Shown: positions 1-64,000 of the stretch, one piece after another
Layout of the letters: each line of letters starts with the position of its first letter
Numbering within the stretch: position 1 is the stretch's first letter
NCBI GenBank assembly: GCA_026874595.1
Contig: CM049308.1
Span: 53,579,624 to 53,643,623 of the forward strand
Origin: Sipunculus nudus
Taxonomy: Eukaryota; Annelida; Sipuncula; Golfingiida; Sipunculidae
Direction: 5' to 3'
DNA: 64,000 nucleotides
Notes under the pieces: generated by a model
Told to the model about the DNA's origin: nothing
The model's input: the letters and a program-made list of their open reading frames with translations, nothing else
The model's database searches: none
Made by a program: the position numbers and the translations under genes

Positions 1-380
1 TTGGAAATCGTGATATTTAACTGAACAAATACCATCAGTGTGTGAACAAGTTATTTTTCACTTTACATCAATAGAATTCCTACTTAGATATATATATATA
101 TTCATTCATGAGCCTTTTATATCGAGAAAGCGTTGATTCTGTTTAACACCAGGTGGCGCTACCTTTCTGCAGGTGTAGTTGGGATGATATTTTTCTAAAA
201 GAGGAAACAGGGTGGACACATTTTGTATCAATTTTAAGTGCGTTTAGTGTTATGTGTTGATTGCTGAAGTCAGGACAGGCATGATACTCAATTATCACTT
301 TCATTGGATAGCAAAACCGGTGGCTTTGGAAATACATACTGCACTTTAAGCTCGTTTTCACAGTTTGTGTTTAACACACA
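1..380. other. Unassigned flank
   Basis: AT-rich sequence with a short TA run. I see no gene and no recognisable repeat. Confidence 0.4.
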
Positions 381-384
381 CGCA

Positions 385-927
385 TACACACACACGGATC
401 CGAACAGATTTGTTCGGTTTCGGGATATGTTGCAGTGTATCAGAGATACAGATGTATATTATAATTTGTCAGTGGGGGGGGGGGGGGGGGGAGGGCTACT
501 GATCATGTAACGAAAAAGACTAATTACACACATACACATACACACGGGTCCGGACAGACGTCTTCGGTTTCGGGCTATTGTTGGAGTTTATCAGAGACAT
601 AATTTATCGGTGAAGGAAGGGGTGGTGGTGGGGGGGGGGGTGGCTACTAATCATGTAGAGAAAAAGACTGATCACACACACACATTCACACTAACACGGA
701 TCCAGACAGATGTGTTCGGTTTCGGCCTATTCTTGGAGTTAAACAGAGACATATTATAATTTATCGGTGATGGGGGGGGGGGGGCACTGAACGTGTAGAG
801 AAAAAGACTGATCACACACACACATACATACCAAAACGGACAGACGTGTTCGGAATCTGGGACTCGGGGTATTATAGAAATGTTACAGAAGCAATTATAT
901 TTTGTCGTTGAGGGGGATCCACTGGTC

Positions 928-1001
<74 letters not shown>

Positions 1002-1025
1002 CACACACACATGCACACTCGCACA
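385..1025. repeat. Tandem repeat, four units of about 150 bp
   Basis: Units begin near 393, 543, 695 and 835 with CACGGRTCCGRACAGA and TGTTCGGTTTCGGG, followed by a poly-G run and a GATCATGTA/AAAAGACT block. The last unit ends in a (TA)n tract of about 67 bp (931-997). The (CA)n and (G)n tracts expand differently between units. Confidence 0.85.
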
Positions 1026-1128
1026 CATCGAATGAATCTACAGCAGATTGCTTACTTATAAACTTGGGCTTAAACTCTCACATAACCCTCGAATAAAATG
1101 CAATAATACAGAAATAATGCTCAGAAAG

Positions 1129-1134
1129 TTTATT
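1129..1134 (-). terminator. Gene A poly(A) signal
   Basis: AATAAA on the minus strand, about 310 bp after the stop codon. Surrounding bases (GAAA before, TTTCTGAAA after on the plus strand) match the equivalent sites of genes B and C, which supports a real 3' end. Confidence 0.6.
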
Positions 1135-1442
1135 ATGTTTCTGAAAAAAGCAGACGGATCACTATATACAGTATACATAGTTCTGTGATGCCTCTTAACA
1201 AACATCACGTGTAATGAAAAAGCTAAATAACGTACGTTTCTATAACCTTGGTTGTTGATTAGTGTATGCTTACAATTAAGTACAAAAATAGCTCCTCTGG
1301 CTTAAGGATAAATATCTTTATCCTACCCCCTCCCCTTTCATGATATGACAAGTCCATAAAGAAACCGCGGCTATTAAATGAGGTACTAATAAGGTTCGCT
1401 TAGTTCTCTGTTGTCATCAACTTAACGTTACAATAAATGTAT

Positions 1443-2044
1443 TTACTGCTCCGACAAAAGGTCTTCTAAGTCTTCCTCGTTGAAATCTGAAAAATAAAAA
1501 AGAGAAAATGTCACCATATATCTAATAGATTCTGTCTAAAACACCTTATTTACCCTTGACTAGATTTTTACATGACTAACAAATGACCGAGTATTATTAT
1601 CTCTGTGTTATGATCACTCAAAACTGTAACACATCTGGTCTGGTCTTATCATACAGTACTGTGCATGGTTGTCTTTATATTCGCGAAATTACATTTAGCA
1701 CTTGCCATTATCCCGTGGGTTTCCATTTACTCGCCATCCAGAGACTTTTAAAGGGTATTATTTCAACGCCAGGAGAACACAGACGGGACTTGCATTATTC
1801 ACAGGAATTGGGAAAACATCTATGACATTTATAATATCAGTGTTCGATTTAAAGAGAACATGAAATATGTGTAATTCTTTATAGATTTATTATCCAACTC
1901 TTGCCTTTAAACATTTTGTGTTTCACGCACTGTACAAAGGACTATTCACCCAAGCTGATTGGATGTCGTCTTCCCTCGCGAACATAAAGTCAACCACAGT
2001 ATATAAAACGGTTCACTTCTCCTAATCTCCTAGTGTAGGAATAC

Positions 2045-2135
<91 letters not shown>

Positions 2136-4241
2136 GAGCCTTTCTGTTTTAATTTTTATACATCTGTAACTTACCAATTAAGAACAAATTGTACTTTATT
2201 TATTACAGGCATTTTATGTAGAACAATTAAATACAACTTCTTGTTTCAATTCACTCGTCCCTCGTATCACAAAGAAATAAATTATGCATGCCTTACAGAG
2301 AATTTTTTTTTAGATTTTATATCCTTCTGCAGAATCAAATTTAATAATAAAAATACTACTCACCAAATCCCGAGTCGTCAAACTCAGGGACATCGTTATT
2401 TGTGATGAATGGGGCAGCGTCGAATTCATTGGAGTCCAGTTTGCCATCGGCTGTAAATGATCCAAAATACAATAAGGATGATCGTCTCTTCACTGCGATT
2501 CACATATATAAGACTTAATGGTTTTACAGTAAAGCGTAGATAAGTTAAAGTCACCTGAAGAAATCCCCTTGATGACCTTCATCTACACCAAACACTGAAG
2601 GTGTCAGTGTAATCATAAATATCATTCATGGGAGCTGTCGTCGTTCGTTCTAACATAGTTCGGTATTTCGTGAGACATGTTTATGTTTAGTTTATATGAG
2701 TTGGAGTATTACAAACAATGATTCTTAAGAATATCATTCTCTGCATTAGTACATTTTTATCTTTCTTTAGCGAATTCAAATTTGAACTTATAACTAGCTA
2801 TACAGAATGAAACAGGGTGGTTGTATGTTTGAATGGTTTATAATAAATAAAAAATCATATTTTACTAATTTTGCTACTAAAATTTTATTTAAACAACTTA
2901 TTTCCTTTTTTTTAAATTAGAATTTGTCACCTAAGGTGTGTCAAACCTACAGTTGTCATCGGCGAGGTCAAAGGCCGGAGCGCTTTTGTCCTTGTCTGAC
3001 TCGATGGCCTTAGCGAACTCCTCCAGACTGATGTGGCCGCTCTTGTCACTGTCGTACTCCGCGAAGTTGGCTGGGAATGGCTTGGAGTTCTGAAGATGGG
3101 ATTAAGTTTCAGTTGAGTGAGATTTAAATTGCAATAAAAGAACAATGTTGACATGGTTTGGAGTTCTGAAGGAAAATTACAATTGGTTCAATGACAGGAT
3201 GTGGAAAAATACGAGTATATGCTTAAAAAATTGAGGATTTAGAGGGGGCGCACCTTCTTTTTCGATTAAACAAAAAAATGGGAAATAGAATATTTTATGA
3301 TTTTATACCCCAAAAAAATGCCGGAATTTTAGTCTGGTGCCATTTTTATGTATAGTTCTTTTTGTCCTTATGTATGAAGTAAATTTGTTCTTGCAACACA
3401 GTTATTGCCTGTGCCTGGGTGTTAAGCCGTCCCTTCTCCCTTTTTAAAATACTGTGTCCGCCTCTGGATCGTGACATTACATTGCTAATTATAATTACTA
3501 CAAAAAACAGCCTTCAGTTCACCTGTGCCGCTGTGCGCTATTAATATAACAAAATTATATTTCGTTAATGGAAACACCTGTAGGGTAATATGTTAATGTT
3601 AAATGAAATGTTTAAAAGTTATGTCGTAAAGATCTTAATATATAAAGACTACAGAAAATTTCTTAATATCACATTTAAATAACTCATTGTTTTTAAAGTA
3701 TTGCATGAACTAGATTTTCATATGACAACCAAGTGACATACTGTTACTTAGGTGCTTAAAACAGCGAACCTTTTTTTTTATTTTTTAAATTAATTTTCCA
3801 ATTTTACAAAATCACATGAAAATGAGTGAGAAGTTCGAAAATATATATACCATCCAAAAGATCACGGTATAACCGGTGTGAAAAAATGTATACTTTATAG
3901 GGTCTGATATGAAGATAAACCACTTTTGGATTGATTTAAGGTATAGGGTTTTTTTGACGCAAAATGTTATTATTACATCGCAAACATGTTACCTGGAATT
4001 CAACATCTCTTTTGCCGACCCTGGAGCAGATTTTACCGCAGACTGGGCTGCAGAAGCCGGGCATGTGACACACCCTTCTGCAGGCAAAGGGACAAACGAT
4101 GGGAGCGACACGCCGGATGGCGCGACCCACCCGCCGGAAGAAGCGTCTACCACGGAAGCGCAACCTCCAAGCCTCGCTGTCGTCCACGTAAAGTGACGCC
4201 ACAAGCAGGACGGTCACCAGGCAAACTATGCTCAGCTTCAT
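1443..4241 (-). CDS. Gene A: secreted Arg-rich six-Cys peptide with EF-hand propiece
   Basis: Four coding exons: 4241-3993, 3089-2951, 2450-2364 and 1486-1443 (stop TAA), 172 residues in all. Splice phases are 0, 1, 1, and the same boundaries recur in genes B and C. Residues 1-24 are a signal peptide ending SEA. Residues 25-75 hold 14 Arg/Lys and no acidic residue, with six Cys at 50, 54, 58, 64, 68 and 72 (spacing 3-3-5-3-3). Gly76-Lys77-Arg78 is a typical amidation/dibasic processing site. The rest is strongly acidic, with two canonical EF-hand loops at about 96-107 (DSDKSGHISLEE) and 127-138 (DDNSDGKLDSNE), and a tail rich in Asp, Glu and Leu. The likely product is a secreted, amidated cationic antimicrobial-type peptide cleaved from a calcium-binding anionic propiece. 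I do not recognise the family. Antimicrobial action is inferred from composition. Confidence 0.85.
2051..2134. repeat. (TA)n then (CATA)n microsatellite in gene A intron
   Basis: About 50 bp of pure TA followed by CATACATA repeats, within the last intron of gene A. Confidence 0.9.
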
Positions 4242-4885
4242 TCTGGGAATGTTGAAGTATATACCGTTCAGTAGCAGATCTGAAATAAAGACAAACTTGA
4301 ACATAAGTATATCGCATTTAACAGAATTGAAAAACAAATATATTTGAAATATATTCAAATGGGGGTTTGCATGCTAGTGAACTAAACAATTACGGGCTGG
4401 TCTTTCCCCATGTTTCGTCTTCGCCTTTTCAAGTAAAGATTAAAATCCTTGGCGCTCCAATGCAGAATTATTTGCGCATAAGCATGTAAATATGCTTCAA
4501 AACCGTAGTATATATATGCCAATATATATCCCCAAAAAGACACTGGACTGAAGTACCTTTTATATTAGTTTAATCATGTAGACTTTATAATTCATCTGAA
4601 TAGCGGTTAAATCTGACTGACTTCATAAAAAGCGCGTTTTTTAATGATTATTTTCATGGTATTGAAAAGTTTGCTTATCGCATAACCAAAACAGGATATA
4701 ACTGGTGTGTTAACCCTTAAACAGATGTCAAGCCACTAATAATGCACTCTGCATTTGTCCGTTGATATAAATGAACAATACGTTTATATATTCCGACTGC
4801 ATGGCTACGATATATTACACGATATCTTTTTAACTTTTCCCCTGGGCGCAGTGGGCAGGTACATGATCACTCTGAAAGCATATAG

Positions 4886-7292
4886 CAGTGCTGCCATTTT
4901 ATACTTTTTTAAAAGTATTATACTTTTTTTTCTGAAAAGCTACTTTTTATACTTTTTTTATACTTTTTTCAGGTGTTAAATTTTTTTTATACTTTTTTTT
5001 AGCTCAGCTGACTATAAGTCATCAAATATAAAATTGGTACCTTAAATTTTGCCCACGTTTTTTTATTGTAAGAACATTTGATTTACTTTTCACAGTTGGT
5101 ATATATATAGATTTAATCTGTTAAATTCTGAAATATGAAAATAAAAGCTTAAAAATCATTCTAGTTATTGAAATTTTTCTGAGGCTCTAATGTGTTTACA
5201 TTTTGAACCTCCAGACCAGCCATGTCTGGTCCCTACAGCCTTGTCTGGGTAAATGTATTAGTGATGCAACACTGCTTTTACAAATGTAGAATCACATGTG
5301 GCAACCCTGCCCTGCCCCCCCCCCCCCAACCAGATATGTTGCATTACTAACTTTTTTTTTAACCGATTGCTGTTTTTGATCCAATGTATACAACTTTTCC
5401 AATCCTGAATCAAGTGTTATTTTCAGATATATATTATTTTGCAAATTTAAAAAATATATTTTAAGAAAAAATAAATACATCTGTGTTTCTATTAAAAACT
5501 GTTTTCATACTTCAGGACTTAATATCAAAACCACTCATCTGGTTTTCTTCATATTTACTATAAATATTCCTCTATATAATTCCTGTGTACATTCCAGAAA
5601 TTAAGTCTGTATTATATAATTTAAAAAAGTGAAGTTATGGGCCCAAACATAATGCACCTTGTAAAAAATCAGGAAATATATTTATTCACTTAACAAAAGA
5701 ATTGCTGATGCTAGAGACTTTTTTCAGGGATATTACTTCATTTAATCAAGATTCAATTGTATACCAAAATTATATCTGAATTTTGCAATATTTTTAAGTT
5801 ATTAGCATAAATATAAAATCAGTACCTTAAATTTTGGCCACGGCACATTTTTTCCCTGTAAATACTGTGTATTTCATTTTTCACAGCATGTACACATAAA
5901 GATTTAATCTGTTAAAATCTGAAATTTGAAAATAAAAGCTGCAAAATTAGGCTATAGTTATTGAATTTTTTTTTGGAGGCTCTTGTTGTATTCCCATACA
6001 TTTTCAAGCATTCCACTTTGGTCACTGTAGATCATTCAGTGCAGCTCTCTATGCTCCCCAGGTTGTTGTTATGTAATCCCATCACTTGGGCAAGCCCTTT
6101 TTCTTGTTGAGCTTGATCAGGCTGTTTGCAGTTAATACCACAGGGAGCCTTTCTCTCTCCCCCCCCCCCCCCCCCCACCCCATTCTGTTGACAGACCTGT
6201 ACTATAAACAAGATGAATCTTATAATTTCACATTTTATTCGGCTAGGAGCAGTTACAACAGAGACCGCTCCCCCCACCTACCCCTTCAATACACAGTATT
6301 AATAAACAAGAGGCAGCTTATAATTTTAATGTTAAATAAATTCTTTTTGTTGAGACTTGGAAAATTTTGATTTTTTAAAAGAAAAAAAGGTTCAGGAATT
6401 TAATTCTTATTTTCAAATTTGATAAAATATTAGGATTTAATGTAAGTGCTAACTGACAAGATTTAAGAAGATATTAATACTTTGTAGCATTTCATTCTTA
6501 TCTCTTAAAATTGGCCTAGGTGTGAATAACACTGTTAAATCAGGAATATTGGTCAAACTTTAGGATTGATTTATTACTAATATGGCCATATAATTAACTT
6601 TTGAAAACTTAATTCCCTTCACACACTATTTGTTTATGAAATGTAACTTTTAAATAACACTTACCGTAGGCCCATTTTTTCCCTTGGTGTATCACTAAAT
6701 GGTTTCAGGCCAAAGGTTTCATTTATTGTGCATATGCTTTAGCTCATGTCCATTATTCTATAATTTACAGAGTTTCATTTTAGCAGGGCCATTTTCTCTA
6801 AGCTTTCAAATGGTAATAAATATACATGAAAAACCAAAAGAAATAAAAATATTTTCAGTTACTAATATTTTCCAAAATTCAGCTGAGCGATGTGACCCAT
6901 GGGTCCCTTGTTTAACAAAATAGCATGGTGAGATTGGGCTACCCAGTGGTATATCTAAAGATTAAAAGAGTTAAAATGAGATCTGACAATGTGCTTTCCC
7001 AGTGTCTTTGCAGGAATGTGTGTTCCCTGTTGTGTGGAGTTTATGCTGAGCTGTTCATGGCTTACTGACAAAATTCCAGGTGCTGAAATGTCAGAAACTG
7101 GAGGCTCAACAAGAATAACTCCACACAACACTGTACACATAATTTCGAAAAAAAAAATCAAGGTAACAAATGCTTGCATATCAGGTAAGTTGTCGTGAAT
7201 TTATACTTTTTTTATACTTTTTTTAAACAATTTTGATACTTTTTTTGGTAACGAATGATACTTTTTTTTATAAATCTAGAGTGGCAGCACTG
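4886..7292. mobile_element. 2.4-kb hAT-like non-autonomous element in gene A intron 1
   Basis: Ends are CAGTGCTGCCA and its exact complement TGGCAGCACTG. They are flanked by a perfect 6-bp direct repeat, ATATAG, at 4880-4885 and 7293-7298. Both arms carry TATACTTTTTTT arrays. No transposase frame is visible. A 6-bp duplication with CA-starting termini fits the hAT6-type group (inference). Interior sequence from about 5640 to 5800 recurs inverted at about 62.0-62.2 kb, so the interior is a patchwork of older repeats. Confidence 0.75.
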
Positions 7293-8275
7293 ATATAGAA
7301 CTTCGCATATTGAGCCACCAAGCAATTAGTGACCATAAGCAGGCTAAGTTTCTTTTATTTTCTTAATGTTATAACAAATGCATATCATTGATAAATAAAT
7401 GTCTGCAGATTTGATTAAAAATAAAACTACCTCTATATTTCCATCTATTTAATGACTCACGGGGGTCTAAATACAAATATTCTATTTCACATATAAGTAG
7501 CAAATTGTAAAATGTCATGCTTTTTCATACAAGTTTAAAATAGGAGTAACTGAAAATGTTGTACCCACCCTAACTAAGAAGACATAAAAAAGGTATATTC
7601 TGAACAAATTAAATACTGTAACAGTTTGGAAGTGTGAATATCACGTGAAATCTGCTGGGTGAATTAACTAGTATTTGTACTGCTCCAATTAAATATAAAT
7701 GTCAATTTCGCTTCATTTTGTTCTTACGCGAACATATTAAACATTGAACATCTAATGCTGACTACACTTTTTCGTTAAGCGAAAGAGTCCGTTTGACCTA
7801 TCATATCACAGCGCATTGAAACATATGTATGATTGCGCTTTATAAATGAATAAATCATCATGATAAATAATTCATATAATTACAACTAAAATACAAATAT
7901 TTTGTTTGAGATGATTAATGAACCGCTAGAGAACCCCTTATTTGTTAAAAAAATTAATCTGTACTGGACAGAATATTTGGATAAAATCTCAAAATTGAAT
8001 GAGCAAGTTTTTTCATTCATTATTTTAAAATATTATACACCAACTGGATAAAGTTCCAGTTTGAAAAAGCCTGAGATTTACAAAAAAAAAAGTGAAAACT
8101 TTATTGTCAGCGTATAATGGATTATAAATAAATTAGTTAAATGCAAAATTGATCATCTATATTCAAACATTATAAATCCCATAACTGCGTAAAATTAGAG
8201 AAAATGAGTAAATAAAGAAAAGTGTCAAACAATTAAAACATTGATTGCCTAATGAAAGAAATTTGATTCACATAC

Positions 8276-8312
8276 CTTGAACTCTTCCTTTGTGTCCTGT
8301 GGGGCGGGTGTG
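8276..8312 (-). other. Gene A non-coding first exon (5' UTR)
   Basis: A short exon ending TTCAAG|GTATGTG at 8276. The 5' end (about 8312) is placed roughly 30 bp below the TATA box. It shares the GGGCGGG(G)TGTG block and the donor context with genes B and C. The next exon begins at 4279 after a TTTATTTCAG acceptor, and 4279-4242 is 5' UTR before the ATG. The intron is about 4.0 kb and contains a 2.4-kb transposon. Confidence 0.7.
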
Positions 8313-8337
8313 CTTAGATGAGGTTGACCTATGCCCG

Positions 8338-8424
8338 TTTTATAGCCTGTGCTGACCAACAGACCTGTCCATAGCCGGTCGGGGTTGATCAGTATCGCTG
8401 GACACGGTCAGAGCCTTCCGGGAA
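8338..8424 (-). promoter_or_regulatory. Gene A core promoter: TATA box plus TTCCGGGAA palindrome
   Basis: Read on the minus strand, TATAAAA lies at 8344-8338. The perfect palindrome TTCCGGGAA (STAT/GAS-type half-site spacing) lies at 8416-8424. The equivalent palindrome in genes B and C sits at the same 72-bp distance from the TATA box. Factor identity is inferred from the motif only. Confidence 0.65.
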
Positions 8425-8607
8425 ACTCATAGAAAGATCCTTTTGAAAACATAATAATGTTTATTGTTTATCAGACAATGATAGCTTGATGGACGTTAAG
8501 TTCTTATCTCATGTTATCGACACTGCGCGTGAAGACTTTGTCTTATATGTCCGGATATATCTGCATGTAAATCCTGTACCTGCTTGGATTAACAGAGGGA
8601 TGAGTAT

Positions 8608-8753
8608 TTGTTATCTGCATTCTGCGAATCGTGCGTGGGTTGTCATCAGCTCTGGAGCCCCGGGGATGCATATCAGAACAGGTCATCTGTCAGTCAAGTT
8701 TCTCGGTCCCTTTATATCCGGATTTCTCTCTCTCTCTCTCTCTCTCTCTTGAT
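8608..8753 (+). repeat. Dispersed CT-tailed repeat upstream of gene A
   Basis: Block CTCTGGAGCCCCGGG followed by (CT)n. Related copies lie upstream of gene C (25790-25938), three times at 20454-20607, 20701-20799 and 20870-20977, and degraded at 27365-27487. They share 'ATCAGCTCTG' and 'CCGGA' before the CT run. Confidence 0.7.
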
Positions 8754-8759
8754 TAAATA

Positions 8760-9066
8760 TTTGTGTGGGATGAAGTTATTTGAAGAAAACCGACGTTATG
8801 ATATGATTTGTAAAAAAAATTATACTAACAAGGAACATAGACCAGTGAAATAGCCTTTCTGATATATAAATATGTATGACTAAGCATATATCTGTATTTT
8901 TGTATGCATGTACTCAGCATTAGACGAATATTCCAGACACGGTAATACAATGACGAAAAGAATTTTATGTGAATATTGTTTAAAAATCAGCTAAGTATTT
9001 AGTGCTCTTAACTGAATACACTTTTAACATATTAGATATTGCAATTTTCATTTGTGCTAGATGGAA

Positions 9067-9144
<78 letters not shown>

Positions 9145-10331
9145 ATTAAGAGTTTTAAGTGTCCTTGGGGGTTTAGATTCAGCTATTCTGCTACTTTTTT
9201 ATTATTATTTACGTGATTTCTGACTTACTTTGGATACATTTTAATGAACTTTACAGGCACATGTCATTCTTTCTAAGAATGTTCTTACTACGCCTCTGTG
9301 ACAGATGTATGCACATATTACAAACATTTAAATATATACAAAACGAACATCGAGCAAAATCCTGTGTACCATGGTTTTCCTGCATCAAGCTCAAATCTTA
9401 AGGTTCAAGGGATTATGTTCAGTTAATAGAAGAAAAATATCTGAGTATAGGCCCATTTAAGGTAAAGAAATCTCCACTCAGTCATTCTCTAGAATCAATA
9501 AACTCTCTGCTTTACTCATATAGACTAGTAAGCCCCGCTGTTAAAGAAATTTTAAAATTGCCGGGTTTAAAAAAATTAGCCATATTATAGAATATTAATT
9601 ATAGTAAAAAATATCATTATCCAATAAAACTGTTTCACACGGAACTTGCGTAGATTGTTTTATTTAGGTTCAGAATTGAAGACACCTGCGCAAGTGCTGG
9701 CGGAAAATATAAAGACCGCAGAATTAGTCTAAACTGACACATTACGATGTCACTAGCATGGAGGACTCCTTAAAAGTCCGGTCAAAGCTATTATTTACAA
9801 ACCAAATTTCACTCCTCACTGAATTAAAGGTATTAACCAAGATAAGATTTATTTATTCGTTTTAACATTCTGAGGATAATTGTAATATTCTATTACTCTA
9901 GGGCAACGTGGCTCCCGCATTAAATTTTGTTTTAATTTGCAAATATATACAGACCATGATGAAGTTCGTCAATGTATTGTGGGTAATTTTTGTGATTAAA
10001 GTGCTATAGTATTAATTTAAATATACTCACTGTTTGCCTTCTTCTGAATTACAATCTACGTTATATTACATTATAATAATTATCATAATATTGATACATG
10101 TATATTATAATAACATTATCAATACAAGTATTATATAATATAATATTATATAATTTTTTGCTTATATTACAATAGGGAATACTTATTCTAATACACGTAT
10201 ATATATATTATCCCGCCGGATAGACACGGCTTGGTAACAGGATTCGTAAGACGTCCGCGAGCCCACAAACGAGTATTGCTGTTAGTTGCACTCTCGGAAT
10301 GTAAAATAAGGGCTGGGCATTAGTACTAATG

Positions 10332-10392
<61 letters not shown>

Positions 10393-11230
10393 TATATTTA
10401 TATATATTTTTATTGCCTCCGCCAGTAAGATATGCGTTAATTCGTGTGTCTGTGCATGTGTTTGTTCACTTCGTAACGCACACTATCACGAATGGAATCG
10501 CTTGAAATTTTTAGGGCCTTTTGGGAATTGTCCAGTTAATAATCGATTAGACTTTGTTGTAAATCCGGTACATGATCCGGTGCCAGGAGGAAGATTTACT
10601 AATGCACAGTCACTTGTGTTCGATTGAACCTGGGATTTTAGGCCGAATAAGTGAAAGGCCGAGGATTACATCGATTAGAATGCAGAATTTTAGTTTCTGT
10701 TGCAAACATTTTTCTGGGCGTCTCCCAAAAAATCATATTTCTTTAATGTTTACTTCCCTTTTAGTGTCGGCGGATCCGTGAGACGACTAATAAATGATAA
10801 AATAAAAAATAAACGGCCTAAAATGAATTATAACTCCAGGATGCATTTTAACAATTTTAACTGCAGGAATAACCAATGTAAATATAAAACTTATAAAAGA
10901 AATCATAACACATTTTAAAACACACCTTCGGGAAGAGAGTTAAAACATGTAATCACTTTGATTTATGCCAGTTTCTGTATGTCAGTTTCATAGCGTGTGT
11001 GGGTGTTCGGCGCCGACGTCAGTTGTGTGGAACTATATTAAGGCAATTATTTATCGGTAAGAAGGCGTCACTGTCCATGCAAAAGCAAAGACTGAGTCTA
11101 CATTCTTGTAACGACAAAATCTATAACCATCTTTCTTATAAGTCTTGCATCCTTTCGCACCTGCCTTATTTCCTTGTATAACTCTCACATAATGCTAAAA
11201 TAAAATTCAAGAATACGACCAAAATGCATG
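8760..11230. other. Intergenic A-B: microsatellites and old repeats
   Basis: Contains (TA)n at 9072-9139 and 10334-10390. At 10410-10700 is a dispersed repeat with GCCTCCGCCAGTAAGA, related to sequence near 13.3-13.6, 19.2 and 20.3 kb. Small open frames here have no recognisable content. Confidence 0.5.
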
Positions 11231-11238
11231 GAAAACAG

Positions 11239-11244
11239 TTTATT
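11239..11244 (-). terminator. Gene B poly(A) signal
   Basis: AATAAA on the minus strand in a context homologous to genes A and C (TGCATGGAAAACAG on the plus-strand side). It implies a 3' UTR of about 440 nt that includes the MITE at 11490-11656. Confidence 0.6.
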
Positions 11245-11489
11245 TCTTTTCTGAAAATATGAAGTAGTTATCGTGTCCAGCCACTGAAACTGTGCATGAT
11301 AAAAAAACCAAAGAATTTCACTCTTCACTCTTCGCATCAGTTAGTGTATATATACAATAAAGACAAGAACCAAGGAAACTCCACCTGAAGGGTAAATCTC
11401 CTTGTGCCTTCTTGTGATAAGTCCATAAAGAAACTACGGTATAAAGTGAAAAAATACGGACCACTTCAGTTATCAGTAGACGTAGAATA

Positions 11490-11656
11490 CAGACAAACCT
11501 CGCTTAACGACCACCTCGGTTTAGCGACCACCTCAAAACAACGACCACTTTTAACGGGGTCCCAATTCTTTTTCGGTCTTTATAAAAGTTCTTGCTTAGA
11601 CGACCACCTCGCAAATGCGAGGTCCCGATTGTGGTCGTTAACTTCTAGGTTTACTG
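11490..11656. mobile_element. Pogo/Tigger-like MITE in gene B 3' UTR
   Basis: 167 bp with terminal inverted repeats (CAGACAAACCTCGCTTAACGACC-like left end; right end reads CAGTAAACC on the other strand), flanked by TA on both sides (11488-11489, 11657-11658). The internal ACGACCAC repeats match copies at 14.7 and 36.16 kb. Confidence 0.75.
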
Positions 11657-11677
11657 TATATATAACAATTAGTGTGT

Positions 11678-13972
11678 TCACTCTCCCGTCATCAAGTCTT
11701 CTAAGTCTTCATTTTCTGAAAATTACCAGAGATATGGTATCAGTGCAGTACTATAATGGCTTCGAATTAAAGCAGTTCACGGAGAAATGCACAATAGGCA
11801 CTAACATACTAAATTTAGCGATCCGGTACTGTTAACACAATATTTTCAATTATTATAACATAAAATGTTAACAGTAACGCTAACGAACGTTGCAAAACAA
11901 GAGCTGACCCCTTCCTAACCTGTATATTATAATGTATATATTGTATAGAAATATTGTGTTATATCAATTCTAAGAATAAAGATATTTTTTGTTTCCATAA
12001 AGTTGTTTCTTTGTAATGAACACAACATCCATTTAAGTTTACGAGGGTTAAAATACAAATGCATGACACAAGTCTCTCTTTCTTAGGAATAATAAAGAAA
12101 CAAGCTATTTTCTATTTTCTCACAGACTTGGTAGGTTTTCTATGAAATGTAAAATGATTATGCAACTCACCAATTCCGGAGTCGTCAAATTCGGGTACAT
12201 CTTTTTCGGTGATGAACGGGGCAGCATCCAGTTCCTTCTCGTCCAGTTTGCCATCAGCTATGATTGGTTCAAATCAGAATCAGAATCATGTTTTAATCAT
12301 TAAGATTTAATTGGCTTTTAATTCTATTAAATATAATGATTTTACAGCTAAACTGAGGAAGATATCACATATTGCATAATATATATCATCATTCACTAAA
12401 AATCGTTGAAGATTTTTGCAGAAGAATATCTCAAGAGGTGGTGGTCAAAAACAATATGAGTATATATATGGTTCATTGTACATGCTATATTTCTGAAGCC
12501 GTTCATTCGTATATATTTGTTAAGTGTTGCGTGAAATATGCTTATATCATTCATATGGTTTTAATACCCGGTGTTTAAAGTACGCAAGTTCAGCGCATGG
12601 ATTTTTCTTTTCCCTTACAAAAATAAATGTTCCTTAAAGTTAACATAAATAAACTAGATGGTTTTGTATTTGAATGACTAAATTTATCTGTAAATAAGTA
12701 TAAAAAATAATCAAGGAATTTCACAATTTCTCCAAACTGATTTCACCATTTACAATTTTAAAGGTAATTGAAGATGGGCCTTAAAGCTTACCATTGTCAT
12801 CGGCGATGTCGAAGGCCGGATTGCTGTTCTCCTTGTCTGACTCAATGGCCTTAGCGAACTCCTCCAGACTGATGTGGCCGCTCTTGTCACTGTCGTAGTC
12901 AGCGAAGTTGGCTGGGAATGGCTTGGAGTTCTGAAGATAAAAAAATATTTATGTGTAATAAATATATACTGTTAGACATGACATGGTATTGTTAACTGGA
13001 AATCTTTATGCTGAGGAATGCAAGCCTCCGTCATATGGGTGGTCTCTATTGTGGGATTCTCTAGAACATGTGTTTACATTCACTTATTTGGTTCATATTC
13101 CCTTCTTCCGTGTTTAAGTGAATGTACATTTGTGAATTTACTGAATCCAGATTATGTATCGGATCCACAAAAAAATCTAATCTATTATTCATTGGCCCAT
13201 TCCCGGTTGCGTGAGTTTATTGTGGAAACTAACACATTAAGACACACGACCAGCAATGAAAGCAATCCGGGATGGGGAAGGAAGAATCAATTTAGTGAAT
13301 AAGATTTTGGTGTTGATCTAGCATCTTCTCCGGATTCTGGAGCGTCATCAAGGAATATTTACAAATGTACGGTCACTTATGCTTGAGTGACACTGTGTAT
13401 ATGGGCGAAAAAATAGGAAGCGTATGCAAACATGATTCTTATGCGCCACGCAGGCCTGTCCACCTATTCAGGCTACAGTCGGGCGTCCAGAACTATGAAG
13501 TCCAGAAGTATGAACTTCATCAGGTAAAGGTTAAGTGGCCATCTGCAGCAACCCAAGACAGGGAACCCCTCATGGTGGAGGTTTGCATTCCTTGTAAAAT
13601 GTACATTTATAGATTATATATCAGATACCAGGACCTTAAATAATTGATCTATCCGGTCTTATAAACGTTACCTCAGAGGTTTAATAGTATAAACTTTCTT
13701 ATTTCAAAATGTTTAAAATTGAAAGTTACCTGGAAATCAACATCTCTTTTGCCGAGCCTTGAACAAAGTCTACCGCAAACAGTTCTGCAGAAGCCGTGAC
13801 ACACCCTTCTGCAGGCGAAGGGACAAACAATGTGACCCACACGCCGAAGGGCGCGACCAACCCGCCGGAAGAAGCGTCGGCCCCGGAAGCGTAACCTCCA
13901 AGCCTCGCTGTCGTCCACGTACAGCGACGCCACAAGCAGGACGGTCACCAGGCAAACTATGCTCAGCTTCAT
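11678..13972 (-). CDS. Gene B: secreted Arg-rich six-Cys peptide with EF-hand propiece
   Basis: Four coding exons: 13972-13730, 12930-12792, 12257-12171 and 11715-11678 (stop TGA), 168 residues. The signal peptide and Arg-rich segment (1-40) match gene A. The cysteine part has diverged and lost two residues, so the six Cys (50, 54, 58, 62, 66, 70) are all exactly four apart (C-x3-C five times). Gly74-Lys75-Arg76 is the processing site. EF loop 1 is DSDKSGHISLEE and loop 2 is DDNADGKLDEKE, both with all coordinating positions filled. The last exon is two codons shorter and ends LMTGE instead of LLSE(Q/E). This is the most divergent of the three paralogues, and its reading frame is fully open. 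A pogo-like MITE lies 22 bp past the stop codon. Confidence 0.85.
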
Positions 13973-14693
13973 TCTGGGAATGTTGAAGTTTGTCTCAGAG
14001 AAATAGACCTGAAAAGGAAACATGAATATCTCCAATTTTCAAATCCCAATGTTTTGTAAGAACTTCACGTTTTCCGAAAGGCCTATTCACCACTGTGTCC
14101 TCTGCAATTTTTAAATATTAAGGCCAAAAAATAAAAAGTTTGGTTCACAGGCACTTTTTTTCAGAAATCAGTGCGCCAGGGCGATTTTTTCTTACATTTT
14201 TTGTATGTTTCGATAAAAATGTCAGATGATCAAGGAAAAGCATGATAGAACTGTTTTTGCTAATAATGTAAAAGCACGACATAACAAAGGAAATCTTATC
14301 AAAATTGTATTATTTTATCTTCTTTAAAGAATTGTCCGAGCGGCTCAAGCTCAAAATTGGTAAGTTTCATTTGAAAATCAAAATCAAAATTTTTGATGCG
14401 GGGGGTTAAAATTGACGCGCGGTGCCTGAGAACCCGAACTTTTTTTGCCTTAACCCTGAGCGCATGCACGAGTTTGTGTGTTCATCCGTAAAAGTATTAC
14501 ACAACCAATGTACATGTTGTGTGACAGTCATATAATACAGCCAGCACATCGGGCTAGACAGCAGCTCCCCTCCCCAAAAGACGCTTGAATGACGCCCTTT
14601 TACCGGGAATCTCTCAGTGAATGCTATTTAATTCTATGATTAGCTCCTATAGCGATTTATATGCATACATACATGCATACACATACATACCTA

Positions 14694-14868
14694 CAGTGAA
14701 ACCCCCCTTAACGACCACCTTTAATAAGAGACCACCTTAGAAGAACAACCATTTGTTCACGGTCCTGGTTTTATTTTTGTTCTTTAGATAAGACCTCGCT
14801 TAGACGGCCATCTCAAAAATGCATAACTTTATCGAGGTCCCATTGGTGGTCGTGATTACGAGATTTTA
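14694..14868. mobile_element. Degenerate pogo-like MITE in gene B intron 1
   Basis: Left end TA|CAGTGAAACCCCCC, then TTAACGACCACC. The right end (GGTGGTCGTGATTACGAG) is decayed and lacks the terminal ACTG. Same family as 11490-11656. Confidence 0.6.
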
Positions 14869-15049
14869 ATTTGCCTACATGTATACATACATACACACAT
14901 ACAAACATAGATATATGTACAAGTTGAGAGGTCCAACAGGTTTTACACGAAAAGCCGACAAACAGGCTGTCTCTTGATAAAAACACCAAGACCAACCGTT
15001 GAATTTTTTTCGTGTAGGTTTTTAACAACACATTCCATGGGAGAAAACA

Positions 15050-15905
15050 TTCACTTGAAACATTCCGAACTACACAGTGGGTCCTGAGTCCCAAGACTGG
15101 GGGCGTCTGAGTTGGAATCATTTAAGGAAGTGCTTCCGATTTTCACAGATCCCCACGACCGGCAAAGCACAACTGGTTGTATCGCAAACCTCCCAGGAAC
15201 CGGCATGTCTGTACTTAGGCATAGATTATCAACCAGGTAAGACCACGACCAACGACGTACACATGTACGAAAGGAGTAGGGACTTTCATGGATAAACACG
15301 GACGTTACGGCTAATGACGGTTAGGTATCGGTCTAAGGGACGACCACGGACAAAGTTGCGTACCCTCCACGTGTCAACCAGAGATTAATACATATCACTA
15401 GGGAAGGTCATTACCGGTCCATCCGTGATGACCCGTGGTTCAGTTCCGTGACAGTGTCACTTAAGGTTTATTGGTGATTTACAGCCAAATTGCGAGTAGC
15501 ACTGCATGGTTAAGCCTAGGTCAACTGTCACGGATTAGGGTACGGACGGCGACGGATGGTCTTGGACTGAGTAAGCATGGACCATCCGTTTGAAACACAT
15601 ACGCAGTCAGGCTGTAGGCGAAAGTTATCACGGTCTGAGTACGGCAAATGTGTTCTTACCGGCGGATTCCTACGTTGTGCGAGGGCATCGGGAAGGCTTA
15701 GAAACGGGTTTCACGGCGGTAATATGAGGGAATCTGAGGGATTCCTACAGCCAGCCACGGACCACAAACGTTCCGCAACCACACTTCGATCGCAATCATG
15801 CAGTTAGCTAAGGTTCTCAAGGTGTGAGAACGGCAAACATGCTCTTTGATCAGATGGACAGTGTGACAGTCTAAAGACTCCTACGTGGAAAGAACTAAAC
15901 ATTTA
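15050..15905. other. Unexplained GC-richer block in gene B intron 1
   Basis: About 850 bp that look less AT-rich than the neighbouring sequence, with many CpG and ACGG/CCGT words and no microsatellite. No convincing coding frame, terminal repeat or second copy in the window. It ends before a (TA)n at 15942-15998. Its nature is unknown. Confidence 0.4.
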
Positions 15906-15940
15906 TAGAAGCATTTTTACATGCTTGGGTTCAGAAATAT

Positions 15941-16001
<61 letters not shown>

Positions 16002-16274
16002 AAGCGAAATATCCCTGTGTTTTGCGCCATATGGGTAAAGTTTATTAAAAAAGTTGCATACATGTATGTGGCCACTAGCTATAAAAGATTACAAGATCAT
16101 TATTTACATCAATAATTATATCATTAAAAATAACATCATAAAAAATTATATAATTTTTGACTAGAACAAAAGAAAAGAAAATTAAAGAATAAATGAATAA
16201 ATGAATCAAAGAAAAACATCTACTGACGTTTTAAGAAGAGTTTCTGCCTAAATCAAGAAATTCGATCCACATAC

Positions 16275-16309
16275 CTTGCTCTCTCTAAGTCCTGCAGGGC
16301 GGGGTGTGT
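16275..16309 (-). other. Gene B non-coding first exon (5' UTR)
   Basis: Ends AGCAAG|GTATGTGG at 16275. The 5' end is estimated from the TATA distance. The following exon starts at 14008 after a CCTTTTCAG acceptor, and 14008-13973 is 5' UTR. The sequence matches the first exons of A and C, including GCAGGGCGGGGTGTGT. Confidence 0.7.
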
Positions 16310-16331
16310 CGGAACGGGGATGTCCTCGATC

Positions 16332-16420
16332 TTTTTATAGCCTCTGTGAACAAACACAACTCTCATTTCCCAGCCAGGGTCGTTCCATATCGAAGACCAT
16401 TACCAGGGACTTCCAAGGAA
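16332..16420 (-). promoter_or_regulatory. Gene B core promoter: TATA box plus TTCCAAGGAA palindrome
   Basis: TATAAAAA at 16339-16332 (minus strand). The palindrome TTCCAAGGAA at 16411-16420 is 72 bp above it. It overlaps a kappaB-like GGGACTTCC at 16406-16414, which is not conserved in A or C. Confidence 0.65.
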
Positions 16421-16555
16421 CCCAGACAAGAGGTATCAATAAAAAAAAAATATTATAAGAGTGTATTGTTTATCCTCAATGACAGCTTAATGCAGGATAC
16501 GCTTGTATTCTGTTATAGATAATCATATTACGTTTTTATACTAGTATGTATGTTA

Positions 16556-16609
<54 letters not shown>

Positions 16610-16895
16610 GTAAGACCTCGGTAAAGTATTCGTAATAATAATTTTTTTAATTACTATAATGATTACGATTCATTTTCTAAAACTTTATAATTACTTCCAT
16701 GCATTTTCTTCTTAAGATCCAGAGAGGACTAAAATTAATTGTCTCTTGATGTAAATATTCCAAATCTATGTGCAAATCCATAACAAATTACAATGAACGG
16801 TACAGTCTGTATCTTGACGTCAAAATGAAGACGAGACTTCGGTTACTCTGAATAAACTTCGAACGTTTATAATAACTTCACCGTCTGCAGCAAAT

Positions 16896-17417
16896 CTAAA
16901 CAAGAGCACAACAAATGTGAATAAAACACCTGTCGTGTATCTTGTTACCTCTGACCTCATTAGATATGTGTGAATTTTGATGAGAAGGTAATTCAGGTGA
17001 GAAACTCTCTTGGTATATATGTATAATAAGTTCATGAATATCCATAGGATTTTTGGTAAGTTACCAAGGTGCCTCCAAGGTGCGGTGACCTCTCACCTCA
17101 TTAAATATGCATGGATTTTGCTGGAAATCGAACTTAGGCAAGATATTTTTTATTGATTAATATTTTTGATGAGTTTTATCAAAATCCTTCATATTCTTCA
17201 TAATTTATCGCGGCGACGCCACAAAGTAGCCTAGTGAACCGTGACCTTATTAAATATGCGTGGATGTTGCCCATAATCGAACAAGGGCGAGATAATCTGT
17301 TGGTAAGTAGTTATGATGATCAAAGCCCCGGTAAATTATCGCATGCAGTGACACTAAAAGTTAACGGGCGGATGGACGGTGGGTGTTACTCTCGTCATAT
17401 GACGGGCGTATAAAAAG
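16896..17417. repeat. Dispersed repeat with internal tandem units (copy 1)
   Basis: Three imperfect units carry TGACCTCATTAGATATGTGTG, CTCATTAAATATGCATGG and CTTATTAAATATGCGTGG. The repeat ends with GACGGGCGTATAAAA. Copy 2 is at 30365-31041. Confidence 0.7.
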
Positions 17418-18020
17418 GACCCAATTCATTTCAATAAAAATTGTTGGATCGTAGAAATTAGGGCAAGAAAGAAGTCATTAGAGTTTGACGAGAATCATTT
17501 TTATTTTGGAGAAAAACACACGAAACAACAGGCAAACGGGGAGAATAAGGATTTATCTTGATACGCATAGTGAATCCAACGATCCGTCCAAACATTAAAA
17601 TTTTCTTCTTTAGATCTTATTTCGATCCCAAGGTCCCACAATTTTTTTCGAAACCTACCCAGTACTGTCGATGATATGGCTAGGACACACACAGATCGCA
17701 CAAATATGGCTGATCTCAAAGTCCCCTGCCACCAGTGGTGTTAATTTATCTCCAAGGGTGGGGGGGGGGGGGGGGGTAATCAAAGTTGGGAGCTAATCAA
17801 AGTTGGGAGCTTTCTATACACACATGCATATATATCTTATATAAGTATATATTTTGTGTATACATTTCAAATGTATTACAAGTAAGAATAATATTTAAAA
17901 AAAATAATGGATTACGTTTCCAGTATAGGAACAAGGTTTTGATATATACTATGTCATGTTATAAATGGAACCAAAGTGTATTATTCAAATTATCAATATA
18001 TTTCATTTGCAATATGTATA

Positions 18021-19015
18021 CAGTCGTGACTTGATAATCCGATACTAAATGAAATACCCTAATTTATGTCGGATTGCAAGGCTGTCGGATTGTCAAATTA
18101 AAAAAAATTGACGGAGGGTCAAGATACAATGTGACCTAAATGTTTGGAGGAGGATTTGTCAGTATTCATTAAATATTTTCTTATAATAAATAACGTATAT
18201 GATATTGTTATGATTTATGTGAATTAGAAAATACAACATCCGTCATGGAGTATTGTTTCATTTCTTATATACTTGTCTAAATATACAACGCTGGTAAAGA
18301 TAAACGACCAATGCAGATTCTTCCATTATGAGGCATGATTATATTTCTGAACAAACGTTAACTAAATGTATATAATAAATGAACCAGCGGTTGATCTACT
18401 GAACTCATGTACGTATAAAGAATGCAAGCATATGTCTGTTATCTGGTTCTTTTATTTTGGTTTTCACGGACTTTTCGACTTTTCTAAGCAGACCGCGGTC
18501 GGCATTAACGTCCCCTGCAGCGAAGCCCTGCTCCTCCATATACCGTTGCCCTGTTTCTAACGTTTTCCCCCCCAATCGTGTCTCTGAGAGTTTTTGGTTT
18601 AGGAGGATCATCTTCTCCCTCAGACTCGCCTCCGTCGTCTTTGACAATTGACACAACATCAGTGGCCGTCGGCATTGCTTCCGTGGGCTCTATGTTGTCA
18701 AATGCGAGGTATTCCTCCGCGATCACGTGGTCAGCTTTGTTGAGTGCCTGGACGACTTCGTTCTCCACCTCCGCGTGCTCTACACATGGAGAAGCTCATG
18801 TCCGCCACATTCGGATCCAAACTGACTTAATTAGTGAGACAAATTGACTCAGTAATTGGTTCTAGTGTACGGTTAGAACAAGACGCATCGCTGGATTTCA
18901 CGCCTAATTGATCAGGGTTCTGTGTGCACGAGCCCGACGACTGACATCAATGGACCATATACCGGTCGGATTGCAAGGTTTTCGGATTGTTAAGGGTCGG
19001 AATGTCAAGTCGCGA

Positions 19016-19018
<3 letters not shown>
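18021..19018 (-). pseudogene. Deleted Tigger/pogo-type transposon with transposase tail
   Basis: Flanked by TA. The left end CAGTCGTGACTTGA pairs with the right end (complement CAGTCGCGACTTGA), and both arms repeat 'TCGGATTG' words. Inside, on the minus strand at about 18768-18405, two overlapping open frames (break near 18.5-18.65 kb) look like the acidic C-terminal tail of a Tigger/Jerky-like transposase. The DDE catalytic core is absent, so the copy is non-autonomous. Confidence 0.65.
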
Positions 19019-19020
<2 letters not shown>

Positions 19021-19072
<52 letters not shown>

Positions 19073-19083
19073 TATATATATAT
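19021..19083. repeat. (TA)n microsatellite
   Basis: TA array directly abutting the right TA duplication of the Tigger-like element. Similar arrays occur at 9072-9139, 15942-15998, 16561-16606, 24761-24846, 25169-25252, 26124-26164, 26459-26513, 31996-32043, 36297-36353, 36810-36860, 47340-47391 and 49491-49532. Confidence 0.9.
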
Positions 19084-19336
19084 TTATATAACACTGACCA
19101 ACCCCACCTCTTGCTAAAATATAGGGGGTTGGGGGGTTACCCCTACCTCTGTATTGACGTCCCTGCCTGCAACCTTTATTGGCGGAGGTAATAAAGTAAT
19201 TTGTAAGCGTTCATCCCCGTCCTGTCTTTGTTCACAACATGCCTCATGCAGTAATGAACGAAATATCATGAAATTTCGGGAATGGGCCAAAGAAAATCAG
19301 TAAGATTTGGTATCGATTCGGCAGATATCATCAGGA

Positions 19337-20220
19337 ACTAGAATACGGGTAGTCGACAAGCGGCTACGTGTATCCGCCAAAATCAGAGTAGGAAGGGTGA
19401 AGTGAGGCATGGATTGAATGGCAAGGGGAAATAGAGTAAGATGTGTTACATATTAGCATGAAAGTCTGTCACGTAAACATGATTGTAGGTGGCTCCACCT
19501 GATTTTTGAAGGAGAAACTCTCGAAGATGTATACACATGCCAAATTTCAGGTGGATAAATCAAACCACTGCCAAGATATGAATGATTTTATCCCACAGCA
19601 GACAAACAGATGGATGCTGTGCAAAAATGGTTGCAGGTGGCGCCACCAGTTTCTTGTATGATAAAGAGCTATGTGAGATCCAAACACACGCAAAATTTCA
19701 GGGAGATATGTTAAACGAATCCAGAGATATTAGCATAGATGTCTGCAGCGTGAGCGTGGATGTATGTGGCGCAACATGTCATAAATTCAAGAAAGCTATC
19801 CAGGATGTATACGCATGCCGAATTTCAGGTGAATTAGTCAAACCACTGCAGAGATATGTGATTTTAACCCAAGGCAGACGAACAGATGGACGCTGTGCAA
19901 AAATGGTTGCAGATGGCGCCACCATTTTTTGTGTACGTTTTAAAGCTATCAAAGGGCTACATTTGTGCAAAGATTTTTTCCTGATTGGTCAAACGAGTCC
20001 GAATTTATGTGGGTTAATGTGTCAAAACAGACGCACAGATAGACACACTGGAGAGAGGAAAGGTCAGAGGTCAATGCCAAATGGTTAGGCACCAGTTCAC
20101 ATGTGTCCTGATAATTGGGTTAAGTTTCGGTAAAATCGGTCTAGTAGTCTCAGAGGAGTTCTCCGGAAACGAATACGGCGGCGGCGGCTGAACCCGGTAA
20201 AAAACATGGTATCCGCCATA
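19337..20220 (+). mobile_element. AACTAGA-type element, family 2, copy 1
   Basis: Starts ACTAGAATAC, then hairpin GTAGTCG-ACAAG-CGGCTAC, then TGTATCCGCCAA. The interior has about four units of roughly 140 bp, each with a GGTGGCGCCACC-like word (near 19485, 19632, 19764, 19908). The right end keeps GGTATCCGCC but has lost the terminal hairpin seen in copy 2. An open frame of 168 codons across the repeats is incidental. Confidence 0.65.
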
Positions 20221-20453
20221 ACAAACAAATATCCACAACTGTACAGTCACTTATGCATTAATGAATCTAGGAATATGGGGCGATTAAGTGAATGCAAACA
20301 CGGTTTTGGGGAACATCCCACATGGGGGGCACCCACATAGCGGAGGTTTGCATTCTTTAGAATGCAGATTTCTAGTTATTATAGAGATTTTTTATATAAC
20401 GATAATGATTTCTTTTTGAAGTAATCGGCTGAAGCCCTGAATCATATATTTGT

Positions 20454-20570
20454 TTGCCTGATCAGGGAGATGTGTATCTCTTATCTCAATTCAGTGAATC
20501 TGGTCTATCATCAGTTCTGGAGCCCCGGGTCGTATACCCAAAAACCATGTCATATCACTATACCCGGAGA

Positions 20571-20611
<41 letters not shown>

Positions 20612-20937
20612 TTTGCGTGGGTTTGATTCATCTTTAAGGGAGATGAAATAATGAAATTCTTCGTAAAAAATAGAAAAAAGAAACTATAACAAGGAAGTCA
20701 TGAAATGGCCTATCATCAGGTCTTTTGCCTCGGTCCGCATACCCAGAAACCATATCATGTCACTATATCCGGAGATCATTTTCTCTCTCTCTCTCTCATA
20801 TTTGATTCATTTTTAAAGAAGATGAAATAATGAAATTGTTCGTAAAAACTATAATAATAAAATTATCAAATGGCCTATCATCAGCTCTGTTTACCCAATA
20901 TCATGTCATGTCACTGTACCCTTTTTAAACCCGGAAA

Positions 20938-20977
<40 letters not shown>
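20454..20977 (+). repeat. Three tandem copies of the CT-tailed repeat
   Basis: Units at 20454-20607, 20701-20799 and 20870-20977 each read CTATCATCAG, then ATCATGTCA..CCGGA(A/G)ATCA and (CT)n, followed by GATGAAATAATGAAATT spacers. Spacing is about 200 bp. Confidence 0.75.
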
Positions 20978-20981
<4 letters not shown>

Positions 20982-21674
20982 GTTTGCGAGGGTTTACTTC
21001 ATTATTAGGGGATATAAATAAAAGAAAAATGTTCGTAACAAATTTGGAAACAAGAAACTTGTAAAAGGAAATGTACTCTCTCACATAACGTATAAGTAAA
21101 TATGTATATATACACGTATTTCATATCTTTCGGAAGTAAGGAACGTTTAACATTTGGTTTCTTGTTTTGAGTAAACATGTTGAATTTCAAGAACACCTCA
21201 ATATTCTTTTCATTGTATATAACATTGTATTTGTTGATTTTATTTTGTAAAATTATGCTATACTTTCTATCTGCGCTTATTTATTTCTGAAAAATTAGAA
21301 AAAAATTAAATATCCTCAGTTGTACAACAATCACTTCAACAACACTTCATCAAAGCTAAAATAAGTTAAGAATGAGTGATGCAAATTTATTAAAGTATAA
21401 CTACATTAATCAAAATAAACATTTCCAGAACAGTTAATGTATGTATTCGTTTTGATAAATTGTTTTCATAGTTTGTTAACACATATGTGTACGTGTGTTC
21501 TGCGCGGATGTTAATTCCATGGGGCTGTATGGAGACAACAAATCCAATATCTGTGCATGTCAAATCTTACATACGTTATTTCTCACTTGCTCTGACTGTT
21601 GTCTCCTTTCAATCTCACATAGCCCCCCAAAAAACCGCAAAGAATACATACCAACAAAATGCTGGGAAAACAAT

Positions 21675-21680
21675 TTTATT
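21675..21680 (-). terminator. Gene C poly(A) signal
   Basis: AATAAA on the minus strand about 295 bp after the stop codon, in the same context (GGAAAACAA, then TTTTTCTGGAAAC on the plus strand) as the 3' ends of A and B. Confidence 0.6.
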
Positions 21681-21973
21681 TTTTTTCTGGAAACAGCAGA
21701 AGGGACCCTGAGCATAGTTTAACCATGTCCAGTCACTGATATTTATTTTGTATATTGGATAAGCTGGAAGTCTTCTTTATCCTTAAATTCAAGTGTATAT
21801 TTATATAACAGGTGTAAAGAGAAAACTCTTAAACTGAAGGGAATAAACTTCTTTCCCCTACCCCCTGCTCGATATGATCAGTCTGTACAGAAACCTGTAG
21901 GTTTTATGTGAGAAACCATCATGGTTCTTCCCATTAATCTGTTGTGATCAACCACTTGTTACACTAAGTGTAT

Positions 21974-24331
21974 TTACTCTTCTGACAACAAGTCTTCTAA
22001 GTCCTCCTCGTTGAAATCTGAAAAAAAATATGAGAGAGATAATGTACGGATTGATTGGAGTACACACTAATTAACGTCGTTAACACTGATATAAAGATAC
22101 GGCACACGATGCCGCCCCTGCATTGGCAACTCGTGGTTTGATCACCTTGGGGGGTGCGGTCGAATGTGCCGAATCAGTGATTACTGCAACAGTTGGTAAA
22201 TACAATCTTTCAAGCATGTGCGGCTGATAATTTTTCGTTAAAAAAATAATATTCAAACTGATATAAAGTTTATACACGGAACTCGGCATAGATATATATA
22301 AATAATATACCTCTTATTTAAAAAACGAACATTTTGATATTTTCAAACGAAAATGATACCTTAAAACAATAAATGGTGGTACATCTATATATATATAATT
22401 AATCGAATGACTCGGTAAATGATCTGCATAATGTCAACAGTCACAAATTATAATACATAAATGATAACAATAATAACATTAAACAATGATGCATAAAAAG
22501 TTCACCTTTTCTTTATCAAAATACAATATCAATTTAATTTAATTCATATAAAAAAATGAATGGCTGGTTTTCAAACTTATACATCTGCAGCTGAACAACT
22601 GGTAAATTTTCATATCATATCCTTTTATGAAAACGATGCTTATTTATGTAAATAAAGGTCAAAATACTCTCAGATTTTGGAAAAATAAAGGATTTAAATT
22701 GAGGGCCCTCTTTTCAATAACTATGCACTTTAATATTTCTCTGCCGAAGTATATTTTCTAATGAAAATGAATGTATTGCTTACCAATTCCGGAGTCGTCT
22801 AATTCGGGTACATCGTTGTCTGTGATGAATGGGGCAGCGTCCAGTTCCTTCTCGTCCAGTTTGCCATCAGCTGTGGATGATTTAGAACAAACAGTAAGGA
22901 TCATGATAATTGCTAGAGACTGCAACTGAAATACTTGTTTCAGTCAACGTGGTAGAATGCCTAATAGGATTTAGATAATGTATAAGTCACCAGAAGAAGT
23001 ATCTTGCTGTAGAAGATTCAATAACAGTAAGCCTTCGCTGAATTAAGGTGTGAGGAGTTCACAAACAATATGTATCTTCTGGATATAGCCTAAGTATAGT
23101 AAGCCTCCCAGTATACTGAGACGGATACTGTGTCTATCTTAAGGAGAGTCATTTCATGCATTATGATAACGTTTGCTTCAAGACAGACAATACTAGAAAT
23201 TACGTACGTTATGTTTGTATTTATTGTTGAGAACCAGAACGGGATGTTAATGTCATAACGCTTAAACCGCAAGTACTACTTTTGGTACTATTTGCCTGTT
23301 TTAGTCATACAAAATTCAAAGTCTCTTTCCAGTTCGAATAATTCGTCAAAAGGGACACAGTATATTATGTCAAATCATTTGTTTATTTTAAAGTATTTTA
23401 AGAATAATTCACTTATTTGATTGAGAGTTTTCATTAAAGTAACGTTAATGTTGAAAACGTACAGTTGTCATCGGCGAGGTCGAAGGCCGGCGCGCTCTTG
23501 TCCTTGTCTGATTCGATGGCCTTAGCGAACTCCTCCAGGCTGATGTGGCCACTCTTGTCACTGTCGTACTCGGCGAAGTTGGCTGGGAATGGCTTGGAGT
23601 TCTGAAGACAGAAATAACTATCAGTTCAGTTAGAGTTCAAATACCATAAAAGAACAAAGTTGATATATTTTTGTATTTACAGCACAATATTACTTCGTTT
23701 ATTGTGAACACCAATGGGCAATATCACTTTATACAGTTAAACCAAGTAGTTTATATATAACCTCCTAGGTTAAACTAAATATTCCTAATATAAGGTATGT
23801 ACATATTTATGAAGTATATACGTTTTATGTTTCAGTGTCTTGGGCACATATATGTTGTAAATGAGGATCATATATTACGCATACACGTATATTATCACAT
23901 ATTTATAAGCAAAATACAATGAAAAACGATATAAGTGAATGTTGCACATGTGAGGTTTCTTTTTGTACACTTGCATTTAATATTTGACAGTTTCTAAGTT
24001 AGCTCTTAATGATGTCATATTACAATAATGTGTTTGTAAGTATCCATTAAATGATGACCACTCTTGTACAAAAATAAGTTACCTGGAATTCAACGTCTCT
24101 TTTGCCGACCCTGGAGCAGATTTTACCGCAGACTGGACTGCAGAAGCCGGGTAGGTGACACACCCTTCTACAGGCAAAGGGACAAAGAATGGGAGCCACT
24201 CGCCGGACGGCGCGACCCACCCGCCGGAAGAAGCGTCTGCCCCGGAAGCGCAATCTCCAAGCCTCGCTGTCGTCCACGTAAAGTGACGCCACAAGCAGGA
24301 CGGTCACCAGGCAAACTATGCTCAGCTTCAT
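21974..24331 (-). CDS. Gene C: secreted Arg-rich six-Cys peptide with EF-hand propiece
   Basis: Four coding exons: 24331-24083, 23601-23463, 22870-22784 and 22017-21974 (stop TAA), 172 residues. Exon 1 differs from gene A at only a few residues (for example Ile42 to Val, Val49 to Leu, Met60 to Leu) and keeps the 3-3-5-3-3 cysteine spacing and Gly-Lys-Arg. Exon 2 encodes the same 46 residues as gene A. Exon 3 is closer to gene B (DEKEL in place of DSNEF), so the exons have a mosaic history. Both EF-hand loops are complete. The gene has the same first-exon, TATA and splice architecture as A and B. Function is inferred as for gene A. Confidence 0.85.
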
Positions 24332-24757
24332 ACTTGGAATGTTGAAGTATATCGCGCACAAAATGGCCTGAAATAAAATATATATACATAATTTTCGGAT
24401 GGGTCTAAATAAATCTGCACTTTTTAAACCAAGACACGTTTCACACACAAACATGCTTAAAATATTTTGCAAAATGCTGCTCAATCAGAATAATACGTGC
24501 ATTCTGCACAAGGCTGTATCCGAATTAGCAGGATCCTCTAGTACCGGGCAATACTAATTTAGGCCTACACATGGCTACACATAGCTTTCGTACGTGTGCA
24601 CTGCCAGAGATGATTTTGGGTGCGTACCGAAATGTCTTAGGAGCGTTCACATAGGCTATCATATGGTTTAACCAATCGCGGGAAAAAACAATTAAAAATA
24701 GCGTCGAACAGCTTCAAATGCATTCTGTAAGTGAATGAGGTATTAAATAAATATATG

Positions 24758-24851
<94 letters not shown>

Positions 24852-25189
24852 TGTTGCTTAAAAAGCATTTTGCCAAGTGTATTTTACCTTATATACATTA
24901 CAATTCAATCACAACAATTATACAGGAATGATTATTTCAGTCAAATATCTGGTCAGTTACAAATTCTACAGTAGGAAACAATATTACATGCAACTACGGT
25001 ACATACTTTAAATTTATATAATTAAAATATTAAGTACCATACTGGAATAAATTCACCTGGTTATACATCAAGTGCACCAAAAAGGAAACTTTAAAGGTTC
25101 AAAATTATAAATATTAAAATTGATCTTTCTTACAATTATATTACATTATGTACATATGATTCATATTATATATATATGTGTGTTTATAT

Positions 25190-25255
<66 letters not shown>

Positions 25256-25378
25256 GAATCACGTTGCACGAAACTACGCATAGTATATAGTAAAACTGTC
25301 TGAGAAAATGTTATTCCTCTATTTGTATAATTATATAGCTCTGGTTTCATACCATAGAGCACGCTAGCGGTTGTTTAT

Positions 25379-25416
<38 letters not shown>

Positions 25417-25443
25417 CAAGGAGGTAAATTCTGATTCACATAC

Positions 25444-25484
25444 CTTACACTCTCTTTTTCTATATCTGTCTTGCAGGGCGGGGT
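25444..25484 (-). other. Gene C non-coding first exon (5' UTR)
   Basis: Ends TGTAAG|GTATGTG at 25444. The 5' end is estimated from the TATA distance. It joins an exon starting at 24367 after a TTATTTCAG acceptor. It is conserved with B around GCAGGGCGGGGTGTGT. Confidence 0.7.
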
Positions 25485-25505
25485 GTGTGGTGACAATCTT
25501 CGGCC

Positions 25506-25595
25506 TTTTTTATAGCCCATATTTACTGGCAGACCTGTTCACAGCCGGTCAGGGTCACTTCCTATCTTTGAGCTCGATCACAGCCTTCCACAGAA
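25506..25595 (-). promoter_or_regulatory. Gene C core promoter: TATA box plus TTCCACAGAA motif
   Basis: TATAAAAAA at 25514-25506 (minus strand), with TTC-N4-GAA (TTCCACAGAA on the plus strand) at 25586-25595, 72 bp above it as in A and B. The block AGCCGGTCAGGGT between them is shared with gene A. Confidence 0.65.
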
Positions 25596-25899
25596 CTCAA
25601 AACAAAGGGCTCATAAAAACACAAGGATGTTAACTGTATATCAGATAATTAGGGCGATGCTAGCCAGATCATGTCTTCGATATCGATATTAGGCGTGACG
25701 ACTTTGTCTTGTACATCCTGTAAATCTATACGTAAATCCTACCTGCTGAATATACAAAGGGGTGTTGGCCTATATCTGGTTTCTGGGAACCTGTAAGTGC
25801 CTTGCATCAGCTCTGCATTGGGCTCCGGGTCACATATCATACCCGGTCATCGGTCAAGTCGTGTATACCCTGTTCAGACCCTCTCTCTCTCTTTCTCTC

Positions 25900-25960
<61 letters not shown>

Positions 25961-26120
25961 TGTTATTATTATTATTAGTAGTAGTATTAATATAATAATA
26001 GGCGAGGCCGTAATGGACTATCGTCGAGAAGTAGGGAAAGAGGATGATTGACACATTTTAGACTAACTTATTAATTTAAGACAGTTTAGTCAATCTAAAA
26101 GGCGACCCTCTTGATCTTTA

Positions 26121-26167
<47 letters not shown>

Positions 26168-26369
26168 AATGAACATAAACAGAAGAGAGACATTAACGCC
26201 AACGTTTCAATCAATCATATTATGTAGATCACATTCACAGACTGCATGTTGCTAAATTTTCAGCTACCCCTGAAGCCTTCGTACAGGACCAAGAGAATTT
26301 ATAAAAGTTTATATACATATATATATATATAACCGGACATACAAAAGCTTTCGTACCTGCCTTGCTAGT

Positions 26370-26455
26370 GAAGCTTGCTTTATTAGCGAAGCGGTAGAAC
26401 GTGTGACTGGTGTGTCAAGAGGATACGGGTTCGGCCCAATTTCTATTTTCATCTG
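26370..26455 (+). repeat. Possible tRNA-derived SINE head
   Basis: TTAGCGAAGCGGTAGAAC resembles a polymerase III A box, and GGGTTCGGCCC a B box about 30 bp later. It is followed by a (TA)n tract. It is short and no body is recognisable. Confidence 0.4.
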
Positions 26456-26456
26456 T

Positions 26457-26515
<59 letters not shown>

Positions 26516-27687
26516 GTGTTGCATATCATTTTTACGAAGACGATGCCCCCATCCCTTACCTTCCCCAACACCCACACACACAGACAGGCCCTTGTAATGG
26601 AGTATACCACATTTAACACACTCGCCCCTACACACACGTTCTCAGTATAGGCCTAGTATAACACATATTTTTATCAGTGTTGGATCCAAAACCCATTGGG
26701 GGGGGGGGCAAGAATTTTCAGGGAGTCTCGACTGTTGATTCTGTGTACCAGATGAGGGGGCTGGGCATTGGACCATGCAGTGTCCCCCTTGTGCGGTAAT
26801 AAATATAATAAAACAAATAATAAAAATTTAAGAAATATTGAAGCAATATGAGAATTGATTAACAGGGAATATCGATTAAGAAACCACCAAGAAATTAAAA
26901 ATGTTTCCCCAAAAAAGTCTTACCTGTAAGATTTTTACAGTACCAATGATATGGGAACGCGGAATCATGTCATATTATCAGTCATTTTCCTATTTTTTTC
27001 ATTTCTGAAACACTGCATTTCATATGATATTTAAGCAACTTTGTGACTCATTTTGGTAACATTTATATTTTAGTATTTGCAGGTAGAGCCTAAATTCATG
27101 ACAAAATTACATTCATTTAATAAGTAAAATGTGGGCAGGGGGCATACCGTGGTGGATACACGTCCCCTGTCCCCCATCACGCACTTTGCGCCCGTGTCAT
27201 ATTTGTACGTTATTCTTATGTTTTTTCTTATTTAATATAAACACAAAATAGTAAAATAATAAACACTGCATGGGTATATATGTGGTTTTATGATACAGGT
27301 ATAAATCTGTCATGGGCAAAAAAAAAAAAAATATGATCCTGGATTTACTCGACAGAACAATGGTTTATGCATCTCTTATCTGTATTCTGTGAACCCGTTA
27401 TTTGTCCTGTTGCCCTATCTAAACCGGTTATCCGTCACCTCTCTGTGCCCTTTATTAACCGGATCTCGATCTCTATCTCTCTCTTTCGTATAGAAGTAGC
27501 AAAGCACTTTTCAAGGATTAAGCGAATTGAGGAGACAATGAAAACCAAACAAACACTAGGGACCCATTGGTCTCGACGCTCAGCTGAAATTGCCTTTAAG
27601 GATATGTTTATGAGAGTTCTTCAAAATATGGGTCCTGTGATCAGTTTGAAGCCAACCTGTCAACCCAAACTGGCGTTATCATCCATA

Positions 27688-29227
27688 ACTAGATGTGTCG
27701 GAACGACACGAATGCCCCCGCCTTGGGCAAATTAGAAACATTTGTAAAATTTTGAAAATTTTTTAAAGTTCAGGAGGTGTCGTATGGTCAAAAGTAGGTC
27801 AACAAGGGCAAAATGCAAACTCGATCTGTAACGGGTCATTATCAAGCAACACACCAAAAATCATGCCAGTATATGCAGGCATTGTGAAAAAAAGTCCATA
27901 CATGTGCATTTTCCATAAAAATTTCTGTCTTTCATGAAATTTTCTATGTTTAGGAGCCGTAAAACAATCAAAAGTAGGTCAACCGGGATGAAACGCAAAC
28001 TCGATCTGTAACTGTCATTATCTGCCCACACATAAAAAATTAGGGTTGTATCTGCAGGCATTGAGGAAAAAAAGTAAGTACATATGCATTTGTTATGAAA
28101 ATTTATATTTTTCATGAAACTTTCTATGTTCAGGAGCAGTCAAATGGTCAAAAGTAGGTCAACTGAGAGAAAACAAGAACTCGATCTGTAACTGGTCATT
28201 ATCTGCCTACACACCAAAAATCAGGCCCGTATCTGCAGGCACTGCGAAAAAAAGTCCATACATATGCACCTTTTTATGAAATTTTCTTTGTTAGAGCACC
28301 GTCAAACGGTCAAAAATAGGTCAACTGGGACAAAACGTGAACTTGATCTGTAACTGGTCATTATCTGCCCACACACCAAAAATCAGGCCAATATCTGCAG
28401 GTATTGTGAAGAAAAGTCTGTACAAGTGTATTTGTCATGAAAATTTATGTTTTACATGAAATTTTCTATGTTCAGGAGCCGTAAAACAGTCAAAAGTAGG
28501 TCAACCAGGACGAAATGCGAACTCAATCTGTAACTGGTCAATATCTGGCCACACACCAAAAATCAGGCCAATATCTGCAGGCATTGCGAAAAAAAGTCCG
28601 TACATGTGTATTTGTCATGATATTTCATATTTTTCATGAAATTTTCTATGTTCAGGACCGTAAAACGGTCAAAAGTAAGTCAACCAGGACGAAACGCGAA
28701 CTTGATCTGTAACTGGTCTATATTTGCCCACACACCAAAAATCAGGCCAATATCTGCAGGCATTGCGAAAAAAAGTCCGTACATGTGTATCTGTCATGAA
28801 TATTTCTATTTTTCATTTAATTTTCTAAGTTTAGAAGCCGTAAAACAGTCAAAAGTAGGTCAACCGGGACGAAACGCGAACTCGATCTGTAACTGGTCTA
28901 TATCTGCTCACACACCAAAAACCAGGTCAATATCTGCAGGCATTGCGAAAAAAAGTCCGTACATGTGTATCTGTCATGAATATTTCTATTTTTCATGAAA
29001 TTTTGCTAAGTTTAGGAGCCGTAAACAGTCAAAAGTAGGTCAACCGGGACGAAACGCGAACTCGATCTGTAACTGGTCTATATCTGCCCACACACCAAAA
29101 ATTAGGCCAATATCTGCAGGCATTGCGAAAAAAAGTCCGTACAACTGTTTGATTTCGGAATGACGGAATGACGGAATGACGGACATGGGTAAAACTATAT
29201 GCCCCGGCCACTTTGTGGCGGGGGCAT
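27688..29227 (+). mobile_element. AACTAGA-type element, family 1, copy 1, with 180-bp satellite core
   Basis: Begins ACTAGAT, then hairpin GTGTCG-GAA-CGACAC (27695-27709), then ATGCCCCCGCC (27712-27722). Ends with a hairpin at 29199-29227 whose right arm GGCGGGGGCAT is the exact complement of the left subterminal word. The core is about eight tandem units of 180 bp (for example 28661, 28841, 29021), each with GGTCAACYGGGACGAAACGC and ATCTGCAGGCATTGCG. No open transposase. A Helentron-like non-autonomous element is the closest architecture I know (inference). Confidence 0.75.
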
Positions 29228-30340
29228 AAAAATCTGTGAACGGATGGGCCCTGTGACCTTGACCTTTGAACTTGTGACCCTTAAATCATAAGAAAAAGTC
29301 AACTTACGGCAGGTGGGCAAAATGTGGAAGACGGAAGGTTTGCGATGAAAAGTTTGGCTTTAAATACATCCATAATCTTTTTAAAGAAGTGGGTCCAGTG
29401 ACCTTGACCTTTGACCTCCTGACCCAAAAATTAAAAAAGGTTCTTACATTATTGGTGGGTCATATATAAGTCAGGATCGAAACCAATATGTGAATCGAAA
29501 AAGAGTTATCATCCGGAAGAAAAATGTCAACATATGGCCCCTTGTGACCTTGTCCTTTGACCTTGTGACCCCAACAAATCAATCAGATTCTTCCCCTATT
29601 GGCAGGTCAGCTACTTGTGCAAGATGAAAGGTTTTTGATGGAAAGTTTGGCTTAAAATGCATGCACAATCTTTCTAAACAGGTGGGTCCGGTGACCATGA
29701 CCTTTAAAATCATGACCCCAAAAGTTAGAGTTCTTGCGTTAGAGATGGGACATATTTAAGTCAAGTTTGAAATCTATATGTCAATTCATGTTGGAGTTAT
29801 CATCAGGAAACAAATTTGACGGACATACAGAAAGACGAACAGACGGAAGGACAGGGTTATTAATATAGGGCATCCGCTTATTCAAGCAGGGCCCTAATAA
29901 ACATACAAGGGTTCAAGACACATATGAAACCACGGTTGCGAATCTGATAGAATCAATATAATTAGACAGTCTCAAAATAAAGGAAAAAATGGCGCCACCA
30001 GTTTTCAGGAACTGACAAAACTAGTCATGGTCAATATTCAAGACAAGATTCATGGCAATCCTTGCATTAATTGTCAAGATATTGCAGGTTTTTTATTTTT
30101 TTTTATTATTCTGAGGGGTACTTACGAGCTCCATAGCTTGGAGGATATAGGTCACAGTGACCTTATTTCAGGTTTCCAAGGAGAATTTTTATGAACCTAA
30201 CTGGATATTCAGTTATAAATTTCTAGGGTTAGCGGTTACGATTTGTGTCCTGCTTACGGACGACCCGACGCCCGGACGGACAAAGCGCCATGGCCTTACC
30301 TCAGTTGACTATTGGTCAGCTGAGCTATAAAGCAGGAGCA
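29228..30340. repeat. Repeat rich in GTGACCTTGACCTTTGACC motifs
   Basis: About four units near 29260, 29397, 29545 and 29690 carry TGACCTTTGACC-type direct repeats. They are followed by a segment ending GGTCAGCTGAGCTATAAAG near 30310-30330. This is a dispersed non-coding repeat. Confidence 0.6.
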
Positions 30341-30364
30341 GCGCAAGGGTACATGATATGCCCG

Positions 30365-31041
30365 CCGTTGTGACCTCTAACCTCATTAGATATGCGTGAA
30401 GTTTGCCGAGAATTTAATTCAGGTGAGAAAATGTATTGTTTATATTTATAATAAGTTTCATGAAAAGCCATAAGATTTTTGCTTAGTCATCAAAATACCA
30501 CCAAAGTATTATGACCTCTTACCTTATTAAATATGCATAGATTTACCCAGGAATCAAACTTAAGCGAGTTATTATATTGGTTAATTTCTTCAAATTCTAT
30601 CATATTTCTGCGAAGTAATTGTGCATGTAATGTCACAATGTAGCTGGGTAAAATCTGACTAGGGCTGCAACGGGTACAAACTTTTGGACTCGAGTTACCG
30701 ATAAGCATTGCCCGACTCGGATTAGAGTCCAAATTTTGGACTCGAGTACTCGGTGAATAATACGGACTCGAGAACTCGGTGAATAATACGGACTCGAGTA
30801 CTCGAGTTCTCCTTTCTGCCTTACATCTGACCTCATTAAATATGTGTGTATTTTGCTTGTAATCACACTCGGGCAAGATATTCTATTTGTAAGAAGTTAT
30901 GGAGTTGATAAGAGTTTCGCAAAAAACCATTAAAACATTGGTAAGTTATCGCGGCGACACTAACAGTTAACGGACGAACAGCGAACGGACAGACCGTGGG
31001 TATACCATATTACGTTCCGTCAAAGACGGGCGTATAAAAAC
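30365..31041. repeat. Dispersed repeat with internal tandem units (copy 2)
   Basis: Same order of blocks as 16896-17417 and the same GACGGGCGTATAAAA end, but interrupted by a hAT MITE at about 30661-30826. Confidence 0.7.
30661..30826. mobile_element. hAT-type MITE with near-perfect 8-bp duplication
   Basis: Left end TAGGGCTGCAACGG. The right end ..CTTTCTGCCTTA is a decayed TTTCAGCCCTA. Flanks are AATCTGAC and CATCTGAC (7 of 8 match). GGACTCGAGTACTCG words fill the interior. The same family is at 56391-56796. Confidence 0.7.
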
Positions 31042-31049
31042 ACAACAGT

Positions 31050-31900
31050 GTGGTCACGGTTATATAACTGCGTCTGAGACCGTTCTAAAAAGTGACCAAG
31101 TTTTTTTCTTGAAAGATAAAATGACACGTTTATTGAAAAGCTATGAGTGGTCTCCTATGTAACAATCATATATACGGGCAAAAAATTTCGGTGGTTTTAT
31201 TAGTGGTAACAAAAGGCAACACAGATCAGTATTTCTATGTAAAGGAAGGTGCCCAAAAATAACGCCAAGCCAATCATAGCTTGAAAAATTTACTACGATC
31301 TATTTATGTTAAGCAAAACAGACTAACGCGCGCGTCACACGATTTGTGACTCGCCACTTGTGCTTGCGGCGGGGTAAATGATGATAATGACACGTTTAGA
31401 AAAGCTTCCCTCACACCATTGGCATACAGTTTAGAGGGACGTATTTACAGGCCCTTTATATTATCATATAAGGTGCACATATTTGGGACGCTGGGAAAGT
31501 TTTTTTTATCGAGTGTTTGGCTTCATGTGATACATCAGACTCAAGCTCAAGTCTTGCACTTTTATTTTGTTTCAAGAAAACAGGGGGTGGTATGTGATTT
31601 TCAAGGAATAAGGCAATATATGATAGCTTCTAAATCTGGCCATTAGATGTCAGCACGTAAAAGACATTTCACAGAAACACATTTACAACTTTCAGTCTCC
31701 TCCAACATAATCAAAAAGGGCCAGCCCTGCTATTTTTTATTCATTAAATTTCTCCTATGATCCATCTGCTATAAATATTGTATGCACCCTCAAATATTTT
31801 TCCCCTGCCCTGCAATATTTAATGCCTGCTCTCTCTTGACGACACACAATGGGCCAACCTTGACCGGACCCGGAAATAGGTCACTCTAACATACAAGATT
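31050..31900. other. Intergenic, nothing recognised
   Basis: No convincing gene. An open frame at 31419-31646 has no recognisable domain. Confidence 0.4.
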
Positions 31901-31906
31901 ACACTG

Positions 31907-31991
31907 CAGGGGCGTAGCCAAGGCCCCCCCCCCCCCCCGCCCCGGTCGCATCCAGTACTCGCCGTCCTTTCGGAATTTTACATTATCTAAT

Positions 31992-32046
<55 letters not shown>

Positions 32047-33035
32047 TTAAACCAGGGGCGGATATATGCTATCAGTAGTGGATTCAGAGGGGGCACCTTC
32101 GGCGCGCGGCCCCCCGTTAAGCTGCAAAATCTCTGATTTTATCTGATTTCCGATTTTCGTGATTAATTTTCGTTTTTCATATTTCTTATTATTAATAGGC
32201 AAATAGACTTTATTTAAGTTATCTGCATTTACAATTACTTTCAAATTTATTATATTGAGTATAAGGATATTTATGGACAGCTGCAGAACAAATGCAGATC
32301 GATCGAGCACCGGGCCCTGGTTGGGGTAGACCGTGAACAATCTTACGGCTCCTCTGGTGATACCGGTACTCAAATTCGCGATCTGTGTTGAGCTCTTAGG
32401 AGTCCTGCGTGCTGTCGAGACCACGGAAACCGGTAAAATGCGAAGTTTTTCATAATAATTCAGCTTATTAGTTATTTCACCACGAGCATTATATTTAAAA
32501 GATAATATTTTGATAGTTACAAACGTGATTGCGCTTTTGCGCCATTGACTCGTTTGAAAACGATTGAAATTTTATTTCCTAATGTTGAAGAAATATAATT
32601 ATTAAATATTGAATCTCTCTACAGTTTGATTACATAAAAAAAGACATAAGGGAACAGTTTTCAGGAACAGGAAATCCTCATTTTTTGTGAAAATTGCCTC
32701 AAAATGTCCTCTATACATTGTATATTAAAAAATTTCCCAATATGTGAGGGGGAAACCCCCTCCCATACCTTCCCCATACATGTACCCCTAACTAGCCTTA
32801 AATATACCATGGTTCATAATTGAAAATAAAAATATATATATTTTTATATACTTCAATATATAAAGTATAGTAAAAATTATAATAATAATAATAATATACA
32901 TTTATATACTTGTATATATAACCGTTTCCATATTACCCATACATGCATATTAGCGCCCCCCCCCCCCCCCCGTTTTCGAATTTCTTGATCCGCCACTGAT
33001 GATGGCCCCCTCCCTCAATCCTGGCTACGCCCCTG
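31907..33035. mobile_element. TIR element CAGGGGCGTAGCCA with nested poly-C element
   Basis: Left CAGGGGCGTAGCCA and right TGGCTACGCCCCTG are exact complements 1.13 kb apart. A second pair (CAGTAGTGGATT at 32073, GATCCGCCACTG ending 32998) lies inside, so one element is nested in another. Both arms carry long C runs. Related 'GGATCCGCCACTG' ends occur near 40.03 kb. The target duplication is unclear. Confidence 0.6.
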
Positions 33036-33039
33036 AACT

Positions 33040-34800
33040 GAGGGGGAAACCTTGTTGTCATTTAACATTTATGTACATATGGATTGAAAACGTGAAACAA
33101 AGCAACGTTACTATATCATGAATATAATTAAAGCAGTAGTAAATATTCTACTCTAAATATCTTCTGAACGTTTTTTCACAAACAGAAACATAATTGTGCA
33201 TTTACAAAATTGCTGATTATCAAGACTACTATTTTTTATTTAGATTAACCAAATACAATTACAGCTTGGTTCATACCGTACAACACAATCTGATGCGTGT
33301 CGTGCGCGTTGTGGCCAAATAGGCATACACGGGACATATATACAGCGTGTTTTTTAATTTGTCACGAGCCGTGCGCGTGCCGCTTGTGTTAATACATATT
33401 CGGCTTCTTTATTGTGATAACAGGAATTTGATGGGTTTTGTTGACAATCAGTGTGAACGTTAAACTATCAAAGTTGTTCCCCTGTGTTCAATTGTCTGCA
33501 GCATCTGTGCATATTTAGGAAGGTCAAAGGCCACAACACATATGGCGGGAGTATTATGCACTAGGGTGATGCTCTTGTTAGTATATATACATGTAAACAT
33601 CTAATATAAATATGTGCGCTGGGACTGACTTTAACATCGATCAATTAAAACTGCACAGCTTTAGATTATCATCACTCTCAAGGACTAAACTGAAGCGGAT
33701 CCAGGGACTCCGGACCCCCCCCCCCCCCCCTTTTTTTAGCCGTCTAATCCTTTTTTACTGAGTTTCAGACAAATTTTGGCGGCCTCGACCCCCGCCCCCT
33801 TTCCGGACCTACGGACCTTTTTTTTTTTTTTTTTGGGGGGGGGGGGGGGGTCCTCCGGGATTGGACCCTTCCTCGTTTGGACACCTATAACCTGGATCCG
33901 GATATGCTAAAAGTAAGAGTCTCCCTCAGCAGTCACTTTTTTTAATGGGGGTGGGGGGGGGGGGGGGGGTTCCTAGACTCAGATCTGAGATAGACTCAAA
34001 TCTCTTGAGCGCCATTTTTTCCCTCTTGGCTTTGAAACTATTTAGCTTAGAATTATCAACTTTCAACCTGTTGTAAATGTTTCTAAAACTTTTCTTATTC
34101 AATCCTTTAACCTACTCTCAAAATATAACAGTTAACATAATGGACTGGCATAATTACTACAGTAGTGGGTTTGTAATAATGGGACTGTAATTATAAATCA
34201 TTATTACTGTACTTGTTCGTATTAAAGTATAATTAAATTCTCTGAAAAATATGACAAAATGATGGTGGTCCGCAAATCTGAAGAAAGCGAGCTAAAGGCA
34301 GATCTGTGAATGGTGATGAGATTTCGTATAGCTGTTACTAGCATAAACACTTTCAACTTATACCACCACACTATATATAGCTTCCCTTAAAAAAACATAT
34401 ATAGGGTACTGTACCCGGGCTGGTCGCACTAAGAAATTGTTCTCTTTAACATTGATGAAAGGAATACGACCAAGAAATGTCCGAAATCAGTGAAAGTAAA
34501 ACATACAGCCGGTCTACTTTCCCTGAAATATCGTACATGCAGTTTATAAATCATATTTGAATCGCAAATTATTTCATAAAACGATATCATATTCACTTTT
34601 ATCTGATGATTTCAAAGATATGAACCAATTCTAAATATAGAAACGCTGGAGATACTTAGTATTGGTTCCTGACATGTCATGGGATTAATTTAATACGACC
34701 ATTAATCAAGTACTAAAAGAGCAGAAAGTGTTGCGGGTCCATCCGCATGTCATTGGATTGTCATACCAATATATTCAACCCCCTAAAATAATTGCAAATG
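33040..34800. other. Intergenic with clustered G/C homopolymers
   Basis: Contains poly-C at 33716-33732, poly-T/poly-G at 33821-33851 and poly-G at 33947-33969, each next to GGATCC words. They are probably remains of the poly-C element family. No gene seen. Confidence 0.5.
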
Positions 34801-34812
34801 AAAAGATATATA

Positions 34813-35402
34813 ACTAGAATACGGGTAGTCGACAAGCGACTACGTGTATCCGCCAAAATCAGAGTAGGACGGGTGAAGTGAGGCATGGATTGAGTGGCAA
34901 GGGGAAATAGAGTTACATGTGTTACATGCGCCACCTGTCATAAAATCAAGAAAGCTATCCAGGATGTATATGCATGCCAAATTACAGGTAATTTGGTCAA
35001 ACCACTGCAGAGATATGAGTGATTTTATCCCACAGCAGACAAACAGATGGACGCTGTGCAAAAATGGCTGCAGGTGGCGCCACCATTTTTGTATATGTTA
35101 TAAAGCTATCTAAGGGCTACATTTGTACACAAATTTTCTCCTGATCGGTCAAACGGTTCCCGAGATATGTGGGTTAACGTGTGGAAACACGCACAAACGA
35201 ACGTTGGGCAGAGAGGAACGGTCAGAGGTCAAAGCCAATTGGTTAGGCACCAGTTCACATGTGACCCGATAATTTGTGTAAGTTTCGGAAAAATCCGTCC
35301 AGTAGTCTCAGAGGAGTTCTCCGGAAACGAACGCGGCGGCGGCGGCGGAACCCGGTCAAAAACATATAGTATCCGCAAAACTTCGTTTTGGCGGATACAA
35401 TA
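34813..35402 (+). mobile_element. AACTAGA-type element, family 2, copy 2 (both ends intact)
   Basis: Begins ACTAGAATAC, then hairpin GTAGTCG-ACAAG-CGACTAC (34825-34843), then TGTATCCGCCAAAA (34845-34858). Ends with hairpin GTATCCGC..AAAAC-TTC-GTTTT..GGCGGATAC (35369-35398), whose right arm complements the left subterminal word. About 590 bp, non-coding. Confidence 0.7.
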
Positions 35403-36294
35403 AACCTGACAAATGTGACATAACACCAGTCGCCAATACGAATCCGACCCTTTTGTGCCCGATTAAGGAATACGTTTATATATAAGAGAATCCGATGTTC
35501 AAATTATAACTGGCCGTTCCATATTTTTTTATCATTATATAAAGAAGACCTTTTAATTAGTTTGGCGTAGGGAATCACTGCTGATGATCTTACACTTGCA
35601 ATGGATTTGTTACGAGCTCGGTACAGTTAGTTGATCATTGTGTTGGCACGAATCCAAACCACGCCCACTGCTCGTGTCACGCATGTCAATCTGACATGCT
35701 GCAAGCGAGTCCTGCTGATATAAAATTCTCAGCACACTTTACAGCAAAGACATGATCGTCTGCCAGTGGGCGTCTGTGTGTGAGAAGGGGTCGACCAACT
35801 GTCAGATTTCAATCACATGCTTCGTCAAAAACTCTACCGATAATTGCTTTAAAAAAGCTTATATTATTTGATAATTATACAAAGTCACACAGCTTAAAAT
35901 ATTGTTATTTAGAAAAAAAGATCCACCATTTCAATATTTACTTTTACTTTATACAACGTACTCAGCTTATTGTTAATGCTGGTACATCAAATCTGCTTCT
36001 TTCTTGCACACATTAAAATATTAAATATAATGATATATGTATTAACTATTGTAACACATGCCTCCTCTTGATTTTACTCCTTTGGAGAAGTCACTTGTCA
36101 GCAATGATTCCCATTTCTGATAAAACAAGAATAACTTCCGAAATAATAATAATAACCCAGTTAAACCTCGCTTCACGACCACCTTAAAATAACGACCATT
36201 TTTTTCACGGTTCCAATTCACTTTTGTTATTTATATCAGACCCCACTTAGACAATAACCTCGAAAGTGCTACCACTTTATCGAGGTTCCGTTGC

Positions 36295-36356
<62 letters not shown>

Positions 36357-36806
36357 CAATTCAAACGTGAAAATTCCCCATTACTAAGTGAAAATGCCTT
36401 TATAATTTCTTTCTGTGTGTTAAATTATCCAGTGCTGTCATAAGCTTCAATTTTCAGGCAAATACACCTTCAAGAATGTACAAGAACGTTTCCCAGTGGG
36501 GCGGTGGCGAATAACAATATTTTGGTGCTTGAGGGCCGATGGTATGAACTAAACATTGTGCTTGTGGCATTAAATTTGGACCACCTCACCCAATTTTCAT
36601 AGACAGTCTAACCTTAATACATACAATGGTAATGCGATGAAAACGATCTGTTGTTTAGGCGTATCTCGGGTGTACTGTAAACATCTTATAACCCGGATGG
36701 TTTCCATGTTTGAGTAGAGCAGCGTTGTTTGGAGGAAGCGTCGGGCGAGTGTTGGTTCCGGGAATTCCCCGTGTACTCTCGGCCAAGCGAATAGACTGTA
36801 TTATAT

Positions 36807-36864
<58 letters not shown>

Positions 36865-38590
36865 CCTCGGGATTTTAACTGGTTTCCTGGGAGAAAATTT
36901 CCCTTTCTTGACCAATATTTTTGGGTAATGGGTCGACCAGGATGAGAGCACCACATTCTGGAAAAACTTTACTCGTTCCTGTACTCACTCCTGTATTCTC
37001 ATGAATGCCTATATTGTTTGTAAATAATTCATTACCCTACCAAAATAAATCTGAGTCTGTGACATTGAATACTGCTTAATTTATCGATCTCCTACATCTG
37101 TTTACACTAAAGAAAAGAGGGAGTTTCACGATTCCTTTAGACTTTGCGTGTTAATGATCTGGAGGTTTTTCATTTGAATGTTTCAGTCTTCTGTAATTTG
37201 ATTTGTTAATGATCTGGAGGTTTTTCATTTGAATGTTTCAGTCTTCTGTAATTTGATTTGACAGGGAGAGCAATGTCAAAATACTTGGCCTCGGTCGCTT
37301 ACTCCTCTCAGGAGAGGTGTCGAGGGGGTGGGGGATGTGACTAACAGTTAAATCAGGAGTTCGATTTTTCATACACCTATGGATATTGAAATATCACATT
37401 TTCCCAAAGTAAATACATGTATATATAAAGTTTAACACCCAGACCCATCCACACACATACATATAATACCACGAAGTAATTTTTAAAGGCATTCTTTTTT
37501 CAATTTAGGTTAATTTTGAACCATTTTAGTTTTATAATTAACTTAGAAATAGAGACAAGGAGCCAAAGTCTATCAGTCTGATGACTGTATAAAACCCCGC
37601 CCCACTTGCTAAAATGTGTGCATGTATGTGTGTGTTTGGGGGGGGGGGGGGGGGGGGTACGCGATACATGCCTGCCAGCACACGGAACTGTTTCCAGAGC
37701 TCACAATCACAAAAGTCATACAATACGAGTGAGTGCAGACATCTGGTGAGAGAGCACTGAATTAAATTACCCTCCATACACCAATGGAATGAGGTTGTGT
37801 TCTTTGGGACAACTTAACAACCAAGTTCTGTTAATGAGTTTCATTTTCAAATAAGCATTTCACACCATGTCTTTAATTGGTCACAGGTGATTATGCCAAA
37901 GAGTCCGTTTTACTTATACATGAATAAAAAAAAAAAGATCAGGCTCACCAATTATCCTTTACTTTTTGTCTCAGTCCTATACATTTTCTTCGAAACACCC
38001 TACTTTTTGTTTTGTTTTACGAAATTCGATTTTAAACTGCCGTGAATTGTTACGAAGTTGTTCTTATATTAACAGCTATGGACAATTAAGAACGCGTTGT
38101 ATTCACAGAAATGCAGATACAAACTGATCACCATATTAAATATTTTAGAATATGTCCTCTATTATATCACTTTTTGTTATTTCACATTCGTTTATCCAGA
38201 AAGAGCATGAATGATTTTGTCAGAAGTGCGGTTTAAGTTGAATTTTTATTTCCAATCCTTTTTTTTTTCATATAACACAAACAAAAAGATGTGTATGGCA
38301 GTCTGAAAATTATATGAGATCAAATAATATAGTTTTTCTTTTGCTTGCTAAGGTTATGGCCGTGTCTACCCTAGCTAGCAAAACGACGGACTGCTTTACA
38401 CCTCTTCTATTACGGCTTTGTAATCTTCTCCTGAACATAAACAGGACCTAGTCCTGCTCGTTTGAACAGGTCTTCGGAATTCTCCGAAGTGAAAACGGTC
38501 CAAAGGTACCGCCATCGTTAGATCTGCATAACATTTGATTATACCTGGTCAAAGGCATAAATATCCTGCTTTTCGACCCATGTACGATAA
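35403..38590. other. Intergenic with MITE fragment and short duplication
   Basis: A pogo-like MITE left half starts at 36158 (CAGTTAAACCTCGCTTCACG) and ends in (TA)n at 36297-36353. A second (TA)n is at 36810-36860. A perfect 55-bp tandem duplication (GTTAATGATCTGGAGG..) lies at about 37150-37261, and a poly-G run at 37637-37656. No gene recognised. Confidence 0.5.
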
Positions 38591-38599
38591 TACCTCCCG

Positions 38600-40620
38600 G
38601 CTTTCAGATGGCCCATGTCCACCTTTTCGTAATTATGGACTCCATTGACAGAATAATTTGAATAATCATTTCTCCTTGCGCATGGAGATGCATTCTGAAA
38701 TTTTGTTCTTTTCGCAAACTATAAATATTTTTTATTATGTGTAATATTCGCCCCTGCCCGGACTCAACCCGCCATGATGGGAGGGGTTGTATCTGGATTA
38801 GAGCATAATTCGTCCCTACCAGCCGCACCAGCGTTACAAACGCCTGGAAATGCCAGCAATAATGCAGATAAAATGACAAAAATAACAGTAAATAGAGGTT
38901 TAGGAACGGAAAGATCCTCAATGAGGGCCCGCGATCGCAAGTTCCTCTAATTGGCAGCCCTGGGGCCATATTAGATGTCAGATTGGTCTGAAATTTAAAA
39001 TCACAATTATAAATCTTAAAGAAACCTAAAATCACAGCATTGTCTAAAACGTTATTGAGAAATGATTTTAAAATATTTGCCTAAAATTTTGCACTGACCC
39101 CTCATGAGTGTCAATATTCTGTAAAATATTCATGAAAGAAAATCAGTAATTGTGCCCTGGCGGCCATATTGGATATTAGGCAGGTCTGTGAATCAATAAA
39201 GCTGGAGTCCTAATACGCACCAATCGCCCGCGATAATTTTAGAGATGAGGAACTTAGTCTGTCTGAAATACTGTGCTCGAAAGAAAATTAGCGATTTTTC
39301 TGTGACAGCCAAATTGGACTTGGGCATGTCTGTAATTCGATAGGGCTGGAGCTTTTACGGACACTAATGAAATTGAGAAGTTCAAATGTATTATGTTTGA
39401 GATACTGCGTGAAAATGATTGTGCTCTGGCAGCCATATTGTATTTCCAGCAGGTTTTTAATTCGATAGAGCTTAGGACCTCATTGGGACCAATCATCCCA
39501 GTGAATTTGAGAAAGATCAAGCATATATTACTTTCAGATATGATGATTAAGAATTCAAATTTGAGCATTTTTGGGCACTTTAACCAGAAATTTTTGTTTC
39601 TGATATATTGGATACAAAGTAGAAGTTTTAGAATAGAGGCCTAACACACTTCTGTTTGTCTGAAAGGTTCTAAAGGATAACCATTTGTCCCCTTGTTATA
39701 CCTAGTGACTTGGTCCTGACACTGCATGGTGTACTGGACTTTATCTTCCAGTGCAGCCAGTACAACGACTAGCTTCAAGTGGATACAGTATCGGAGATAT
39801 AAGACTTAATTCCTTAGCATTTACTCATGGGACAAGTTGTTATTTCTGGTACTGTTTGTTTTTTGGGTGTTTCATGCGGTGCTGATTATCCTGATGTATT
39901 ATTTCACTGTCAAGAAGTTAATAAAGGGGAAAAAGTACCTTTATCAAGAAAACATTGATACAATTTGCAATTTTCAGGAGCCCGAAAAATTCTTGGGGGG
40001 TGGGGGTGGGGGGGAATCGCCCCCTGGATCCGCCACTGCTGGAATTCGGACAGGTCTGGAGCCCACAGAGCAATGTTGGAAGTCTTAAGGCCGGACATGA
40101 CCTAGAGGCCGGGTTCCGCCGTCCTTAGCCTTGGAAGGCAATGACTCAGACTCGAGCCTTCCGCCCTCGGTGACATTGCCCGAGACCGGCTTGAGGCCCC
40201 TAAAGTTTTACTGATCATTTTTTATATAAATATATCGTTTCTCTATCGTTTCGGCCGTGACTCGGAGGACCGGGACTCGGTCTTGTCCTCGGAGGGCCGT
40301 GACTCGGACTCGGTCTTGTTCTCGGAGGGCCTCGACTCGGAGGGCGGGACTCGGAGGGTCGTGCTCGAGTATAACATTGCCATATAAAACACCAATCATC
40401 CCTGGGGATTTGAAAAAGGATAAAAGTATTTTATTTGATAAATCGCGCACATTAGTATATCACCAAATGTGGTTTGGCGGCCACATTTGTTTTTGGGCAG
40501 CTCTGTAATTCGATAGGGATATGGAGTCCTCATAGGCACCAATTTTCAGTGTGAATATGAGAAAAACTAAAGGTATTCTCATTGAGATACTGCGCGCGAA
40601 AGGAAGCGTCACTGACGTGT
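38600..40620. repeat. Tandem repeat of about 150-200 bp with an inserted GC-rich block
   Basis: Units carry 'GCCATATTGGA', 'TCTGTAATTCGATAGGG' and 'GAGATACTGCG' (near 38960, 39170, 39310, 39430, 40480). The array is interrupted at about 39.6-40.38 kb by sequence with a poly-G/GGATCCGCCACTG end and CTCGGAGGGC-type repeats. Confidence 0.6.
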
Positions 40621-40837
40621 GGACTGACTGACACGGTGATCACTTTAGGGCCCTAATAAAATAGTATTTTTAAAGCGCCAATTCTCCGATAAGTCACTCA
40701 CAGCGCAGTTCAAACCCTCACACTAATATGCCACTTACAAAGCACAGTTTTACGGAAACTTGCACCCTGTGACCGTCCCTTAGGCCGCTTTCTTTCTCAC
40801 CTTCTCACTTCAATGTAACTGACATAAGAAAAACAAA

Positions 40838-41026
40838 AGATACATTTAATTTACTAATTGCTTGCCGAAAGCGATATTTAAATTGTTTATAGATCATGTA
40901 AGAGTGTAGTATAGTAAGCGAATTCCAGACTTTTGGGGCGATGAAACGGAAGGAACGTTCACCGTCTTTCATATAACACTTCAGTACTTTCAGAAAATTT
41001 CCACCAGCCGAACATAGGGTACGCAA
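40838..41026 (-). pseudogene. C-terminal fragment of a non-LTR retrotransposon polymerase
   Basis: The minus-strand frame contains GERSFRFIAPKVWNSL, the conserved end-of-reverse-transcriptase motif of LINE proteins (usually ..AFSVAAPKLWNSLP..), followed by a short basic tail and a stop. The remainder of the polymerase is absent, so this is a 5'-truncated fragment. Confidence 0.6.
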
Positions 41027-41876
41027 AGACCTATAGGTTATTAGTTTTTACATACAAGTATGGAAGTGAACCATCAAAATGGCATCCGATAATTTTCATA
41101 TGTTTCCCCCTAAGGCACATTTTTTACAGGTATACTAGTATAGAGTGAAATTTAGGGAAACTATTAAATTCTTAACACCAGACACGTTCTATAGATCAGC
41201 ACATCGGGAGCAAAAATACCTCTTGGAATGAAGAAAGGTTTATTCAAGAAAAATGCCTCAACTTCCAAGGTTTCCTCCATGATAACAATGTCATGATATC
41301 AAAGCCAAGAATGCAGAAATGTATGGTGCAAGATAGACATCTTGACAATTTAATTATATAATTTTATGTATATACTTACATTATTGTGACATTCCTCTTA
41401 TACCTTGTCAATCCATCTCAGGTTATTACTTCTAATACCATATCAATCAATCTCTGGTTATTACGAAAACTATGAGCATCTTCCATAGTTTGAGCCATCC
41501 AAATGTATGCGCAATCAGGGTTTATATAACACATAGATATAATATATGCATAACTGTTTAATAATCAGATCCAATATTTTAAACAAATTACAAGAGTACT
41601 TCACAAACAAAGCAAAGGCACCAACAGTGAAAAATTGTATAAACTTGTCACATCATGATTATCTTACCGCCCATTTGTATGTTATGGATAAATAATTCTT
41701 TAACTGTTTTCAGTATTCCTGTCCACTTGCCTTGTGGAAGAAACCTAATCTTATTCTTTATCACATTATTGTGTTATCCTTCAGGATAACATAAACATTT
41801 TACCTAGCTCTGCAAAATATACTTCAATAAACAACCATAAGCATAGGGTTAGTGGTGCATCAACTTGTATGAACAC

Positions 41877-44080
41877 CTAGTCTTTCATCTGTGCATGATA
41901 TGCACGAAACAGTAAAGTGACGCAGTACCATTTGTAATACTCAGCAGCCCAGTGATCCTGGGTCAGCATAAACACATACAGGGCTTGATACACAAGCCCG
42001 TATCTCAGCAAGAAGCAACCCTCAAACAGGGACATTTCTGCAGATCTCACTAAACCACATTTTCTGCAATAGTCGTCAACATGCGGTAACACGTACCCGT
42101 TTGTATCTACCCTTAGCTCCTGAAAACAAATGAGCAGCAGATAGTACGCAAGCGAATGTGCTTGAAACGGGGTTTTAACATCCTTAATTCTGTATATCAG
42201 TCGCAAAATCTCTTCAACACACCAGCTGGTGTACTTGCTATAAATTTCAATTGCGGGGACTCTTAATCTTGGGGGCATGTCTTCATTTTCTTCATATACA
42301 ATTCTCTGTAAAATTGGAAATGCTTCAAAATAACGCTTTTGGACCAAAAGATACTGTGCGTACTTAACCTGGACACTCAATCCGCAATTCTGATTGCTAA
42401 CAGCGGATTTGAAATGAAACTCTGCCTCGGCACACAGCTGATATCTAACAGGTATACTGACGTTTCCTGCCAACTCAAAACATATGCATGCTAGTTCTGC
42501 TTTTAGGTGCGATACTAAACATTCTAATTCCGACCTTTTGTTCACCAATTGCTTTGTCATACATTGTCCTAGAAATTTATCAGATGTCACGTGATCAATG
42601 TATAGCGGCAGGAGTTGCCTCAAGATTTTCAAATCATCAACTAAGCACCTGCTTGGAGATTCATTCAAAATCACGTAATCTTCATCAACTGAGTCTGGTG
42701 TTGGCTTAAATTCCGTCCTGGTAATAGAAAGCAAATCTTTATACTGATATTCAAGAGCAGCGCAAAGCCCGAATAACTGAAGACTTCGTTCGGCAAAGGC
42801 CTTCAAATCTTGAAAGCTATTTGACTGTTTGGATGCACAGTCACGTAGAATTCTATACGCGTTTGCCCTAAGACTACTGCAGAAGGCAGTGTTATTGGAC
42901 AATTGGAATGAATCAAATACTGTGTACTCTAACTGGAAATCGGCCATGCATGTCAGAGGATACCTTCTAAAATATTGAGTTCCACGTATCCATTTTTCAA
43001 CTTCTTCTTTAGGTATGTGCCCAATAAGATTATTCCCTGGAATAAAGTAATGTGGGAGCTCATGACTTTTCAAAAAGCCCATAAAAGTATCAATCACATG
43101 TAGAAACGATCATCCAAGATTGTTGAGGGTCCAGTCGGCAGGGGGTGTGTTCTCACACACCCAGAAAAATGTAGTCTTCAGAAGGTAAGAAGGGATGCCC
43201 AAAGCATGTGTACTCTTGTGATATTTCATCAGTGTTTTGAACACTCTGTAACATGTGTTCTGCATGTGATTAAATGTCCGGGTCAAAGATATTTCTGCTG
43301 CAGAAAAAGAATATCGCCACTCAATATCTGGAAGTCCACTGAGAGGGTGTGATTTTACGACCACGTGACAACCAGAGTTCACTATACTAGTAACCATACT
43401 CATTTCGGGCCAGCCATAACTACGTTTCCTATGTTGCCAGTCACTCGCATTCACAGGCCATGGAACTGGAAGACATGGGACGAAGTCTATCTGTCGCGAG
43501 GCAATTGTGACAGATATGGCTGGGGTGTCGTACGTGTCTTCAGAGTCAAACTCAAATGTTCCAGCTTGGTCTTTGTTTTCATGAGTAAATTCTGTTTTAA
43601 TTATTGAAAACAATTCTTTAAGGCAATTATTCTTTAAAAAGAGTTTTCCATCCAGTGCACGGAAATAACTTGTAGGCAGAAGCTGATTAGGACAGTTCTC
43701 TATTGCAGTTTCGTTTAACTTCAGGTAGCAGTAACCTGGTCTCAAGGTTTTCTCATGTTGAACGTAGTCTTCTATTTGGTACGACTCACCTTCAGGCGGT
43801 ACAAGGCACCACATAAAATCTATATCTGATTCCATGGGAGGTTTTGAATTCCCTATTTGAAAGAAAGCAGGAAGGTCCAAGTTCTCAGATGCGCTTCCGG
43901 ATATGAAAACGGAGTCAGGTGGCAAGACCGGACCAAGCCCCGGACCTCTGTGGACTTGGGCATCATGACGGTATATGTCCACATCTGGTAAGAAATATCG
44001 AACAGCCAAGGAAAGACAAACTTCTGGTAATCCAGAGACGGGATCAATGCTGGGTATCCTCTCCATGTTCAAGGTGTACT
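41877..44080 (-). CDS. cGAS-like receptor / Mab-21 domain protein, interrupted by one TGA
   Basis: One long exon of about 734 codons starting at a CTTTCCTGCAG acceptor (exon edge 44080). An upstream exon is therefore expected. Numbering from the TTG at 44072, the nucleotidyltransferase signature is complete: Gly59-Ser60, Asp83 and Asp85 in ESDIDFM, and Asp196 in QIDFVPC. The EWRYSFSAAE motif (251-260) is typical of the Mab-21 fold. The C-terminal part continues with the usual LPHYF..NLIGHI motif and a long helical extension. The only defect is an in-frame TGA at 43112-43110 between the two parts. CGA to TGA is the simplest origin. Proteins of this fold sense nucleic acid or other ligands and make cyclic dinucleotides, but activity here is unproven. 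It could be a null allele, a recent pseudogene or a base error. Confidence 0.85.
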
Positions 44081-44099
44081 CTGCAGGAAAGAATGTTTA

Positions 44100-47000
44100 G
44101 AGGTTAAAATTGTGTAATTTTATTATATAAATCCGCCACAGCCGCAAGTTTAAAGCTTAAGATTGGCAAGTACATAATGAAAACTTTATGAAGTATAGTA
44201 TTTTATGAGGATAGATCGCAAGTGAGTCGAATAGACTAATTATGAAATATCTTCATATATTGCTATATCCTTGTTATATTTCGGTTAAAGTACACATTGG
44301 TAGTCATCACAAAAACAGGTTTATTAACAATTCATGTGCATTTCTAAAGGGAGATTGTGTATATATGGGCATCTTCAGCGCAACGCTTGTTACATGCTTA
44401 TGTTATGAAAGATGTCCTCTCAATGATAAACAATGAGCTTGTTACAGATCAAAATATCCTTGGCTAATGAAAAAGTGGAAAACATCCATCATATACTGAA
44501 CAGTCGAAGTTATAGGCCCTTCATTATGAGCACCATTAGACTTGTTTACCTTTCAATGACAGAGTAGTTTGTCCTGTGCGCAAGTGTATACCAATGAGAA
44601 CAATTGAAGGACAGGAGTTTGAGTATATGGCGGACCTTGCCCTTTGGTCTAGTTATCTATGATAAAGCAAAGAGAAGAGCACCCGGGTCTGCACCTATAT
44701 CGTGTTTTGAGCTGTTACATTCTGCATTCCTACCTACCGACAGTCCTCTTTCTGTGTGACTTTATTTGACGCAGGGCTAGCAAAGCAGTGGCCGGAACAC
44801 CAAGAACAGTAGACACTTATTTAATAACTCTATTCTGTCACAGCGACTGTCTGTACATTCTCTCACTCGAGAAACAGCAGTAAATTAAATTATAATATTT
44901 ATTCTTTGGCAGTATATTAATTGATAATAATAATTTTTCTATATTCAGGCGTCCTTTCAGGTCATTCTGGAATTTTTACCACAAGGGTTTTTGTTTTATT
45001 TAACACTTCAAGGGTGGAGCAGTGAAAAAAACTTCCCTCTAAGATATCTGAAGGCTAACGTCCTCAGATAAACATGAAAAAACAAACTTCTATATAAATT
45101 TCAAGGTAATCCATGCATGAATTTTCTGAAAGGTGTTGCCTTTTATGACTCTGTACTCAGAATGAAAATAATGCAGTGAATTTCTGAACTATTGGTTATA
45201 TTCTTGGAGAACTCTCACTTTACAACCTGACAGCATTAAAGGAAAACAATTAAAAGTATTCGCCATTGTCTAATTTGATAATGAAATGCAATTTCCAATA
45301 CTGTGACATGACTACACTTTGTCTGTCCCCTTATATTAAGCATACAATGTTTCATGAAATATTATAAAACTTTAATCTGAATCAGTCTTAATTTCAATTG
45401 AAACAAATAATTAAAATCCTGTTGAAAATGAAAAGTAATAATAATATCAGGGCAAAACATGAACTCACATCAGAGAAACTGACATGTTTACTATAATTTG
45501 ACATGTTTACCATAATCTCACAAAATGCAAGTAAAATTCTGAGAAATATGAAATCTAAAAAAATATACGGATTTAATGTTTACTTTATTGCATATTGTGC
45601 ATTATAGTGTGTGAAAAAGAAATGTCATATTAGGCATATTAGTGGTTTATCAAGAAACCTTTAGAGTGGAAATACATACCATTTCACCAAAATTCCAACA
45701 CAAGTTGCACCATCAATGGCCTACATATGCTCACCAGTCACAATGTCAACAGTTGCATTACATTATCTGTGCAATCAAATGAAATAATGAAACATAAATT
45801 TACATGAAAACAAAATGTTGAAAAAAAAATGAAACAATTCTCACTGGGTAATTTCACTTGCTCCAAAGAACAACAACCTTGCCCTTGTATAAAGCTATAT
45901 AGAGTTATTGGAGGAAAAAAATGTACGACAAAAGTCACGTTCGCTCACAGAACAAAGTCCTTCACACGAGGCACCACCACCATATCATTATATCAGACAG
46001 CAGTTACATTATCAATATTTCAGTGAACTATATTTTTATAGTTGCTGTCATTCCCGAGATGAATGGTACAAATCATGACATCACAAGTGCAATTAAATCA
46101 AATTGTCAAATTTTGTCTAAAATTATATTTACATATATTAATCAATTTAAATAAATGAAAATTACCCGTCAATTTAACAAAACAATGTTAAACTGTACAA
46201 AATGTACCGAAAAATCAAGTATTTTTCATATTGTAATCGCAATATTGGGGTAGAAAGATATAGCAAATTCATGATACAGTTTAAATAAGGTCATATATAT
46301 GGTTAATTGAGCATCAGTTGACTTTTACAGATTAAATGAAAAAGTACTTAACTTGTGTGATACACTCAGATGATTCAACATAGGCTGAAGATCCAAGTAA
46401 ATCTGTGAAGAAGGGTAGTCGGACAGGAACCTTCCATTCAAAGATATGTTTGAGTCACGTAGGTCCCCACAGTGCACAGAAACATTAAAGATACACACAG
46501 TTAAACTGCTAAACAGAAGAAATAATCTCAAAGAACTCAAACTAAAATGTTTGATTTTGAACTCTAAAATATTAAATTGAGAAACCAGATACTTATTTTT
46601 ACTATTCAAATGCTTGGTTTTAAATTTCAAATGGGTCTTGATGACAATCCTGCAGAATTGCTTTTTATAGGTAATTGTAAAATATTAACTATTATTCAAA
46701 ATTAAACATTTGTGTTTTTAAACATTTTGCCATGTTTTATAATGTGTCAATCCCAGTGTTGTCCTTGTTTGAGCCACTGCTTTCCTATTATTGTATGATT
46801 CAATCATCACAGTTAGCCTAGCATCGGATGATCATTACTCAAGCCAATGTGGCCAAGCAATAGACCTTACAAATAACCTAGACAAATAGATAACACAACC
46901 AACTAATAAAACAAGTTTACCATGGGCCATGAAGCTCAGCTGAATTTAACATATAAGGGATGCATGCTTTAATTTTTGATCTTATGATCTATTGCAAAAT

Positions 47001-47337
47001 ATTTATATCTTGGACAGCTGGAAAAATGACTACCAGTGAGCTTAAAATCTTTTATTTTCAATGTCCAAACAGTATGTTACAGCGACCTTTTTGTCAGGGA
47101 TCCACGAAGATTATAAGGTAAACTTCCATGATACAAAGTTATTAGTTTCTGGGTATACCTTATGAATTGTGCTCATCTTGAAAACAGGCCTACAAATTTG
47201 CTCTATCACATTGCTAACAGTGACCTTATTTAAGGTTTCAATGACAATTTCATAAGGACCTCCCTGGTTTTAATGTAAGAACTTAAGAAAGGTTCTGGGT
47301 TCAATACTGAAAAAAAATAAAGGAGCACTAAGGAAAT

Positions 47338-47393
<56 letters not shown>

Positions 47394-47875
47394 TTTAAAG
47401 GAATTTAAGTAAGAAATAAAAAAGTTTTCATTGCAAAATCGTGGTTTACTTTGTTATTTTCCATAACTATCAGTTCTCCAAGGAGCATCTAAAAGTCAGT
47501 TTAAATGGTAAAGATGGTTCTTTTTACACAGTTCTAAAAAGATCTGATTATTCCAATAATAACAGGTTTGTACAGCAATAATTATTCAGTATTAACAGAG
47601 ATAATGGCTTAATGATGTGAATATAAGAAAATATAGGCTAAAAAGAAAATACAGGAGTCAGAAGCCGTCTGACTTTAAAGGTGCTAAAAATCATGTTTTT
47701 GGACTGTATCAGGACCTATTTTCATGTTTTCTTAGGAGATTTAACCAGAGCTTTGTTGGATGTTACATTAAAAAGTCTGAGATTCGACTGTACAGGCTTG
47801 TCTGTTTTGCATACCAGAATGGACTTATAGTTAGAATGTTTTTTCTTTTTAATTTTTTGGTAGAGGTAACTGCTT
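44100..47875. other. Intergenic or intron, nothing recognised
   Basis: AT-rich sequence with one (TA)n at 47340-47391 and scattered short frames lacking any recognisable domain. If the Mab-21 gene's upstream exon lies to the right, this is intron. Confidence 0.4.
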
Positions 47876-47879
47876 TCTT

Positions 47880-48255
47880 CTTTTTTTAAATGCTAGCTTA
47901 ATTCTAAGAATATGTACAGCTGCAGGATTCCATTCCGGTTTTGGACTTTGTGACAGGGGAGTATCACACGCTTCCTTTCATTTTATATCCTGATGTTAAA
48001 CAAGGCCCAAAGATTACTGCACTCGGGTGGGTAATCAACCCTATTGCTAGATCATTCCGCAAAGGAACCCTCGAAAGGCGTACTCATTTATGAGTTAAAC
48101 ACGACCGTTGGACACAGCCTTCCCATTAAGACTGCAGGGTGCTTACCCTGAGTGGGGGCCGACCGTAAAAAATCTTGCCGCCTCAGCTGCGATTTGAACT
48201 CATGATCTCCTGGCTTCAAGTTCTGTATTCTACCCCTGAGCCACAGAAGCTGGTC
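47880..48255 (-). repeat. tRNA-derived SINE
   Basis: On the minus strand, TGTGGCTCAGGGGTAGAA (A box, from about 48244) and GAGTTCAAATCGC (B box, about 48195) are spaced as in a tRNA. A body of about 250 bp follows (GTCGGCCCCCACTCAGGG, AACGGTCGTGTTTAACTC) and an A-rich end near 47880-47890. The stem pairing is too weak for a functional tRNA. Confidence 0.7.
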
Positions 48256-48978
48256 TTCTGTGAAGTTAGAACTTTAAAGACTGGCATTCCTTTTATTATA
48301 AGTTGAATTTGCCTCTGATGTAGAAAATGTTCCAATGTAGAATATGTTCCAGAGCACGCACTGGTCAAACAAGATTCAGCATCAGCGAAGGATGACTCAA
48401 GTCCACTCTCACATAGCCCTTCCCTTGAGCAACATGTTTGACATAACCACGGAACAGTCACTACCGTATGGCCTGCTGAGCAGTCACTAGATGACTATTC
48501 TACATAACTTCTTTAGGTGTTGTTATTCTACAACTACTGACATTTATTTCAAAAAGGTGGTGATACGGTGATAGGCAATCCATTATTTTTAGCATCAAAA
48601 GTCAAACAGAGACAGTCTCCACTGTATATAGAGGTTAACAACAAGCAATACAGTATAAGAGTGTAGAAATCTCAGAATACTCATAAAATCCTCGGTTATA
48701 AGTTACCTCAAAAGCTGACCACATGGACATTCTACCCACTGCACGATTGTTAAGTGAGTTACATTTAACAGTTTAATGTAAAATGTTGACATGTTACACC
48801 AAGTTTCCATGCAATATTTCTCTAGAAATGGTAGATTTGACTACAAAAACACTAATATAGTGTATAATGCTCCATGTTGAATAATCTACATAGAAAATTT
48901 CAAGTCAATAATTTTTCTGCATTTTCCATGCAGAAAATATTTCATTTTGTTTATCATTCCATAGCACTGAGTACCTGA

Positions 48979-49480
48979 GGTTCCACGCAGACTCTTAGTA
49001 AAGGATTATTGTGCCTCTCACCTGACTCAGAATTAGCAAACCGGAATGTCAATGTAGCCGTTATCCCAGGCGGACTGACGGCACTGCTTCATTCTCTAGA
49101 CGTCTCGGTCAACAAGCCCCTCAAAGACAAGATGGATCAACTGTGGACGCAGTGTATGGTTCATGGGACAGCTGAATATACCAATCAGGGCAAACGCAAA
49201 CCACCCTCCAAATTATAAGTCACCACTCGCGTCCACGAGGCGAGGGCAGCATTCACCCCAGATGTCATCACGAATGGGTTCTTACGCTGTGGTAACAGCA
49301 ATCGTCTGGATGGTGAGGAAGACCATTTCTTGTACGATGGTCTGGTTGCAAGCTGGGAAGCGGCAGCAGAGAGCAAGTCGGAATCTGAACTGGTTGACCT
49401 CTTCATGTCAGACGAAGACGACGATGATTTCAGGGGTTTTAGTGATACTTGTGCACATATACTCGGTTATGAGTTATAGT
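48979..49480 (+). pseudogene. Pogo/Tigger-type DDE transposase C-terminal fragment
   Basis: One frame reads NVAVIPGGLTALLHSLDVSVNKPLKD-like sequence (49051-49128, key words VIPGGLT and LDVSVN), the hallmark before the last catalytic Asp of pogo transposases. It then passes an in-frame TAA (49216-49218) and continues with FLRCGNSNRLDGEED and an acidic tail. The N-terminal DNA-binding domain and early catalytic region are missing. It could be a relative of the source of the pogo-like MITEs here. Confidence 0.75.
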
Positions 49481-49486
49481 GATTTC

Positions 49487-49534
<48 letters not shown>

Positions 49535-49858
49535 CTTCATCTGATTATATTTATCTCATTTATATCTATTATTTTATATCTTTTATTTAAATATCATCCT
49601 AGTAAATTGACTTGACAATTGCAATTTTAACTTTAAATAACATTGTCAAATGGTAAAAAGACATTAAGATTGATAACCGGTACTTTGTCTTGGATTACAG
49701 GATATGGATCACATTATGTGTTTATAGTTTATAAATTGTAAAATATTTTTTAAAGATTCATTCACTTTCTTTAATAAATATATAATTTTCTTTAGTTTCT
49801 TCTCTATCCACATGCTCTTCATTCTGGCCGCAATATATCTGCACACAAGTATGACCGA

Positions 49859-50463
49859 TTGAGGAAAGACTTAGAAAAAATATTAGACACGAAACTAAAC
49901 AGTATGCAAACAAGTTTGGAAAATACACAGACGGAGGTGGAGGAACTGAGAAGAGAGAACGAACAACTGAAGCAGCAGGTACGTGCAGTTAATACTGCTA
50001 TGGATAGTAACAAAGCTGAACATATTGCTTTTAAAGATAAAATTACAAGAGAACTTAACAAGTCGCAAAGATATACTAGAGAGTGGAATGTGAGGTTAGT
50101 GGGTGTAGAAGAAACTGAGAGAGAGAACTGTAAAGAGAAAGCTGTGAGCATGACTGCCAAAAACGTAGTGGGTAGACCACAGGATATTGTGAAACAGATA
50201 GATGTGGCACACCGAGTTGGTATGAAGAGAGAGGGTAAACAGAGACACATTCTAGTGAAATTCTACAGTAAAGAGTATAGAAATGAAACCATAAAGAAAG
50301 CTAAAGGCAGAGGACCGGCGGGCTGGAGGACTTAACACCGGCCGACCAGGCCCTAAAGGAAAGGGCAAAACCGCAAATTACTCAAGCGCATCGAGACCAC
50401 TTGCCGGAAGGTTCTATAGAGGAAAATTCATAGATGGAAAGGTGACTGAAATCAATGAATAAA
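49859..50463 (+). pseudogene. L1-like ORF1 (coiled coil plus RNA-binding domain), frameshifted
   Basis: 158 codons open to 50335. An N-terminal coiled coil (ENTQTEVEELRRENEQLKQQ) precedes an L1 ORF1p-type RRM with WNVRLVGVEE, AHRVG and RHILVKFYS. The usual DLTPAD.. C-terminal segment follows after a frameshift near 50310, and a last piece (RFYRGKFIDG..NE, stop at 50461-50463) after another. ORF1p binds element RNA. This copy is inactive. Confidence 0.75.
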
Positions 50464-50949
50464 GAAACCCCCTATGTGTGAACGGACCAAGTGATTATAC
50501 TTGTTTTTCCAAGATAATTTTAATATACCAATAATTTAGTTACGAGAAGTATAATATATATTTTATAGTTAATACTTGGCAAGAATTTAAGATCAGCCCT
50601 GGATTATACGATATGGTATTATTTGAAAGAATTCAATTATGCTTAGTCATAATATTCTGGTTCAAAACGTATACCGTTAGAATGTTGTGTTGTAATGGGC
50701 CTTGCTGAGAAAAGACGTATATTATATTTAAATATCACATTGAGTTCTTTGGTGACCATGCTTTGTCATATACGGTATGGCAGATCACGGGTTTAGTATG
50801 TCCAACTGCTGTAATCGCCTGTATTTATGTTATTGTATGTCCTTATATAGTATCAGAAGAACAACACAGTATTTAGTTGAACATTTTCTGTATGCCCTGG
50901 CAAGTAAAATGCGACTTCTAGATTTACATTACATTAATAACAAATAAAT

Positions 50950-51675
50950 TCTCGTTAAATATAACATTCCTCAGTTTAAATGTGAAAGGGCTTCGGGAGA
51001 ACAAAAAAAGAGAAAACTTTTCAATTGGTTTGTTAAAAAGGGAGGAAATACATCCATAAATTTTATCCAAGAAAGCCACAGTACCCCTAATATTGAACAT
51101 TTTTGGTCGCAACAATGGAGAGGAAAATCTGATTTTTCTCATGGAACCTCTTGCAGTTGTGGGGTGATGACACTGATTGGTAAAGCTGTAGAATTTGAGC
51201 TGAAAGAAAAAATATTAGATGACAGTGGTAGATTTGTAATTTTATATGGGATATTGCAATGCATGAATTGTGTATTAATAAATTCGTACGCACCAAACAC
51301 ACAGACACAACAAATTCGTTTTCTACACCAGATAATAGAAAAAAATCGCTCTCTTGATACAGACGAGTCCACTACTTTGATATGGGGAGGGGACTTCAAT
51401 TTTATTATGGATTCTATAGATAATGAAGGAGGCAGGGAAGTTTTAAAAGTTAGATCTATACAAACTATAAAGCGAGTAATGCTTGAATTTAATTTGTGTG
51501 ATATTTGGAAATTAGGGCATCCAAGCAAAAAAGAGTTTACCTAGCTGGTCTTAATCCAATAATCCAACGAAGACTAGATTACTTTTTAATATCAGAGACG
51601 CTTCAATCAACAGTTTCTGAGTCTGAGATATTGCCATCCGTAGGAATGGATCATTCTTTACATATTCCTTAAATT
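50950..51675 (+). pseudogene. L1-like ORF2 endonuclease domain, truncated
   Basis: Follows ORF1 in the same orientation. An apurinic-type endonuclease is readable across two frames: FIQESHS (catalytic Glu), NSYAPN, WGGDFN (Asp/Asn), and after a stop at 51541 RRLDYFLIS and GMDHSLHIP (last His). No reverse transcriptase follows, so the copy is cut off near 51.9 kb where an AACTAGA-type repeat begins. Confidence 0.75.
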
Positions 51676-51904
51676 TGGTAAGCTGACAAAAGAATATTTT
51701 TCAACTAATATTCCAATATCTAAAACCTGAATCTTTTGTTTATTCCTGATCAAGTTAGAGCTTCCAATGAATTAACTGTAGTCAATTTGGAGAAATCCTG
51801 GAAAATGTGGTTACAGTGTAACCATACATATAATCGTGCTGGTCAAAGGCCTCCTGTGATTTAATATGGCAAAAGCCTGCAATAATGGAAACATTTCATA
51901 TTTA

Positions 51905-52930
51905 ACTAGAATATCAGCAAAAGCTAATAAAAGCCCTCAGCCAAAAGAACAAGTATAAAATATTTGTTGTCATGTGGATGTATATCTGTACATGTTATAA
52001 ATTTAAATTGGAGAGGTATATACCATGTTTTATAACAATCCACCAAATGCTTCCTGAGAAATAAGCTGCTAAGTTATTTTCTATTCTTAGCTCTGTGACC
52101 TCCATAAGTCAGTCAAGAACACCCATCTTTAAATTTTACCAAGATATTGTAAATATGCAATAGCCCTAAAAAAATGAAGTTCCTGTGTTGAATACCTTTG
52201 GTCTCAAAAACAGAGAAAATAATCCGTAAAAAATCGAAAAATACAGGTGGCACCACCAGTCTGAAGAAACTAATTAAACATCTCATGATCAATATGTATG
52301 CAAAAAATAATGACCATCATTGATGTAGTTAATGAGATATTGAAGTTTTTGTATGAAATTTTTTACTATTGGGGGGGGGTACTTTGGGGCCCCTTAGCTC
52401 GAAGGATATGGGTAACAGAGACCTAATTTCTGGTTTCCATGGAGACTTTTCATAGTTCTCTCAATATGTCAAGAATTAAGATTCTAGGTCCAGTCTTCAT
52501 ATTTGTGCCCTGTTAACAGATGTTCAGATTTTTAAAGGTCTCAAAAATAGAGAAAAAAATTCATAAAAAAATCGAAAAATACAGGTGGCGCCACCAGTCT
52601 GCAGAAACTGATGAAACTTCTCATGATCAATATGTATGCAAAAAAATCATGACCATCAGTGATGTAGTTAATGAGATATTGAAGTTTTTGTATGAAATTT
52701 TTTAATATTCTGGGGGGGGGGTTACTTTGGGGCCCCATAGCTCGAAGGATATGGGTAACAGAGACCTAATTTCTAGTTTCTAAGGAGATTTTTCATGGAC
52801 CTCTCAGAATGAAAAGTTACAAGATTCTAGGTCCAGCGGTTACGATTTGTGCCAGATTAACAGACAAATGGACGGACTGACGACGGACAAAGAGTGATCG
52901 CTATAGCTCAGATGACTTACAGTCAGCTGA
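51905..52930 (+). repeat. AACTAGA-type family 3 repeat with duplicated 350-bp unit
   Basis: Starts ACTAGAATATCAGCAAAAGCT. The block 51985-52200 matches 58840-59045. Two units (52200-52510, 52540-52860) share ACAGGTGGCRCCACCAGTCT, poly-G and GGGTAACAGAGACC. It ends CAGTCAGCTGAGCTTAAA. Confidence 0.65.
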
Positions 52931-54847
52931 GCTTAAAAACATTAATCAAATAAGTCTGATTTAAGTCTGCCTAAACTTGAGAATCAAATAAATTTTGTCA
53001 CATTCTACAATGTTTGGTAGCTCAGAAACAAATTTTAAATTGTCCTTGTGATCTTTCACATCCACAAATACGCAAATAGCTACCAGGTTTTCTGTACCAA
53101 TTACATCAGTTATATCTGTTTCCCTTACAGTATGTAAATGAGAAAGCTTTAATCCAAGTTTCAACTTGTTTTCCTCTGTTTCACAAACAGACATTTGGGA
53201 CCTTTTCATTCTTTTAATGAAAGCAAGATAGACTTCTTTACACTGCACGGATGCTATTGCAAAATATCTGATAATACCATAACAAAATAACTGGAGCTTT
53301 GGATTGAAATACTAAACTGTGCAACTGTTTCTTACTTTAACACGATCATAATCTACTGAATGGAATATCATATTCTTACAAGCCAGTCTGTTGTGAAACA
53401 GCAAATGGTTGGGTAATGCTCCAAGAGTTTTCACAGTTTCAGCCCAGTATTCTCTGGGCAACTGTTTTGCATATCCTACACCCAGAAATCTTACAGATGA
53501 CAAAGAATAAGGCTCAGCTGAATGACTTGATGAGAACCACAAAGTGCACATCAGTTTTGTGACACCCAACAGGGCTCCATGCATATAATCATTTGCAGTT
53601 GATTTTACATAGTTGTAGTATTTTAAAATATTAAAAAAGAAGGGCCCTTGATTCCACATACAGGCTTTTTTAATTTGAAAGCTTCAGCGGCAAGTCTGAT
53701 TACATTTTGTTTCTGTCTAGGATTACCCAAGGGGTTATTCTTATCAAAAGGAAACACCCGGACATTACCCTCTTTGCCTGTCTTGTGTTTCACACCTTGT
53801 TCACATCATGGAAAACTGTTAGCACCATTATACTGATTCATATTCATGGCAAGACTTTTACCTGGCAAGTCTGCTGTACCACATATCAAGAAAGCCTTAC
53901 ACTGAACTGATATTCCCTTTATGTTCACCATAATCCCTGTTGTTTCCAAACTTTGTAAACTGTGGAACAATGGTTTACTAAAAATTGCCATTAATGGTTT
54001 ACAATCTCCATACCGTAAACCATAAAACAAAATATTTTCTTTTTTAGCCCTTTCTTTGTATGGCAGTTCATTAATTAGAAGATACATAGGCCAAATTGAA
54101 AATTTGGAGCTTTTGAATATTGGTACACCATCAGTATTCCATGTCAATGATATATTATATGGATACTTTTTGGACAGTGGTCCCCCTTCAGTCATCAAGT
54201 CATGGTAAATTCTACCATCATAAATATCTTCTATGGCATTTTTTTTGTTTCTTTTGCCTTCTGAATCTGTGTTGGAGGAGCTCTGTAAAACCATCCCTAT
54301 TGAAAAGATTTCTTATTTGATTTTCTATTGGGATCTCTATGAAATAAGATAATGAGCCTTTTTCCCTGAAGCTCTTTAGACAGTGCCGATTATCACAGTG
54401 GGATGCATCTTTTGTGGCTGGAGATAAACAAAAGGAACAGTAGTAATGTTTTATGAAAGGTGAACCCATGTTAGAGAAGTATTTCTTGAAATGATACAAA
54501 CTCTGTAAGGCTGGATAAATTTTAAGACAGTGGAGCCCAACAAGTGTCAGAAAGTCATTCAACTGATTGCCATTTACAGAATGAACCAGACTGTAAACAA
54601 GGATGAGTAGCATGCTAACACTTATGGACATTGAGTGTCCCTGGTAAATGTTGTTATCTTTATCACTGCTTTGGTCAAAATCCCCAGTTTGTCCAACAAG
54701 AGGGACACTTTCTGATTCTTTTTTGTCTTCCTGCCTGTCAAGGAGCTCACTCCACTTGTCAGCTGACACCACAAAGTCTTTATTTGCCTGGTTAGTCTCC
54801 AATGAGTTGAAATATTGTTCAAGCAGTTCAGAAGCTGCATTTTCATC

Positions 54848-55560
54848 ACAGTTATTATGAACTGTTTGTCCATCCTTTTTTAATTCTTGTGGCTCTTCTT
54901 GAATGTTCTCTTCATCGTCAATTCCAGTTACACACTCAACCTCAGATGATGCACTTTTCCATCACAGTTATAATGAACTGTTTGTCCATCCTTTTGTAAT
55001 TCTTGTGGCTCTTCTTAAATGTTCTCTTCATCGTCAATTCCAGTTACACACTCAACCTCAGATGATGCACTTTCATCACAGTTATTATGAACTGTTTGTC
55101 CATCCTTTTTTAATTCTTGTGGCTCTTTTTGAATGTTTGCTTCATCGTCGCTTCCAGTTACACACACAGCTTCAGATGCTGCACTTTCATCACAGTTATT
55201 ATGAACTGTGTGTCCATCCTTTTTTAATTCTTGTAATGATCACATAGTTAATATTTGGTAACCTTTTAAAGAAAGCATCTTGTTTATAGTAAGCCGTTAG
55301 GGCACCAGGGGGCAGCACATATACTTCCTGTATCTTGCTGGATAAAACACATGTGGCTAGTCTTGGTGTTGTGACTTTATCGGCCTGCATCTATCAACAC
55401 AATTCTTGTGGCTCTTCTTGAATGTTCGCTTCATCGTCACTTCGAGTTACACACACACCTTCAGATACTGCACTTTCATCACAGTTATTATGAACTGTTT
55501 GTCCATCCTTTTGTATTTCGAGTGGCTCTTCTTGAATGTTCTCTTCATCTTCACTTCCAC
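54848..55560 (-). repeat. 114-bp in-frame coding minisatellite of the transposase
   Basis: Unit starts (plus strand GAACTGTTTGTCCATCC) at 54859, 54975, 55089, 55203 and 55492. Spacing is 114 bp (once 116), equal to 38 codons. Each unit encodes KDGQTVHNNCDE, an acidic stretch and NIQEEPQEL. The last gap is longer because of the 166-bp insertion. Confidence 0.85.
55235..55400. mobile_element. 166-bp insertion with 9-bp duplication
   Basis: AATTCTTGT occurs on both sides (55226-55234, 55401-55409) and the coding minisatellite resumes exactly after it. No clear inverted termini. A 9-bp duplication would suit a Mutator-type MITE (inference). Confidence 0.65.
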
Positions 55561-55590
55561 ACCCAACTTTGTGCACTGCTTGAGAGGCCA

Positions 55591-55996
55591 ACCAAAAACC
55601 AAAAGAAGTATACGCTCATCGAGCAGCTACAGGTTGCTGTGGTCACGACCTCAGCCCTGTGTGCTCCTAAAGCATGTTCTCATGTTCTCAGAGCCGACAG
55701 TCACAGTGCCATGCCAAGCCAAGCAAGGAGCCATAGGGGGCGCCCTCTTTTCTCCTGGGTTGAAGTCCTTGTTAGAAAGCTACAGCACCCACAGTCACAA
55801 AGCCCGAAGCAACCCGCATTCCCTCCACCAATCCCAGCAGCGGAGACCCAGCCATGTCAATCGAGAGCCGAACTCGATCCTTGTGAGCGACTTTCCTTCG
55901 AGGAGGCAATGCCCTTTTACTTGCGATTTTGGTCATTTGGACCGTTTTAACCAATTTCCCAGTTATGCAAGTTTACAAGTTTTTTCGTCATCGCCA
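55591..55996. mobile_element. 406-bp insertion with 14-bp duplication
   Basis: TGCTTGAGAGGCCA flanks it at 55577-55590 and 55997-56010. Removing the insert restores the frame (..FVASQAVHKV..). It looks GC-richer than its surroundings, has no A tail that I see, and its class is unknown. Open frames of 180-206 codons cross it but are not recognisable. Confidence 0.65.
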
Positions 55997-56390
55997 TGCT
56001 TGAGAGGCCACAAAGCCTGGTTTTAGAATATTTGTGGTTCTTCTTCCGTATTTGCTTGGCCTCACATATCCCTTACTGTTTGTAAATACACCTGCAGCAC
56101 AAAAGAAATGGCATATTGGTATCTGTGTACAAAATGCAATTTTTTTTTTTTTCAATATAGTTATTATGAAATAAATAGCATCTGACACTAACACATTGGA
56201 TCTTTAATACTGAATTCAGGGGCTGCATTCATTTATATTATAAAAGGCTCAGTACGTACAATTTTAAGCTAGCTAGCATTAATCCAAAGACCTGAGTTGT
56301 CTCATATATATATATATATATCTTCAATGAATTTTTCATGTACAAGACTGGAGATGGCACCTGTAATCTCAAGATTATATATATATATTA

Positions 56391-56796
56391 GGGCTGAAAC
56401 GGGTACAAAATTTGGGACTCGAGTACCCGATAGGTATTACCCGACTCGGACTCGAGTACTCGTTACCATGGCAACGCTGTAAGATAAAATGGACATCTGT
56501 TTACCGATGCAAAATATGCATATATTTGACTTCGTGACGATTAAATTTATCCAAACGAAGAAACAGATACATGTCATAACAAGACCTCTGTTGATTTGAC
56601 TAGCATATGTTTAGAGCCCTTTGTCAGGCTATGATAATGAATAAATAGGCCTACAGACTGCCCGTAAATTTGCAGTAATATTCAGATACGCATGCATACA
56701 TGTACAAACACGAGTACTCGAGTCCAAATTGTGGACTCGAGTACTAGGTAAGTATTACCCGGACTCGAGTACTCGAGTACTCCTTTCAGCCCTAAT
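56391..56796. mobile_element. hAT-type MITE in a TA array
   Basis: Left TAGGGCTGAAACGGG and right ..TTTCAGCCCTA are complementary over 11 bp. GGACTCGAGTACTCG words occur inside. It is flanked by ATATATAT on both sides, consistent with an 8-bp duplication but not provable in a TA array. Confidence 0.75.
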
Positions 56797-56829
56797 ATAT
56801 ATATATATATATATATTCACAACTAAATA

Positions 56830-58340
56830 TTTCTGGTATCGGAGATGCCGTAGTATCACCAGAATTCGGGCATACCCCATTTAAAATAGGCCCCCCTTCT
56901 TCTGCAGTATTTATTGGCACGCAACAGATCAAGGTAACCTGATGTCAAAGAGCTTGGTTGAAACAAATGCTGTGCCAGATTTTCAGGAAAACTAGAAAAT
57001 AACCAGAAAAATGATTACAGGTGCCATCTCCTGTCTAGTACATGAGAAATTCATTGAATTTGTATATGACAATTCAGACATAAAATTTCAGGCCGATACT
57101 TCAAACCACCCTTGAGATATATACACAGATGTATCAAACCCAATAAAATCTAAGTAAATGCAAATAGCAAAAAAAAAAAAAAATAAAATAAAAAAAGGAA
57201 AAATCCGACAAATTTTTAGATGACTAAATTTTTGCATTAAATTTGGTGATGCTAGCTTCTGCCATTTTTGAGTTAGTATGGGTAAATATACAGATGACGG
57301 ACAGCGCCACACCAATGCATAAGCTCACAGATTTGCTAAAAAATCATTGAGGTGTGACAGAATCCTATTCCGGAGACCAATATGAAACAGTTACTCCATT
57401 AATTATGAATATAAAATATTTAGTTAAGAATATTAAATAAATCAGCAATCATTATTGTGAGCAAAACCTGAGTGATAGTGTTTAAATCTTGCACTGCATA
57501 TGAAATATTTAGGATTCCAAATGTCATTTAAAAATGCCAAAAATTTAAGAATTCATAAAATAAAAAATCATTCAGGTGTTACCTAAACTGTATTAGCTCT
57601 CGAGACTAATAAGATGCACCTGCTATTTTGTACTATAATTAGAAGTAGAACTGAGTAAAACTTTCTGATATATCGCAATTGTTTACAGATGGACAGCCAG
57701 TCAGACAAACAGAGCTCTGCAATAAACCCCCACTCCACTGTGATGGAACATAAAAAAACAGTACCTCACAAGTTTAAGGGATCACAAAATATCCTATATT
57801 TCCACAGATTTTACCCTGAAGATTAAGATCAAGGTAACCAGTTTTTGAATTTATCAAAAAGATTGGTTGAAACAGATGCTGTATCAAATTTCAGGGAAAA
57901 CAATATGTAGTACTTCACAATTTATAGGGATAACAAACAAGGGACCCATGGGTCACAGCGCTCAGCTTAAGTTTGAAATTTTTGCATATGCAAAATATTC
58001 TATTTTAATGTTTTTCATTTATATAAGCATATAAGAAGCTAAGAAGAAAGAGGCCCTCCTACTTGGTTATAGTAAAGTTCTAAATATATGATTGCAAACT
58101 AATACTCTGACAAGACTGTCATGAAGGAAAACAGTAAAAGTTTTGAGATACTGTGATGCATATGAAAATTTACAGAATGACAGGCAAGTGGACACTGAAT
58201 GGACTAATACCTTTATTTCACTTTCAAGGGAATAATGCATTCAAGTTTATGTATAAGCCTATTTTTTTAGCATATCCACTTTTTCCATTAAGAAGTTTTT
58301 ATCTGAATAATTTTTTTTTATTTACAAGTTTTATAAATTT
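56830..58340. other. Repeat-derived non-coding sequence
   Basis: Old dispersed repeats, including the ACAAGGGACCCATGGGTCAC motif at about 57948 that recurs near 6.9 and 27.55 kb. No gene recognised. Confidence 0.45.
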
Positions 58341-58418
58341 TTATTAAAAAAACTGAAAATATAAGTTAATATATTAGAATTGTTGCAAAAGTTGCAATCA
58401 TTATATATACATAGTAAA

Positions 58419-60265
58419 ACTAGATGTGTCGTTCCGACACAAATTCCCCCGCATGGGGCAAATTAGAAACTTTTGCTAAATTTTGTAAAATATTTTAAGT
58501 ACAGGGGCTGTTGTAAGTTCAACAGTAGGTCAACAAGGGCAAAATGCAAACTCGATCTGTAACAGGTCATTATCAAGCAACACACCAAAAATCAGGCCAG
58601 TATCTGCAGGCATTGTGAATAAAAAGTCCATACATGTGCATTTTTCATAAAAATTTCTGTCTTTCATGAAATTTTCTATGTTCAGGATTTGTCATATCGT
58701 CAAAAATAGGTTAACTGGGACGAAACGCGAACTCGATCTGTAAGTGGTCATTATGCAGCCACACACCAAACATTAGGCCAGTATCTGTAAGCATTGCATT
58801 GCGAAACTAGAATATTAGCAAAAGCTGATATTCAGTTATAAATTTAAATTGGAGATGTATGTACCATGTTTCATAACAATCCAGCAAATGCTTCCTGAGA
58901 AATAAGCTCCTAAGTTTTTTTCTATACTATACTCTGTGACCTTGAAGAGTAGGTTACGACCACCCATCTTTGAACTTGACCAAGATTTTGTAAATATAAC
59001 GCAATAGCACTGAAGTAATGAAGTTTCTGTGTTAAATACCTTTGGAGATATCCTGCACAAAAGGCCAAAATTGAAAAATCCGATAAAAATTCATTAAAAA
59101 AATCAGAAATTGCAGATGGCGCCACCAAAATTGTGCACGTTCAGACAATCAGTCCCAATGATCATAGTAAGTTTTGTGAAAATCCACACAATGGTTCCTG
59201 AAATATAAGCTTCTGAGTGTATTTCTATAATCAGCTCAAAAATGTAAAAAAATGGGTCAAGGTCACCCATCTTCGAACTTGACCAAAATTTTATCAATAT
59301 ACATCTTCACTGATGAAATAAAATTCCAACAGTGAATCCTTTTAGAGATATCCTGCTTACAAGGTAAAAGTTAACAGACACAGAACTGCTGGACGGACGG
59401 ACACCGGACAGACAGATGGACGGACGGATAGACGGACAGCTTGGGTGATGACAATAGCTGTACATGTACATTTGTCATGAAAATTTATGTTTTTCATGAA
59501 ATTTTCTATGTTTAGGAGCCGTAAAACAATCAAAAGTGGGTCAACCGGGACGAAACGCGAACTTGATCTGTAACTGGTCATTATCTGCCCACACATAAAA
59601 AATCAGGGCGGTATCTGCAGGCATTGCGGGAAAAAAAGTCTGTACATGTGCACTTGTCATGAAAAATTTATATTTTTTATGAAATTTTCTATGTTAGGGT
59701 ACTGTCAAACGGTAAAAAGTAGGTCAACTGGGACAAAACTCAAACTCGATCTGTAACTGGTCAATATCTGCCCACACACCAAAAATTAGGCCAATATCTG
59801 CAGGCACTGCGAAAAAAAGTCCGTACATGTGTATTTGTCATGAAAATTTCTATTTTTCATGAAATTTTCTAAGTTAAGGAGCCGTAAAACAGTCAAAAAT
59901 AGGTCAACTGGGATGAAACGCGAACTCAATCTGTAACTAGTCAATATCTGCATACACACCAAAAATCAGGCCAATATCTGCAGGAATTGTGAAAAAAAGT
60001 CCGTACATGTGTATTTGTCATGAAAATTTCTATTTTTCATGAAATTTTCTAAGTTAAGGAGCCGTAAAACGGTCAAAATAGGTCAACCGAGACGAAATGC
60101 GAACTCAATCTGTAACTGGCCATTATCTGCCCACACACAAAAAATCAGGCCAATATCTGCAGGCATTGCGAAAAAAAGTCCGTACAACTGTTTGATTTTG
60201 GAATGACGGTAGCCGGACGGACATGGGTAAAACTATATGCCCCGGCCACTTTGTGGCGGGGGCAT
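58419..60265 (+). mobile_element. AACTAGA-type element, family 1, copy 2, with nested family 3 insert
   Basis: Starts ACTAGATGTGTCG-TTC-CGACAC and ends with the GGCGGGGGCAT hairpin (60237-60265). The 180-bp units match copy 1. At 58806-59460 a family 3 element (ACTAGAATATTAGC-AAAA-GCTGATATT) interrupts a unit after ..GCATTGCGAA. A direct repeat of about 60 bp (AACTGAAAATATAAGTT..) flanks the whole element at 58348 and 60270. Confidence 0.75.
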
Positions 60266-60300
60266 AAAAAACTGAAAATATAAGTTGAAATATTAGAACT

Positions 60301-61187
60301 CAAGGATGTGCTCAGAAAAATTTGAGTGCCGGGCGGGGCAGCCCGTGCACGTGAAATGGGGTGGGGGGGGGGGGGGCATGGGATATTTAAAAGTAAACTT
60401 TCATTTTTTATATTCGTGATTAGATTCGTGATATTTCAGCAGCATGAATAAATCTTTAATAATACTAAAAGATTTTATTAATTTCCAATATGTCGACAGC
60501 AATGCCGCCACTGAGAGCAGATTTGATTGTAAAAGTTAAAACACTGTGGTGAACTCATCTGTCAGTTCAGATTCTGTCAGTCAGGATTTGTTGAATACTA
60601 CGTATAATATGGGTATAAGAAAGGACCATATTCAGTTTTTCGCGTTAAAACCTGATACCAAACATCATGTTCCACTTTTCTATGGCAGTTTAGCCTCATT
60701 GGAAACTGTGACATTACAAATGTATTTGAATATTTACGTCGATCATCAATTATATTCAATCAAACATCATTTGGCGCGTCATGTGATTTCATAGAAGCTG
60801 ATATCAGCATTAGTCTTTTATACAGATACAAGGTGGTGCTACCATAACAGCTACATTCACTTCTTTTGTACCAAATTTTATTCATCAACATTCACTTAAT
60901 ACGGCACATTTGAAAGAGTACCTTCTTGTAAATATTCATTTTCGGCGCCACTGAATGTCATCTTATGTGGCAGACATGCACTTAGATATATGCGACAAGG
61001 GTCACTAATTGTAATACCGGTAAAACACCGCGAGATAAGCTTACACGCATGTTTTTTTTTTCAAGGCTTAAACAATTTAAAAATTTTACTGCCGGGCGGG
61101 AATTGACACTTTCCAGTCTAGTGCCGGGCTGCAGGAAAGACTGCCTGGCGCACCAACCCGGCGCTGCCCGGCGTGAGCACATCCCTG
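60301..61187. mobile_element. 887-bp hAT-like element with perfect 6-bp duplication
   Basis: Termini CAAGGATGTGCTCA and TGAGCACATCCCTG, flanked by AGAACT (60295-60300 and 61188-61193). The unoccupied version of the site (TATTAGAATTGTTGCAAAAG) is preserved at about 58374-58393. Arms carry GCCGGGCGGG-type GC-rich words and there is a poly-G run at 60361-60376. No transposase is visible. Confidence 0.8.
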
Positions 61188-61899
61188 AGAACTGTTGCAA
61201 AAGTTGCAATCATTATATATCCAGAGTGTAGCTCATACTGGGTCATATTATGCATACACATATATTTTATTATTTTTAAATCACAAATGTTTAAACTGAA
61301 TTTAAAATAAAATAACGCCACAACATGGCATCTACAAGATTATTCCTGAATCACTAATTAAGCGAAATAAAATAAAAGATTCAGTAAATTTGATAAAATA
61401 AAACATCTTTTCAAATAAAGTATACACACTGTTGGTTGAATGAGGGACAAACAATATCATTGTGCTAATTACTATCCCAGCTTTAATTTATTACTGGAAT
61501 TAACAGTCAATTTCACACCTGGTGAAGTTTTTACTCTTCTGGAATTACTTATCTGATGAACATCCACACTTTCATAGCAATACACCACTTTGTGGACACA
61601 ATGAAATGTGCACTTTAATCATTGCTAACCCTGGTGGTACAATACAAAATCTAAAATGTAGCATGGCCTAGAATAAGAATGAATCAAATACAGAAAATAA
61701 TAACATTCATCCAGTTTATGCAACATCTGAATGGGGGGGGGGGGAGTGCAGGGCAGAGGGCAAGCTAGCCTGCTAGTAGTGGCCAAGCTGAGCCAAGGCT
61801 AGCTGCCTGGGCTGGGTTACATAATGCAAGTGAAGGCTGTACTACTAGGTAGACTAGATGTAAACAACACTTGCCATGGTGTATGAAAACTTGAATAAA

Positions 61900-62570
61900 A
61901 ACTACTCTTTTCAATCAATTCCTTTGAAATTTCAGATTTGAAAAGATTAAATTATTATGTATATATGCTGTGAAAATTAAATCAACAGTGCTTATAGGGA
62001 AAAAACGTGCCATTGCCATAGTTGAACAACATTTAAGGTATTGATTTTTTATTTGTGCTAATAACTTGAAAAATTTGCAAAATTCAGATCTAATTTTGGG
62101 TAAACAATTGAATCTTGATTAAATAAAGTTATATTCCTGAAAAAAAGTCTCTAGCTTCAGCAATTCTCATGTTAGGTGAGTAAATATATTTCCTGATTTT
62201 TTAAAAATTGCATTATATTTTGGCCGATAACTTCAAAATAATACCCAACACTGACCTATTTTTTTGTATGTTCATAGAAAATGTATGAAAGAATGTGAAT
62301 ACTAAATATGTTAAAAAACAGATCAGTGGTTTTGATATAAGGCAGCCTTGAACTGTAACAATGGCTTTTTTATGGAAAATGGAGGTTTTTCCTTAATATC
62401 TCAAAGGAACAAAGTCCTAATGACCCAATTTTCGGTATGGTAGGAGATTTTGGGGACATCTAATGCATTGCAAAATTTTACAATCGCTGGTCCAATGGTT
62501 TCAAAACGTGCCCTGTTAACGGCTGGATGGACGACGGACAAAGGACCACGACTTGTAGTCAGCTGAGCTA
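61900..62570. repeat. Inverted relative of the interior of the 4.9-7.3 kb element
   Basis: TTAAATAAAGTTATATTCCTG and TCTCTAGCTTCAGCAATTCT (62.1 kb) are close to the complement of 5690-5760. It ends with GACGGACAAAGGACC and GTCAGCTGAGCTA. Confidence 0.6.
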
Positions 62571-62619
62571 AAAATGATGGCACCAGTTCAAGTGGCATTA
62601 TTTCAATACTGAGGGATTT

Positions 62620-63480
62620 CTTATAAAAAAAATATATATATTATTGACCCTACACTATTATTGACCCTACACCTGTTCAGTCATATTTCTTACTAAATTA
62701 AACAAATGAATTCCATAAATGGGGAGTATTATTTTGCAGTTTAATAACTGTCACACTGGTCTGATTTCTCTCTGTGGTAAAAGAGGTATGCTTTAGTGCA
62801 TTGTATGAAATTAATATGTAATATGAGGTGGACACAGGTGGTGGAATGGAGTATAGTACAAGGCTAATAATCCCAGCTGAGATGAATTGTTTTTTTTTTT
62901 CAGTATGATTGATACATCGCAGTGAAAGATGCAAGAACAGCTTAATATTTCATTACTGAGGGATTTCTATTAATTATATATTTATGATATTTTATTATTC
63001 AGTTTAAAGGAAGATGCTGCTATTTTTTTTTTCTAAAACGTCAACTAGTGGCATATATGCATGCCCAATGGTCAATCATGGGTGTAGGTTTGGCCTTTGG
63101 GCAGGGAGGTGCGTTTGCCTGAACTTCAAGTTCAACTGAAGACGGAAGGAATATATGAAAACATGAAAGGTGTACTATTAAAAAAATAAATATAATTATA
63201 TATAAAAAGCGGTCGTGTCATAAAAAAGTTGAAAAATGTCATCACAAAAAGAAATATTGACCGAAGTTTGTAAACCCTTCTCTGGCTAAATTTAGCTTGA
63301 TACTGATACTGATAGGGTGGGGACCCAACCCTCTCCCTCAACGATTTTGTATATCAATACTATAATAACATTAGCAGAATTATTTTCTTTTGTAACCACA
63401 ACAAGGCACATTTCATGCAGTTAACTAGATTCGACTTTAAACAATACAGTTTAATTCAAGAAGATAAATATTTCGAAGTT
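62620..63480. other. Intergenic or intron, nothing recognised
   Basis: AT-rich, with short frames only and no identifiable repeat termini. Confidence 0.4.
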
Positions 63481-63495
63481 AAAATGGAATTTTAC

Positions 63496-63562
63496 CTCTC
63501 TTCCTGAATCGGCTCCGTCCTTCTTCAAGTTCTTGTTCATTCGATGCGGCGACTGGCTCCAT
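63496..63562 (-). CDS. Candidate first coding exon of a minus-strand gene
   Basis: ATG at 63562-63560 opens 22 codons (MEPVAASNEQELEEGRSRFR..), followed by a good donor, AGAG|GTAAAA, in phase 1. Upstream (63.6-63.95 kb) is a non-repetitive, CpG-richer stretch without a TATA box, which looks promoter-like. Two acceptor exons to the left fit the phase: the CACTA-type gene (56091) and the Mab-21 gene (44080). The first is nearer. Splicing is inferred. Confidence 0.4.
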
Positions 63563-64000
63563 TACCGCTGCGCTTGTGCGAACTTGGGGTAACTCCTCAC
63601 TTAATTTGCCCTAAATGTATACTCCTGCTCTTGTTTGCTTTTACTGGAATATTTTTATTTAAATTAAGACAGTCTTAAAAGCATGAACACTTATTCCAGC
63701 AAATGCCTTTAACTAAGATGGCGCAGACACAAAAAGTCGAATAACCGGGGAAGTACAGGAAACTCCTGGTGGTCCGCAAAAAATATGCCCGCCGAAGTGA
63801 TTTTTCCGACTAATTGGCTTCACAACTGTGCGGCAAACTGCATATAATTGTTCTCAATTAGGCTCAACATCAGAGAGTGAACTCAAAAAACTTCACAAGT
63901 GTTCCGCGCGCGAGTGTGTAAAACCCGGATCCCACGGATCCCGGACCCAAAGAAACATCTATAATTCTTTAATCTCTCATGGCAATTTGGTGAAATATTT

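What the first reader, a model, noticed from the sequence alone, without database searches (positions are those of the whole stretch)
1443..25595. Tandem family of secreted cationic peptides fused to an EF-hand propiece
All three copies encode signal peptide, then a 49-51-residue peptide with about 14 basic and no acidic residues and six Cys, then Gly-Lys-Arg, then a propiece with roughly 28 acidic residues and two complete EF-hand loops. Cationic antimicrobial peptides with anionic propieces are known in marine invertebrates. A paired, fully canonical EF-hand as the propiece is an arrangement I do not recognise as a named family. A testable idea: calcium binding controls charge masking, folding or release of the peptide in hemocyte granules or mucus.
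Basis: partly seen in the sequence, partly recalled or inferred. Interest (0 to 1): 0.9.

Follow-up and report, generated by a model that had tools for sequence, protein, structure and literature searches.

The report
Cysteine-ladder peptides with EF-hand propieces
An animal genome carries dozens of related genes for small secreted, often positively charged peptides, each made joined to a second part that is predicted to bind calcium and be cut off, a design seen before in a mussel antifungal peptide.

Summary
Three intact genes on the minus strand each encode a signal peptide, a 49-51-residue peptide (14-15 Lys/Arg, no Asp/Glu, six Cys), Gly-Lys-Arg, and an acidic Cys-free propiece with two canonical EF-hand loops. 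Introns are diverged to chance level, exons 2 and 3 are 89-95% identical, and dN/dS is 0.12-0.19 (peptide) and 0.09-0.31 (EF part): both halves are selected. The architecture has a named precedent, mytimycin, whose mature peptide differs (10-14 Cys; PMC8004829). The window is a corner of a larger family: 78 EF-exon and 50 peptide-exon matches in this genome, 42 paired in order (some distant matches are probably unrelated). Across the family the linear segment before the Cys domain varies from Arg/Trp-rich to six uncharged residues, and the basic cutting site lies after the Cys domain in the window copies but before it in most C10-cluster members read. I read these as amidated effector peptides, antimicrobial in the window copies, made on an acidic, probably Ca-binding carrier. 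Activity, Ca binding and expression were not tested; the species is unknown.

The parts
3993..4241 (-). copy 1 exon 2: signal peptide, 51-residue mature peptide, GKR, DVEFQ
2951..3089 (-). copy 1 exon 3: EF loop 1 and first part of loop 2
   Evidence: Pfam
2364..2450 (-). copy 1 exon 4: rest of EF loop 2
1443..1486 (-). copy 1 exon 5: acidic C-terminal tail and stop
4242..4279 (-). copy 1, 5' untranslated part of exon 2 after an AG acceptor, so a separate 5' exon is implied (not located)
   Evidence: sequence; aligned among the copies
13730..13972 (-). copy 2 exon 2: signal peptide, 49-residue mature peptide, GKR
12792..12930 (-). copy 2 exon 3 (EF loop 1)
12171..12257 (-). copy 2 exon 4 (EF loop 2)
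11678..11715 (-). copy 2 exon 5, six bases shorter at its start
24083..24331 (-). copy 3 exon 2: signal peptide, 51-residue mature peptide, GKR
23463..23601 (-). copy 3 exon 3 (EF loop 1)
22784..22870 (-). copy 3 exon 4 (EF loop 2)
21974..22017 (-). copy 3 exon 5

Best explanation
These are precursors of secreted effector peptides. SHOWN from sequence: signal peptide, cationic part, GKR and EF-hand propiece lie in order in one conserved four-coding-exon gene model, under purifying selection in three copies and repeated across a large family. INFERRED: after entry into the ER the six Cys pair as nested rungs of an antiparallel hairpin; a furin/PC-type protease cuts at Gly-Lys-Arg; the Gly becomes a C-terminal amide; the acidic EF-hand pair, with calcium bound, accompanies the peptide as a carrier or intramolecular chaperone that keeps it inactive and helps pack it into granules. 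The window peptides (amphipathic-helix arm plus Cys domain, 14-15 basic and no acidic residues) then act on microbial membranes. In most members read of the C10 cluster the basic site lies before the Cys domain, so there the linear segment is the likely product and the Cys domain travels with the propiece.
For: Gene models, charges, exon conservation against introns at chance identity, dN/dS 0.12-0.19 (mature) and 0.09-0.31 (EF region). Of 78 EF-exon matches in the genome, 42 have a peptide-exon match upstream on the same strand within 6 kb, against 0 on the opposite strand and 1 downstream (the longest gap, 5,015 bases, may be a wrong pairing). The Cys framework is shared by 26 aligned peptide exons, most of them picked with that framework in mind. 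Canonical loop 1 in 19 of 20 fetched stretches. The linear arm of copy 1 has helical moment 0.74 (shuffle mean 0.32, P 0.0065); its stretch RRFFRRVGRAIRRVAPIV, chosen by eye, 1.0 (0.36, P 0.0005). Mytimycin, the EF-hand AMP precursor I found in print, is antifungal and mainly expressed in hemocytes (PMC8004829). Prodomains of marine AMPs are said to act as chaperones or charge neutralisers (PMC10608444, section on biosynthesis).
Against: No expression, protein or activity data. Some relatives would release short uncharged peptides (WLTISF, WISVNF before GKR), unlike membrane-active peptides. Of the other linear segments tested, L047 and L018 show no significant moment and L055 only a strand-like one (P 0.0125). 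Fold not settled: two AlphaFold2 runs were poor (mean pLDDT 58.1 and 57.4), one giving helices and one strands in the Cys domain. Ca binding rests on loop residues alone; loop 2 was located in 13 of 19 relatives. Signal peptide judged by hydropathy only. Exon 2 of each copy also runs on into its intron to a stop, so a form without the EF part cannot be excluded.
Confidence: 0.55

Rival explanations
1. The propiece is only an acidic charge mask, as in other anionic AMP propieces; the EF-hand fold is a historical accident and calcium plays no part.
For: Propiece 28-31 acidic of 92-94 residues against 14-15 basic in the peptide; EF-exon charge tracks the charge of the linear segment, Spearman -0.48, P 0.037, n 19.
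Against: Loop 1 stays canonical in members whose released segment is neutral or acidic (L048, L051, L052, L053, L057), though loop 2 was located only in L051 of these; EF region under purifying selection; the correlation is not corrected for kinship.
Confidence: 0.25
2. The family is a set of signalling (neuropeptide- or pheromone-like) precursors with a carrier domain, comparable to vasopressin with neurophysin; the window's cationic copies are one branch.
For: Short amidatable peptides such as WISVNF-GKR and WLTISF-GKR, and a two-Cys segment in L049; [quoted passage not shown]
Against: Window peptides are strongly cationic and amphipathic; clusters with very variable segments fit defence libraries better (inference).
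Confidence: 0.2
3. Peptide exon and EF exons belong to separate transcripts and the fusion is a modelling artefact.
For: No transcript was available; exon 2 of each copy runs on into its intron to a stop.
Against: Same order, strand and splice phases in three window copies with introns at chance identity, and 42 of 78 EF-exon matches paired in order against 0 and 1 in two controls.
Confidence: 0.04
4. These are true mytimycins (members of that homologous family) with a reduced Cys set.
For: Same architecture and an implied separate 5' exon (PMC8004829).
Against: Six Cys in an x3-spaced framework instead of 10 conserved backbone Cys; the authors report no similar Cys array in other bivalves. 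No mytimycin sequence was available to align.
Confidence: 0.1

Closest known systems
Mytimycins (Mytilida; PMC8004829)
   Same: Signal peptide, cationic Cys-rich mature peptide, dibasic site, anionic C-terminal extension with an EF-hand; non-coding first exon; many variants, some with in-frame stops.
   Different: 10-14 Cys in other arrays; reported as an EF-hand motif in 75 residues, here two complete loops in 92-94 residues; reported as restricted to Mytilida; no moving cleavage site or very variable linear segment described in the sections I read.
Tachyplesins/polyphemusins (beta-hairpin AMPs with amidated C-terminus; PMC4410394, PMC10608444, passages)
   Same: Cationic, C-terminal amidation; relative L072 holds a C-x3-C-x4-C-x3-C run (that tachyplesin has this spacing is recalled, not from a call).
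   Different: Window peptides have six Cys, a helical arm and an EF-hand propiece; fold not established here; L072 has a fifth Cys.
BRICHOS-domain precursors of polychaete beta-hairpin AMPs (arenicins, capitellacin; PMC10608444)
   Same: A folded protein domain as prodomain of a short Cys-bridged AMP, thought to be chaperone-like.
   Different: Here the prodomain is an EF-hand pair, C-terminal to the peptide.
Snail gene with putative neuropeptides and EF-hand region (Bogdanov 1998; reference title only)
   Same: Peptides and an EF-hand region in one gene.
   Different: Described as neuropeptides of giant interneurons; no sequence compared.

Membership tests
Mytimycin | Precursor order: signal peptide, Cys-rich cationic peptide, dibasic site, acidic EF-hand extension | tested here: met
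   against PMC8004829
Mytimycin | 10 conserved backbone Cys in the mature peptide | tested here: not met
   6 Cys in each of three copies
Mytimycin | Sequence homology to a known mytimycin | not testable with these tools
   no mytimycin sequence in the collections on hand
Mytimycin | Occurs in Mytilida | not testable with these tools
   genome unnamed; contigs of 79-98 Mb in 1.43 Gb hint at about 18 chromosomes, which as I recall does not fit Mytilus
EF-hand proteins | Two 12-residue loops with ligands at positions 1, 3, 5, 12 and Gly at 6 | tested here: met
EF-hand proteins | Binds calcium | not testable with these tools
   needs protein
Beta-hairpin AMPs (tachyplesin-like) | Disulfide-laddered beta-hairpin fold | tested here: inconclusive
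   AlphaFold2 pLDDT 58 and 57 with conflicting folds; best PDB profile hits only E 0.36 (Ole e 6) and 0.45
Beta-hairpin AMPs (tachyplesin-like) | Amidation signal after the mature peptide | tested here: met
   GKR directly after the peptide in all three copies; amidation itself not tested
Beta-hairpin AMPs (tachyplesin-like) | Two disulfides, 17-18 residues | tested here: not met
   six Cys, 49-51 residues against PMC4410394

The most novel reading that the evidence does not exclude
A calcium-binding EF-hand pair serves as the constant carrier of a genome-wide, highly variable peptide library of dozens of genes. Duplication changes the payload from Arg/Trp-rich killers to short uncharged amides, and the cutting site moves, so that the same six-Cys domain is part of the effector in one branch and part of the carrier in another. 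It would be a Ca-dependent counterpart of neurophysin or BRICHOS that serves defence and perhaps signalling.
Probability: 0.35. Interest if true: 0.75.

Novelty: new variant of a known kind. Interest (0 to 1): 0.58.

Why it matters
The EF-hand in mussel mytimycin precursors is an unexplained oddity; PMC8004829 calls its functional meaning unknown. A second set of such precursors, with another Cys framework and many paralogs, makes the question testable: which features of the propiece stay constant while the payload changes? It also offers a natural library of amidatable peptides, a number of them Arg/Trp-rich.

Tried and rejected
A pattern search of the genome for a start codon followed by GKR-like letters was too loose to use: 7,297 forward and 7,430 reverse matches. 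Placing the genome by the abalone-lysin and mollusc-haemocyanin models found nothing, but the controls rang nowhere either, so this says little. PDB sequence searches gave ordinary EF-hand proteins for the precursor and chance-level hits for the peptide. No Pfam family reached its cut-off for the peptide exon in 26 members scanned (best E 0.056). NCBIfam gave only two EF-hand look-alikes far below cut-off. Text searches with peptide letters found 0 papers; figures and supplements are not searched by that tool. Searches for EF-hand plus antimicrobial or peptide precursors; for beta-hairpin precursors; for the snail gene: (nothing useful beyond the oyster paper that cites it). The AlphaFold models were too weak for a fold search, so none was made. 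Rows left out of alignment A1: a truncated peptide exon (L018), exons with in-frame stops (L013/L032, L022), one without a donor by my rule (L050), a low-complexity false hit (L028), and exons fetched later (L058-L067). Exon ends in A1 were taken at the first GT of a set form; those of L051 and L055 may be misplaced. Positive selection was looked for and not seen: no pooled dN/dS of the linear segment exceeds 1 in seven groups, and in the window's own group it is low, 0.19. Of five EF exons without a peptide match that I sampled, four had an upstream signal-peptide exon with a Cys ladder (L068 and L069 six Cys, L070 four, L072 five) and one did not within about 1.4 kb (L071); splice sites of these five were not modelled.

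Full report
What is there. On the minus strand of the window lie three genes of the same design. Each has four coding exons with conserved splice phases; exon 2 begins with 36-38 untranslated bases after an AG acceptor, so a separate 5' exon must exist, but I did not locate it. The spliced products are 172, 168 and 172 residues: a hydrophobic signal peptide ending ...DDSEA, the mature part W...RV or W...RL, GKR, and an acidic tail. The mature part has 14, 15 and 14 Lys/Arg, no Asp/Glu and six Cys in 51, 49 and 51 residues. The propiece has 28, 29 and 31 acidic residues, no Cys, and two canonical EF loops, the second split by an intron. Neither the Cys framework nor the EF loop is expected by chance in 64 kb.

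Are these real genes? Yes, by internal evidence. Between copies the introns are no more alike than reversed controls (0.39-0.54 against 0.44-0.48), while exons 2 and 3 are 89-95% identical; exon 4 is 79-93% and the short exon 5 71-86%. dN/dS is 0.12-0.19 in the mature part and 0.09-0.31 in the EF region, and signal-peptide dN is zero in all three pairs. The two halves are conserved together. A fourth, broken copy of the peptide exon with two TGA codons lies about 3 kb beyond the left end of the window. Against this: no transcript was available, and exon 2 of each copy runs on into its intron to a stop.

The larger family. A search of the window's own 1.43-Gb genome with the precursor gave 105 matches, which I sorted into 78 EF-exon stretches, 24 peptide-exon stretches and three exon-4 stretches; the tool calls such counts lower bounds, and the most distant EF matches are probably ordinary EF-hand genes. 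Two peptide-exon queries gave 50 distinct places, the weakest of them near chance (merged). Forty-two of the 78 EF exons have a peptide exon upstream on the same strand within 6 kb, 35 of them without a stop in either stretch; the controls give 0 (opposite strand) and 1 (downstream). One cluster, C10:22.13-23.02 Mb, holds 37 of the 78 and 33 of the 42; others lie on C11, C8, C3 and C2 and elsewhere on C10. I read 20 stretches of 5-9 kb: 17 show the six-Cys peptide exon and 19 a canonical EF loop 1. A loop-2 exon was located in 13 of those 19. Of five EF exons with no peptide match, four had an upstream signal-peptide exon with a Cys ladder, so the true family may exceed the paired count.

What varies and what does not. 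In 26 aligned peptide exons the six Cys and their x3 spacing hold throughout, with the caution that most rows were picked with that framework in mind. Between signal peptide and Cys domain lies a segment that ranges from 25 residues with +10 charge, through Arg/Trp-rich sequences, to six uncharged residues. In the window copies and their C8 and C10:22.36 relatives GKR follows the Cys domain, and in the C11 members a plain KR does; in most members read of the C10 cluster GKR, GRR or another basic site precedes it. The predicted product therefore differs: linear arm plus Cys domain in the window, linear arm alone in most of the cluster. In seven short members the Cys domain is the most constrained part (pooled dN/dS 0.04, with saturated dS). 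The linear part is freer in two Trp-rich groups (0.64 and 0.79) but conserved in the window's own group (0.19), and nowhere above 1. The variability is thus mainly between groups and by insertion or deletion.

How it probably works. Shown: gene structure, charge layout, selection and family structure. Inferred: cleavage at GKR, amidation of the preceding residue, nested disulfides, Ca binding, carrier function and antimicrobial action. The window's linear arm is amphipathic as a helix (P 0.0065 for the whole arm). Pure charge masking is not enough: EF loop 1 is canonical also in five members whose released segment is neutral or acidic, although the loop-2 exon was located in only one of those five. 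Charge is not irrelevant either, since EF-exon charge falls as that of the linear segment rises (Spearman -0.48, P 0.037, n 19, kinship not corrected). Two structure predictions were poor and disagreed on helix or strand, though both put one element on either side of the turn in the Cys domain. The best PDB profile hit, pollen allergen Ole e 6, is at chance level (E 0.36).

What is known. Mytimycin is the named precedent: in PMC8004829 (introduction, section 2.9, discussion, figure legends and passages read) the precursor has a 23-residue signal peptide, a 54-residue peptide with 12 Cys and a 75-residue extension with an EF-hand after a dibasic site. It is antifungal, mainly expressed in hemocytes, and the EF-hand's meaning is called unknown. 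A figure legend in PMC7653742 (passages) lists an EF-hand among the precursor parts of six mussel AMP families that include mytimycins. Here the Cys framework is different and there are two full loops. I could not align the two families because no mytimycin sequence is held. PMC10608444 (its section 3 and passages) and PMC4410394 (passages) supply the AMP-prodomain and beta-hairpin background. Other papers seen in passages only: PMC11359391, PMC5549309, PMC13070813, PMC5673964, PMC8398477, PMC7148315. My searches found no report of this Cys framework with an EF-hand; subscription papers and figures are outside that library.

Verdict. Observation confirmed. Interpretation right in outline but not without precedent. 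The real interest is the size of the family, its variable payload and the moving cleavage site around a constant EF-hand part.

Noticed in passing
41880-44096 (-): Mab-21-type open reading frame (PF03281, then PF20266 in two pieces) interrupted by one in-frame stop codon.
   Followed up: partly
53809-54312 (-): Remnant resembling transposase family tnp2 (PF02992, just below its cut-off).
   Followed up: partly
L013/L032 (G000:C3:53576539-53576787, about 3 kb left of the window): Fourth copy of the peptide exon with two TGA codons, apparently a pseudogene.
   Followed up: partly
G000:C10:22.849-22.866 Mb and 22.877-22.894 Mb: Pairs of peptide and EF exons with equal or nearly equal scores spaced about 27.6 kb apart: probably a recent segmental duplication inside the family cluster.
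   Followed up: no
window 3150-3175 (-): A second TTCAGAACTCCAAACCA acceptor-like stretch just upstream of exon 3 of copy 1, perhaps a partial exon duplication.
   Followed up: no
window signal-peptide codons of the three copies: Synonymous divergence in the signal peptide (0 to 0.12) is lower than in the mature part (0.26 to 0.52), on few sites; gene conversion or constraint at the RNA level are possible.
   Followed up: no
L072, frame starting at base 115: A relative on C2 with RWCCWVFCVRGRCFLICG: five Cys, four of them in x3-x4-x3 spacing, like horseshoe-crab beta-hairpin peptides as I recall them.
   Followed up: partly
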